A model generated the notes under the pieces. That model saw only the letters and a program-made list of their open reading frames with translations. It did no database searches and was not told the origin of the DNA. This document shows, piece after piece, positions 1 to 64,000 of a stretch of 64,000 nt of DNA. How positions within the stretch are numbered: the stretch's first letter is position 1; each line of letters starts with the position of its first letter. The DNA is from Sphaerolaimus hirsutus (Eukaryota; Nematoda; Chromadorea; Monhysterida; Sphaerolaimidae). Location: assembly GCA_964036195.1 (NCBI GenBank), contig OZ038457.1, positions 14,783,147 through 14,847,146 of the forward strand, read 5' to 3'. A program made the position numbers and the translations under genes.

Positions 1-13
1 TTAGCATCCTAAC

Positions 14-401
14 CTTGGGGTTGTGCTGATCACTTGGCCACTTTCAGTGGTTACATCAACAGCATGTGCAACTGCATTGTGCCAATCGTCTTGCTTGAAA
101 CTGTCAAATATATCGATCGGTGATGATTTAGCAATATGCGTTGTCTGAGGATAAAATAAGTTTGACTAAACCACATTGTGAAAAAATAGTGTTAGTAACC
201 CCCAAGCCAGACCTCATAACCCCAGGTGTGTTGCAAAGCTCTGGTAGCATTCTCTGCCTTTGCAAGATAATTTCTGTCCCATGGTGGTGTCACATGACTG
301 AACTGTGCTGTTTGTCCATTGCACAGCTCAAAACATGGCACCAGTTCCATACCAGAGTTGGCAGCCTGACAGATATTCCACAACTGATTAGTGGCTGTTT
401 T
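14..401 (-). CDS. Two exons of an unidentified gene, partial at left edge
   Basis: I do not recognise this protein. An open segment runs on the minus strand from about 401 (acceptor ATCATCAG) to about 213 (donor GAG|GTCTGG) and reads like protein, with CFELCNGQTAQFSHV followed by TPPWDRNYLAKAENATRAL. A second open segment, about 93 to 14 (acceptor TTTCAAG, donor CCAAG|GTTAGG), contains DDWHNAVAHAVDVTTESGQV. With these borders both join in phase 0. The run HVTPPWDRNYLAKAENATRAL faintly resembles the core of secreted DNA/RNA non-specific nucleases, but no catalytic motif can be confirmed. A further open stretch upstream on the same strand (about 480-625) may belong to it. The gene would continue left of the window. 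Borders are tentative. Confidence 0.35.
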
Positions 402-837
402 CTGATGATTAAAAATAATAGAATAAAAGCACGTTATTAGCTGCAATGCAGACTGGTGTTTGATCAGTCAGGAAAGGTAGAAGCAAGCAGCGTTTTGTGT
501 ACAATCGATGCAATGAGAACCTGTCTCTGGCTGCTGCCCAGGTGCTCCAATCATGCTTGGTTGACAAAAGGGACTCTAATTTGTATTCTCCCATGGTAAA
601 TGATATGTACTTGTTGCTTTTGCTAACATGCTCCTGTGTGTGTGTTAGGTAGAGTGAGAATCCCTTGGGCCATATATTTGATATAAATGCTTTCATAATT
701 GCCCATCAAAAATATTGTAATCCCTAACAATAGGTCCTATAAAAATTAAACAAAGTTATAAGTGCGGTTCAAAACTGCATTTTGAGATACAGGTGTAAAT
801 TTCGAATGTGTCTACTGTCCACTTGCACTGGACGCTG

Positions 838-1790
838 CCTCCCCCCTGTGACAGGGTTCATATAGATAGTAAATCGCGGGGGTTCATATAGATAGTAAAT
901 CGCTCCTCCAGAGGGATAGATAGCTGGGAAAAAAATTGGGGGGGATTGTGGGGGTTCGATATAGTTATATGCTTTTTCAAGGTATAGAAAGGAGAAATGG
1001 GAAAAATCGCTCAAAGTAGGTGGAAAATGGCGAAAAATAAGCATATAAAGTACACAAAATAGCTGAAAATAGAAAGTAAAATGCATACACAAAACTACTG
1101 ATTTTGAAGGTGAGAACCATAATAAGTTATGAAAAGTTGCAATTTTGAGCCAAATATGAGACCCGGGTTGAACAGAAAAATATGCCAGAAATGGCACTTC
1201 CAGAAGCCGATTTTGTCACAGTTTGAACAATTTTTCACGCATTTTTCCGTCACACAAGTCACAACACATAGTTTCCGCTGACTAGTCTCCGCACCCGCAG
1301 CCACAAAGCCAGTGAAAAACTTAAATTCCTGTCCATGTCGCTGGATATGCCTGTAAGATACAGACATACACAGCTGTTTTGGCGCCAATGCCAACGCCAG
1401 TGGCGCCATGGCGTCGCACCTACAAATGGCGCCAACGCAATGGATGCGCCTACGAATGGCGCCAGCGCCATGCCGCCACTCCCTTAAATTTTCAAGGGGG
1501 CGCCCCCCCCCCGTTCGCCGGCCTCCATATACAATCCGCCCCCCCCCCGCTCAAAAATCCTGGCTACGTCCCTGGCCACCGGGATAGATAGATTTAGCTG
1601 AGCGGCCTCCAGGAACATGAGCACCGGTCCTTGGTCGATAAAGCAGTCTTTAGCGTCAAAAGCCCAATGGCGTGGTGCCTTACTGAACGGCGCCAAGGCA
1701 CTTTTCCCTCATTACAGGGGTGAAATTTTTGCCGGGGTCTGCAAACAATCTGCCTGCCCCACTGATCTAATATCCTGGCTATGCCACTAA
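838..1790. repeat. Broken copies of hAT-like MITEs
   Basis: This stretch holds a degraded copy of the CTATCTATCCCGGAGG element (family A). A tandem duplication of GTTCATATAGATAGTAAATCGC lies near 855-902. A block of GGCGCCATGGCG words lies near 1379-1485. The right end of a second element, CTGGCTACGTCCCTG, stops at 1574. No gene is visible. Confidence 0.6.
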
Positions 1791-1923
1791 ATAAGGAAGT
1801 GGCTTACATTGTACTTCCGGTATGCCTCATTCCAGTACATACATGACCTGCCATCCTTTGTGGTTATTTTTGAACCGAAATAGTGTCCGATCAACCTTTC
1901 ATGTTTTGTTTTTGTTTTTGCAG

Positions 1924-2071
1924 TATCTGGCCAGGTCCAGTCCTTATTCCAACACTTCAAGGTGTCATGTTCACATGCACTGAAGCATGGCTGAATGAGG
2001 CAAACAAATTCACACTGTTGAATAATCCATTGTTTGTCGCGGCACCGTTCCCCACACCTGGATTTTATTAA
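1924..2071 (+). CDS. Possible terminal exon of an unidentified + strand gene
   Basis: A pyrimidine-rich tract and TTTTTGCAG are followed by a 49-codon open frame with protein-like composition (WPGPVLIPTLQGVMFTC, then PLFVAAPFPTPGFY). Its TAA stop overlaps an ATTAAA hexamer. No upstream partner exon was found in the window, so this may be a chance open frame inside the 3' flank of the minus-strand kringle gene. Function unknown. Confidence 0.25.
2064..2069 (-). terminator. Poly(A) signal AATAAA of the kringle gene
   Basis: The top strand reads TTTATT, so the minus strand has AATAAA about 155 bp beyond the TAG stop at 2225. It overlaps an ATTAAA on the plus strand, as would be expected if two genes converge here. 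Confidence 0.45.
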
Positions 2072-2224
2072 AGACTTATTTGCATGTTTTTAGTCATGTA
2101 ATTGTGCTAAAATTTGTTAAAAGTCGGGGTGGAAAAACCTTTTAAAATTCAAATGAAAAATGAATAAAATTCAAAACACCCGACGAGTATTATAAGTACT
2201 GAGTATTTCAGCCGCTGTTTTTCT

Positions 2225-5200
2225 CTAAAAAATGGTTTTGATGCTCGGGTAAAAAACAGTTAATAAAACGGTAACCAGCCCTAGTAAAAAAGCTAACCAT
2301 TCTGATTTGCTGTTGCCTTTTAGATACGGTGATGGCTCATTTGCCTGAGCCATAGTGTATTTTCTCCAATCTACGCGCTTTCCTCCCTCGTACGGGTCCA
2401 CGTATGTCCATGCACCTAGCAGGTGCCCCAACGGACCATATTGATAGCAGCTGGGGTCTTTGCCATTATTCTGCAGAGTGCGGCAAAATTGTGATAAAAA
2501 TGTGAGAGTGAAGGTGATTACATTTCAAATCAAATAACTCTCAAAGACTGGATTTCATGTAAAAAATAAATCTCACAGTGTCAAAGTAGCAGGCGTTTTC
2601 TGTGTTGAACTGGCAGTCAAATGGGTGATGGCCCATCAAAGGAAGCAGGTGATCCATATTGTTTATCATATTTAACACTGCAGGGTGCGTCAGAAAATCG
2701 CCAAGCGGTTGCTTCCTCACTGCGATTTTATTTCGAACGGAATACAGTATTTAATAGAAATAGCACCAAGGGTTTTTTTTCGTTAGCAAATTTTGAAGGG
2801 GTTAATTCGAGGGAGTTTATTATTTCGTCGGAAATTGTCGTGGAGAAACATTGTCAAGAATAGGCTTTTACATACCCAAAACTGGAAATAAATGTGACAA
2901 AACAGGATACCTATTTGAACACGGGTACCGTAAATGCTCTATTAGTACGACCACCCTCCAATAAAGCGACCCCTCCAATAGTGCAACCCCCTTGGGCTCG
3001 TTGTGTAAGTATAATGCGATCCTCTCCAATAAAACGACCCTTCCAATAATGCAACCCTCAAAAATGTGCTGAAAACAATAAAGCGACAGTCGCCTTAATA
3101 GAGCATTTACGGTATATAGGCGGTAGGCGGCCGGTTGTAAATAGGTATGTAACACTACAGCATAGTTGTTAAAACGTATTTACGTTTACTCGACAAATAC
3201 GGATACTCGAGTACTGTGTAAATACGTTTACGTTTCCTCCCGAAAAAAATACCGGTACCCACTTACTCGCGTACTTTTTGAAAGTACGCGAGTACAGAAA
3301 ACGTATTTCAAACAGGTTTTTAATAGGCTTTTTCAAGGCATAAAGGAACCAAAGGTTGAGAAAAGCTTAAAATATGGACACAATATCCAAAATAGCATAA
3401 AAATAGGCAAAAACACATTAACTAGTGAATTTGATGGTGAAAAAGTTCAAAAAGTAGTGATTTTGAGAGAAAATTGACGCAAAATTTCTCAAAAATACCC
3501 ACTTTTACGTTTTCCGGGGACAAAAGTAATTTACTCACGTTTACTCATGAGTAAAGTAAAAAATGAATACTTTACATTCTCTGTACACACGTGTGAGTAA
3601 AAAATAAATAATTTACGTTTACGTTTACGTTTACTTTTGAAAGGTTCAGTACTTTCAACAACTCTGCACTACAGTCGCGTGGTGTCGCTACTAGTGATGT
3701 TAAAGGCACCGGGAAAAATGGCACCGCACCGCACCGGCACCTTTGCCAACACATGAAAAGGGCACCTGGCACCCTGGGGCACCGGCCAGAAAATGGCACC
3801 GCACCGCACCGGCACCGGTGCCTTTCGGAAAAAATGGCACCGGCACCGAAGGGCACCGGCGGGTTGCTGGTGCTAGCACCGAAAGGCACCGCACCGGGCT
3901 GGAATTTCTGAAGTAAATATTGGGCAGTTTTTCAGTGGTCTCACCTTTGGAAGTGCATATTTCCATGAATTATCAACCGATTTTGATGGTTGAGCACTTA
4001 AAATAATCAGAATGATGTGGCAATCACTTTGAAAAAGCAATTACAATGATAACAAATGAAAGATAAAATATTAAATTCACTACAATGTCCATAGCCACTA
4101 TTGTCTACTGATCGGAGTTGTTGCTGTACAGAGAATGGAACTATCTCTGTCATAATGTGGCCACACAAGCTAGTTTTCAACCAAAATTTTGAAAAGTTGT
4201 AGATCTGCATTGAATGCATTTGAGTTTTCTAGAATGAGGTGCCCGTCATCTACAGTTGACAGTGAGTAGAAAAGTTTCATTCTAGAAAACTCAATGCATT
4301 CAATGCTGATTTACGAGTTTTCAAAAAGGAACATTGAAAACTAGCTTGTGTGGCCCCAAACTGACAACAAACTTTGAACAAAAAAGTAAGATAAATATAA
4401 AATATAAAAATAATTTAAAATTCAACAAAATTTTTGATTCGCTCATCAGATCACGTATCGGGTATAATGGATTTCACAGTAGGTATATTTATTTGATGGG
4501 AGGTTTACAAAATACCGTATTTCCTCGAAATACCCCCCGGGGGGTGATTGTTTCATAGTGCTCCCGAGAGGGGGGGGGGGTTAAACGAGGGGGGTATTTC
4601 GAGGGGGGTTATTATTTCACACTTGAAATCCTAGTACAAAATCGTTGTTTGTGATGTGCGCTGGGGTAGAAAAATGCATCAATAACTGACATGGATAGAC
4701 TCCTGTAGACTAATATTAGTACGTAGATGGTATAAACATTGTTCTAACGTTATTCCGACACTGTTTTAACGTGTGTTCTGCACTACGCAGAACACATACT
4801 GCAGTATTTGTCATGTACGTTCTCTTTACACTCAATCTGTGGGGGGGGGGTATTTCGAGGAAATACGGTAGGCAAAAACGGTTGGGTAAATATATCGCTG
4901 TTTTTTGAAATATGAATAAGCACATACTATGGACAAAATTGCACAGCACAGGAAGCCTTGGGCGGTGCCTTTCCCGGTGCCTTTTACTTTGCCCTGGTGC
5001 TAGCACCTTTGGCACCGGCAAAAAAATGGCACCGCACCGCACCGGCACCGGTGCTATTCTGAAAAAAATGGCACCGGCACCGGCATGGCACTCCTGAAGA
5101 TTGCAATGGCACCGCACCAGCACCGGTGCTGGTGCCCTTCGGTGCCCAGCACCGGGGCACCGGTGCCCCGGTGCCTTTACATCACTAGTCGCTACTGTCA

Positions 5201-8200
5201 ACTGGTGGATTTATAAAATTGAAACATGTCAACCTTTCTTTGTGGACCAATCGGGTGCTGAAACGACCATTTCTCGTGGCTTTGATAGCGGTGTGTAGTG
5301 CACAAGTTCTCTCTTTTTCGTGAGCTCTTTTGCTGCAACGTAAATATACAAAACATTGCAATGTTGAAATTAAAAAAATACATCTTTAATTACAAAAAAA
5401 AACGTTTAACCAAGTTTTTTTACACTCAATTCTAACGCGGTTCACAAAATATTTTTGTCAATGTGAATATAACTACCGTATTTCCTCCAAATACCCCCCC
5501 CCTCGAAATACCCCCCCTCGTTTGACCCCTCCCCCCCCCCCCCCTCTCGAGACCACTATGAAACAATCACCCCCCCCCTCGAAATACCCCCCCAGATTGA
5601 GTGTAAAGGGAACGTACATGACAAATACTGCAGTTTGTGTTCTTCGTAGTGCAGAACACACGTTAAAACAATGTCGGAATCACGTTAGAACAGTGTTTAT
5701 ACCATCTACGTACTAATATTAGTCTACATAACCTTATAAATGGCGGTTTTTGTTGTATTTTTCGACGTCTGCGTACGTTTCAGACGACAATTTCGTACTG
5801 GGATTTGAAAATTTTTCTTGTGAAATAATAACCCCCCCCTCTCGAAATACCCCCCCCCCCTCGTTTAAACCCCCCCCCCCCCTCTCTCGGTACCACTATG
5901 AAACAATCACCCCCCGGGGGGTATTTCGAGGAAAATACGGTATGTATAGGCGGCGGACATCACACATTCACACTTAGTATGAAAAACCAACTGTAACCAA
6001 TCTGAATAATGAACCAAAAATTCTACAGTTTTTTCATCATGATATTTCGTTTTTTAGTATGGAATGATGTATTACGAAAATTTATCAAACATTAAATTAT
6101 GGTAGGTTTTCACACTAGGTGTGCTGTCCGCCGAGTATACCTATATCAATGTAAATATACCTACTGATTATGAACCCCCGTGTTTACCGATATCATTCAT
6201 CATCCCTTGTGCATCAACAAGCTGACTTTCTTGTAACGGATCTGGCTCGAGCTCAAGATCGCCATACTGCTCAGTGTCACAGAAAATACGATTCGTTGTA
6301 TCCATTGACTGGCTGAGAAGTGAGAGTTGTGTGCTAGGACTATAAGGTATTTTTTCAACTTGTAGACTTTGTAGACCTTGAGCAAATTTTGAATGAATTT
6401 GCACAAATTTTCATTCTAAATGTTGAGGTACAAAACATGTAGGTATTTCCATTATTTTTCACCATAAAAAGTGTATAAAACCTGATAAATTTATTTTCAC
6501 TCTCAATTGGATTGGAAAAAGGCCCACCTATATCCTTGAACACTGAAAAATAATTTCACTGCAAAAATACATTTAAAAATAATTGGGATATGGCAAGAAA
6601 TCGCAAAGTTTTATTACTGCATGAAAAAATGCTTTGGTAGTTTACTAACCAAATTTAAAAGAATAGTAGACTCATAAATCAGCTTTGAATGCTTTGCTTT
6701 GAGTGTACTGGAATGGGTTATTTTTGCTAGTTATTAATCTGTAGTTGAGAAACACAATTCTGGTAAACTAAAGCTGATTAATTTTTACTAAATTTTTAGT
6801 TTACCAGTCACCAGTTTACCAGGCTTTGAGTTTACCGAATGAGAATGTGTTAAAAAGTGGTCGATTGGAACCAACGACATAAGTATTTCTTGTCTGCCAT
6901 TCGGTCGGCTAATGCGCGCTGGAAGGCTGGCTGGATGGCGCTTTGCATTCATCCTTTTAAATGTCTCATCTATCGTTTCATCCGGTCCCATAATCCACGC
7001 ATTGTACGGTGGATCCGCCAAACTTTCAAAAGCAACGCAAAATGTCAGTTCCCTTTCTTCAGTTTCCACTGCGATAGCCACATTTTCCAGGGACAATTCA
7101 TCAGGACACACTACGAAACATGGCTCGCGATAGACTCGAGTTTTCTCCTCGATAAAGCACCTGTGAATTAAATTTTCCTGTTTTTTAATGTGGAGCCTAG
7201 CCTACCTAGTCCGACTCCTGGTGGCAATCCCAAGCACTGTAAAGTGTAAAGTAAAGTGTCAAATGTAAAGTCAAATGAAAAGTAAAGTGTCAATTGTGTA
7301 TCCAAATCTTGTATTTTTGTATCCAAATCTTATGTGAAAAAATAAGATTTGGATACAAAAACATAAGATTTGGATACGAAAAATAAGTTTTGGATACACA
7401 ATTTACATTTGACACTTTGCATGACAATTGACATTTGACTTTGCATGACTTTACATTTGACACTTTACATTTGAAATTTGACTCTGCATTTGACTTTACA
7501 TTTGACACTTTACTTTACACTTTACAGGGCTTGGGACCGTCCCCAGGGGGCACTCCCAGACCCTGTAAAGTGTAAAAGACCCTGTAGAGTGTCTAATCTC
7601 ATGTAAAATACACAGTAATGTGTCATGTGTATCCAAATCTTTTCTTTACATGTCCATATCTTATGTTTTTGTATCTAAATATTACATCTAAAAGTAATAT
7701 TTGGATACAGAAACATGAACGATTTTGCATTCCATGCTAGACTTCTTATCTGGCTGTGTGTCGGGCTGGATGATAAAGCCTGCCGTGATGTGACATGAAA
7801 ATAGCATGTGACAGATAATCGACATCTGAGAATATTTTACACCAAAATACTTATGCAACCACGTTCTGCTGGGCACTGCGGTGGGGCGGCAGTACACTGA
7901 CTGCTGGGTACTTCCGTTGTACAACCACAAACAAACCACGGTCCTCCAATCCAGTTGTCAATGTTTCTACAGTAGTTTTCCTGCGCCGATAGTGACCAAT
8001 CTGCGTTGTTGTGCAGCTCATCCCTGCCATCGGTTATCACTATGTGGCTGAAGTGTTCCGCTTTGATCCCAAGTTTGTCATCGAGCATATCCCAGCGAAG
8101 ACAGGGCTTGCCGCTGAAATTCAATCGTTTTTTAAATACTGGCTTACGAGCTACCATCTGTAGGTACCTACTTGGTGCCTACCTGAATGAGATAGCCTGA

Positions 8201-11092
8201 TGACCATTATACCATACCATTGGGTCCCAGGAATACCGGCACTTGATTCTCGCGTCTACAGTCGGCTCTGGTGGGAAGTCCATGCCACCGGTTTTCAAAC
8301 TCCTAAATAGGATGCAATACATTCACGGCGGTTCGCTTAATCCAATAAAAAGCAGTGTACTGATGGGAAAAGCGCCAGGACCTTGGCGCCAAGCGTCATG
8401 GCGCTTTTCACAACCCAAGCGCCAAGCGCCTTGGCTTTTTTTCTTTTGGTGCTAGCGCCAGGCGACAGCACCATGGCGCTTTTCCATAACTAGCAGAGAG
8501 TATTCGGCGATGTGCAAAAACTTCACACCCCACTGCACTAACTCCAGAACGCACGGATACTCCACATGTTTGCAATCTCCCGAAGTCTCATTGCAGAACT
8601 TTCTCCACGTCTCCTCGCTCAACTCCAGCCGCCTGCACTTGTCGTCGCACTTGTAATCCTTTAGTAGTTTTTCACATCCGTCCCAGTTGTCATGTACCGA
8701 CTGCGGCGGTGTGTTCGATTTGACCGCGCCGCCGCACAAATTTGGCTTGAGGCAGTCCGCAGCATTTGTTAGATACACTGGGCTGGTTGCTTTGGCTGTG
8801 GGTTGTGGCCAAGAGTTCTAAACTTTTAATGTGCCGTTTGATGATTGGTTGTGTTTCATAGATATTTTGATACTTTGAAGATTGTTTCTAGAACAAGAAC
8901 AATTAGAAAGTCTTTGATTAGAATTAGAAGGTCTTGAAACAACAAAACAAAATCTTTGATAAGTATTCAATGGCTCAATCAGTTTCAATCTGAGGACACC
9001 GTTGGAAAGTTATTGACCTTGAATTTCGAATCTTGTGATTTGAATTCGGGTGGTTTTCAAAATCGGACAACTCCTGATACATTTGATGACTGACAAAAGT
9101 TGCAGATACAAAAAAATGTAGACAAATCTGAAGGTATCTCAGAAGTATGGGGCAACCTTTGTCACTTAAACATTGCACCGTCGGGCCAGCACGAAAATAT
9201 TTAATGCGATTTTCAAAATTTGTGGTGGACTTGTGCACTTTTGGAATGTCTCTTCAATTAGGTACACATTGAGTAAGACAGCGGGTGATGTTTATTGCAA
9301 TAGATCAGGCTGACCAATAAGAGCACCTCAAGATTAATTTGGTGCTTACAGTGAATATTGGACAGGTGAAAACTCGCCTTTCATAGGACAGCTGTAGGAG
9401 CGGGCACTGGCGCCAGGGTCCCTTGAATTGACTGCGTATCGATTGCCCTCATACGTGAATGGGGTGCCATTGAGCCGGTGGCAAAGTTTTGTCACCAATT
9501 CCGGCGTTTGTGAGGTTTGGATCCATTCATAGCCATCCCACTGTACAAGTTGGGTGTAAATGACGTGAATTTATTGCGCTGTTTTTCTTCGAATAGTTAT
9601 CTAGTATCCATGTTATCTAGTATCCAGGAGAATAGTTATAATATACCGTATTTCTTCTAATAGAAGAGCGCCGTTCTTTTTTTTTAGTGAACTTTTTTAC
9701 CTGCCGTTCTATTAAAGATGCCGTTCTATTGGAGGCTGCCGTTCTATTTTTTTCACCATTAATTTTCAGACAAGTTTCATTTGAACATTCGGTTTTTAAT
9801 CAAAAATGAACAACATTTTACTATCAGAGCATCAATTCAAACAAAACCAAATGTGAAAAAACACTACCTAAATCATAGTTCTGAACAGCTTGGATGTTCT
9901 CACCACCCATTTTATTTATATTTGTGTGTTCTGGCACTCTTCCAACGTAATTTCTACCTGCCGTTCTATTCTATTAATTTCGTGGGTGCAAAAAAGTGCA
10001 AAAAAACCTGCCATTCTATTGGAGGTGCCGTTCTATCGGAGGTATGCCGTTCTATTAGAAGAAATACGGTACTCAGCAGCAAAGTTGTTAAAACGTATTT
10101 ACGTTTATGTACTCGAAAAATACGTATATTCGAGTACAGAGTAAATACGTTTACATTTCCTGCGGAAAAATACCTATGTATACTCAACTTTACGCGTACT
10201 TATTGAAAGTACACGTGTACAAACGACGTAATTCATAAAAATTAATGGTGTGCATAAAAAGCAAAAACGACTCAAACGAATTGAAACAGGAGCAAAAATG
10301 GCAGAAGAAATGATTGTAGTTGCAACGGGTAGGGAAAGTGACAACTCTCACTTTTACTTGTACTCACTTTTATGTTTTCCTGGGTGCAAAAACTACGTTT
10401 ACTGCTTTTACGTTTTCTCTGAGTAAAAAAATTGTTATTGCCGTTTACTTCGCTTTAACGCAGTATAAAGTCAAAAATTGTACTTTACGTTTTCAGGGGG
10501 TGAGCAAAAATAAAATACTTCACGTACGTTTAGTTTGAAAAATATTCAGTACTTTTAACAACTCTGCTTAGCGCAGGGCACGTTGTGTAAACCATTTTTA
10601 TCAGGGACAGATAATACCGTGTTATACTTGAGTATCGCCGCAGCGCCATGCCCACATACCGTATTTATTCTAATAGAACGACATACCTCCAATAGAGCGG
10701 CACGTCCAATAGAACGGCAGGTTTGAGCAACTTTTTGTGCTCAGGAAGAAAATAGAACGGCAGCCTCCAATTGAGCGGCACCTCCAATAGAATGGCGGAT
10801 ACGTAAAAAAAGTTGACGAAAAAATAGAATGGCACTCTACTATTAGAAGAAATACGGTAAACATGCGACTGGTGGGGCCTACAAAATGCTTGCATTGGTA
10901 GCGCAGACAAGCTGCCGAACTTACAGGAAATGCGAACAGTCCATGCACTACCACTTCATTGCCAGCGCTATCAGCCCCTTTCACGAAAAAGAGATCCTCT
11001 ACCCACAGTGCATAATCACAAAGTTCGCCCTGTTTGTAGCTCTTCAGTGCCGCGGGCACAAAAGCAGCGACGAAAATCAACGCTTTTAACAT
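2225..11092 (-). CDS. Kringle-domain secreted/membrane protein, 9 exons
   Basis: Spliced model: 10883-11092, 9350-9540, 8543-8782, 8183-8302, 7937-8113, 6836-7160, 6188-6308, 2577-2677, 2225-2470. The lengths sum to 1731 nt (576 aa) with all phases matching. The protein begins with a signal peptide (MLKALIFVAAFVPAALKS). Residues about 235-331 form a kringle: six cysteines, YNGHQAISFSGKPCLRW, NYCRN and GPWCF, assembled across three exons. This explains the choice of the weak donor CCGTG|GTTTGT. A CHRLNGTPFTYEGNRY segment precedes it, and an acidic low-cysteine region follows. The last residues (WLAFLLGLVTVLLTVFY plus seven more) are hydrophobic, so the protein is either membrane-anchored by its C-terminus or carries a GPI signal. 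Kringles bind proteins or ligands outside the cell; partners here are unknown. The borders of exons 3, 6 and 7 are least certain, and MITEs fill several introns. I do not recognise a named orthologue. Confidence 0.72.
2928..3112. mobile_element. TA-flanked MITE, CCGTAAATGCTCTATTA ends
   Basis: Perfect terminal inverted repeats CCGTAAATGCTCTATTA..TAATAGAGCATTTACGG are flanked by TA on both sides. The interior repeats a CCTCCAATA-A-GCGACC word. 185 bp, Tc1/mariner-like by target site, with no coding capacity. Confidence 0.75.
3161..3666. mobile_element. hAT-like MITE (GTTGTTAAAACG family), 506 bp
   Basis: The ends are CATAGTTGTTAAAACG and AGTACTTTCAACAACTCTG. An exact 8-bp duplication CACTACAG flanks it (3153-3160 and 3667-3674). 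The interior is made of GTAAACGTAAATACG-like words in both orientations. Non-autonomous. Confidence 0.85.
3692..5187. mobile_element. hAT-like MITE with GGCACCGGTGCC words, containing nested insertions
   Basis: The termini TAGTGATGTTAAAGG and CCTTTACATCACTA are flanked by the exact 8-bp duplication GTCGCTAC (3684-3691 and 5188-5195). About 200 bp at each end consists of GGCACCGGTGCC and GCACCGCACC words. The middle (about 3900-4900) is foreign sequence, including the TA-flanked MITE at 4515-4868. Confidence 0.85.
4515..4868. mobile_element. TA-flanked MITE, CCGTATTTCCTCGAAATACCCC ends
   Basis: Inverted ends CCGTATTTCCTCGAAATAC..GTATTTCGAGGAAATACGG lie between TA dinucleotides. The interior carries further TATTTCGAGG and C- or G-run units. 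It is nested inside the 3692-5187 element and so is younger than it. Confidence 0.8.
5476..5940. mobile_element. TA-flanked MITE, CCGTATTTCC/TCGAAATACCCC family
   Basis: Same family as 4515-4868: CCGTATTTCCTCCAAATACC..TATTTCGAGGAAAATACGG between TA dinucleotides. It carries multiple TCGAAATACCCCCC units and long C runs. It shares the internal CGTACATGACAAATACTGCAG stretch with the 4.8-kb copy. Confidence 0.8.
5943..6160. repeat. MITE with GGCGGACATCACA ends (family R)
   Basis: Left end GGCGGCGGACATCACAC, right end GTGTGCTGTCCGCCGAGTATAC. It shares the interior TGAATAATGAACCAAAAATT with the 55.45-55.64 kb copy, where the right end overlaps an exon border of the RAPGEF gene. Confidence 0.6.
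7229..7535. repeat. Long imperfect palindrome of GTAAAGTG words
   Basis: CCCAAGCACTGTAAAGTGTAAAG at the left pairs with CTTTACACTTTACAGGGCTTGGG at the right. The interior repeats TAAAGTGTCAAATGTAAAG and ATCCAAATCTTATG in both orientations. It lies in intron 5 of the kringle gene. Related words recur at 7560-7690 and 27455-27545. Confidence 0.65.
8363..8493. mobile_element. Short MITE with GGCGCCATGGCGC words
   Basis: GATGGGAAAAGCGCCAGG at the left and GGCGCTTTTCCATAACTA at the right enclose GGCGCCAAGCG/CATGGCGC units. Same family as 34258-34465, though a clean target duplication is not visible. It sits just downstream of the probable donor of kringle-gene exon 3. Confidence 0.6.
9646..10069. 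mobile_element. TA-flanked MITE, CCGTATTTCTTCTAATAGAA ends
   Basis: Inverted ends CCGTATTTCTTCTAATAGAA..TTCTATTAGAAGAAATACGG lie between TA dinucleotides. The word GCCGTTCTATTGGAGG is repeated near both ends. 424 bp, inside kringle-gene intron 1. Confidence 0.8.
10080..10566. mobile_element. hAT-like MITE (GTTGTTAAAACG family), second copy
   Basis: Ends CAAAGTTGTTAAAACG and CTTTTAACAACTCTG. The flanks CTCAGCAG and CTTAGCGC are only a degraded 8-bp duplication (5 of 8), suggesting an older insertion. Internal GTAAA/ACG words as in the 3161-3666 copy. Confidence 0.7.
10659..10857. mobile_element. TA-flanked MITE, short CCGTATTTATTCTAATAGAA copy
   Basis: CCGTATTTATTCTAATAGAA..TATTAGAAGAAATACGG between TA dinucleotides. 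It repeats the CCTCCAATAGAACGGCA word. 199 bp, immediately downstream of kringle-gene exon 1. Confidence 0.8.
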
Positions 11093-11469
11093 TTTTTGAG
11101 ACGTGATGCGACGTCTTTTATCTTTCTGTTTTGTGTTTTTCTTGACTGTACTGTGGCTTTTGTGTTATGAAGGCGGATATAGCAATCTGAGTCGATTTGC
11201 CCAGTGATTTTTGCCCATGAAAAGTTGTGAATTCTATGACTATCAAGGTGCGTTTTCCGAGGAATTGCCCAATGCTTTTATAGCAGGCAAATAATACTTT
11301 TGACTCCGCCTTATTTTTAACTTTATACTTTAGTAGTTTTATTTCGTTCGACTCCCGACATCACCACGTCAAAAAAGGCGGGGTCTTCGTGACATCCTCC
11401 GGGTAAATAAATATTAAAAAACATTGACAGACAAGATAAAACGTCCGTTTTAGCTGGAGGGCGGCCGAA
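11093..11469. promoter_or_regulatory. Shared divergent promoter region
   Basis: The start codon of the minus-strand kringle gene (11090-11092) and that of ATP6V0B (11470) are 377 bp apart in opposite orientation, so this spacer must hold both 5' ends unless distant leader exons exist. No convincing TATA box was identified. Confidence 0.5.
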
Positions 11470-13508
11470 ATGGGCTACAAATCGTCTTACGCGGTGTACT
11501 TGCCGATGACTCTGCTAGTCAGCGCAGTTGTTATCGTTGGTTAGTGATAAACTGATCACAATTATCGAAATGGGGGTTTTATATGATGATTATTTCCACG
11601 TGTCCTATGCCACTTTGTTAATTGCTTCCCTGCCGCAGTGCTGTACTACCTGCTGACGGGACAGGGCCACAAGTTGGACGTTGGCTGGTTCCTGACGGAG
11701 ACGTCGCCGCACATGTGGGGCAGTTTGGGCGTGACGCTCGCGCTGTCGCTCAGCGTGCTCGGGGCTGCTTGGTTCGTGATTGAGTATTTGTCCCGGCATG
11801 GACGTTTCTGGATATTTTTGACCCTTCAAATGTTCTGTGGTTGTTTTAGTTTCCGCATTTGGACCCTCTATTCTAAAAGTCCATGACTTCTAAAAAAATC
11901 GATTTCGAGAAAATTTTACGTTTTATGCCATTTTTAGTTTCATTCCCAATTTTGTGCCAGTGATGCATGTCCATGATGGCGCCCTCCGATAGATTGCCTT
12001 ATTGTCAATTGATGCACATACCAACATTTGGAGAATGTGCGGGCCAAATTGATGATTTCGTTTTTGTGCTTAATTCAACGTTCAAAATTTTTGTAGTTAT
12101 CGACTTTCCGAAGTCGATACATCATGTGTAGTTTCATGTAAAACAGACCAATCGTGGAAAATGTTTTTCCAGCGCCCCGCGCTATAAAACTGCCGCATGA
12201 CTCGCAAAACATGCGCAGGAGAATCTGCCATTTCCCCTAAATTTCATGCGCAGGGGAATCTTCACGACTGGTTCCTCGATTCTGGGCGGTGCGGTAAAAG
12301 CTCCGCGTATACGCACAAAGAATTTGATATCCATTATTTTCTGTGAAGCCGTAGCGATATTCGGCATAATCATGGCATTCGTATTTCAAGCAAAATTGGA
12401 GGATTTTTCGCGGGAGGAGGCGTCGGCTGCCGTGCTGGCGAAAAATCTCGCCGCTGGTTACATGCTGTTTGGTGGTGGATTGACGGTGTGTTTCTTTCGC
12501 TGGATCAATATTTGGCTCAGGGGTATCTTGAATTTTGACCCTCCGAGTGGTTGGATAGATAGCAAATCGCTCCTCCGGAGGGATAGATAGCTGAAAAATT
12601 TTCTGGGGGGGGGTTGGGGGGGGGTTTGGGGGGGGGGTTGTGGTGGTTCGATATATTGGCTTTTTCGGGGCATAGAAGGAAGAAAAGGGAGAAAAATCGC
12701 TAAAAGTAGGTGTAAAATAGCTCAAAATGGGTCTACAAGAGCATATAGTACTTAAAATAGCTGAAAATAGGCAGTTAGACGCATGAACCAGTGATTTTGG
12801 AGGTGAAAATCTATATATAGGTATGAAAAATAGCGATTTTGAGCGAAAATTGGGGTATAGTTTCTGAAAAATCGCTCCAGATAGGTAGATAGCTGGGCGA
12901 TTTGGGGGGGGGTTTAGGGGGTAGTAGCCCAAAATTTTGCCTCCGGGATAGATAGATAGCTGAGCGGCCTCCGGGATAGATAGATAGCTGGGCGGTTTGG
13001 GGGGGGGGGGTAACCCCCCCCCCAACCCCCCCCATTCGAGACCCCTGATTTGGCTCATAGTTGGTTTCAGTTGTAGCAAAGTTGAATGATAAAAGCATTA
13101 AAATAATATAGTTAATTAAACGTTAAGAAACACGAGTAAAATGACAAGAAAATGAAATAAAAATTGAATGAAAGTCAAAATGAAAATAAATGATAATAAT
13201 ACATCTAAAATTTTACTTTTTCTTTACTCTCAATTTGCCATTTGTCATTAAACTTTTCTCCTACCCGAACCGGCCCCTTATAGGTCTCCTAAATGTGACA
13301 TAACAAAATGCCTGTACAGGTCGGCTTCTGCAATCTGGTCTGCGGCATGTCCGTGGGCATCGTGGGCAGCGGCGCCGCGCTGGCCGACGCGCAAGACCCC
13401 GCCCTGTTCGTCAAGGTGCTCATCATCGAGATTTTTGCATCCGCTATCGGACTGTTCGGCATGATCATCGGAATTGTTCAGGTGCGCGGCAAATTGCGTG
13501 ATAGTTGA
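11470..13508 (+). CDS. ATP6V0B: V-type H+-ATPase 21 kDa proteolipid subunit c''
   Basis: Spliced exons 11470-11539, 11639-11771, 12254-12485 and 13320-13508 give 207 aa in frame. That matches the usual length of about 205 aa for this membrane-ring subunit of the proton pump Vo sector. The protein has an N-terminal hydrophobic helix ([14 protein letters not shown]), then paired proteolipid hairpins: [37 protein letters not shown], and a helix with the conserved acid in [18 protein letters not shown]. The second repeat follows ([20 protein letters not shown] and [20 protein letters not shown]). Position 11470 is the first ATG, in a purine context, and gives the family N-terminus. A 530-bp MITE occupies intron 3. 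The gene is divergent from the kringle gene. Identification is secure. Confidence 0.96.
12518..13047. mobile_element. hAT-like MITE family A, complete 530-bp copy
   Basis: The ends CAGGGGTATC and GAGACCCCTG are flanked by a perfect 8-bp duplication ATTTGGCT (12510-12517 and 13048-13055). The interior has repeated GATAGATAGCTGAGCGGCC and GCCTCCGGGATAGATAG words and long G runs. It lies in intron 3 of ATP6V0B and is the reference copy for this family. Confidence 0.92.
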
Positions 13509-13534
13509 GGAAAACTGTTTGATGTTTGCAGCTC

Positions 13535-13945
13535 TTATGATTAGGATTCGTCCGGGATCGTGATTGTTTTTTCGGGTTTCTTGGATTATTGTCTTGGGAT
13601 CGGGATTCTGGACAAAGTTCAAGTGTTCGGGGTATTTCTCTAATTTTTGACAAATGTGTCTAAAAACATGTGGCTGCAACAGATGTGGTATAAAATGCAC
13701 ACTGACGCATGGATCGGGATTGTTATTTTTTTGTTGAAAAGTTTCGGGCCGAGATTGGGATTTTGTTGACTTTTAGATATGTGAATAGGGTTCAAACGGG
13801 ATCCCGATCCCGAATCCCGAGAAATTTCGGGATTTTGTGGTCCCGATCCCGAAACCTCAATCCCGATCCCGAGACTTTGAAAATCCCGATCCCGATCCCG
13901 AAAAAATGCCCCAATCCCGATCCCGGAAAAATTCACAGACACAAA
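13535..13945. repeat. GATCCCG-word repeat (family M), partial
   Basis: Multiple CCCGATCCCGAA and CGGGATCG units lie on both strands, including GGGTTCAAACGGGATCCCG near 13790. Related to the complete copy at 52658-53466. Borders unclear. Confidence 0.55.
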
Positions 13946-14575
13946 AGGTGCCAGAAAGGCACTTTTAAAGGACCATTTTGTATGCAGTTTGCAAAAATTT
14001 GCAAAGCACATAATTTCACATGCAAATTGCCATTGGTGGTTGTTTTCATTGGTTTTGTAGCATTTTAGTGGTATTGCTTCTATTCCTGCATGGTATCATG
14101 TAATAATAAGTTGAGGTGATATGTCAGTGTAGTAAATAATATCCAGCCAATGTGCTTCCACTTTTCTACAGTGTGAAACATCACTGTCATGTATTAGGCA
14201 TCTTTTATAGCCAAATTTAAGCACTATTCCATGCCTAACTTCACTTGCAGTCAAGAAACATTCAAAAACGGCGATATACATAATAAGTCGACATACAATT
14301 GGATTTTTTGGCAGAAATCAGCACTTATCAGCACACATCAGCACTAATCAGCACACATCAGATGATTACATAGCCATTCTATGGTAATATATCATCAAAA
14401 GTACTGCTACTTGTCTGATATACCTGTATATATTGACTCAGGACCATATTTGGGAGCTTTTTGGGTAACGTCTTGACAATTTTTGAAAAAAAGCGAAAAA
14501 GCGCGCTTTTTAAAAAAAGCGCGCTTTTTAAAAAAAAGCGGGGCCGTTAAAAAAGCGCTTTTTTCCATCCCTAAT
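13945..14575. repeat. Degraded TAGGGATGG-family (family L) hAT MITE
   Basis: It shares CATTGGTGGTTGTTTTCATTGGTTTTGT and the AGCACT/ATCAGCACA stretch with the copies at 36.7 and 41.1 kb. It ends in AAAGCGCGCTTTTTAAAA words and TTCCATCCCTAA. The left border is lost. Confidence 0.55.
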
Positions 14576-15786
14576 TATTATCATCATTCGATTTCGGGAT
14601 CGAGATCTCGTTTGAAGCATACTTGCGATCATCCAATTTACCTTTCGCAGACAAATAGCGCGTCGATGGGAAACAATCCTTCATAAATTGAGTGGATGTT
14701 CTCCACTCCGTTTGACAGAGATGCGGCCCTAGTGCAGTGTAGTTCTGCAGCATTTAGTCATCATTCCACTGAATGTTTGTGTGCGTTGTGATATTCTTTC
14801 AATATTTTCTGAACACTGGAATTGTATGCGTTTTTTGTTAGCGATATGCTGAGCGTTGAAGCTGATTTGTAATCAAGTAGCGATTGAATATCTAACACGA
14901 TTAGACCGCTATCCCCAGATGTAATACTAATGATGCTATCCGCTATCAGTGCTGCACAGCTTATATTCCTGTGCTCATTTCATCGATCTAGTCTACGGTT
15001 TCCTGAAATATGGCACACCACAGTCTGACAATTTAAGTTATATGTACACACTTTTCTTTCTGTTGTCGAAACTCAAATACGGAACCAAAAGAACTAAAAT
15101 CGCCAATCGAAAAGTCAGAACTAAAAACGTTTGAACCACTTTTGAATTATCGGTTCCGACTGCGCAAAAACATATGGACAACAACTCAAATTTTCGGTGT
15201 GGTGCGCCTATGATACAATACGTTACCGATAAAATTGTCATCAACACAGGACAGGACACATCAATTTTTTCAATTTTAACGTCATCTACCCGTGATGGGT
15301 AGTGCTTCCACAATATTTCTGCTTTATGCAATGGGCAATGATTATTCATTTACAGGACATGTTTAAAGAGCAACTCTGTAGGTTTATGTATAATTATCGT
15401 GTTCAAAATGTGATTTATTGCTGTGATTGTGGTCTCACTATTCAAAAATACAAGTGGGATTTTTTTCCATTGCTTTTCGATGTTTTAAAAGTATATAATT
15501 ACGCACTATCGCCACCGATATTTATTTTTTATTTTTTCTTGACATCTTTGCAATTCGTATTCTATCCTGTTACAAATCTGTACCAATGAATAACCCCCTG
15601 ATCATGCTAATACCGTTGTACCAGTTTGTGTTACATAGAACACTGGTTCCGCAATGAGAACCTTAGCCAAACACTCATTCACTTGTATTTATGTACGATC
15701 TACATTGATAAATCACTTTGCACGTGCAGGTATATTCAGTATCACTAGGGGATCGATCCGTTTTGTGTAGCTTGGCGTCACGCGAG
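14576..15786. other. Spacer upstream of RACK1
   Basis: AT-rich. No exon-like open frame with splice sites and no clear repeat were seen. The RACK1 promoter and any leader exon should lie toward its right end. Confidence 0.4.
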
Positions 15787-18225
15787 ATGGGTTCGAACGA
15801 GCAGATGACGTTCAAGGGGATGCTCAAGGGCCACGGCGGCGGCGTGACCCAGATAGCCACCACCCCTCGCCATCCGGACATGATCGTGTCCGCTGCTAGG
15901 GGTGAGTTTGTTTAGATTTGTTCGAGATAGGTAGATAGCTGGCGGATTTGGGGAGGGGTAACCCCCCAACCCCCCTACTAAACCCCTGCCCTGCCCAACA
16001 AAAAAATACAGCCATCGATCTGTCTATGATATGGTTTCTTTCGGTGCTCACACGAAAATCCGATTGTACTTTTCTACGATACCCGTGCTGGAATGTGTGT
16101 GTCCAAAAAGTTAAGTTTTTCGAATTTTTTGGCGGTCCCCAAATCCACGCTGCACCTCGATAATATCTACCTATCGCTTTTGACCTCATTTCACACCCCA
16201 TTCTATCCGCGGCGCAGACAAGAAAGTGATAGTGTGGAAGCTGGCGCGCGACGACCCCGGCGCGGTGGGCCAGCCGCAGAGGTCGCTGCACGGGCACTCT
16301 CACTTCGTGAGCGACGTGGTGCTGTCCAGCGACGGCCAGTTCGCCCTGTCCTCCAGCTGGGACACCACCCTCCGCTTGTGGGATTTGAACACGTTCGTTG
16401 TTGTTCACAGGCGTTCTTTGAAAGTTTTGTGACATTTGTCTTTCCAACTTGTTCTGGTGATGAGCAAATTATGAGTAAAAATTGAAACAATTCGCACTTT
16501 TATGTTTTCGATGATAAAAATACCCGCTTTTATGTTTCTGTGAGAAAAATACTAGTTTTCACGTTTCCCTGAAAGAAGAGTATACGTACACTCATCTTCA
16601 ACGAGGTGTAAAATTGAAAAATTTATACTTTACGTTTTCTGTACTCAGCGGTGAGTAAAATATAAATATTTAACGTTTACGTTGAAACAAGTGAAGTACT
16701 TTTAACAACTTTGTTTCGCAGTGGGCAGACGACCCGCCGTTTCGCCGACCACAAGAAGGACGTGCTCTCGGTGGCGTTCAGCGCCGACAACAGGCAAATC
16801 GTGTCCGGCAGCCGCGACAAAACTATCAAGCTGTGGAACACGCTCGCCCAGTGCAAATACACCATCTCGGTGTGTTTTGCGCACACGTTATGCTTTTTAG
16901 CGCTAGTGGGCAGTCTTTTCGGTCTCGAAACAAACGTGCACGTTTTTGAAAATAATTTTTTTAAATAGATGCAGTTTAGTGAAAGAATTAATCATATTTA
17001 TGTAGAATTAGTCATATTTATGCATTTATCAGTGAATAATGTTCACTTAAAAAATATTTTATGTCCAGTTTCTACATGTCTCAACTTCGAACTAGACACG
17101 TAGTATGTGTTAAATCAGGAAAGCACACGTGACATCTCCCCCACTGCAGGACGACTGCCACGAAGACTGGGTGTCGTGCGTGCGCTTCTCGCCCTCGCCC
17201 AGCAACCCGATCATCGTGTCGTCCGGCTGGGATCGCGTTGTCAAGGTGTGGAACCTGACCAACTGCAAGCTGAAGACGGACCACAAGGGACACAAGGCCT
17301 ACATCAACACGGTCACCGTTAGCCCTGGTCTGTTGGTGCTTTGGTCGGAATTACGGCTTTTTCATCCGTAGTCGGCAACAGCATGTCAATGAGGCAATAT
17401 CGAAACTCACTTTGAGGCTTTTTTCATTGAGCGTGGTATTTATTTGTATTTATTATTAGCTACTAAATACATGCCGATCGCAGACGGCTCGCTGTGCGCA
17501 TCGGGCGGCAAGGACGGCGACGCGATGCTGTGGGACCTGAACGAGGGCAAGCACCTGTACACGCTGAACGGGAACGACATCATCAACGCGCTGTGCTTCT
17601 CGCCCAACCGCTACTGGCTGTGCGCCGCCGTGGGGCCCGTCATCAAGCTATGGGTACGAATCGCGTCGCATGTTGCTTTCGCGATGTCAAGTATGGGCGA
17701 GATTGTTCACTTGAAAAAAGGATTTTTTTCGATTTAAAACAGTCCAAAGTATGATTGGCAGCCATTTGTCAGGCTTGTCAGACACTTATCGACAGTACAG
17801 TGGACAATTAACAAACTTTTGTAAGTACGTATTTTACACGTAATAATTAGCTGTAAAATTGTTAAGAAAATTCGGGAATTATTACAAAACACCAGGCATG
17901 ACGAAAAAGTCGACAAATACTCCTAAAATTGATTGATTATTCTGGAGGATAAACCTACAGCGCAACTTAACCAAATTCGGCACTCTTTCTCACGGTCACA
18001 CTTGTCCGTGCCACCCGTCTCACACGTCCCCCCTCCTCTCAGGACCTGGAAGACAAGCGCGTGGTGGACGAGCTGAAGCCGGAGACGACGCAGGGCGGCA
18101 AGGCGGCCCCGCCGCAGTGCACCGCGCTCGCGTGGACGGCCGACGGGCAGACGCTGTTCGCCGGCTACTCGGACAGCCAGATCCGCGTGTGGCAGCTCGC
18201 CGTGCCCGTGCACTCGTTCGTGTGA
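15787..18225 (+). CDS. RACK1: Receptor for activated C kinase 1 (WD40 scaffold)
   Basis: Six exons, 15787-15901, 16218-16392, 16722-16869, 17150-17327, 17484-17653 and 18043-18225, join in frame to 322 aa. The family norm is about 317. The product is a seven-bladed WD40 propeller that sits on the 40S ribosomal subunit and docks PKC. Visible signatures are [107 protein letters not shown] and the C-terminal [14 protein letters not shown]. The start is the first ATG of the exon and gives [11 protein letters not shown]. Coding DNA is GC-rich at third positions, while introns are AT-rich and hold MITE pieces. Exon 3 begins only 8 bp after a MITE end. Identity is certain. Confidence 0.98.
16430..16713. 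repeat. Truncated GTTGTTAAAA-family MITE in RACK1 intron 2
   Basis: The right half of the family seen at 3161-3666: TTACGTTTTC words, then AGTACTTTTAACAACTTTG ending at 16713. The next bases are TTTCGCAG, the acceptor of RACK1 exon 3. Confidence 0.65.
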
Positions 18226-18366
18226 CAAGTGTGACGTGTGACGCCCCGGGTCTTTTAAATACCAGAGTTTTGATTGAGTTGATAGTTGATTGGGGTCGAT
18301 TGGTTATTGTTGTCTATTTGTCTGGTTTTTATAAATTGTTTTTGTTGGAACTCGGTTGAATGAATT

Positions 18367-18372
18367 AATAAA
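18367..18372 (+). terminator. Poly(A) signal AATAAA of RACK1
   Basis: AATAAA about 140 bp after the RACK1 stop codon, in an AT-rich 3' flank. Confidence 0.75.
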
Positions 18373-18561
18373 TTTGAACACTCGTTGTTGACGGTGATTT
18401 GTTAATTGGTTGTAGAAGTCTACTAACTCAGGCTCGAATCAAATCGGTCGTTAGCTGATCACACCAATAAATGGATTGTCTACTACAGATTGCAGTGATC
18501 GTTGACAAGTGCAAGAATTTATCGGCCACTTTCGTACAGCTTTATTTATGCTGGTACCAGT

Positions 18562-19054
18562 CATAGTTGTTAAAATGTATTTACTTTTACTCGATAAATA
18601 CGTATACTTGAGTACTGCGTAAATACGTTTACGGTTCCGCCCGGAAAAATCCGATACTCACTTACTCGCGTACTTTTTGAAAGTACGTGAGTACAGAAAA
18701 CGTAATTTAGAAAAAAATTCGGGTGCATCAAAAGCAAAAACCACCCAAACGAAATTAAAACTGCTGCAAAAATGGCGGCGGAAATAATAGAAGTTGCGAT
18801 GGGTAGGGAAAGCCACGACTCTTGCTTTCACTTTTATTCATTTTTACATCTAAGTCTTACTCCTATGTACAAAGTCGTAAGAACAAAATCACTTTTACTT
18901 TTTCCGTGAGTAAAAATACTGGTATTTATGTTTACTCACCTTTTATGCAGCGTAAAAGTAAAAACATTTACTTTACGTTTTCTGTACTCAGGGTGAGTAA
19001 AAATAAAATACTTTACGTTTACTTTTAGTTCAGTACATACTTTCAGCAACTCTG
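18562..19054. mobile_element. hAT-like MITE (GTTGTTAAAA family), third copy
   Basis: Ends CATAGTTGTTAAAATG and TTTCAGCAACTCTG. The flanks GTACCAGT and GTCCCAGT match at 7 of 8 positions. Internal GTAAAAGTGAGTA words. Confidence 0.75.
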
Positions 19055-21321
19055 GTCCCAGTTTTGTTTCTTCCTTTCTTTGGTTTGGTTTCTTTGGTTT
19101 GAACTCCAGTTCTTCCCAGTACTCTATGGGCGCGCCGTTCCGACAGCAACATGTCTATTGCAGTATTCCATTCACGTCCGATTTTGCGATGCTCTGGTCT
19201 AGTGCTTATCGTTTTCTACAGCGCTGGACATTGAAAAGCTAATTTGACGTCTTTATCCGAGGCACTCCATGTTCCAAAGGTGGGCATTTTTGAACTTGCT
19301 GCCGTAGCGCTCTTGCTGTTTTTGCCCCGCTGTTCTTTCTTTTCGTACGTTTTTTTCCGAAAATTGTTTCTGATAAGATTGGACGTGGTGGCACAAAACT
19401 GCATGCGCAACGCTCCCGGGTTGGGTGCGTGTTCCCATTGCATTGTGTTGTGCGGTTTTGCGAGCGCGCACATGCGTTGGTCATACGGTGTGGCCCACTT
19501 GGACGCCACCAGCGTCGATATGTGGTGTATTTACTATCTGGTGCCAATTGGGCAACTGAACAAGTGATTAACTAGAGTTGTGGTCGATTAAATGACTAGT
19601 AAACTTGTCACGTGATCAGATCGGGCTAGATGGGAGTACTTGTCACTTATAGATTTACCTGGCACTTTACTCACCACTTACTAACTTTTCTTGTCACTTG
19701 TCCACTAGCGGAATTGGTCACCGGGGTAAGTCAAACAATTCTGGGCTAGCCTGCAGCGGGCCCGGCGTGTGCACCTTTCGCTGTTTATTCGGCGCGCGCA
19801 TTGGTGCACCCATCCTTTTTTATTGCGGCTCTTTCCATGCATTTGCATATTTACCTGCTCGCGTATGCTGTACATTCCGTGTGCCAAATAAAAGTGACCG
19901 CCGTTGCGTGACGTGGACTGTGGCCGGTGGGCGGTATATTTTAGTTTGGCAGTGGCGTGCGTTCATGCCGGGCGCATGCGCTCGGACTTCCGATTTTTGA
20001 TTTGTTGGCTGTTTTGATCGATAACTTATGAGTATTTTTGAGGTCGTCATGTGATCCGAGTAACCGCCGGTCGCTTGTTTGCATGTGCGCACGCTGAATT
20101 ATTGTCGGCCACGAATTATCTTTCAAAATTCATATTTAATTGTCAAATCTGTCACGATCTCGCAACCTTCATCTGGGTTGATAAGAAAATCACATCACTC
20201 GCCGCAGTCGCACATTTCCCCATTTCCATTGAAATGCCTTGAATCTCCATGCGCAGTGGCGCATTTTTGCCCGCAATTGAATTGTCCCGCGAATCTTGAT
20301 TGATACTTGTAGGCCATCTTTCTGATCGCCCGGGTGAATGCACGTGGCCGTTTCGGTTCCTACGTCTGTTTTTGGGACGCCCTGAATATTATCATTGGAT
20401 TTTTATTGCTGTTATTTTTAATGGTTTGAATCATGCGTCAAATGTGAATAGGTTAATGTGTATTGTTTTTGTATGAATGGATAAGCAGCGATGCGTGAAT
20501 GAGTCATCGTTTTATCACCGGCACTGGATGCGGCCTGTAACGTATCAGTTCATTGATTGGGTGTAGGACAGATTTTGGAATCTCCTGACTTGGAATGACA
20601 CTTTATATTGTTTTATGGATTGTTAAAAAATGAAAATCAAGGTGTTTTCAGTGGATATTTATTCACTAGGCAGGTATTTTGGAATCCAAAATCGGTTTTT
20701 TAGGCCATTCTGAAAAGGGCTGGGCTGATCCTAATTTTAAAATATAAACCAGCCTTAAAATTGATTATTATTTTTTAATCCTTAGTCCTGAATTCATTTC
20801 GTACTTTTTCAACTTCACCATTTCTCCGGAACATTCTTGTCTAATGGCAGTTATTTATGTTCATTTTTCACGTGTTTTTTTGTTAATTCGATTTTGTTGC
20901 TGAATTTTTGCGATGTTTGTTTTTTGCGACTTTTGATCATCATTAGTATTTACGTACGTATTTGTCATTGGTTCGAGTGCTATTGTTCGGGTGCAGCAGG
21001 TATCGATGCCTAACGACTCTCCCACACAAGTTTCAGTATGTGGCAAAACTTTACGCCAAAAATTATGCAAACATCGCTAAATTTGTCGTTGTAAAGTTTC
21101 CCCGTTGCACCAATCGATTGTGCCATTAAATTGAACGGTGATGGATTTTTTATTTGTTTTTAAAGTGTGTATTAAGGAAAATTGCCGTTTGTCAGATATT
21201 CGCTATTATAACTCCAATTATGGTCGAAAATTATTACAAATTTATAAAATGTAAATACGTCGCGGGCAGCGTGTTTCTGAAGTTTAGATATTTATTCGAA
21301 AGCGCCGGCCAGACTGCAGTG
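19055..21321. other. Intergenic spacer, RACK1 to RAPGEF
   Basis: Moderate GC with CpG-containing patches near 19.2-20.3 kb, where open frames occur on both strands but lack splice support. Nothing was recognised. Far-upstream leader exons of the RAPGEF gene could lie here. Confidence 0.35.
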
Positions 21322-21650
21322 CAGAGTTGTTAAAAGTACTGAACTTTTCTCCAAAGTAAACGTAAACGTAAAGTATTATTTTTACTCACTGCTGACACAA
21401 AACGTAAAGTAAATTTTTTTACTTTTACTCAACGGTAAATGTGAGTAAATTACTTTTGTACTCGGTAAACGTTAAAGTGGGTATTTTTGACAAAGTTTGC
21501 CCCAATTTTCGCGCAAAATCTATTCGCGTACTTAAAGTACGCGAGTAAGTGAGTATCGGTATTTTTCATAGGAGGAAACGTAAACGTATTTACTCAGTAC
21601 TCGAATATCCGTATTTATGGAGTAAACGTAAATACGTTTTAACAACTATG
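21322..21650. mobile_element. hAT-like MITE (GTTGTTAAAA family), fourth copy
   Basis: CAGAGTTGTTAAAAGTAC..GTTTTAACAACTATG with a perfect 8-bp duplication CTGCAGTG (21314-21321 and 21651-21658). 329 bp, GTAAACGTAAA words. Confidence 0.88.
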
Positions 21651-22081
21651 CTGCAGTGAGCTGAATTGAGTCTTTTGTTTACTTTAGGGACCCGTGCTTC
21701 ACTTGCTTGCTGCCATGCTCGTATTTAGTGGGTATTTGGCGGCGAAGTTAGGTTGTTCGCAATTGCGACCGGCCGCAATTCGGCAATTCCGTGCCAATTC
21801 TGCGCCGGTGCGCCAGTTTTGGCGAGCTTAGTAATGGCGGTGGGTTTTGGTTCTGCGTACGCTTGCGCTGGTGGCGCACATGAGTTCTATTGAGTGCGCC
21901 GTGCCCGCGTCGTTGGCGAAAACTGGCAGCCCTCTTTGAGTCATCGTCTTGGAATTCTATGCATGTTTGTTTGTAGATCCGATCGTGTCGTTAAATCGCT
22001 CTGATCACCGCGTCGATTTCCGGAATGTGCCGTTTCTGCTACTCGATGACATTTTTTCACCGTGTTTTATTTTATTCGCAG

Positions 22082-22211
22082 TACCACAGAACTGCTGACT
22101 ACTTTACATATTTAGCATCTCACTCGGACCGTACTAAGAAATTGCATTTACATAAGCTTTGCAACCATTTGGACAGACTAAATTTGATTGCGTCGCTACT
22201 GGAGGAGTTAG
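22082..22211 (+). CDS. Exon-like segment of unknown gene
   Basis: Acceptor TTTTATTCGCAG, then 43 codons open (YHRTADYFTYLASHSDRT, then LHLHKLCNHLDRLN, IASLLEEL) and donor TTAG|GTATGC. The composition reads as a real helical protein segment. Its end phase would not continue into the RAPGEF start exon, because the leader there has stops. It is therefore either an alternative upstream exon or part of another gene. I do not recognise it. Confidence 0.35.
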
Positions 22212-22495
22212 GTATGCAAATATGCCGCAATATACCAATGCGCACTGCAGATTGTGTCTTTGTGTAGTTATAATTCGTTTTTTTTTGTTGAAAAATTCAT
22301 ATTTCGCGTAGCCTGCGGCCATTTCAGCCTGAACACTAGTATTTAATTTTGCTTTCACATGGCGCATAGAGTTGCGAACGCTTCGGCCAATCACTACACA
22401 TATAAATACACATTCGATCGACTCACCACCGTTAACCCTCAACCCCCTTCACAGGCCCACTAAACCCCTTGTAAAGTCCGGGCTCCTGGGGCACA

Positions 22496-25400
22496 ATGTC
22501 CCAGTACCACTTCGAATCGCAACTAGTCCGCTCGTTGGCCACCTTGCCGGCGACGCGCAGCGCGACCGACTTGGCGCTGGTGTACGCCGCACTGCGCAGA
22601 TTGGACACCTTCGAGCATTTGGGCGACGCGCCGCTCAGGGCCCTGTGCAGGGTGGCCCGTTTGGAGCGGCATCCTGTGAATGAAGTGCTTTTTAGGTTGG
22701 ATCTTGGTGGTTGAGGCTTTGAAAGTTTGCAATAGTTGAGATATGATAGGTGTTTGGTTTGATAGCTTTTTTTTGCGGTTGGGGGCAGTGGAAGGAAAGG
22801 AAAGAGGGGTTGGCTTCAGGGGAAGGCAAGGAAAGGGGAAGGAAAGGGGGGTTGGGGCAGGGGAAGGAAAGGTCCCCCCAAATCGCCCATCTATCTATTC
22901 CGGAGGCCGCTCAGCTATCTATCTATCCCGGAGTAAAATTTCTCAAAAAAATCTAGATAGATAGGTAGCTGGCCGATTTGAGTTGTGGGGGGTTCAAGGG
23001 ATAGTAGCAAAAACGTTTTTCCTCCGTGATAGATAGATAGATACCTAAGCGGTTTCCGAGATAGTTAAATAGCTGGCAGATTTGGGGGGGGGGGTAACCC
23101 CCTCCGACTCCCCCCGTTTCTCACCCCTGCCCCATCCCATTCTGAGGTCTCGGCAATATAGTCGTATCACAATAACCCGTGTGTTATGAACGTGTGAGTA
23201 TTGAGCGACTGTCCTTTTCAGGAAGGGCGAGCCGGCCACGTGCTGGTACATCTTGCTGAGCGGGTCCGTGTTCGCAGACAACCAGCTGTACCTGCCCCGC
23301 GCCTGGTCAGTTTGCTTGCTTATCATGTCCCCTGTTCTTTTACTCATTCCATGCATTTACTCTTCTTCGTAATGTCATTTTATTCATTGTTATTTTATTA
23401 TCTACTGTAATATTTTCATATTTATTATCATTTATCCATCAGAAATGCACTCTTTATTGAAGCGGATCGTCCTTGTCTTATCTTTAACATCGGGGAGTTG
23501 GTTCAATTGGCTGGATGATGTCAATTGTCAGTTGTGACGAAAATACAGTGACACCAGGGATCACAAAATTTTTACCCTCCTGGATTTGGATAGAAAGCTG
23601 AGCGGCCTCCAGGATAGATAGATAGCTGGAAAAAAATCTTTTTTTGGGGGGGTGGGGTTCGATATATACGCTTTTTCAGGGTGTAGAGGGAAGGAAAGGG
23701 AAAAAAATCGCTAAAGGTAGGTTTCAAATAGCTCATAATGGGTATACAAAAGCATATAGTACTCAAAATCAGGGTTCTCCAATGGGTTACCCCCCCCCCC
23801 CCCAAACCGCCCAGCAATCTATCTATCCTGGGGGCCGCTCAGCTATCTATCTATCCCGGAGGCAAAATTTTGGGCTGCTACTCCGTAACCCCCCCCCCCC
23901 CAAATCGCTCAGCCATCTACCTATCTGGAGAGAAACTATAGAGAAACTACCTATTTTGAGAAACCCCAATTTTCGCTCAAAATCACTATTTTTCGTACCT
24001 TTTTATAGATTTTCACTTCCAAAATCACTAGTTCTTGTTCCTATTTACTTATTTTCAGCTATTTTGAGCAGGGGTCTCCTAGATTTTGAGAGAAACTCGT
24101 TGAGGAATATAGTTTCTCGAAAATCGCTCCAGATAGGTAGATAGCTGAGCGATTGGGGGGGGGGGGGTTAGGGCGTAGTAGCGTAAAAATTTTTCCCTGT
24201 GGATAGCTGGATAGCTGAGCGGCCTCCGGGATAGATAGCTGGACAGTTGGGGGGTAACCCCCCCCATTGGAGTCCCCTCCAGGGGTCTCGAATGGGGGGG
24301 GGGGGTTACCCCCCCCCCCAAACCGCCCAGCTATCTATCTATCCCGGAGGCCGCTCTGCTATCTATCTATCCCGGAGGCAAAATTTTGGGCTATAACCCC
24401 CTAAACCCCCCCCCAAATCGCCCAGCTATCTACCTATCTGGAGCGATTTTTCAGAAACTATACCCCAATTTTCGCTCAAAATCGCTATTTTTCATACCTA
24501 TATATAGATTTTCACCTCCAAAATCACTAGTTCATGCGTCTAACTGCCTATTTTCAGCTATTTTAAGTACTATATACTCTTGTGAACCCAGGGACGTATC
24601 CAGGATTTTTGAGCGGGGGGGGCTGCTTGTTTACGGAGGCCGGCGAGGGGGGGGGCTCAGCCCCCCCCCCTAAAATTTTAGCTACATAGTGGCGGAATGT
24701 CGCCATGGCGCTGGCGCCATTAGTAGGCGCCACGCCATGGCGCCATTGGCGTTGGCGTCAGCGCCATGGAATGCTGTATATGTATGTAAATATACATACA
24801 AAACAGCAAAAAACACAACATTGAGTGTATTTATAATGATTTGTGGCCACATAGAGCAAATCCGATGATAATACCTTATGTCTGGTGAAGAATGCGCGCT
24901 TGCGCGCAAAATTTTTTAATGCTGACGTTGAAAAAGTCGCATTTTTCGGTCACTTTTTGGTCTCGCCCCGGGAGGGGGGGGGGGCTGCAGCCCCCCCCCG
25001 CCCCCCCCCTGGATACGGCCCTGTGTGAACCCATTTTGGGCTATTTTACACCTACTTTTAGCGATTTTTCTCCCTTTTCTTCCTTCTATGGCCCGAAAAA
25101 GCCTAGATATCGAACCACCACAACCCCCCCCCAACCCCCCAAAAAATTTTTCAGCTAGCTATCCCTCCGGAGGAGCGATTTGCTATCTATCCAACCACCA
25201 AAATTCAAGATACCCCTGGACCCCTGAGTGACAGTAGCAGTTCTATACCATTCAGTCATAATATTTTAGCCGGGATATTCCCCGCGCTAGCGGCTTACTT
25301 CTAGATTTACCGGAGTATTTCTCTTGTTGCAAGTGTTGTAATATAAATAAGCGGGTGTTTAGTTATTAGGAAGTTCATTTGATCACTGTTGGTTACTGCG

Positions 25401-28400
25401 TTTGAATTTTTTGTCTGAGTGGTCCCAGTGCCACTTGTCTGATATACCTGTATGTTTTCCCCAATAACCTAATTTGGGAACTTTTGAAACAAATGTGTTT
25501 AAAAACCCCATGTAAATAGTTTGTCATCCCTTGTTGGGGGTGAAATTGGTGAAAAAGTAGGGTACAATGAAAAATAGTATTTAAATAAAGTTAGGTAGTA
25601 GCAAAAGAAAAAAACACAACAACCGTCCCCCTCGTTCCCACGTTATTCCCAACTTGAAAATTCCTGATACAACCAAAGATGATATCATGCACTGCACTGA
25701 TGCTTTTGTAAATTCAGTTTTGCATGTGCAAGCATATCATCTTTCATCTTGTATCAAATTAGTAAAGTGACCACGTTCACGCTGAATATCCGGATAGAAT
25801 GTTTTTAACATCGCCGTTTGGTTGTCAACTTTGTTAACAACTTGTCTTTAGCGGCCAAGATCGCGCGCGGGCTTTTCATGCAAATCAATCACCAAGTTCA
25901 GGTTTTCAGCACCGAAATCGCCAGACAAATTTCGTCCATATTTTTGAAGTGAATTTTCTGATCAGATAAGCAATAATTGCCGGCTTGACTAGTGCGCTAA
26001 ATTCAACTACGCTCACTTCGATTGGAGCAATCTTCACTTCGCAAACTGATCGGTGTCCAAGCCATGATCTATTTCTACAGTTAGCAATCACTTTTGACTA
26101 TGGGTTGCATACACAGTGAATTTTCAATGTTGGTTAAGTTGGAATATAAATCGATAAAATACATTTGTCGACAAGTTGAATATCAATTAAGTTCCATGCA
26201 CTTGATTGTTTTAGAATGATTCCTCTGGTCTAGTTGTTGCCAAGTTATCGCTGGCATGTGAAGTGGTCACCATGTTAAGCGATGGATGCACTTTTTTCTG
26301 CCGTCTTTGCATTCATCGACATTTCGTCGCAAGGTCAGAGTGAAATGTGGCATGTTTGAATTCGCCGAATTTCACTTTGAAGTGTCTTGTTCAGTTGGAG
26401 AAGCAATTATGAGATATACATACGTGGAATTACTAGTGTAATTTATTCACGTGAGTGCTGCATATCTGCATAGACTTTGTGTCCTGACTTGAGCATATCT
26501 GCAGGTAACTTACTGCTGAATAGCTGCGCTGTATTTTCCTTCCTTGATTCATTCATTCATCTAGTGAAGACGTAACTATAATTTCTTCTGAAGATACCTC
26601 TTTGTCACTGTCATATTTATTTGAGCTTCCAGCTTTGCATCGCTCACATTGAAATTTTCCCAATAATCGTGATTTTATCCAGATTGATCAAATTTGTAGG
26701 CTTAAAGATCGTAATTGCGCAGCGGCTCGCCTTTCCTTCCAGGTGGCAAGGGATAACCGATAAACAGATAAAATCTGTCATTTTGAGAAGTTTTTCCGCG
26801 CTGCCGCCGACTGCCCGGCAGTAGTGTTCTACATTTGTCACCCATTTGCAAAACACATCCCACCATTCGTAGAATCCAACCGAGTGTGATCAAATTTCCT
26901 GATAAATATCGCCTTAACGCGATTTCACGTTTGTCCCACCTTGTTCTTTTTGTGTGACAATTTTCTCATAAATATATCCATTTTGTGCCAAGACTATTTA
27001 TCCTATTCTTAAATACATTACGCTGTAGTTATTATGAACAAATGAGTGTATTTGTGTGAAATTGACATTTTTTCTCGTTTGTTCTTCGTTGTTCGTTTTT
27101 CACTAAGTCACACTTTTTGCGTAAAAAGTGTGATTGGTAATGCTGGCCCTCTTGTTTCTCTTCAGCTATCAAAAGCTATTCAATGAGAGTTTTGCGTGAG
27201 AATGGCGCCACACACGCTGGATGTCAACTAAGTTTTATTGAAATATGTGATTTCAACTTTCCTATCTGATGAGCTTATTTTTTACACCATGACACTTAAT
27301 TTTCATTGGTTCTGTTAAGTGTGATGTTTGAAATTTTTGTGTGTTATTTAGTTGACATTGAGTTGACACGAATTTGCGATGTCAACCAGCGTGTGTGGGC
27401 TCAATGACTGATAATGAAGTCTGATATTGATTGTTGTTGAAATTGATGCCTATAAAAGACCCTGTAAAACTCATATGCCATGTAAAAGACCCTCTGAGGT
27501 ATCCAAATCTTACAGGGTATTTTACATTTTACAGGGTCTGGGAGTGGCACCAGTTGTCGTAAATAGTCATAAGTTCTGTACTCTCCCGCACATTGTCGTT
27601 GATGTTGTCTAAATTCATACATGCTTCCAAACACTCCTCCCTTACTGGTTGATCCACTTGGACGCATGCCAGAGTGCTACAATTTTCAAAATGAAATTCA
27701 AATTGAAAATTTTGTTTGCTTAGTGCCGGCCACGACGAAGACACCTCTGTACTATTTGAAAGTATTTTACTCTAGTCTACAAAAAGTTGAAACGAGTGAG
27801 TGCTTAGCGTGCTGCGGCTGCAGTCAATAAAAATTCAGACTGGGTATATTCTGTTGCAGCGCATTTCGTGTCCACACGATTAAAGTTATGATTTTAAATT
27901 TTAAATACGATAAGTGTTGAGCGCAGTTATGAATTTCATAGCAACGATAGGTATGCAGATTTTTGTTGAGTGTACCATTGAGTTGCGCCAACCAGATTTT
28001 TGCCAGGTTTTCTTTCTGCGGTGTATTTCTGAATATGTTTATGTACCTGCCATATTTTCTTCGCGTTTGTTGCGGCAATTGAATTTTACATTTTGAACAT
28101 TTTTAGCGCACTGCCCCATGTTTCATGTGTGACTGTGAATAAGAATGATCCCGGTCGTTTTTTGATTGCAACAAATTTTCTCTGGGTGTATGAATGGAAA
28201 ATCCATTGAGAATATTTCCTTGGAGAAACATTTCCTTGTTAGATGAGGGGTGTTCGTTCCAGGGAAGTAACCTTTTAGCAATGCACAATTATTCATTGTC
28301 CGCTCAAATAGCTCACCTGCCGCACGACAACTTTATACGAACGCGTGGGCACGATAAATATTCTTATTTTTTTATTAGTTTGTGAAATTGTGCAAGGTGT

Positions 28401-31400
28401 TGGTGGGCCACTTGCGTCTCAGCGCCACCCGCGGCGAGTACAGCACTGGTTTTCTTGTGCAGCATTTCCCACATGATCTTTTTACACACGATCATCATGC
28501 CTAGAGTTGGCAGCAGTGTTTGATATTTAAAAAAGCATGTATCCAAAACTTTTTTGTTTTAAAAAAGACTGGCGAAGTTTTTCTCTGCCAAACATTTGGT
28601 TTCTAAAAACGTTAAGTAGGGGTTTGCGGTCGTTCAATATACAGTATTTTTTCAAGGTGTACAAAATAAAAAGAGAAAAGTAGCCAAAACTAGGTGAAAA
28701 ATGGGTAAAAACCGGTGTGCATGCATTTATGTAAATAGCTCAAAAATAGTTGGAAAGAGGCAATACTGTGTAATAATCTAAGCTTCACCTCCTACTGCGC
28801 TGCACCATAAGGGTTTCATACCTCCCCCTATCAGGTGATTCCGAAAAATGGCTTTGGAAACAAAACATTATTTAAACCGGGTCGTTGAAAAAAACAACTT
28901 TTTCCCGACCGTAGTTGTGCCAGCGGGGTGCCAGTGCGGCTGACAACGTGTGACAATGAAGCATATCCTTGATTGGCCTATCAGATACTGATACCTGTTC
29001 CAATACCAATACCAATACCTGATACATGCTAGATCGAGAACCCGGGCCCCATTTGATTTGAACCCTGCTCACGACAATTTTGGCTGCCATTTTAGTGCAG
29101 GAATTGTCGTTACAGCACTTTTCCTTGAACGTTCTCACAAAATAGTAAGTTATCTTGGCACAAAAACTGGCTATATTCTTTGCCCACTTGTCATTTTTCG
29201 TGTGCTTCGCATGCATGGGATGGGGGGTAAAAATATGAGATGCGGCTTTTTAAATTTTTTCTTTATATGTTTACTTTCAGAGCGTTGGGGTAACTACATA
29301 AATAAAATGAATGACGAGTCTTATGATTCTAAAATCGTCGGCACATGCCATTTTCCACGGGAAGCCATTTTAAAAAGTCGTGGCGGAAATAGCCTGGGAT
29401 AGATCATTTAAGGCGAGCAGATGGGAATTTCAAATTTGAACATGTGTTTTTGAAGTTTGAAATTTCACTTTCGTCGTGTTTACATCCTGTAATTGTGTAC
29501 GATCGTACTTCCACATGTGCCCTGGTTAAATATGTCTTCCAGAAAATGCAGCCAGAAAATTCAGCAATGTTAACTGCTTCAACGATCAATAATTTTGTCG
29601 TTATTTTTTGCACTGCATTGTCAAGAAGTTATTTTCGCGAGTCCAATAGAACTTTACAAATTTCCCTACCTCTATAATTTGTCATTTTTATTGTTGTTTG
29701 TCCCTTTAACATGTGAGGCACTTCATGGTTGGCAATGTGTTAGTTTTTATAAATGGCTAATCTCAATCATAAACATGTGTTCGACACGTGTGCCGCGTGG
29801 GTTGAGTGAAAATTGAGTCTAATTTGCATACACTCATATGGTTTCAATTCCATTATTTATGCTCCCTGTTTAGATTTATTTATAACACTTACATAGTATA
29901 TGTATTTTTCCAATTTTTGTGACCATTTAGGACACAGCATTAGCAGTAGACACATGACAAAATACAGGACACACTATTTGTTCTAAAAAACTTTCTCAAT
30001 CATTTTTCAGTACCCAAAGTATGCAGCCATGACTCAAGTGATTTGTGTCGCCCATCTACCGCCACCGTCCAGCGATTCGAAAAATGGGCGGCACGACAAA
30101 AATACTTCTAATCTGCGCACCTACCTCAATGTGCAAATTTCATCTGATTCTGGTATAATTCATGAACATGAGCATGAATTAGAGCGTAATTCGAGTGCAG
30201 CGCCACACTTTGACAGTTTCTGCGCGAGTGTGAGAAATGATCTTTCTATGTCAGCCGGCGGCGCGCCGAGAGCCACTGTTGTGTTACCTGTTGGCCTGTC
30301 ATCCAGCGACAGTTCTCTGGATAAGACACCGGTCACAGGTGATTTTTGCCACTTTTTTGGCACTTTTATTAATGCACTTAATTAATTGTACTTAATTTTG
30401 CAGCACTTTCACCCATAATTTTTTTTCGGGGTTTAGTGAATTTCGACCCTGCGCGGGTTCATATACACCCCTGTCAAGAAGTTCGTGCGCGACGATTTTT
30501 GTCCGTTTGCTTCAATTGCTTTTCATTGTGATGACTTTCTAGGGGGCTGACATGGTAATCAAAAATAGCCCATACATTTCTATACCAATGTATAGCCCCT
30601 AGCTTTATCATGCCCAGGTTGAGAGCCCCCAAATAAAAAAATCGCAATAAAAAGTTCATGCGCCGTGTGAATTTACAAAACAACAAATATTTGGTTATTT
30701 TTTTTATTCACACCCACAGCACCATAATAACGGGGGGGGGGGGGGCAGATCTTTATGTCGTGCAAAAAGTTTATAATCAATGACTAATCTTTCCAACACT
30801 GCACTTTCTTGAATGTGCCGCTATGATCATCAACAACCACTCCCAGGAAGTTCCCAGGAAGAACTTTTGTTCCTGGTGCATGAACTTTTTATCGCGATTA
30901 TTTTATTTATAGGGCTCTCAACCGGGGCATGATAAAGCTAGAGGGCTGAAATTTTACACTTTAGTAGAGAAATGTTTGATACCCATGTCAGCCTCCTAGT
31001 ATTTATGTCATCATCATGAATAGCAATTGAAAAACGGACAAAAATCGTTGCGCATTAACTTTTTGACAGTGGTGTAGATAGTAAATCGCCCTTCTGGGAT
31101 AGCTAGATAGATAGCTGGAGCATTTGGGGGTACCCCCCTCCCAACCCCCCCCCCCTTTCCTCTACTGAACCCCTGATCCACTCAGTGCGGAAATGTCGCC
31201 CAGCCGTTCAAGACGACTCTACCATCAGCTCAGATTCAGAGTCGAACCGGAAATTTTCATCAATATTAACAGCTTCATCGTCGATAATCGCCGCAAAAAC
31301 CGATCAGAATTCAGGTGGCAAAAAGCGCGTCCGTTTCGCCGATTGCAAAGATGACCAATCGAAGTTTTTATTGGTCAATGTTGAACATAATGATGACTCG

Positions 31401-34400
31401 GGTTTCGTGGACGATAACTCTGATAAAAGTGAGATTGAGGTTGTCCAGGGCTGCGAGGACGTGAGGTGAAGTTTTTGTGGATAATTGGGCGACTCAAACT
31501 TTACATTACCTACATCTTACAACATACACTACCTACAACCTTACATTTTACATCCATAACATTGTGAATATTCTGTACACCATTTTACCCTATTTGAACA
31601 CTTCCTCATTCATGTTTCTATACGTGAATACATGTGTACTCTGACGCACCAACGTTCTCTTTCATGTTCTACGCATGAGATGTATGAAACTTTAATATTT
31701 ATCAACTCGCGAAATCATGCACGCTGCAGTTTGCGAGTTAAGAAAGTGGCCGCTAAATATGTCACTTCACTATCATTCACATGATCTCCGTTCTGAAATT
31801 GACGCGTGATTAATCGATTCAAAGTTTCATTGCCGCCGCGTGTTTATCCAATGAGCGAGAGACATTGGAACCGGTTTTGAAGACAGTTCACTTTGAAGTT
31901 TTTATGGCTAATTCGTTTACTGTTTACTGTTCTATGTTCTTCACAGCCTTGTGATGAAATTTTTAAAAAACCAACAAAGTGTAGGTAGGTCACGGAGTAA
32001 TTATTTTGCATTAAACGTCGCTAGGAAAGTTTTGTTTTGTGACAAAAGTGTAACTGTAACTGTAACTGTAACTTTGTTTGGTTTTACTATAACTGATTCT
32101 GCCATGTAACTAAAAGTGGGGTGAATCCACTTTAACATGTAGTGTACTATAACATGTTGTGGAATCTGACATGCCGCCATGGGAATGTGACATGTTGTGG
32201 AATGTAACATGCCAAAACGTGAAAGTAACATGTCCAGCATGAAAGTAACATGCCAAAGCCAAAGGTGAATGTAACATGTGAAGTGTGAAAGTAACATGCC
32301 CTGCACAAGCAGTTGCAATGCATGTGTCACATATTAGTACTTGCTTGACAGTGCTATTGTTGCAAGAGACTATTGCAGTATTGTGAATTTGTAACAGCGT
32401 TGCGTTTTCATAGTGATCGATTTTGATATTATTATTGGTGAAGCTGTGCAAATGATAAGGATTATAGTGGGTTGAACATTATTCATCAATATGAAAATTT
32501 ATTTCACTAGACAAGTGCACAGCACACTAGGGTTGGCAAGCCATTTTTTTTTATTGCTGGGGAAAAATTTTTGGTACTCACGCACTAGGTAAAATGCAAA
32601 AAGTTTGTGCCCATGCACGCATTTTCATGCAAGCAATACACCAGTTTCTTTTTTTCATGGCTTTTACAAGCAATTTGGTGGTGTAGCACCCATTTCTGTG
32701 TGCATTTAAGCATGTAAGGTAGGCTGTGAATCATTGGGGGAAGTATGCATTGTTTTGCTATGTGTTTCATATCAAACATGAATCGAAATGCATCCATTTT
32801 CACTTCAAAAATGATTTTTATTGTGTTCTCAGCAAAAACATCACACATATTCCACAGCTCTACAGTACCTATATTACCACAGAAAGAATAACTGTGCACT
32901 ACCTATCAATTTACATGTCTTTTATTACCCTCAGAGGTGATTTTTGAGAGAAATGGGACTAATTTTGACCTCAGCAATAAAAAAAATCAATTTAAAAAAA
33001 CATTGGGGTCGTTAAAAAAAATCGATTTTTCCAACCCTACAGCACACACATACAAGTTAGTAAATATATTAGTACACATGACCAAAATGATAACAAAAAT
33101 CAGCAACAAACATTCACAACTATCAATGTAAAGTTCAAAGCAAGATATTCAAATAGCAAGTAAGTTTTTTACAAAAAAAAACAATCTGCAAAAACTACCA
33201 TCGCAACAAAAAATCTTTATATTTTTCAAAATGGCTTATCAAATGACTTTCCAAAAAAAACATGCATTGTGACCACTGGTGCAGGGCATGTTAGGTTCAC
33301 GCTTCACTTGTTACATTCACCTTTGGCTTTGGCATGTTACTTTCACGCTGGACATGTTACTTTCACGTTTTGGCATGTTACATTCCACAACATGTCACAT
33401 TCCCATGGCGGCATGTCAGATTCCACAACATGTTATAGTACACAACATGTCAGAATGACCACACTCCTAAAAGTGTGCTTTCTGCGACTGGCCATCAATT
33501 TATTGGCGCTGCGCCGCACACCACCAAAATTTAGGAAACTCGTATATTTGTTCTAAACCCATTTGAGTTTACCAGAAAGGGTAGTCTGGCAACTACTGTT
33601 GACCGGTAATTGTGTTTTGCTGTATGACGGATCCCTTCGTTCCGCTGCCAATACATTTGGCCAATGTTTTCTGCACCTAAATGCAGCCTTTGAATGGATT
33701 TGAATCATCCACCATTGAGTGCCTCGATTTATTTTTATGTCTTGAGTATGCATTCTTTATACATTCTGAAGGGTCTGAATCCTTTTGTTTACGATTATTG
33801 GATTAGTGTAGATTTGCACAGTTCTAACATTCACCAGAGAGCTAAATAATGTGTGTATTTGATTCACGGCTTATTGTAATAGAAATGTTATGCAAACATA
33901 AAAGTTGTGTATCAGAAGAATACACAAGTAAACGGCCAGTGGCTAAATTCATAAATATAACACCCATGCCACTTTTTCTTACTTTACCTACCCTTCTTAC
34001 ACTTACCACAAAACCACTATTCCTCACAAAAAATGCCCGTGTAAACATCTTTCTTTTCTTCAGTTGTAGGCCGTTTTGTGCAAAATGCGTACAACAGGAT
34101 AACATGGGAAATTACGCATTCCTCCATAAGACACAAAATGGCGTGAAATTGTCTGCAAGGTCAAAACTTACCGCGGCCTTGTCACTCTCTGGCCACCGCA
34201 GCAGAACAGACTAGAATTGGGATGAATACTTACAGATGTATGAAAATACATCCAATGTAGTGATGTAAACGGCGCCAGGACTTTGGCGCCAAGCGCCATG
34301 GCGCTTTTCCGACCCCTAGCGACACGCGCCAATGGCGCCAGAGCAAAAAGCCAAAGCAAAAGGTCATCGCCAGGCATTTTGTTCCTGGCACTGGGCACTC

Positions 34401-37400
34401 GCCATGGCGATTTTTGGTTTGGCGCTAGCGCCAGGCACCAGCGCCATGGCGCTTTTACATCACTAATCCAATGCTGCTGGCAGTAAATGCACATGAATAA
34501 TAGCCAGCCCTAGGGTTGGAAAGACTCGATTTATGCGCCAGCGTTTTAAAAATGTTTTTTTTCTTCAAATGAGCCTAATATTTGAAAAATAGGTCATTGA
34601 TAACTGGATGACTATAGGCCACATCAGTGACGTACTTTTTGTCGCCTCCTACTTACGGTCTGCCAATACCACGGTACTTAATATCTACACAAAAGTCATT
34701 TTTTACTTGTTTACATACTTTGTAAATATTATGATACAATCACCATATTCAATATATTTTCTTATGAATAAAAGTTATAAGAGTAATGTGTCTGATTTTT
34801 TGTCAAAAAGATGTCGCCTCTAACCGTTAAGTTTGAAAACAGTGTCTCACCTTTAAATTTTTTTTGATGAATTGGCTGCCACTTTCTTGAAAACGATTTA
34901 TCGCATCACAATTCCAATTGCAGCTGTAAGTGCGTTTACTGTCCATCTTTTTATTTTAGGCCCTACAGACACTTGCTGTGTAAGAAATTTCGCAAAATTC
35001 GAAAACTCGTAAATCAGCTTTGAACGCGCTTGTTAACTCTACAAGAATAAATTGTCTCTTAACTACTGATAATAGGGATCAAAAATATCTCATTCCGGTA
35101 AACATAAATGCGTTCAAAGCTATTCAAAGTCTTCCAATGTTTTGAAATAAAAACTAGTAGAAAAATGATATGTGTAGGCACTAACCGTGTATTGTGAATA
35201 AATACACGCATACACTGAAACATTGAAAGTTTGGCATGATAAATCAGTAGTGTCAAACAGCATGTGCCGCCTGTAAATTTGTAAATTTGGGTTTATGACG
35301 TTCATGTGCGCATTTTGTGTCGTTTGACTCACGGTGCATCTTGTGTGCTGTTTCTTGGCTGTTGGTTGAGAATTTACAGTTGTGCTGGTGACAATGTCCA
35401 GTTGACGCCTTTATCAGTGGGCATGAAAGTGCATGCTTCAGTTATGAAGTTATGTAGATCTCCGCGAATTTTTGTTCAGTCCAAAATTTTCTAAATAGCA
35501 ACTACTAAAATATACATCCCCGTAACTCCGTTTTTATATTTTAAAATTCATATGTTCTAATTTATCTCGACGAAATTTTGCATAAAATACAGCAAAAAAT
35601 GCGTGTACTCAAATGAAAATGAATAGATTGGAGCAAAAATATGCCCTGAGAATGTCTTATGACACACAAATATTTGCGCAGGACATTTTGTCAATTAGTC
35701 CAAGATTTTTCCCAGTAGTCGTTTCTTTTTTTTCCTTTAACATTAGGTAGGGCTGAGAAAGAACGTTTTTTTAACGTCCCCATTTAAAAAAGGTTTTCTT
35801 CAAAAGTTCCCAAATACGGCTATGAGTCAACAGGTACATCAGACAAGTGGCAGTACTTTTGGTTCTATAAAAAGCCATATATCTGTGGAGCCATGAGATA
35901 GTCGAGATCGCGTGTCGGGCGCCTTACGTGCGCCTTGGTTATTGAATGTGACCTCAGAGTCAGCCATATTGTTTGTAAATAGGAAAGGGGGCGGGGTCGG
36001 GGGTATCCCCGTCAGCTAGCTATCCATCCCGGAGGTAAATTTGTTGGCTACTATCCCATGAACCCCCTCCCAAATCGCCTACCTATCTATTTAGCTATCA
36101 GGAGCGATTTTTAAAAAATTTACCCAAATTTTGACTAAAATCGCTAATTTTCATACCCTTTGATTTATTTTCACCTTCAAAATCACTAGTTCATGAGTTT
36201 TGTTGCATAATTTCAGATAATTTTGTACTATTATCTGCTTATATGCCCATTTTTAGTCATTTTTCGTCCATTTCTTTTTTTCTAAAACTTGAAAAAGCCT
36301 ATTTATTTAACTCGCGAACCCCCACAAAATTTTTTTCGGCTATCTATCCCTCCAGAGGTGCGATTTGCTATTTATCCAACCCCCTATGGGGTCAAAATCT
36401 AGCATACCCCTGTTTATGTTCTCGCTTTGCGCGCTGCAGTTCACCTGTGCAATTGTCTCGTGTTCGTAGTGCGATTCGCATCCGTAATGTCAGTTTCACG
36501 CATTTAATCAATGCGTTATACTCGTCCGTGATAGGTGACATTCCTGAAATTTTACACATTTCCCAACTGGTTGCAGTCTTTTATTCGCATCAGAAGATGC
36601 GGGTCGAAATTTGCTCGGAATGTGCGGGTTTTGTGTAGCTTATTAGCTGCGGAATTGATCTTTGGTAGGGTTGGCCGATGTTTTTTTTAAAACGTTTTTT
36701 TTTATTTTAAAAAACGTTGTTTTTTTTTAAAAACATGACGTCCGAAATGTTTTTTTTTTAAAAAAAACATCGGCTGAAATTTTTAGTACTAAGCACTAGG
36801 TATTTTGCAAAATTTTTGCGCGCAAGCGCGCAATTTCACACACAAATTGACATTGGTGGTTGTTTTCATTGGTTTTGTTGCATTTTTAGTATCAAAACAT
36901 CCATTTCTATGTGCTACCATGGGTGAATAAGCCGACATATGTTGCTGTAATATATAATATTGAGGTAATGTGCTTCCATGTACCTCCACAGTGTGTAACT
37001 TCACTCCCAAAGTAACAACCTCCTTTTATAACCTTGTTTGATCACCATTCCGTGCCAAACTTTACCTGAAGTCACGAACATTTGACTATAAGGCGATATA
37101 CGAACGATATGTCGACGAAAAATGGATATTTTTGACACAAATCACCACTTATAATGCTATCCCATGGCTCCACATCCATTATATGGTCATATTTCACATC
37201 ACAGAGTATTGCCAGTGTCTGATATACCTATATATGTTGACACTAGGTCATATCTGGGAGCTTTTAAAAAAAAACGTTTTTTTTTTTTAAAAACGTTGTT
37301 TTTTTTTAAAAACGTTTTTAAAAAAAAAACGTTTAAAAAAAACAAACATCGAGTTAAAAAAAAACGTTTTTTTTCCAACCCTAATCTTTGGTATTAGTCT

Positions 37401-40400
37401 TAGCGCGCTTTTAGTCGCAAACGAGTGTGTGTAATTTGAGCAGGCATTTTTCATGAAAAAACATTTGTTTGTACTCAAATGATATTTATAGTTATGTCTT
37501 GTTTATGCATTTCGTTTTTCTTTCCATCCTTTTTTTATTATCGGAAATCCTTGCGCCCGCTTTTTTGCACAGGAACTGCGCCACTCTGCTCAAATTTTAG
37601 CGCCGATTTTTATCGCGCAGAAAATGGAGAAACGTTTTTTTGTCCATAACATTCATTGTTATGAGGCGTTATAAATTTATGTTCGGAGTAGGCATTTTTT
37701 ACGCCGCTGGACGACCGCAGATTGGAAGAAGGAAGCGAAATATTTCAAAGTGAACGCTGTTTTGCTCTTTTTAGACGCCGCATTCTTCAGTTATTTTCTC
37801 TGTGCTCGAAAAACCGCCATTGAGCTAATCAAGATACTGCCTATCGATTGAACCGAGCCCAGTCTCATCACCCAGGTTTGTAAAAACGGGGAGGGTGGCG
37901 TCAACATATTGATGGAGCCACCAAAATGATTTTAGGCATTGTATTCGCTTTAAAAAATCACTACCATCACTTTCAAAACAACTCCAAAACGTTCTCTACC
38001 AAATCATTCCGTTTTTGACGGCATAAGTCATTTAATATACCTAATTATAATTAGCTGAGATGAATTCAAGTTTCTGCCCCCCCCCCACTGAACACCCCCG
38101 CGCGTTTGTGTACTTAGGCGGCAAAACAAAGCATTCTGGATTCTTGTGAATTCCGCCGGCAGCTGTCTGCTAAAGGGTGAATGATGGCGCTTGGTTTCCT
38201 TGCACCCACACACATTTCTTCGCTGTGCCTTTGGCTAACTTTTGGCACTGTTCATCACGTTGTTTTGACATTGGCGGAGGGGGTGCCCAGCCAAAGTTGG
38301 TGTGCTCTAGAGGACTTTTTCTAAAATGGCGCTGTGTTCCGAGATTTGATAGTGAACATTTTCCGGCGATGTTCCTTATGACGCACACGATTCTGCCCCC
38401 CCCTCTTATTGCACTTAATGAAGTCCGGCGGTTCTCATAAGCCTGTCTTTATTGACTTTTTAATGAGAGCTCAGGTTGTCTTGAAATCGAGAGTGTTGTT
38501 TGAAAGAACTTGTTGACATCATCAACTATTTAGCAAGCTGCGGCGTTTTACGCCGCGTGTCATCTAGAAATTAGAAATTATGTCTTCTAGAAGATGTAGT
38601 AGTGGAGATAACCCGAACTTCTTTCTGTCGAACCTGAGATTTCTTGCGCACAGGTTTGTTAAGGTGAATTGTGATCGTTCTGCAGGACGAGATATTTTCT
38701 GAATAAATTCCATAAATCATTTATTGGCGCCCTTCATTGGGCTCAGCGTGTGTTATGAAATCACCAATTTCAATCGAGTTTTTCAACCATGAAAGTCGTA
38801 TGATTGGCCTTGACTGTCATTTTGTGGTCATGCTCTACTGGCACACACAAGTTCATCCATGAGCACTCAGAAACTCCCCCTCCTTACATCATACTCTCAT
38901 CTCATTGCAATTCATCACAAATTTTACCTGCCCACTTGAAATTAATTGCTTTTATTGCCATTTTTCATTTAAATATATATTTATTTATTCATGTGCGAAG
39001 GCAAGCTTGTTTATCTGCGTGTGCAAAATCGGTGTGACGTTTGTCGAGACACTTTCGCCCGAAAATATTTACCGATATTTATTTCTTCTTCTCTTATTTC
39101 TTAGAACTTCTCGTTTGAACAAAACACTAAAAAAATGCCTTTCAAGCACTCCGGATAATTGAAAAATGTTGTCCGTGGTACCTAAATACAATTTAATTCA
39201 TTAGCTAAAATTTGTTTGGAAATTTGGAATCGCCGGTTCTACAAAATCGTTTTGAGCTTTTGTAGGATTTGACTAGCGGGTTCAATTTTTATCCGGTGTG
39301 TTTAAAGGTTGGATTGAAAGTTATCAAAAAATTTAACATCGTTTTTTTTGCACATGCAGATGTAAATAGTTGCATCATCGACAATCATTGCATCATTTGT
39401 TTTAACACACAGATAATCAGTCGACTACAATCGTTGCACATTTTCAGTTTTGGCAAGCGGACGGGTCGATCGAATCGACGACCTCACGATTGCCTGGTGT
39501 TGGAGCAGTCGGACATGATTGTGGTCAGTTCTGGGACAATTTTAATGTGTGTTTTTTTGTAGCTGCGGCGTGTCAGGTCTGTTAAAATGATCGGGTGATA
39601 GGGAAAATGTTGTTTTTATCAATGTTTGAGCGTGTTCACTGCCTTATGCGTATGCATCTACAAAAATCACCGTGCAACGTAAGAGCATACCGTATTTGCT
39701 TGAATAATTCCCCTGGGGAATTATTTTTCATCAGTATTTTTTGAAGGGGAACTATTGGAGGGAGGGGAATCATTCAAGGGTTATTATATCGTCAGCGTTT
39801 GAAAGCATGTTCCTATCAACTCATTCCACAAATTATGCTTTATTAAGACACTAACGTGCCATTTTTATTGGAATTAGACATATGATATGCCACAAATTGA
39901 ACATTTGCCTTAGGGGGAATTATTCAAGAGGGAGTTATCTTTTTCCTCACTTGCCCTACCGGGAGGGGGGAATTATTCAAGCAATATGGTATATATCCCC
40001 CCATCGTTTCGAAATGGTGTCGCCAATGTCACAACCATCTTAGTGGAAGCATTGATGCTCTAGCTCGACCTAGGCCCCTATATCACACAGTTATGTATCC
40101 ATGCATTTTAAATTATCCCCTGTCATCACAATTCGCATGAAAATGTTATGTATATCTGGTGCTGGCTAAGTCTTGGCTAATGTCCAAGATCTAGGCCTAT
40201 CGTAGCGATGGTATATATTTTGTCATTTTGCATGCTGGGTAGGATTTACAGAAAAGAAAGCTTCACAGACGAATTAAGATAGAACCATACGAAACAAGTT
40301 TCCAGGTTTACTTTGCCCTTTTGCCATACAGTGCCATTCATGGATCATTTTCGAAGTACAAAATCATTGCTGTGCTATTAGTACTGATTTCGGTTTCTTT

Positions 40401-43400
40401 AAATCGTAAAGTAATCAAGATGTTTACATGCATTCTTGTGTGTACATTGCGTATTTTTGCATTTTGAATTTTCCCCCCAAAAAACTTTCTTTTCTCAGAA
40501 AGAGAACTATTAAAATCCGACAAAATCACCACGAAAACAATGTTGAAATTTCTAGCCCGCTCCACCGACATATCCGTGCATCAAAGATAGTGACCTGCAC
40601 TATAAGATGGATGTCTATAGCCCTATGAAAACGGCGCGGCCGAACCTTGGCCATGTATCAACATGATAGTAGGCAAAGCACCCGACTGCAGTGCAACGCA
40701 TGTGCAGCGGCGCAGCTGAGCGCGTTTCCGCCGTTCCAGCGCACTTTTATGACCCGCCTACTGGTCATGATCCCTCTTTGCTAATGTTTAGGTATTAGCC
40801 GCGGCCGTGTATCCAACGAAATTGTCTGTTTTAGCATGCTGGCATGGGTTACTAGGTTATTAGGCACTGCGATACGGTTAAGCGTATAATACCATATTTT
40901 ATCGCATGGTTATTACTGAAAAATTGCCTTGCGTTTTGCTGTTGCTTGGGGGAAATCCCCGTTACGGTTGAATGATTTTCATCCCATTTTTTCTGAATTA
41001 TCAGTAGCGCTTGCTGACGTAAGCTGCGACGGTCCTGTAGAAAGTAATCAGAAATGACGTGTTTTTTGCGCAGCCGCGTCTAGGGATGGCCGGTGTTTTG
41101 AAATTAAAAAAACGTTGTTTTTTAAACAGAGGCATCGAAACCGTTTTTTTAAAAACATCAGCCAAACTTTTTGTACTATGTAATTACTAGGTATTTTGCT
41201 ATTTTTTTTGCACGCAAGCGCGCAATTACACTTTACCATTTGTGATTGTTTTCATTGGTTTTGAGGCATTTTTAGTGTGAAAGCTTCCATTTGTTCATGC
41301 TATTGTGTCATAATAAGCTGTGATATGTTAGTGTAGCATATAATATCCAGCCAATGTGCTCCCACATACTTTTACAGTGTGATCCATCACTGTCAATGGA
41401 TTAGCCTTATATTTTAACCTTGTATAAGTGCTATTCCATGCAAAACTTGACTTGAAATTACGAACATTCGACAAAAGGGATATACATAACAAGTCGACAA
41501 AAAATGGATATTTTTGACAGAAATCACCACTTATAATGCTATCCCATGGCTCCACAGCCATTCTGTGGCTATATATAACATCACAAAGTACTGGCAATTG
41601 TTTTTATATAAAATGTTGACTCATAATCATATCTGGGAGCTTTAAAAAAACCGTTTTAAATTTTTTTAAAACGTTGTTGTTTTTAAAAACAGGGTCGTTA
41701 AAAAAACGTTTTTTGGCCATCCCTAGCCGCGTCTGCGCTCGCATCGCATGCTTCAAGATGAGTGCGTGGGTCCTCCATTCGCTTTTTATTAGACTCATCA
41801 GCAGTTATTGCTCACATTCTTTGGCATCATGTGTTCTGTTCACGAAGATTGTTCAATGTGGGCATTGGTAGAAAAAATGTGTGTGTGGTCGCATTGATTT
41901 CCTCGCTATTGATCTTTGCCAATCTTGCGTGCAGTTGAACGAAAAGGCAGGAAAAACGGCGTCGCTCTTCGTGCCGTACCTTTTCGAAATATGCTAACGA
42001 CGTTTCCACGCATTTATTTGTGCCCATGGAGAAATCTGGTTTCATTCGTTACGACATTTCGACGGCGGCGCCTCAAAATAATCCAACTGTATGGTTTGCG
42101 TATAATATTGTGTACAAGGTGTACAATATTGTATCGGTATGATATTCAATCATCGGAATTTCGGTGTGTCATGCGCGCGGAATTTTTGTTGTCATGCACC
42201 AATTGATAGACTGTTCTAAATTTAGCTGAGATGCAAATCTCATTCGCACTGCAGATGTGTACGTAGATTGGAATATGCATGGCCCTTCTGGGACTGCTGA
42301 GGAAAGCCTTGCACAACATCAAAGCGAGAAAATGTGCGAAAATTTGTCCGGTTTGCTTCTATCGCCGCTGGCGTTGAATTATCCATCTGGACTTTGTCAC
42401 CGCATAGAAAGTTTGAATTCTTCGCTCTTAATTTCCTCCAAACACTCGGTGGAACCGGCGCACCCAGCGAAATTAGCAAACTGCGCGTAGTCGAGCCAAA
42501 AGCGTACAAAATGGCTAGAAAAAGTGCGCGCCACCGCGTGGAGCCAGCGAGTTATGGGCGCCGGCACTTAGTGCGGCAGCGTCCGCAGTAGTGGCGACTG
42601 GCGCCGCTGCCGTCTCACGCTTTTCCCCAACGGCCCTGTTGCACGCACGCGGCAGCCTTTTCATGGCTTTCGCCCATTTCGTAGTCCATGAGACGACTCT
42701 TGGGTGGGCCCAGCGCATGCAAGAACACAGTTCTGTTTTCGCGTTGACTACTTCCTCAGTGTTGACTTATTTTCTTGGCTTTGTTGAATTAGAAATAGGT
42801 GTGCCAACATGTATTTCGCCGGAAAAACAACTGTCGCATGTAATTTTATGTGTGTGTTTTTTTGTACAGAAACTGCTCGGATTGCGAATTTACCCGGTCA
42901 TAAATTACATGTGATTCATTGAAGCATTCTGAAGTTCACCCGGGCCGGATGATTTCACTTTTATTCTTGTCTGTCGTAATGCATCCATGAGACGCAAGTG
43001 CAGCTCGACAATAATACAGTCATGCGCACAGAGAGTATAGCGATTTTTAACCTTCCCGATTGGTAAGCTCTCGATGGGTAAGCCAAAGTATGTCGATGGG
43101 TAAGCCAAAGTGTATCGGTAATAAAGCCACACACGGCTTAAAAAAGTGTCTCGATTTTTAACCCCTGGTATGTCGATAATAAAGCCAATACATAAGTATG
43201 GTGCAGACGTAAATAGATGCCGCGGCAAGATATTAGAGTGGTGTTGATGCACTGCATCAGCATCTTCAGCACAATGTTTCAATTGATCTAGATTGTTTCA
43301 ATTGATCTAGATCTAGACTGACTGTATGACTTTGGTTTGCCATTTTCACTGCATTTTACATGAAATTTGACACTTTGCATGACATTTGGTATTTTACACC

Positions 43401-46400
43401 ACATTTTTACAGTACTATTCAATGCAAAGCATACTTTTTGATCAAGATATTTATCTGCATACTTCACTACAATAAATATTTACATTTTTATATTATATTT
43501 GTGTATAATTAGTTTACATTTACATATTTATTGGTGCCGCTCATTTTTAGGTAGCAGTTTGCACATTTGATAAAGGTGCCCAGACATAATTGCCTCATGT
43601 ACATACCTCAGTAATTCATTGATGTATTTCATGTTTTGTACACACCAGTAATTCATTGATGTATTAGTATGTAGGTACGCGGCTTACCAATCGAGACAGT
43701 CGGGTTAAAAACCGATATACTTTGGCTTACCAATCGAATGAAAAATAAAATTTGCATGCGGCTTACCAATCGAGATACATTGGCTTACCCATCGACATAC
43801 TTTGGCTTACCAATCGAGAGCTTACCAATCGGGAAGGTTAAAAATCGGGATTCCCTCATGCGCACATGAATAGTGTGGTCTCAGTGTCGTTCGCAGCCAT
43901 AATTCAGCATCCTGCATAATGTGGTGAATTTGGCGCATTGTCAGCTCTCCGTTCCGCGGCATGATTAAGTTACCAGACGCTTCATGTGTAACCATTGTGG
44001 CCACGCACACTAGTACACCATCGAAATTTGGGAAACTCATCGATCTGGTTTGGCCATATTTGAGTTTACCAGAATGTATACATTGTGATCGCCGTCAACA
44101 GTAGTTGACAGACTCGTCATTGTGGTGAATTCAAATGTGTCCAAACTGATTTATAAGTTTCCCAAATTTCGGTGGTGTACTAGTGTGCGCAGTGCCAATG
44201 ATGCACAAGCTTTCCGTCCCGCTTGTAGGGCGTTCATGCAGAAGCACACGCAAACAGTCTAATTTCCGCCACTCCTCATGTCAATAGTAAATATGTCGTT
44301 GCACTGATTTCCCCAGTGCTGTGCACATGAGTGCCGTTTGGTCTCAAAATTTTATTCTTATGTATATTTTAGTCAATGCAGCCCCTGACATCCTTATTTT
44401 CTGCAGCCGCTTTGTAACCATTGGCCATTTATAAAAATTTACCGAGTTGACTTTTCGTATGATCTGCACCATTGATATTGAAGGCGTGGGCAAAATTCAT
44501 CCCACCTGAAAATGGAGGAAATAAATAAAAAACGTTCGGTTTTTTAATAATGTTAGGTGACAAATAGCGTTGAACCACGCGACTGGCTCCATTGGAATGA
44601 AAAGCATATATTTATGTACCTGTTATCGCCAGTTGACATTTTGGATGGGGTTCACTTCACTGGCAAACACTGTCTGACTTGTCAAAGTGATGTTAAATGT
44701 TAAATGTTAAGTGATGTTAAAATACTTTTCGTTGCTGCATTTTTCTATTTATTGAGATAGACATTTATATTGTCACTGCCTTGATGTCAAAACTCCAAAT
44801 AAGCAAAATTATTTTACGAAACACACTTTTTATCGCCTTGTAAGCTTTCATCCGCGCATTTTATGGTGCCAAACAAGTCGATTTGATTGCTGACTGATTG
44901 ACATTCTCCACGCATATAAATGGGCATTTGTGAAGCTTGTAAATATAGCGCTACGCTAATTAATCCCATTCAGATGACAGTTGTAGAGCAATAATATCGC
45001 TGATGGATCCAATTTCTTTATATTGTTTTCCCTCGTCAATCACATAAACGTGGAATGAATACTATTCTAATATTTACGTGACATTACCAGAACAAAATCA
45101 GCATTCTTCTACGTGCGCTTTCAAGCATTTGATCAGTTTTGCAGCTACACGAAGCGTTGATTTCAGATCGACTACCCCGACGTGACGCCGACGTCGAGCA
45201 GCGGCAGTTCGTCGCAGCCGCAGCACGGCCACACGAGGCAGCCGCAGCACCGACTACACTGTGAGTTGCGGTCATGTCCAACCGAACCCGGTGCACCGTT
45301 GTGCCATAGCTGTACCAACCGCGTCTTTGCCAACCACGCAGGTGACCCTCGGATATCCGACGTCCATGGCGGCAGGCACACATCCGGTCCGGCGGGCGCC
45401 CGCGCCCCCGATTACACCGCCTACCCCGCTTACTCGCAGCACGGCAGCCACTTGCTGATGCCTACTTCGTCACAGGTGCGCTCGCAGTTACCATTCTTTG
45501 ATCTTTGTGTGGTAGGTGTCACACACGCTGGATGTCAACAAAATTCTAGTGAATTATGTGATTTCAAATTTCCTTTCTGATAGAGTATATTTAATTTTAC
45601 ATAATGTCATGTAATGTTCATGGTTTCTGTCAAGTATGATGCTTTTCATTTTTTTCTGTTATTTAGTTGACATTGAGTTGACGTGAATTGGCGATGTCAA
45701 CTAGCGTGTGTGGGCCCAAAGAAAGAGCTTAGACCATTGGCCCTTTCTATAACCGTGTGCCATCAATGACATTCGCTTACAGCACCACACGGCAGTCAGT
45801 ATGAACCTGGCGCCCACCTCCAACCAGGTGGACAGCTTCGACGAGGATGCCACGCTGACCAGAAACGGCCACCAGCGGGTGGTCACCAGGTGTTACTTCG
45901 GCGAGTCGCCGCCGCTCGGACACAAGAGTGCTCAAGTGAGTGCAGTTTGATTAGGATACTGTCTACTGACGGCACACCTTATAATGGTATCTACCGTATC
46001 CCATCTGAATAAACGAACAAACATTATTTGTTTTCATCATTGCTATAATTATTGATTAATTATTATTTTATAAACATTACTCCCACTTCGGGTGAATTTC
46101 GTGCACAATTTTTCACGTTACCTTATTCATCAAATTATGGTAAATATAATTCATTGTACAGCGTTTTGTCCGTCCAGTATACACAGTAACAAGCTTCAAT
46201 CGTCCCTCCTGTCAGCCGTACGGTGGCAGCGCAGCTTGCTGCGCATCGGCGCGCAGCAGCACCAGCTCGGCCTACTCGGGCAGCGTGCACCAGCCGTCGC
46301 AGCAGCGGGCCGGCGGCGCGGCTGGCAGTTTGCCGCCCGAGGACGAGTCGTTGAGCGGCTTGCCCGAGGCCGCCGTCGACTCCGATGATGCCGACTCGGA

Positions 46401-49400
46401 TTTGGGTCAGTGTGGTGTTTTGGTCATTTTACGTCTTATTTGGCCCCGTCTTGGTTTGGAACCTATTTTTTCATCCGGTTCAAAGAAAAACTGCTAGTGA
46501 AAAAATGTTTAATTTAAAAAAGTTTTTGGCTTTAAGGCGGTTCACACACTGGTTGACACACATATGTCAACTGGTCTGTGTCAACTCCAAATGCACATGC
46601 GGCAACGTTGTAAAATAAATATTACGCCAAGTCCATTGGGGGATCGCTCTGCGACACTGAAGTCGAAATCTGAGTTGACACGGACCAGTGTGTGTAGGTC
46701 GCCTAAAAGTGGATCGTTGAAAAACGTAGAAGCCAAACGCTTCTCTCAACCCTAACCCAGTGCAAAAATCCTGCGCAGACCTGTGCGACGACGAGTCGTG
46801 TCCGAGCGGCGACTCTTTGCTGTGCGCCGCCGGCGTGGCCGGCAGCGGGTCCGAGTCGCCGCTGTGCGACAACGTGCGCCTCGCCCTGGACAAGGAGCCC
46901 GACGAGAGAACCGAGAGCGACTTGAATAAGTTGCTCGAGTTTATGCTGCACATGCCCGCTTTCGCTGGTTGGTGATGATATTGGTTTTGACTCGATGGTA
47001 GAATGTGAAGTAGGTAGCTGTGAGGTGGTCATAGTCCACTGATGATAAACTTTATAATGAAATCTATTATATTCCATCTGAATCAAAAACTTTAAAAAAG
47101 TATTATTCTCTCATCACATTACATTAACCCCACCCACTATGGGTGAATTTGTTGCACAATTTTCCAGGTGACTTTATTCATCAAAATACGGTAACATTTA
47201 TCGTAAAGTGTTCAGTCCATTCAGTATAGCAAAATATTTCTGTCGCAGAAATGCCTGTCGGCGTGAAGCGGGAGCTATGCAGACGAATGGTGTTCGCCCA
47301 GGTGGAAAGACAGGGCGATATCATCATGCGAGATGGAGAAATACTGGACAGCTGGTCAGTGAACAATCCATTCTCACAATGACGCCACACACGCTGAATG
47401 TCAACTCAATTTTTAGTGAATTATGAATTATGTTATGCTATTTAGTTGACATTGAGTTGACACGAATTCGCGATGTCAACTAGCGTGTGTGGGCCCAATA
47501 TCATTCATCACTAAAATGATAATCAATGCCCAAATTGTCCTCAACCCAGGTGCGTGATCGTCAACGGCGAAGTGGAAGTGATAATGCCGTCCGGTCAGCG
47601 GCAAGAGTTCCACCTGGGCGACGCGTTCGGCGTGCAGCCGGCGCCCGGCGAGCAGCGCCAATTGGGCACCATGCGCGCCGCCGTGGCAGATTGCCAATTT
47701 GTGTTGGTGGCTCAGGAGGACTTTGTGAGGATCATGGCTGGAGCCAACGAGCACAGGACGAGAGGCAAGGATGGAACTGAGTATGAAAAGAGGTTAGAGT
47801 GGTAATTGTTTGCGTGTAAAAACCTAGTGGAGCGCATGCTTTGCGCAGAGACCTACCATAATTTGATGAATAAAATCTTGTGATAAATTTCGTAATTAAT
47901 TATCATTATCATAGTAAAAACGAAATATTATGCTGAAAAAACTGTATAATTTTTGGTTCATTATTCATATAGGTTTTTATTCCGCCGAGTTATACGCCGG
48001 TTCCGATGCATGTTTTTATCACCTTGCTTTTTCAGAGTCTATGAAGGGCAGAGCGAATGCCGTGTCTTGGTGCGCGCATCGACTGAAACACTTTTGGACC
48101 ATTTATTAGCAGATCGAGACTCGAACGCTGATCCTTATTACGTTGAGGATTTTCTATTGATGTACAGAGTATTTATGAGCGATCCAGTCCTGATATTCAG
48201 GAGATTTTTGCACTGGTTTGAGGACCCTCATAAGCGGGAGAAGGTTCGTTTCATATTTTCGTTATCGCTAGAGCTCTTTTGCATGCGGACTAGTTTACTG
48301 CCAGATTTTGGTACACTCATTTGAACGCATTTGAGTTTACTGAAAAAAGTTATGCTTGATACCCATTAATTGCAGTTGACAGACAGCTCATTCTGGTAAA
48401 CTCAAATGCATTCAAACCAATTTTTAAGTTTACCTACCAAAATGTGGCGGTAAACTAGTGTGCGCAGCGCCAATGTGACATCGGCAGCGCAGCGCAATGA
48501 CTGTATGCTTCACATGACGCAGGTGGCCCGTCTGGTGCTCTTGTGGGTGAACAATCACTTCAACGACTTCGAGACCAACGCCGAGCTGATGCAGCTGCTC
48601 GACCAGTTCGAGTTGCGGCTCGAGTCGCACGACATGCACAACCACCAGTCGCTGTTGAACATCGCCTGCAGTGTGAAGTCGCGCGCCAGAACGGTCACTT
48701 ACACTCGCTCCAACCGAGACGACATGCTGCATTTCAGCGTGCTGGGCGGCAAGGACTCCGGCTATGGCATTTTCGTGTCAAAGGTTTGTCGGGCGCTTGA
48801 AAAGTTCCTTGAGACTTGTCTGTGGCACGGCGCCAAATTTGTGTCTTGTGTTCGAAAACTGCCGCTGTGATGATGTTTATTCTATTATTCGCGGTTTCCA
48901 CGGAGCGGGCCCCGCGTCGCTCGCGAGGACGTCCTAGCCCTTCCTTAGAAGTCTGAGCGGCACAGTTGTTGTTTTATCAATAATTTTCTCGTCATTTTTA
49001 TATTTGGTGCAATTAGTTACCTAATTGATGGTAATTTTCATCTCGTATCAATGTTTCAGGTGGAGAGCAATTCACAAGCGGAGCGCGTGGGACTGAAGCG
49101 GGGTGATGAAATTCTAGAAGTCAATAACCAGAGCTTCACGCAAATTCCCCACCAACGCGCGCTGGAAGTTTTGCGCGGCTCGACCCATTTGGCGATCACG
49201 GTCAAGTCGAATCTGTTGGGCTTCAAGGAGATGCTCGCCGCCGGCGACCGGGCAGATTCGGGTTATGGAGCCGGCCAGCACAGCCCCAAGAGGTACGTGC
49301 AAATTTAAGATTTTGTCCATCCTCTTTTGTCAATTTTTTTATTTGCATTGAAAAATTGCTGATTTTTAGAAGATAGGATAAAATATAATCTCAGAAAATC

Positions 49401-52400
49401 TCTCAAAAATTGAATGTGAGTAAATCTCTCTCGAAATACGTGGAAGAAAATAAATGCAATATGTTTTATATTCTGTGATGTTTTTTGAAATCTCAGAAAA
49501 TCTCTCAAAAAGTAAATATAATAAAATTTATCTTGAAAATCATAAATAAATATAAATATAAAACGGAAGATTTTGATATTTGTAAATAAAAATCTCCCAG
49601 GTAATTTTTCAACGTTATTCATCATCCCCGCAGGACTGCCTTGCCTGGTGGTCGGATACAATTGAAAGGAACTCAGGGGTCAAAGCAGGGTGGTAAATAC
49701 GCGGCCGGCTTCGTATCGGCGAACTCGGGCGGCAGCGGCGCCAGTTCGCGTCAAATCGAATCGGCTAATCCAGACGCAGTTTCGAATTGTAGTCATGGCA
49801 CGCAGAACAGCAACCTGACAAAAATCAGAAGCTACATCAACAGAATACGAATGTCCAGTTTTGGCCAATTGCACGGTGAGAAATTTCGTGTTGTAGCGCG
49901 TCAAAAAAATTAATTGGTCCTGCCTAGGGTTCAAACGATATATCGTATCGAATATCGGATATCGACCATTTTTTAATATCGAATATCGATATCGAAAATT
50001 TTGAAAAAATATCGAATATCGAATATCGATATCGAAAAGTCATATCGTTTGAACCCTAGTCCTGCCGGCATTTTTTTTTTTTATTACTTTATTGGCCCTA
50101 CACTCACTGGTTTTCACCGTGACATGTGTGAAAACTGAAATGGCGACATGGCGACATTCAGCCTACTCTTATTGTATGCTATACAGGGGTCTCCAGGATT
50201 TTGGCCCTCGCGGGGGCTGGATAGATAGCAAATCGCTCCTCCGGAGGGATAGATAGCTGAAAAAATTTTCTGGGGGGGGGGCTCGCGGGGGCAAAATATA
50301 GAGGTTTTTTCAGTGCATAGAAGACAAAAAGGGGAAAAAATCGGTAAAAACGGGCTAAAAATGGCTAAAAATAGGTATTTAAACATGTACATAGGGGAAA
50401 GCCGCGATTTTGAAGGTGAAAAACTATAAAATGGTATGAAAATTAGGGATTTTGAGCGACAATTGGGACAAAATTTCTCAAAAATCGCTCCAGATAGGTA
50501 GGTAGCTGAGCGATTGGGGGGGGGGCTAAGGGGGTAGTAGCCAAAAGTTTTGCTTCGGGATAGATAGATAGCTGAGCGGCCTCCGGGATAGATAGATAGC
50601 TGACGGATTTGGGGGGGGCAGCCACCCCCCAGCCCCCCCCCTAGGAGACCCCTGATGCTATATGTGTTTTAGTTTACAAATTTTCAATTTGTAACTTTTA
50701 TTAAATTTAATTCAAATTTAATTTTAATTCAATCATTCAACCGGGTTCATTTATTCGCATTTTTAAAAATTTCAGTTTTCACACAAAGTCACGGTGAAAA
50801 CTAGTGTGTGTAGGCACATTATGTAGGGGGTAGGCAGTTGTAGCTACTATATATTTACCTATCAACTGATGTAAACCATTGAAAATTAACTTAAAAACCT
50901 ACTAAATTCAAACCAATGTTTTGTCAAATTCCCTTCCTGACCACTAGAATCCGTCACGCAGACAACGAGAGCCTAGACTCTCACAACTCATCGGCCACAT
51001 TGGGCACCAGCAGCCGCGGCTACGACGCGCCCGACTCTGCCGCCAGCAGCAGATCTCAGCTCATGAAGCACTCGCGCTCGAATCCGGACATCGCCAACCA
51101 CCAGGTGCAGTCGGGCGTCAACGAGGGCCTCTCCCAGTACTACAGGCCGACGCGACCCGCCAACCCGGAGCACGTGCTCAAGATATACAGGGCTGACCAG
51201 AGCTTCAAGTACTTGACCGTTTATAGGGAGACTACGGCGGGTGGGGTGGTTGCCTTGTCGCTGCAGGAATTTGGCATGCAGGTCGGTTTTTTCTCTCGTT
51301 TGATTTTGATTTTGGGGCGGGGGGTTGTGTCTCATTTTCAGTTGACGGTTTGAGTTGACAAATCCATTTTTACAATTTAATTTATTCTTAAAAGTGTATA
51401 AATACGTTACAAAACTTTTCTCATTTATTTGGTGACGGTATTTAACCGTGAAGTTTTATTCTGTGCAGGAAGAGTCTAGTCCGAACTGGAGCTTGTGCGA
51501 GGTGACTGCCACTTCGGATGGTGTTGTGAAACAGAGACGCCTGCCTGACACTATGAGCAACTTGGCTGAGAGGATACAACTGAACTCCAGGTGAGGGGGT
51601 GATATGGGCTCCCGCACTCTTGTTGACATCGCAAATAAATGTTAACTTGATGTCAACTAAATAACATGAAAAATTTTAAAGCATCATACTTAACAGAAAC
51701 AATACAAATTACCATAAGTGTCACGATATCAACTAAACTAATATTGCTCTACCACATAGGAAAGTTGAAATCACATAATTAAGCTTAATTTAGTTGACAT
51801 CAATTTTGATGTCAACTAGTGTGTGAGAGCCCTATGCCGCAGATATCTTATGGCGTCATTTTTGTCTCAAGAGGTTAGAATCATATATGACACGAACACT
51901 TTTGCAGATATTACCTGAAGAACAACCTGTTGTCCGACCCGCTGGTGCCGGACAGCCTGGCGCACGACCTCGCCAGGGAGGCGGCCACCAAAATTGCCAC
52001 GCTCAGTGCGCATGTTGTGGCCGCTCAGCTCACCCTTCAGGATTACGCCATATTCGCTGGAATTGAACCCACTGAGTATGTGGACAATCTATTTCGGATA
52101 CAGAGCGCCTATGGCTGGCCCAAGTTGCAGTTGTTTGAGGAAGTGGTCAATAAAGAGACTTGGTTGGTGTTTGAATCGGCTTGACACATCTGAGGCTAAC
52201 TCCAGCTTGCAACCTCACAAAAAAAACAACAAATTTTGCGACAAAATGAATAAATAACAAATGCATATCTGTATGGGCATTTGCCTCATTTTTTCGGTAC
52301 ACGGTTGTCTCAAGCCCTGCGTATTTCGTCACTGTTCAAATTCCTCACAATACAACCAAAAATCCACCCTATAGGTGGGTGGCTACCGAAATCTGCCGCG

Positions 52401-55400
52401 AGAAGAGCTCCGCGTTGAAGCGCGCCCGCCTGGTGAAGAAGTTCATCAAGATCGCGCGCCACTGCCGCGACTTCCACAACTTCAACTCGATGTTCGCCGT
52501 AGTGAGCGGGCTGGAGAAGCCGGCCGTGCGCCGCCTGCACAACACCTGGGAACGGGTGCCGGCCAAGTGGATGCGCGTGCTCAAGGACCTCCAGGCGCTG
52601 CTAGACCCGTCCAGGAACATGAGCAGATATCGGTGCGTCCGTTCGACCATTGGAGACTAGGGTTCGAACGCGATCCCGATCCCGAATCCCGAACATTTTC
52701 GGGCTTTTGCGATCCCGAAACCGCAATCGCGGTCCCGATCCCGAAAAAATATAATCCTGATCCCGATCCTGGAAAAATTTGCCGACTTAATTACCGTATT
52801 TCCTCGAAATACCCCCCCTCCTCGAAATACCCCCCTCAAAATTGACACTATGAGATTATAAACCCCCCTCGAAATACCCCCTCCCCCCAATATAGTGTAT
52901 AGAGAACGTAAATGACAAAAGCTACGGTTTGTGATCCGGGAAACGTACAACACACGTGAAAAACGATGACTGTGTTATATCAGAACAGGGTTCATACCGT
53001 CTACGTACATATTTATATAAGTCTATAGAGTCTTATACATGGCAGTTTTTGTTGCATTTTTCGACGTCTGTGTACGTTACAGACAACAAATTAGTACTGG
53101 GATTTCAAAAAATTTCTGGCGAAATAATAACCCCCCCCCCCCTCGTTTAACCCCCCTCAAAAATCTCACTCTGAAAAAATAATCCCCCTGGGGGTATTTC
53201 GAGAAAATACAGTAAATGCCATTTTGCACCGATATATGTGAACAGAAACCTCAAGTTTTCACTTTTTGTCACTTTTCTGGCATCCAGATGTCTTTTTAAA
53301 CCATTTTTATGACAAATCCAAGAAAACCTTTAAAATCAGAACTTATAAAAAAAAATCAATAATCAAATAAAAATCATAATAAATAAAATCCCGATTCCGA
53401 AAAAATTAAATAACAATCCCGACCCCGATCCTGGAAAGTCTTGAACCCGATCCCGTTTGAACCCTATTGGCGACGTCGCTTTGAGAGCTCGCATAACGCT
53501 TTTTGCTTTTTGCAGTCAGCACCTGGCCGAGTGTGCGCACGATCCACCAGTGGTGCCATTATTTCCAATGATAAAAAAGGATCTAACTTTTATCAACGAC
53601 GGCAACAAGACCACTGTGACTGAGGGCATCATCAATTTCGACAAGCTGCGTATGATCGCCAAGGAGATTCGTGCAGTCATGAAAATGGCCAGTGCCCCGT
53701 ACGAACTGCAGTCGATGGGCACCGCGTCGCAGGTGTGCATTGGTGGAAGGAAAAAGTTATCAATTCATTTAAGTTAGAAAAAGTAACTTGTATCGTTTCA
53801 GGCTGGCGGCGGCGGCAGGCTAGACGATGCTCTTCTGTATATGAATTCGTTTGAAGGCGGCGCCAACGTCGCTACTATCAGAAGACCGCTGCAGATGAGC
53901 AATCAGGTTAGAAAACTCACTCAAAAAGTTTCGATAGAATCGTGCCGTACCGCCGCGCGTGTCAGACGCAGACGCACCATTCTCTGCCTCGGCCGGCCGC
54001 CATCCCGCGCAAGAAGCTCTACGAGCAGGCGCTGATGGTGCGCAAGGTCAAGTCCTACTTGAGCTCGTTGGACGTGATCGACACCGAGTCGCTGCTCGAC
54101 CAGCTGTCGGTGGACTGCGAAGCGCCCGGCCCGTCGGGCAGCAGCAACAGCGTGGGCAAGCAGCAGCACCACCAGCAGCAGTTCGGCCTGTCCGAGCGCG
54201 AAGGCTCCGTCGCGTCGACGAGCCCCGGCGGCCGCCTTTCTGCCGCTGCGATGCGCTCGGCCGGCAGCCGCCGATCCGCGGCCAGCATTGGAGCGGAGAC
54301 GACCGGCGCCGGAAAAATGGCCGCTCACGGACCGAAATTCGGTTGGTTTCGGTTCGGTTTCAACGGCAGTGTCGTGTTTCATCTTTCTGTTCTGACGCTT
54401 TTGTTTTTATCGTGGTGTTTGTCGGCCCCCTTTAGTCGTTTAGTGATTTAGACCCTTTTGATTTAGGCCATTCCCACCTACTGTGTTAGACTAGCGTAAC
54501 TGTGTTGTCGCCGCTTCCAAGGCATGGACTCTCCCGCTGCGGTGCAAAAGTTGCTGGCGTTGGCTAGCGAGACTTGCTGCGCGCCCACGCATCAGGGCAC
54601 TTTGCGATCGGGCAGACAGGCGGCCGTTTGCGGCACTCCGCCCGGTCGACTGCAGCGCGACCATCATCGACACAGACACGGACAGCCACCTGTGATGTTG
54701 CGACGGCAGTCGTCCAACGAGGACGTCCACTGCGGCGGCGCCAAACGCGCCGGCGGCGGCGGCAAGTGCGCCAAACGGCGGCAGTCGGCCACGCCGCTGG
54801 GCGCCTGCTCCGCCAGCGACAGTCCAGTCCCGGTCGTCCTGACGGCAGAGTCGAGCGCTGTCAGCGGCACTGGATCGCGGGTGCGCAGCACGGGTGGGTT
54901 TGAAAAGGTTATCGGCTCCAGCCTTCGTGATGTGGTTCGTGTTTAGATCGTGATACTTTTACCCTGTATATTACCTATTTTTTCAATTGAATTTCAATCG
55001 ATTCTTACCTCCTTACTTCTCGGTGTCGCTTAGCTGGTGTCGGCTTAGTTTACTTCTGACGCTGAAATGCCATCTGTAAAGAGTTACCACCGCTGGAAAT
55101 TCCCTCATATGGATTTTTACGTCTCAGGCTCGCTGACGTCTACGGATTCGACCGTGTCGTCGTGCCCGTCGGCCGCGCTGCAGCAGCCCCGCGGCGCCAC
55201 GCTGTCGGCTGCATCTGCTGCCGTACCTGGCCACGGTGCCCCGCCGCAGTCGATGAGCCAGTCGGCGTCGTGCGACAGCGCCGACTCGGGCAAGGGCGGC
55301 AGCAGCTGCGCCAACGACTGGCCGCCCCCGCCGCCGCCCTTGGTCACCGTGCAGCACGCGCACCGATTGGGCGACAAGCGCGCCGACGACAACAAGGTTC

Positions 55401-56362
55401 GTCCGCTTCGAGTTTGACCCACCTGTCTGCAAATTAGAACACGCATAATTTTGCGTATACTAGGCGGACATCACATTCATTATGGAAACATACCATAACC
55501 CACTGAATAATGAACCAAAAATTTTACAGTTTTTCATCATAATATTTCGTGTTTACTATGGAATAATTAATTACGGAATTTATCACAAGGTTTTATTCAT
55601 TAAATTAAGGTAGGATCCTGCACAGAGTATGCGCTCCACTCAGTATATTTCGATACAAGTACCCGAAACTGCGCAGATCTCGCACATATCGCTGGCGCAG
55701 TCGCACCGGCCGCAGCCGATGGCCTACTCCGTGCTGCGCAGCGCCGCCGCCGCCCCGCAGATGGATGGGGCTGCGACGCACGGCAAAAGCGTGCAGCACA
55801 CGGGCGCGCCGTCGTACAATGTGAACATCAGCATAGGGCAAGTCGCCCCGCCGCCAACGGTAGTGCAGAGAAAAACCAAAAGCGGCGACACGAGCGCGCC
55901 GAAGGCTGCTGTGGCTCACGGTGCGTCGCAACACTTTTTGTTGTCCCTTTGTGTCCACGGCCGCCCGTGTCCACTTTCCCTGCTTTCAATATGCCGTATC
56001 TCCTCGAAATACCCCCCAATTGAGTGTAAATGACAAAAGCTGCAGTATGTGGTCCGGGCAACGCAGAACACAGGTTAAAAACAATGACTGTGTTATATTA
56101 GAACAGGGTTAATACCATCTACATACTTATATAAGTCTATAGACTGTTATATTTGGTGCTTATTTTAGCATTTTTCTACGTCTGCGTACGTAACAACGAT
56201 TTAGTACTGGGTTTTCAAAAATTTCTGGCGAAATAATAACCCCCCTCGAAATACTCCCCTCGTTTAACCCCCCCCCCTCAAAATGTCCACTCTGAAAAAA
56301 ATACGGTACTTCTGGTAACGATGTGCTATTCACACGCAGATGAGCAGTTTTCTCGAGTCTGA
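22496..56362 (+). CDS. RAPGEF2/6-like: PDZ-GEF, Rap guanine nucleotide exchange factor
   Basis: Twenty-five exons in perfect phase, 1674 aa: 22496-22695, 23222-23305, 39448-39523, 45167-45260, 45342-45475, 45783-45935, 46216-46405, 46779-46967, 47249-47354, 47550-47792, 48036-48243, 48523-48783, 49060-49292, 49634-49875, 50962-51281, 51469-51590, 51908-52162, 52375-52632, 53516-53732, 53802-53906, 53966-54341, 54522-54893, 55128-55396, 55626-55920, 56340-56362. It activates Rap1/Rap2 at membranes and junctions. Order: degenerate cNMP-like region ([12 protein letters not shown], about 45-120), acidic [13 protein letters not shown], second cNMP-like domain (about 370-490), RasGEF-N (about 490-620, [13 protein letters not shown]), PDZ (about 628-705, SGYGIFVSK and [11 protein letters not shown]), Ras-association (about 870-955), RasGEF (about 965-1195, [11 protein letters not shown] and [14 protein letters not shown]). 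A low-complexity tail ends in SRV, a class I PDZ ligand. Intron 2 is 16 kb. The 81-bp intron after exon 4 and the exon 24 start are least certain. Confidence 0.94.
22790..22880 (+). repeat. Purine-rich tract in RAPGEF intron 1
   Basis: GGAAAGGAAAGAGG and GGGGAAGGAAAGG units repeat for about 90 bp on one strand, directly before a family A MITE fragment (about 22870-23130). Confidence 0.6.
23555..25230. repeat. Nested cluster of family A MITEs
   Basis: At least three copies of the family with CAGGGGTCTC ends and CTATCTATCCCGGAGG words are packed head to tail and in opposite orientations. Ends are visible near 23778, 24070 and 24278, and the right end ATACCCCTG lies near 25220. The last copy is split by the element at 24589-25023. 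Confidence 0.75.
24589..25023. mobile_element. hAT-like MITE with CAGGGACGTATCCAGG ends, nested
   Basis: CAGGGACGTATCCAGG..CCTGGATACGGCCCTG, with a perfect 8-bp duplication TGTGAACC (24581-24588 and 25024-25031). It interrupts a family A MITE, so it inserted later. The interior holds a GGCGCCATGG word block (about 24700-24775) and terminal G/C runs. Confidence 0.9.
25231..28363. other. RAPGEF intron 2, unassigned
   Basis: AT-rich intronic sequence. It includes a family L fragment near 25430-25520, a TGTCAAC-containing MITE at 27206-27400 and GTAAAA/CCCTG words at 27455-27545. A minus-strand open segment near 27545-27720 has five cysteines ([13 protein letters not shown]) but no clear acceptor. 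No gene is assigned. Confidence 0.35.
27206..27400. mobile_element. MITE with CACACACGCTGGATGTCAAC ends (family H)
   Basis: Inverted ends GGCGCCACACACGCTGGATG and CAGCGTGTGTGGGCTC, with TTTAGTTGACATTGAGTTGACA inside. Close relatives lie at about 45515-45715, 47386-47498, 51606-51830 and 59690-59922. The target duplication is short or absent (AAT is possible). Confidence 0.65.
28364..28504. CDS. Exon-like segment open on both strands
   Basis: On the plus strand TTTTTTTATTAG is followed by [20 protein letters not shown] and ends in a stop at 28502. On the minus strand CCAACTCTAG is followed by [16 protein letters not shown] and [21 protein letters not shown], ending in TAA beside AATAAA. Both have exon-like GC-rich codons. 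Only one is likely real, and the strand is unresolved. It lies in RAPGEF intron 2. Confidence 0.3.
30011..31465 (+). CDS. Nested gene, two exons, PP1-docking RVxF motif
   Basis: Exons 30011-30338 (acceptor CATTTTTCAG, donor ACAG|GTGATT) and 31186-31465 (acceptor CCACTCAG, donor GTGAG|GTGAAG) match in phase. They give a Ser/Asp-rich, apparently disordered protein: [17 protein letters not shown], then [15 protein letters not shown], then [20 protein letters not shown] and an acidic run. KKRVRFAD is a textbook protein-phosphatase-1 docking motif and resembles the N-terminal motif of glycogen-targeting PPP1R3 subunits, but no carbohydrate-binding domain could be joined to it. The first ATG is at 30029; six open codons precede it, so a coding or leader exon may lie upstream. 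Joined to RAPGEF exon 2 it would shift out of frame, and RAPGEF exons 2 and 3 fit each other directly, so it is a separate gene within that intron. The 3' part is not found. Confidence 0.55.
30466..31074. mobile_element. TA-flanked MITE inserted into a family A MITE
   Basis: Inverted ends CACCCCTGTCAAGAAGTT and AACTTTTTGACAGTGGTG lie between TA dinucleotides. Removing it and one TA restores TTCATATAGATAGTAAATCGC, the sequence present uninterrupted at about 858-880 in another family A copy. 609 bp. Confidence 0.9.
32125..33460. repeat. 1.3-kb inverted repeat with GTAACATG words
   Basis: The left arm (about 32125-32308) and right arm (about 33280-33460) are about 180 bp each and nearly perfect complements. 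They are built from TGTAACATG, AACGTGAAAGTAACATG and CATGCCGCCATGGG words. The loop contains the hAT-like MITE at 32528-33039. No coding capacity. Confidence 0.8.
32528..33039. mobile_element. hAT-like MITE, TAGGGTTGG ends (family L)
   Basis: TAGGGTTGGCAAGCC..TTTCCAACCCTA flanked by a perfect 8-bp duplication CAGCACAC (32520-32527 and 33040-33047). Right end rich in AAAAAATCGATTTTT. Confidence 0.88.
34258..34465. mobile_element. hAT-like MITE, TAGTGATGTAAA ends, GGCGCCATGGCGC core
   Basis: TAGTGATGTAAA..TTTACATCACTA with a perfect 8-bp duplication ATCCAATG (34250-34257 and 34466-34473). Almost all of the 208 bp consists of GGCGCCAAGCGCCATGGCGC-type palindromic words. Its ends match those of the GGCACCGGTGCC element at 3692-5187, although the cores differ. 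Confidence 0.92.
34474..35975. other. RAPGEF intron 2, unassigned
   Basis: AT-rich. A solo TAGGGTTGG end near 34511, GTTTACC-type hairpin pieces near 34990-35280 and a family L fragment near 35740-35880. No gene seen. Confidence 0.4.
35976..36414. mobile_element. Family A MITE, divergent copy
   Basis: CTATCCATCCCGGAGG, TCGCCTACCTATCTA and GAGCGATTTTTAAAAA blocks in family A order, ending in CATACCCCTG near 36414. No clear duplication. Confidence 0.6.
36666..37383. mobile_element. hAT-like MITE, TAGGGTTGG ends, ACGTTTTTTTTAAAA core
   Basis: TAGGGTTGGCCGATG..CCAACCCTA with a perfect 8-bp duplication ATCTTTGG (36658-36665 and 37384-37391). Both ends are packed with AAAACGTTTTTTTT palindromic words. 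It shares its interior (GGTTGTTTTCATTGGTTTTG) with 41081-41725. Confidence 0.92.
37392..39447. other. End of RAPGEF intron 2
   Basis: AT-rich, with open frames but no convincing splice-bordered exon. A C-rich run lies near 38077. Nothing further recognised. Confidence 0.4.
39690..39989. mobile_element. TA-flanked MITE, CCGTATTTGCTTGAATAATTCCCC ends
   Basis: CCGTATTTGCTTGAATAATT..AATTATTCAAGCAATATGG between TA dinucleotides, with internal GGGGAATTATTCAAG words. Third sequence class sharing the CCGTATTT tip. In RAPGEF intron 3. Confidence 0.8.
39990..41072. other. RAPGEF intron 3, unassigned
   Basis: No exon or repeat with clear borders was recognised. GC is higher near 40.62-40.75 kb. Confidence 0.4.
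41081..41725. mobile_element. hAT-like MITE, TAGGGATGGCC ends (family L)
   Basis: TAGGGATGGCCGGTG..TTTTGGCCATCCCTA with a perfect 8-bp duplication GCCGCGTC (41073-41080 and 41726-41733). AAAACGTT words at both ends. 645 bp. Confidence 0.92.
41734..43019. other. RAPGEF intron 3, unassigned
   Basis: Contains a GC-richer stretch (about 42250-42750) with long open frames in several phases. No frame has both splice borders and recognisable content, so no exon is called. Confidence 0.35.
43031..43855. mobile_element. Mutator-like MITE with 11-bp target duplication
   Basis: The direct repeat TCATGCGCACA lies on both sides (43020-43030 and 43856-43866). Inverted ends, GAGAGTATAGCGATTTTTAACC against the complement of GGTTAAAAATCGGGATTCCC, extend through about 80 bp of GGTAAGCCAAAGTATGTCGAT words. 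825 bp, no transposase seen. Confidence 0.75.
43980..44195. repeat. Foldback repeat with GAGTTTACCAGAATG hairpin (family K)
   Basis: CGCACACTAGTACACC..GGTGTACTAGTGTGCG ends, with inner complementary arms around a central CAGTTGACAGAC. Similar copies lie near 33500-33600 (partial) and 48288-48470. Confidence 0.65.
44196..45166. other. End of RAPGEF intron 3
   Basis: AT-rich intronic sequence with a small AATGTTAAATGTTAA repeat near 44695. Nothing else recognised. Confidence 0.4.
46536..46708. mobile_element. Short MITE with GGTTCACACACTGGTTGACAC ends
   Basis: GGCGGTTCACACACTGG..CCAGTGTGTGTAGGTCGCC, with TTGACACA words inside, in RAPGEF intron 7. Related in style to families H and J. Confidence 0.6.
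48288..48475. repeat. Foldback repeat (family K) in RAPGEF intron 11
   Basis: ACTAGTTTACTGCCAGATTTTGG at the left is the rough complement of CCAAAATGTGGCGGTAAACTAGT at the right. The inner arms GAGTTTACT and GGTAAACTC surround CAGTTGACAGAC. It ends about 50 bp before exon 12. Confidence 0.65.
49925..50058. mobile_element. hAT-like MITE, TAGGGTTCAAACG ends, ATATCG core
   Basis: TAGGGTTCAAACGATAT..ATATCGTTTGAACCCTA with a perfect 8-bp duplication GTCCTGCC (49917-49924 and 50059-50066). The 134-bp element is nearly all ATATCGAATATCGATATCG words. Shortest complete element here, in RAPGEF intron 14. Confidence 0.93.
50095..50817. mobile_element. MITE with CACTGGTTTTCACCGTGACAT ends, hosting a family A copy
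   Basis: CCTACACTCACTGGTTTTCACC at the left and GGTGAAAACTAGTGTGTGTAGG at the right. The family A element at 50184-50654 sits inside it. RAPGEF intron 14. Confidence 0.7.
50184..50654. mobile_element. hAT-like MITE family A, complete copy
   Basis: CAGGGGTCTCCAGG..GGAGACCCCTG with a perfect 8-bp duplication ATGCTATA (50176-50183 and 50655-50662). GATAGATAGCTGAGCGG words and G runs. 471 bp. Confidence 0.92.
51606..51835. mobile_element. Family H MITE in RAPGEF intron 16
   Basis: Ends GGGCTCCCGCACTCTTGTTG and GTCAACTAGTGTGTGAGAGCCC, with TGTCAACTAAATAACATG inside. In the same family as 27206-27400. Confidence 0.65.
52658..53466. mobile_element. hAT-like MITE, TAGGGTTCGAACG ends, GATCCCG core
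   Basis: TAGGGTTCGAACG..CGTTTGAACCCTA flanked by TTGGAGAC and TTGGCGAC (7 of 8). Ends packed with GATCCCGAATCCCG words. Nested TA element at 52794-53212. It fills RAPGEF intron 18, stopping 49 bp before exon 19. Confidence 0.88.
52794..53212. mobile_element. TA-flanked MITE nested in the 52658-53466 element
   Basis: CCGTATTTCCTCGAAATACC..GGTATTTCGAGAAAATACAG between TA dinucleotides. Same family as 4515-4868 and 5476-5940, sharing the CTACGTAC..TTAGTACTGGGATTT interior. Confidence 0.82.
55452..55645. mobile_element. Family R MITE overlapping the start of RAPGEF exon 24
   Basis: Left end TACTAGGCGGACATCAC, interior TGAATAATGAACCAAAAATT, right end GAGTATGCGCTCCACTCAGTATA. The right end contains both possible acceptors of exon 24 (CTGCACAG and CCACTCAG). 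Confidence 0.65.
55994..56308. mobile_element. CCGTAT/TCGAAATACCCC-family MITE in last RAPGEF intron
   Basis: CCGTATCTCCTCGAAATACCC at the left and an eroded AAAAAAATACGG at the right, with the same interior as 52794-53212. It ends about 30 bp before the last coding exon. Confidence 0.65.
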
Positions 56363-59256
56363 CGCGGCCGTGTCGTTTGTGCTGACGGACCAAGTAATCG
56401 ACAATGATCTTGTGCAGTTTCTACGACGCAAGGCGATGAGCAGCTGAACACTGTGATAAATGAGTGTCTGTATTTATGACTTGTATTCAACTTGGTGGAT
56501 GATTGCTGTATCTACCCCTTTCCATGTGATTTTTCTCGTGTATATAAATATTTACAATCGAGATTCGACCGCCGCTGTGCTGACATTTCCGTCTCTGTAA
56601 AATATGTTATTTTTGTGGCCGTTTTTATTTTTTGTGTTTAAACATGCTAAGCGTTGTGCCGTTGTGCTAGATATAAATACGTATTTACTAAGATATATTA
56701 TACATAAAATTGCATTGACTCATACTTAATGTATAGTGGTTGATTATGCGTGTGTTTCATATGTGGGGTTCATGCATTGAAACAATATTTGTGTGGAGAC
56801 TTTTTGACAGTGGGGGTTTTTGACGATATATAGTCGTCTACCATATTCTATCTGAATGGAAAAATCTACCGAATGCAAATTTTTCATCATCACCTTCCAT
56901 TTCTTTCACTTTGATTGGATTTGTGCATAATTTTCGGAATGATTTTACACATCAAAAACGTGAACGTTCCTTGTATAACGTTCGGTCTCATTCGGATATG
57001 TACTGTAAATAAATATCTACACTGTCTCTGTGGGAGTGCGGTTGCGTAAACCCTGAGATAAGCACCCATAATGAAACGCATCGTAATCAAACCTCAGTTG
57101 CACCCCCGGATATCGTGATCAAAGCTCGTCGAAATTTATCCCCCGTCATCAGATTTCTACTTGGTTCGTGGCCATTATTGATGTGCACTTTGAAGTGTTA
57201 TTTTTGCATTTTGATCTTTTACTTGCCTCATTAATAAACTTGTCCGTCTGTCGGCGCGATGGACATAATGAATGAATTATCTCATTCGAGTACCTCTCTT
57301 AATTTAATTCTGGGCTTAAATGGCGGAACATTAAAAAAAATTAATGAAATTAAACACATTTTCAATTCTTGAAATACCCCCCTCCCCTCGAAATACCCCC
57401 TCCTCAAAATCGGCACTATGTGTTTATAAGCCCATCTACCTCGAAACCACCCCCCCCCCCTAAATTGAGTGTACACAGAACGTAAATGACAAGCTACGGT
57501 TTATGATCCAGGGCAGAACACGCGTTAAAAACAATGACTGTGTTACGTTAGAACAGGGTTTGTAAACTGTCAGCGAAGGGAAACATAAGTGGATCAAACT
57601 TGTAGAATATCATGTCTGCCGAGTTTACCAGCAACATACTTAGTCTAGACTTATTTATATATGGTTCTTATTGCTACATTTTTCTACATCTGTCTACGTA
57701 AAAACAACAACAAATTAGTACTGGTAGTTCAAAAAAATTCAGGCGCAAAAATGAGCGCCCTCCTCGAAATACCCCCCTCGTTTACCTCCCCCCCCCCTTA
57801 AAATGTGGAAAAAAAACAATCACTCCGGGGGGGGGGGGGAATTCGAAACAGGGCGTTCAAAACAGATTTATGCGTTTCCCAATTTTCGATGTTGTATTAT
57901 AATAGTGTGCGTGGCCGCTTTCTGTCGGTAAAAATTCATACACTCTAAAAATAATGATTAAAAAGTTAAAAAATCAACAATTCGTCGTTCAGTATCGTCA
58001 ACTTGTACACAGCATCGGTGTAAACGTGCACATTCTTCTGGGATCGCCAATTTCTTGCCAGTCCTCATGAATTCGTTGACAATGGGAAGCTGAAACATTT
58101 TTTTCATAATACTGAACATTTGCTGCGAAAAGCCACAATCGGTAGCAAAAACACTGGAATGTCTGGCTGACCCTTATTTGTGGTGGTTAGCGCTGCACCC
58201 GCTTGCATTTCAGAAAGCTTATTCAGCTCTAAATCTGTCTTGAGGTTTTACTGCAGGAGCTGATCCAATATCCTGCCTTGATTCAAAAAAATTTGCAATA
58301 TTTCTTATTTATTTCGCAATGCTTCCGGGTTTTGGATCCAAAAATTGCTCGGGTATTGGGGTCGAGTTGGTTCGGTTTGCAACCCTATTATCACCCAGAC
58401 AAAAGTGAAGCTCGTTGAAATGTGTGATTTCTATCCGAGCATCATATGTAGTGTGCGGAATCACATCACATCATCTGTAGGAGCCCGACTGTTGGTTTCA
58501 CAACCTTCGACTACTGGTTCCAATGCTCTACAGTGCCGCCGATGCTGCAGCAGCCGCTCGTGCACAGCGCAATTGTTAGCACCGGATGTCCCCGAATAAG
58601 TCATCTCATCTTTCTTGGCAGTCGTGTGAGGAGATTACCACACCCCTTGAATAACAAAATAGTCCTTTGAGAAATACATTGAAGTATACCGTATTTCTCC
58701 AGATAATCCCCCTTGAAATGACCCCCCCCACCCCCCGAAATTCCCCAGGTGTGAGCGAGCTGAGGAAAACATACCCTCCCTCGAAATACCCCCGTCTGCG
58801 ATGATGTACATCATGTATGTATGTTATGTACCTACCTAAATGATGTATTTTATTAATTGATACCGATTTGCATCGCAGCTACACATTTGTACCTATATTA
58901 TTTCGTGTATGTAAACGCTTATTCTTTACTATGATCCTACACGAAAATTTCTGACGAAATAATAAACCTCGAATAAGCCTCCCCTCGAATTAACCCCCTC
59001 AAAATTTTCTGGCTAAATAATAAAATCCGTGGGGTTATTTCGAGGAAATCTCTATCTAATGATCTGAAAAGCGGTGATGGTGTTACAATCTATCAAAAAC
59101 CACTCCTATCAAAAACCACTCACCCATTAAATGACAAACTCAAAAAAACTGAGGAAAATTTCCTCACTAGACTTATTCGGGGAGTTTGAGTGAATATTCG
59201 ATATTTTACATTTATTAGATGTGCAATCTCTACCGTTTGTCCACTTCGCAGCGAAT
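56363..59256. other. RAPGEF 3' flank and spacer
   Basis: The 3' UTR of RAPGEF, with AATAAA at 57233-57238 as a candidate poly(A) signal, then TCGAAATACCCC-family MITE copies at about 57360-57850 and 58689-59055. A minus-strand open stretch at 57950-58140 and a plus-strand one at 58345-58599 lack support. Confidence 0.5.
57233..57238 (+). terminator. Candidate poly(A) signal of RAPGEF
   Basis: AATAAA about 870 bp after the stop codon; other signals closer to the stop are not obvious. Confidence 0.35.
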
Positions 59257-60874
59257 ATGGAAGGTGGACAAAACAATGGGAACGAACGCCGGCGTCGGGC
59301 GCTCTCTGCCTGCCCTCCAATGCGGTGAAAAATTTAGTTCAGTTGCCACAAATTGTGATTTCTACAAAAATTGTGAAATGCTCAGTGGGAATACGGCGGT
59401 GGTGTTCGACGATGGCCGGCGCGGGCACAACCTCGCAGCAGCGGCACATCTGGACGTGAACAACAACGATCCCCAATGCTCCCTCACACACTCGGACAGT
59501 ACGCAGTATGACACCTGTGGTGCTAGTCACACAGATGCCCGTCAAGCACAAATGGGGTCTTTCGCGCCCGTTGGGCCGCGTGTACGGAGTGATGTTGTTG
59601 GGCAGGATATTGACCAGGCCGTGCCATCCGATCGTCCAGAGTCTAGTAACAAGCAGGTGCATGGGTACAGAAATCATTTTTGCAACTATTGGCCCCCACT
59701 AGCTAGTTGACATCGCAAATTTTTCTCTACTGAATGCGAACTAATGTCAACTAAACAACACAAAAACATTTTTAAAGCATCAAACATATCAGAAACACTG
59801 AAAACTTGGTGTTACTATATAAAATTAAAAATACTCTAACAAATAGGAAAGTTGAAATAACATAATTAACCCAAATTTAGTTGACATGAATTCAGTTGAC
59901 ATCCAGCTAGTAGGGGCGCAATATCGCGCCAATGCCCGAATTTTGCGTAATGTGTGCCCGTATAGCGACCAGAAAACGTGACATTCGACCCGCAGTTTAC
60001 AGAGAACCGGCCGCAAGTGGAGCAGCGGCGCGGCCGGTCGCCAACTCGGCGCGTAGCAGCACCGATCCAGCTGCAGCAGCGCCAGGCGCGGCCGTCCCGG
60101 TCGCCGACTCGCCACCGCACGCCGCTGCGCAGCTACGCGCGCCGGTCGCGGTCGCACTCGGTGGACGTGTTCGACCGGCAGAACGCATTCCGTCCGGCCT
60201 ACGAGAGTGATTTCCATGTGCGCCAACTGTTGCGTCACCAACGCGTGTTGTAGCCGCGGTCAAATCCGACGGTGTTTCCACAGGGTGGATTGTCTGCGCC
60301 AGACGCTCTGGACATCTGCCGCGACACGGTGGACCGGTGGCTTGACGAGAACGACCCGCCCACCGACACACTGCAATACATCGTCGGCAGGGGTGTGCAC
60401 TCGAGGGTGTACCTGCAACCCGTCATACGGTCGTTTGCATGAACATTGTACCCCAGTGACGCGGCACTCTGCACTCGCGGTAATTCTCGCGTTGGAAATG
60501 TGCCAAAAATTGCTCAAGCATGCGATTTTTGTTAAAATATGCAAAACTTTTTTGTTGTGAATGTGTTAACGTAAAACGTTATAACATCAATGATTTGTTT
60601 CTTTCTTTATGAAAATCACATGCGTTTTACATCATTGGCACGTATCCAGCGTGAAAAGTGAAAGTCACTAGAGTACCGCGAAGCGGCAGAGCGTGTTTCT
60701 CAACGCACGTCGCAACTGCGCAGGCCACGCATGTTGAACATGCTGCGTGACGAGTACGGCCACAGAGTAACCGCCAAACTGCAACCCGGCAACGATGGGG
60801 TCATAGTGATTCAGCGCGCCACCCGCACGAGGGCATACAGCGCCCCGCCGCCGCCCGCAGCAGCTTACAACTGA
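59257..60874 (+). CDS. Unrecognised Arg/Ser-rich protein, 5 exons
   Basis: Model: 59257-59324, 59386-59656, 59996-60217, 60284-60406, 60674-60874, all in phase, 294 aa. I do not recognise a family. The N-terminus is hydrophilic (MEGGQNNGNERRRRALS). Exon 2 is polar. Exon 3 is a basic low-complexity segment with SPTRR, PSRSPTRHRTPLRSY and RRSRSHSVDVFD, possible phosphorylation or RNA/cytoskeleton-binding repeats. Exon 4 looks folded (ALDICRDTVDRWLDENDPP, then LQYIVGRGVHSR). The last exon has SQLRRPRMLNMLRDEYG and ends in a Pro/Ala run. The start ATG follows an acceptor (CTTCGCAG), so a leader exon lies upstream. The exon 4 donor is uncertain: CGAGG|GTGTAC fits, and CATACG|GTCGTT is an alternative. 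A family H MITE lies in intron 2. GC-rich codons support coding. Confidence 0.65.
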
Positions 60875-61862
60875 TTTCTTTCCAAAAAAAAGATTCTTAG
60901 TTTTGAAAAAACTGATCAGATTATCACGGAGTTCTGAACTCAGTCTGAATCTACGCTTAATGAAATTCAGTCCAAGTGCAGCTTCACTTACTGTATAGTA
61001 TTTCCATTTGTTAAATACCTTTGTACGTGCCGCAAACAAGTTTTTCATCACACATGCGCTGAGGGGGATTTATTAGAGTCGGCGAATCATTTTTACCACC
61101 CTACTCAGACGGGTAGTTTCTTCGGGTGAGGTTTCATTCGTGGACGCACAGTATTTTTTCTCGGACTCTTTATTGTGTCGACATTCGTTTTGGTTTTGTA
61201 TGCACAGTGCCGTTTTATGCATTTCCTGGAAGTTGTTATAAATATAGCTAGGTAGGTATATTGATTGATCGCCACTCGTAAAACAAACTTTTTGAATTTG
61301 TCGTTTTATCAACATGGAAAAAAATCTGAAAAAACTTGAATAGTGTTGTGATGGTTGCTACAGCTGCGGCCAGACAAGTTATCTGATATTTTATTGTGGG
61401 TTTTCACGCAAAAATTACCTAGTAAGTTCAATCAACTACTACATATGCATCACGTTCACGCAAAAATTATTTATAACCAATGTGATCAATGACATGAATG
61501 AGAATCAAAATATATGTGCGTGATCAAAAAGGGTTTCTAAATAATCAAATGACAAAATAAATTGATATATCTATATATTTATTTATAAACGCATTCGACA
61601 TGAATAAAGCTATAATACCTCTGATCAATGATATTCTGCTGTCTTAATGTAGCGTAATGGCACACAACATCTATTCCAACTACACTTGACCAGAAATAAA
61701 AAATGAGTAAAACAATGAATGACTGAATATTAAACACACTGTTTTAATCGTTAGTGCATTCGTACTTCCTGTGGCAGGACCTTGGACGGCCACGTGTGGC
61801 TCAAAAGGTGAATATTTATGTGGGGAATCTGGCTACCTACTCCAAGTTGAACAGGTTCCTGC
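60875..61862. other. 3' flank of the Arg-rich gene, AT-rich spacer
   Basis: No exon or bordered repeat was recognised. AATAAA motifs occur near 61555. Confidence 0.4.
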
Positions 61863-62124
61863 TAGTGATGGAAAGGTACCGGGCACCGGTCCGCTGGTGC
61901 CGGGCACTTAAGGGCACCGCTGCGGATTTTCAGAGGTGCTGGTGCCTTTTTTCAGAATAACACTAGTGCCAGTGAGATGCAGTGCTATTTTTTGCTGGTG
62001 TGTTTAGGTGCTAGCACAAGTGGTAAAGTAAAAGCCACCGGAAATTTGCCAGTGCCATTTTTTTCGATTGGCACTGGTAATGGTGCAGTGCGGTGCCATA
62101 TTTCCCGGTACCTTTACATCACTA
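61863..62124. mobile_element. hAT-like MITE, TAGTGATGGAAAGG ends, GGCACCGG core
   Basis: TAGTGATGGAAAGGTACC..GGTACCTTTACATCACTA. The flanks GTTCCTGC and GTACCAGC match at 6 of 8. Core of GGCACCGGT and TGGTGCC words, as in 3692-5187. Confidence 0.75.
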
Positions 62125-62279
62125 GTACCAGCAACGGACCACTTGTGTACATATATGTAACTACTGTAGAAAACAAAACATAAAATGTGTGGTATTTAGG
62201 TGTCAGGTGATTACTTTGGCGGTGTAGGTTCAAATAAACACTGTAATTGTAAATGTTTAGAATAAATGAACAAGTAGGA

Positions 62280-63903
62280 TCATAGGATACTGCACTTCGA
62301 TGGATAATGTGGCACGTAGCAGAAACGCTCCTGTCCATACACCCAAAATTTACTTTGTTTTGATCCAAATGTGTAAGTCACTTCCGCCACCGGAATTGCC
62401 CTGTTTTTGATAGTTATTGTTGATCTACTAGCTGACAAAGAATAGAGAGCAAAGCAGAATAACAAAACTCACTGCAACGTATGCTTTTGGAGCAGAATCT
62501 TCTTGGCGCCAAGACATTTTTGCAAGTGAACTTGGCACAACCTTTTAGAATTTTCATTGACCTCATCAATTGGGTAAGTCCTTAGTGGTATTACCTGAAC
62601 AAAGAGTAAGATCACCAATACCGACTGCGGTTGGCCCATTATACAAATCAATATTTATCAAGAAAAACACTCACAATTGGACCTTCTTCCACTAGAATAG
62701 TTTCACCAGTGGCCTTCTGCAACATTTCCTCGGGCACACCACCCTCCAAGTGGAAATAGTCCGACTTGTCTACGCCGCTGTAATAAAGGGGAGTGTTGTG
62801 GTTACTGTGGCACCCGCAGAAAAACACCCACAGCCACCCACAAGTTGATTTTCAGCTTGACAAATGTCCTCGTGGATCCAGAGCCAGCGCACACTGAGCA
62901 GGCGCGCTTGCCCTTGCCCTTGCAGTGGGAGCACACATCCAGTCCGCGGCCATGGCAGAAGAAGCACAGATCGCCGGCGCCTATGCCGGGCGGCGGCATG
63001 CCCGACACGTTCATGTAGTGCATGGGCGTGCCCGCGCCGAACGCCATGTTGCCGCCGCTGTGCGGCACCGGGCCCACGCCGTGCCTGTGCGCCCCGTGGC
63101 CGCGCGACAGTCCCGACCCGTGCGCCGGCTGCGGTGGCAAACCGAATATTGATGTGGACGTGTCAAAACCAGGGTTTGCAAAATATCAGAAAAAAATAAA
63201 AAATAAAATGGAAATTAAAGAATAGAATAAATTTTTTTAAATGGAATATAAATAAAATATATTAAGTATATAAAAATTTGAATTTTTGTAGAGAATTTGT
63301 AACATCGTACAAAAATTTCAATTTGTAAAATGGTTTCATTTATGACATGTCACAATGAAATAAAACACAAAGAAAAGAAAATACAATTTTTACACAATTT
63401 TACTACCCCTTTAGTAAAAATTTTTTTACTAAAACCAACCCCAGTCAAAACCAACGCGCTGTAAAGTCGCTTCACTAACCGTGCCCACCATGGGGTGTGT
63501 GTAAACAGCCGGGTGGGCGATGCCCGCCTTCATGCCGGTGCCCCTGCACGCCTTGCACTTGTCCGTGCCCGTGCCGCGGCAGTAGAAGCACAGAACGTAG
63601 CCTTCTGCCGAACACGAGTGACACGCGGTCAAATCACTTGAGCCAGGCACCTGCAACAATCCCACTCATACGGATCGAACCAGCTTACCAGAAGCAAGCA
63701 TTCACCTCGTACAGTCTGACGTCCTCGATGAAATTGCCCCTCGGCTGGCACGGCAGTGACCAGTAGTCTGGCTGGCCGTCGGCGGTCATCTCCAATGAAC
63801 CGCCAGTCAATGCAGACGCCGTCGATTCCAAGTATTGGTTCATACTGTACGCCTCAGTGGCACGTGATGTACTTCGCCACTCGCAGAACGTTTCCAGAAT
63901 ATA
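62280..63903 (-). CDS. SSUH2: SSUH2-like protein, 3' part
   Basis: Six exons on the minus strand: 63706-63903, 63480-63650, 62842-63128, 62675-62777, 62473-62594, 62280-62427, all in phase and running past the right edge at the N-terminal side. After an N-terminal block (ATEAYSMNQYLES, then DYWSLPCQPRGNFIEDVRLY) come CxxC-x-GxG zinc motifs of DnaJ type in two triplets: CHSCSAEG, CFYCRGTG and CKACRGTG, then CFFCHGRG, CSHCKGKG and CSVCAGSG. A Gly/His/Pro-rich linker separates them. The tail, IPVAEVTYTFGSKQSKFWVYGQE, matches the conserved SSUH2 C-terminus. The molecular role of SSUH2 is poorly known; in mammals it is tied to tooth development and a chaperone-like activity has been suggested. The last acceptor is taken as CAGCTAG because it alone keeps the frame. 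Confidence 0.88.
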
Positions 63904-64000
63904 CTGTAAAAAATTGTGTGGATTGCGTGAATGATTTGAATGCATGATTTGAAAAACGGGCATGCACAGTGGGCTGACACTCTTCAAAATTTTTTTCAAA

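Follow-up and report, generated by a model that had tools for sequence, protein, structure and literature searches.

Short hAT-type elements of Sphaerolaimus hirsutus look like arrays of repeated subterminal words that seem to change in step between sister families

We analysed a 64,000-bp stretch of the Sphaerolaimus hirsutus genome (the window) together with regions fetched from the same genome. Most of the repeated elements found appear to be hAT transposons reduced almost wholly to short repeated words. To judge from the DNA, the words are probably docking sites for the mobilising enzyme, which sister families appear to have altered jointly. We consider it likely that these are hAT-type non-autonomous elements with subterminal transposase-binding repeats, in which tip and word evolve separately. 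A wider reading is held tentatively, at somewhat under even chances: the families may be a radiation with a two-part address, a slow cutting tip and a fast recognition word, the latter rewritten with the transposase so that cross-mobilisation ended, and this may have arisen twice, in hAT and in a TA-target superfamily.

Elements in the window

The elements of the window span 134 to 1,496 bp and are listed below; only the one at 13786 is assigned a strand.

3692..5187 (A1): hAT-type non-autonomous element of 1,496 bp; tip TAGTGATG, word GGCACC/CGGTGCC (GGCACC/GGTGCC 27 times, GGCGCC 0), 8-bp duplication GTCGCTAC.
4513..4870, flanking TA included (F1): TA-type MITE nested in 3692-5187; tip CCGTATTT, word CGAAATACCCC.
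5474..5942 (F2): TA-type MITE; tip CCGTATTT, word CGAAATACCCC.
8358..8492 (B1): GCGCCA/GGCGCC MITE; tips TACTGATGG and TAGTTATGG; no duplication in register in the flanks.
9644..10071 (G1): TA-type MITE; tip CCGTATTT, word CTAATAGAACGGC / CCGTTCTATT.
10657..10859 (G2): second CCGTTCTATT-family element.
13786..13960 (end approximate), + strand: left end of a TAGGGTTC element, word GATCCCG, absent from the earlier note's list; right end not located.
32528..33039: another hAT-type element; tip TAGGGTTGG, duplication CAGCACAC; words marginally enriched (level reached by 2 of 50 shuffles).
34258..34465 (B2): hAT-type MITE; tip TAGTGATG, word GGCGCC/AGCGCCA (GGCGCC 3 times, GCGCCA/TGGCGC 12, GGCACC/GGTGCC 1), duplication ATCCAATG.
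36666..37383 (E1): hAT-type element; tip TAGGGTTGG, duplication ATCTTTGG; both ends carry the word AAACGTT and the middle is unique.
41081..41725 (E2): hAT-type element; tip TAGGGATGGCC, duplication GCCGCGTC; words within chance.
43042..43846 (H): inverted-repeat element; word GGCTTACC at both ends; no target duplication found.
49925..50058 (D1): hAT-type MITE; tip TAGGGTTCAAACG, word ATATCG, duplication GTCCTGCC.
52658..53466 (C1): hAT-type element; tip TAGGGTTC[GA]AACG, word GATCCCG, duplication TTGGAGAC/TTGGCGAC with one mismatch; a CCGTATTT element, for which no right end was located, begins inside at 52792.
61863..62124 (A2): TAGTGATG element whose GGCACC words are decayed; 6 of 8 flanking positions match.

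Treating 3692, 4515 and 5187 as separate features was rejected; they belong to one element, 3692-5187, with a nested insert. The elements showed the features of MITEs: they are short, have TIRs and many copies, and are without a complete transposase gene. In a first look the 3692 family had 2,780 candidate copies and the ATATCG family 105; 40 of each were scored.

An earlier note on this DNA had described at least eight unrelated families with target sites of different lengths. Families A to E proved to have related hAT-type tips in common, with 8-bp target duplications (exceptions at 52658, 61863 and 8358, as listed), and families F and G share the tip TA/CCGTATTT; the families are therefore not all unrelated, and the differing lengths resolve to 8 bp and TA. 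The hAT-like terminal start has the consensus YA..G. A scan that required this start covered the window and 20 fetched regions. It found paired hAT-like tips with exact 8-bp duplications 43 times, whereas 20 offset controls gave 1.15 on average; a few of these pairs are nested in one another, the regions had been picked for containing a hAT domain, and copies from one master are not independent. Short TIRs with a hAT-like start, and 8-bp target duplications, were found for families A to E and for the CAGAGTTG, TAGGGTGTC and TAACGATGG families, and at least six further hAT-type tip-and-word families were seen beyond A to E.

TA precedes CCGTATTT at 58 of 69 sites (window, L001-L008 and L037-L061). 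The CCGTATTT tips were also found paired, with open frames present between such tips. A literature search on CCGTATTT brought up one paper, on barley Ac/Ds. The TA/CCGTATTT group seems to follow a build comparable to that of the hAT-type elements, in another superfamily.

Words are enriched near element ends

The best 6-, 7- and 8-mer of each window element was compared with those of 200 dinucleotide shuffles (A1 minus the insert 4513-4870; B1 as 8360-8493; C1 as 52658-52791, ahead of its insert; F1 as 4515-4868; F2 as 5476-5940; G1 as 9646-10069; G2 as 10659-10857). At k=7, A1, B1, B2, C1, D1, E1, F1, G1, G2 and H exceeded all 200 shuffles. F2 did so at k=6 and k=8, with 3 of 200 shuffles matching it at k=7. 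Enrichment was weak in A2, whose k=7 best was reached by 24 of 200 shuffles and its k=6 best by none, and no significant array was detected in E2, whose best 7-mer was reached in 61 of 200. The arrays reported earlier are thus real at most tested loci, but not at 41081 and only weakly at 61863. Among the 43 hAT-like tip pairs, 40 outdid all 50 shuffles; for the window taken by itself the figure was 6 of 8. Random segments of the same length likewise beat all 50 shuffles in 41 of 120 cases, and some of the top-scoring ones contain the elements' own words; the median excess was 1.36 for random segments versus 3.40 for tip-pair elements.

For elements of at least 400 bp that had outdone all shuffles, we determined word density by distance from the nearest end. 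It was 41-47 per kb in the first 150 bp, 28 at 150-200 bp, 6.6 at 200-250 bp and 1.5-3.0 deeper, indicating that the words are concentrated in the ~200 bp nearest the ends. In short MITEs the arrays from either end run into each other and so resemble a core. The cores made of words that the earlier note had emphasised are therefore found in short MITEs but are partly an effect of length, and the idea that cores are special as such was rejected.

Different words under the same tip

The observation that elements with nearly the same tips carry different words was borne out. At least 90% of the words were of one kind at 37 of 41 TAGTGATG tips, 32 of 34 TAGGGTTC tips and 18 of 28 CAGAGTTG tips (shuffled maxima 17, 6 and 5), leaving 4, 2 and 10 tips below that level; tips with fewer than three words had been excluded (9 of 50, 3 of 37 and 16 of 44, respectively). 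Families under one tip thus have words that are largely near-exclusive of each other, and a literature search found no report of mutually exclusive words under one tip.

The CAGAGTTG family comprises three subfamilies, AAACGTA, AAGCGTA and AAGTGTA. Nearly all word sites that they have in common differ by one letter, whichever the end and the orientation, with the other letters of the word and most of the spacer positions kept. We compared single copies with the AAGCGTA majority at 14 word sites defined solely from that majority. The AAACGTA copy L002 differed at 0 of 65 rest-of-word positions and 26 of 168 other positions, and the AAGTGTA copy L039 at 3 of 65 (one of the sites is out of alignment by a base) and 12 of 168. 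Three rows, L031, L040 and L046+5160, were omitted as truncated or of a different tip subtype; with them the contrast between groups is noisier, and at the right end, for instance, GCG and GTG copies differ in 133 of 240 cells at word positions 3-4, 107 of 516 in the rest of the word and 352 of 1,322 in the spacer. The AAGTGTA majority is based on one left and two right ends. All three subfamilies contain single deviating words, such as AAGGGTA at 1 of 6 right-end sites of L054-1222, and one left-end site is AAGTGTA in the GCG and GTG subfamilies alike. We found no description in the literature of a site-by-site word change between sister subfamilies.

Whole arrays might have been exchanged between families by recombination or end exchange rather than rewritten per site. 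Parts do reassort: the element at L047 6772 joins a TAGGGTTGGG tip to an ATATCG array, and the middles of GCG and GTG elements are dissimilar. However, the CAGAGTTG spacers match across subfamilies, as the L039 comparison indicates, and the arrays are therefore homologous rather than replaced; we regard exchange as possible but unlikely.

Decay of one ancestral word at CpG, rather than a change of recognition, is improbable as the source of GCG to GTG and GGCGCC to GGCACC. Both pairs are C-to-T type changes at CpG, and GCG copies contain isolated decayed words (AAGCATA in L054, AAGTGTA in L034). Such decay, however, predicts TG and CA forms in about equal number, whereas L039 has AAGTGTA at 12 of 12 in-register sites and AAGCATA at none, in both orientations; this comparison of direction covers AAGCGTA/AAGTGTA, the palindromic GGCGCC giving no direction. 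Furthermore, AAACGTA versus AAGCGTA and CGATAT versus CGGGAT are non-CpG changes, and uniform arrays recur at distinct insertion sites with intact duplications.

The earlier note had also proposed to test whether word number varies while tips stay fixed. It does in the ATATCG family, in which 11 left arrays contain 8 to 22 matches (either strand, overlaps included), but not in the GGCACC subfamily, with 25-27 words in all 8 listed elements with duplications (from 10 sequences). ATATCG arrays vary by whole units and some words stand in tandem triplets; slippage may explain these whole-unit length differences. It is a poor candidate for the words themselves, and we give little credence to their being functionless simple-sequence DNA, seeded differently in each family by slippage or template switching: the words crowd near both ends and are sparse deeper, and those of CAGAGTTG, scattered among unique spacers in both orientations, change nearly as a set, where slippage would drag the spacers along. 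Of the two generating processes proposed before, selection for multiple transposase-binding words is favoured, because the words are subterminal, mostly uniform per element and common to hAT-domain elements with like tips. Template switching is unneeded, and disfavoured because spacers mostly stay while words change.

hAT domains inside word-array elements

The hAT C-terminal dimerisation domain (PF05699) had 28 matches in the genome, 19 of them within word-array elements (18 of 19 listed rows plus L015; L016 was discounted, since its tip pair falls inside an array). The duplications enclosing L013 and L019 have one mismatch each. In the L019 element (L039 4611-5999), PF05699 lies between TAGGGTTCAAACG tips with ATATCG arrays, which is the family of the window's element at 49925. 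Four word families enclose a hAT domain (ATATCG, ACGGAAA, TTCGAAA and AAACGTA); none was seen enclosed in the GGCACC, GGCGCC, GATCCCG and AAACGTT families in the DNA examined. The eight zf-BED matches (E up to 0.001) include none near a PF05699 match. No word is tied to a protein reading it, because no full-length transposase with a DNA-binding domain was recovered in the DNA examined. In the comparison of C-terminal peptides, between-family identities are raised by two doubtful labels: L010 was labelled from the TAACGATGG tip next to it, whereas the element that it lies in is TAGGGTGTC, and the L020 peptide resembles the CAGAGTTGG family and is probably foreign to the adjoining ATATCG array.

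Binding of the words by a host factor, for example in silencing or transcription, would be compatible with the DNA data, and some words are palindromic, but it is very improbable: a single host factor should favour one word, whereas the words change from family to family, agree between the two ends of a family and lie under tips with hAT remnants.

A proposed mechanism

Under the preferred reading of subterminal transposase-binding repeats, each end would comprise a short conserved tip, the expected place of transposase cleavage, and next to it a family-specific array of words of ~6 to 8 bp, each a putative binding site for the N-terminal DNA-binding domain of the cognate transposase. Word sites would be kept in short elements, while the remainder is lost, because many sites near the ends would load a transposase multimer; a short MITE would then be two docking arrays placed back to back. 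The tip would follow the catalytic and dimerisation part of the transposase and the word its DNA-binding part, with which we infer that it co-evolves. A shift in binding specificity would alter nearly all words in both arrays alike, and such a change, we infer, drove the rewriting.

Relation to known systems

The build itself is already known. Where the earlier note knew of no named class, the excerpted hAT literature has the name 'subterminal repeats' and treats them as an established feature (PMC10368747). As the excerpts describe them, the N-terminal BED domain of Hermes reads end motifs, with AAG(T/C) 17 and 14 times in its two ends (PMC10368747); Kat1 carries six copies of AATTCA, or of the complement, between its TIRs, with unlike polarity at the two ends (PMC4763223); the Herves motif is CG/AATTCAT (PMC3143072); and Ac, Tol2 and Tag1 are also cited as hATs with subterminal repeats. 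Our elements share with Hermes, Kat1 and Herves a short tip and ends in which a brief motif recurs several times. Unlike them, the arrays here are nearly uniform and make up as much as most of a MITE, and in nearly every shared copy of the word the sister subfamilies are set apart by the same single position, a comparison not encountered in these excerpts.

Xenopus MITEs carrying tandem repeats were reportedly described by Hikosaka and Kawahara in 2004. Tetris of Drosophila virilis has repeated units inside a foldback/MITE-like element (PMC4079207). Judging from their titles and a listing, both kinds of repeat are satellite-like, whereas ours are subterminal and word-sized. Galileo and Foldback-like elements resemble ours in conserved tip, family-specific interior and repeated sites: in Galileo, according to the excerpt, ~40 terminal bp are conserved across families, the TIR interior is family-specific, and repeated THAP sites, situated in the tandem repeats of the long TIRs, are bound by the transposase N-terminal domain, binding between some of the subfamilies being weak or absent (PMC3688188). 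It differs in belonging to the P superfamily, in TIRs of > 1 kb and in three mapped sites, and site-by-site rewriting is not described in the excerpt (PMC3688188). Coral CMITEs (TTAA target, piggyBac-related) are alike in that interior and tip rates differ between MITE families, but have a conserved interior and variable TIR in the excerpted account (PMC2872659), the opposite of the conserved tip and variable interior found here.

In-step rewriting would pose a puzzle: how a transposase and a dozen dispersed sites could shift specificity jointly without loss of function midway. Pairs of sister subfamilies that agree in tip and spacers but have one letter altered in nearly every word would be ready material for testing this. 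If the proposal is true, the sequence of a MITE would predict what a hAT transposase binds. It also suggests a reason for the success of short MITEs, which would be little beyond docking arrays.

Word arrays in the window elements

The genome (348 Mb, 762 contigs; window, G000:C13:14783147-14847146) was searched, and the window loci were read directly and scanned for inverted tips and flanking duplications. Each element was then compared with 200 shuffles of itself; the 52794 element was left out of this test as a separate item. The earlier note had described at least eight MITE families (those it listed are called A to H here) as having interiors built of arrays of one short word, and at most listed loci this was borne out. 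The best 7-mer exceeded all 200 shuffles in A1 (3692), B1 (8358), B2 (34258), D1 (49925), E1 (36666), F1 (4515), G1, G2 and H, as well as in the tested part of the 52658 element of family C, namely that before its insert. F2 (5476) exceeded all 200 shuffles at k=6 and k=8, and was matched by 3/200 at k=7. The pattern was weak in A2 (61863), which was reached by 24/200 shuffles at k=7 and by none at k=6, and it failed in E2 (41081), where the best 7-mer was reached by 61/200 shuffles, indicating no enrichment beyond chance.

Families A to E carried the tips TAGTGATG, TAGGGTTC, TAGGGTTGG or TAGGGATGG and 8-bp duplications, which are hAT hallmarks.

hAT-type elements of the window and their target duplications
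3692-5187, hAT-type element, 8-bp duplication GTCGCTAC
34258-34465, hAT-type element, 8-bp duplication ATCCAATG
36666-37383, hAT-type element, 8-bp duplication ATCTTTGG
41081-41725, hAT-type element, 8-bp duplication GCCGCGTC
49925-50058, hAT-type element, 8-bp duplication GTCCTGCC
52658-53466, hAT-type element, duplication TTGGAGAC/TTGGCGAC with one mismatch

The flanks of the 61863 element agreed at 6/8 positions, and those of the 8358 element did not agree in register. RasGEF exons, which point to an animal genome, lie at 47950-52657; the ATATCG MITE stands between exons, and the GATCCCG element closely follows one.

Families F and G shared the tip CCGTATTT, preceded by TA at 58/69 sites (window, L001-L008 and L037-L061, the L numbers denoting regions fetched around matches). 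Despite this one tip, their words differed (CGAAATACCCC vs CTAATAGAACGGC), and relatives continued from the same tip into GAATAATTCCCC, TTTATAACACC or GTATAAGGCC. Among 18 paired CCGTATTT elements, 16 held at least one internal copy of the tip-adjoining word, two held none, and none held two word types; CGAAATACC elements with these tips had just 1-3 internal copies. H had long inverted ends bearing GGCTTACC, and a target duplication was sought there and not found.

Survey and position of the words

We surveyed the window and 20 regions fetched around hAT-domain matches for paired YA..G tips with an exact 8-bp duplication. This yielded 43 tip pairs, a few mutually nested, against a mean of 1.15 in offset controls (n=20). 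Words were enriched above all 50 shuffles in 40/43 elements (6/8 within the window), and 41/120 random same-length segments outside these elements also beat all 50 shuffles; the median excess was 3.40 for elements and 1.36 for random segments. Elements and control differ in degree. The random control seems to contain unrecognised copies, because some of its strongest segments had element words (ATATCGA, AGCGCCA, AAACGGA, CCGGTGC) as their top words. Since the regions were picked by hAT domain, the survey does not give the generality of this build among all transposons.

Elements with CAGGGGT tips, 8-bp duplications and CTATCTA words (window 12518-13047 and 50184-50654; L037 5928-6438) may represent a further word family of hAT type. 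CTATCTATCC words were dense too at ~23-25 kb of the window. A 198-bp inverted repeat at 32128-33457 (93% complementary, with ACATG-containing words) flanks a TAGGGTTGG element at 32528-33039, and a TTTACATTTGACACTTTGCATGAC-like unit in inverted and tandem arrays at 7217-7713 is possibly another element of similar build.

For elements of at least 400 bp that exceeded their shuffles, top-word density, binned by 50 bp inward from the closer end, was 40.6, 46.7, 47.3, 28.2, 6.6, 1.7, 1.5 and 3.0 per kb. Because density falls off inward, the words are subterminal. MITEs of 134 or 208 bp were mostly two arrays with little in between, and the earlier note took this for a core.

Transposase partners

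The genome contained 28 matches (E up to 0.001) to PF05699, the C-terminal dimerisation domain of hAT transposase, and by our reading 19/28 lay between tips with a duplication. These were 18 listed elements and L015; L016, whose tip pair lies inside an array, was discounted, and the duplications of L013 and L019 had one mismatch each.

Tip/word families of the 19 PF05699-holding elements
TAGGGTGTC/ACGGAAA, 9 elements
TAACGATGG/TTCGAAA, 7 elements
CAGAGTTGG/AAACGTA, 2 elements
TAGGGTTC/ATATCG, 1 element

At L039 4611-5999, tips and ATATCG arrays like those of the window 49925 element enclosed a peptide carrying the hAT dimerisation motif. The 19 elements (~1.0 to 2.0 kb) look like internal-deletion derivatives, and no complete transposase was seen in the DNA examined. 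Two TAACGATGG elements (L024 and L025, C626:2703-6769) lie 3.8 kb apart with the identical duplication CATACAGG and are probably one tandemly duplicated element, not two insertions. None of the eight zf-BED matches genome-wide was near PF05699; six fell within ~23 kb of contig C1 (C1:7466186-7488779) and may be BED genes clustered in tandem.

Mean peptide identity was 48% between the TAGGGTGTC and TAGGGTTC families and 30% between the CAGAGTTGG and TAGGGTGTC families, two peptide labels being doubtful. On these identities, families with similar tips seem also to have similar C-terminal domains, although their words differ.

Same tip, different words

Words were counted in the first 170 bp behind each tip in the window and fetched regions. 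One word made up at least 90% at 37/41 TAGTGATG tips, 32/34 TAGGGTTC tips and 18/28 CAGAGTTG tips (shuffled-word maxima 17, 6 and 5), confirming the earlier observation that near-identical tips carry different words; since copies from a single master are no independent samples, these counts describe masters more than events. Among the GGCACC elements listed, eight with duplications held 25 to 27 GGCACC/GGTGCC each and no GGCGCC, and the L045 element held GGCGCC x29 and no GGCACC. The window 34258 element held GCGCCA/TGGCGC x12, GGCGCC x3 and GGCACC/GGTGCC x1. The converse was seen at L047 6772, where a TAGGGTTGGG tip stands above an ATATCG array; L047 is masked (N) at ~5289-5777.

Concerted word difference in the CAGAGTTG family

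The CAGAGTTG family, absent from the earlier list although its tips occur in the window (e.g. 3666, 10566, 21322), comprised three subfamilies with the words AAACGTA, AAGCGTA and AAGTGTA. Six right-end and seven left-end sites of one AAGCGTA element served as reference; by our count they form about nine blocks, because tandem triplets could change together. L014 and L050 had AAGCGTA at 13/13 sites. L002 had AAACGTA at 12/13, with a one-base gap at the thirteenth, and L039 had AAGTGTA at 12/13; at its thirteenth site AAGTGTA is shifted by one base in the alignment. Single words deviated in further copies from each of the three subfamilies.

A second comparison took the AAGCGTA majority as reference, with 14 sites defined in that majority only. 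L002 differed from it at 13/27 of word positions 3-4 (position 3 wherever aligned), 0/65 rest-of-word positions and 26/168 other positions. For L039 the values were 15/28, 3/65 and 12/168, and its shifted site accounts for all of the 3/65 and one of the 15/28. Over the whole element, 14/15 L050 words were AAGTGTA in L039, including both that run in the opposite orientation; the remaining word is in the element middle, where L050 and L039 look unlike. The AAGTGTA subfamily was represented by two right ends plus a single left end. At one left-end site, the AAGCGTA and AAGTGTA subfamilies both had AAGTGTA.

CpG decay as the origin of the AAGTGTA words predicts AAGCATA as often as AAGTGTA, but AAGCATA occurred at 0/12 in-register L039 sites. 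A difference similar in outline to that of the CAGAGTTG subfamilies was found at TAGGGTTC right ends, where CGATAT, CGGGAT or CGGGACC follows TAGGGTTCAAACG around a similar spacer.

Relation to known systems

For Hermes, the catalytic steps are described as taking place at the tip, the BED domains of an octameric transposase bind several short subterminal repeats, and such repeats are said to be present in most hAT transposons (PMC10368747). The build of tip plus subterminal repeats is already known from hAT transposons. Kat1 (PMC4763223) and Herves (PMC3143072) are each described with a motif of their own. For Galileo, repeated sites inside family-specific TIRs are reported to be bound by a THAP domain, with weak or absent binding to some other subfamilies (PMC3688188). 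A limited search of open-licence literature turned up no account of sister subfamilies whose word differs in nearly every copy while the spacers are kept.

Read most simply, the words would be subterminal transposase-binding sites of this kind, with each family having its own. The CAGAGTTG subfamilies would then reflect a shift in recognition that came to affect nearly all sites.
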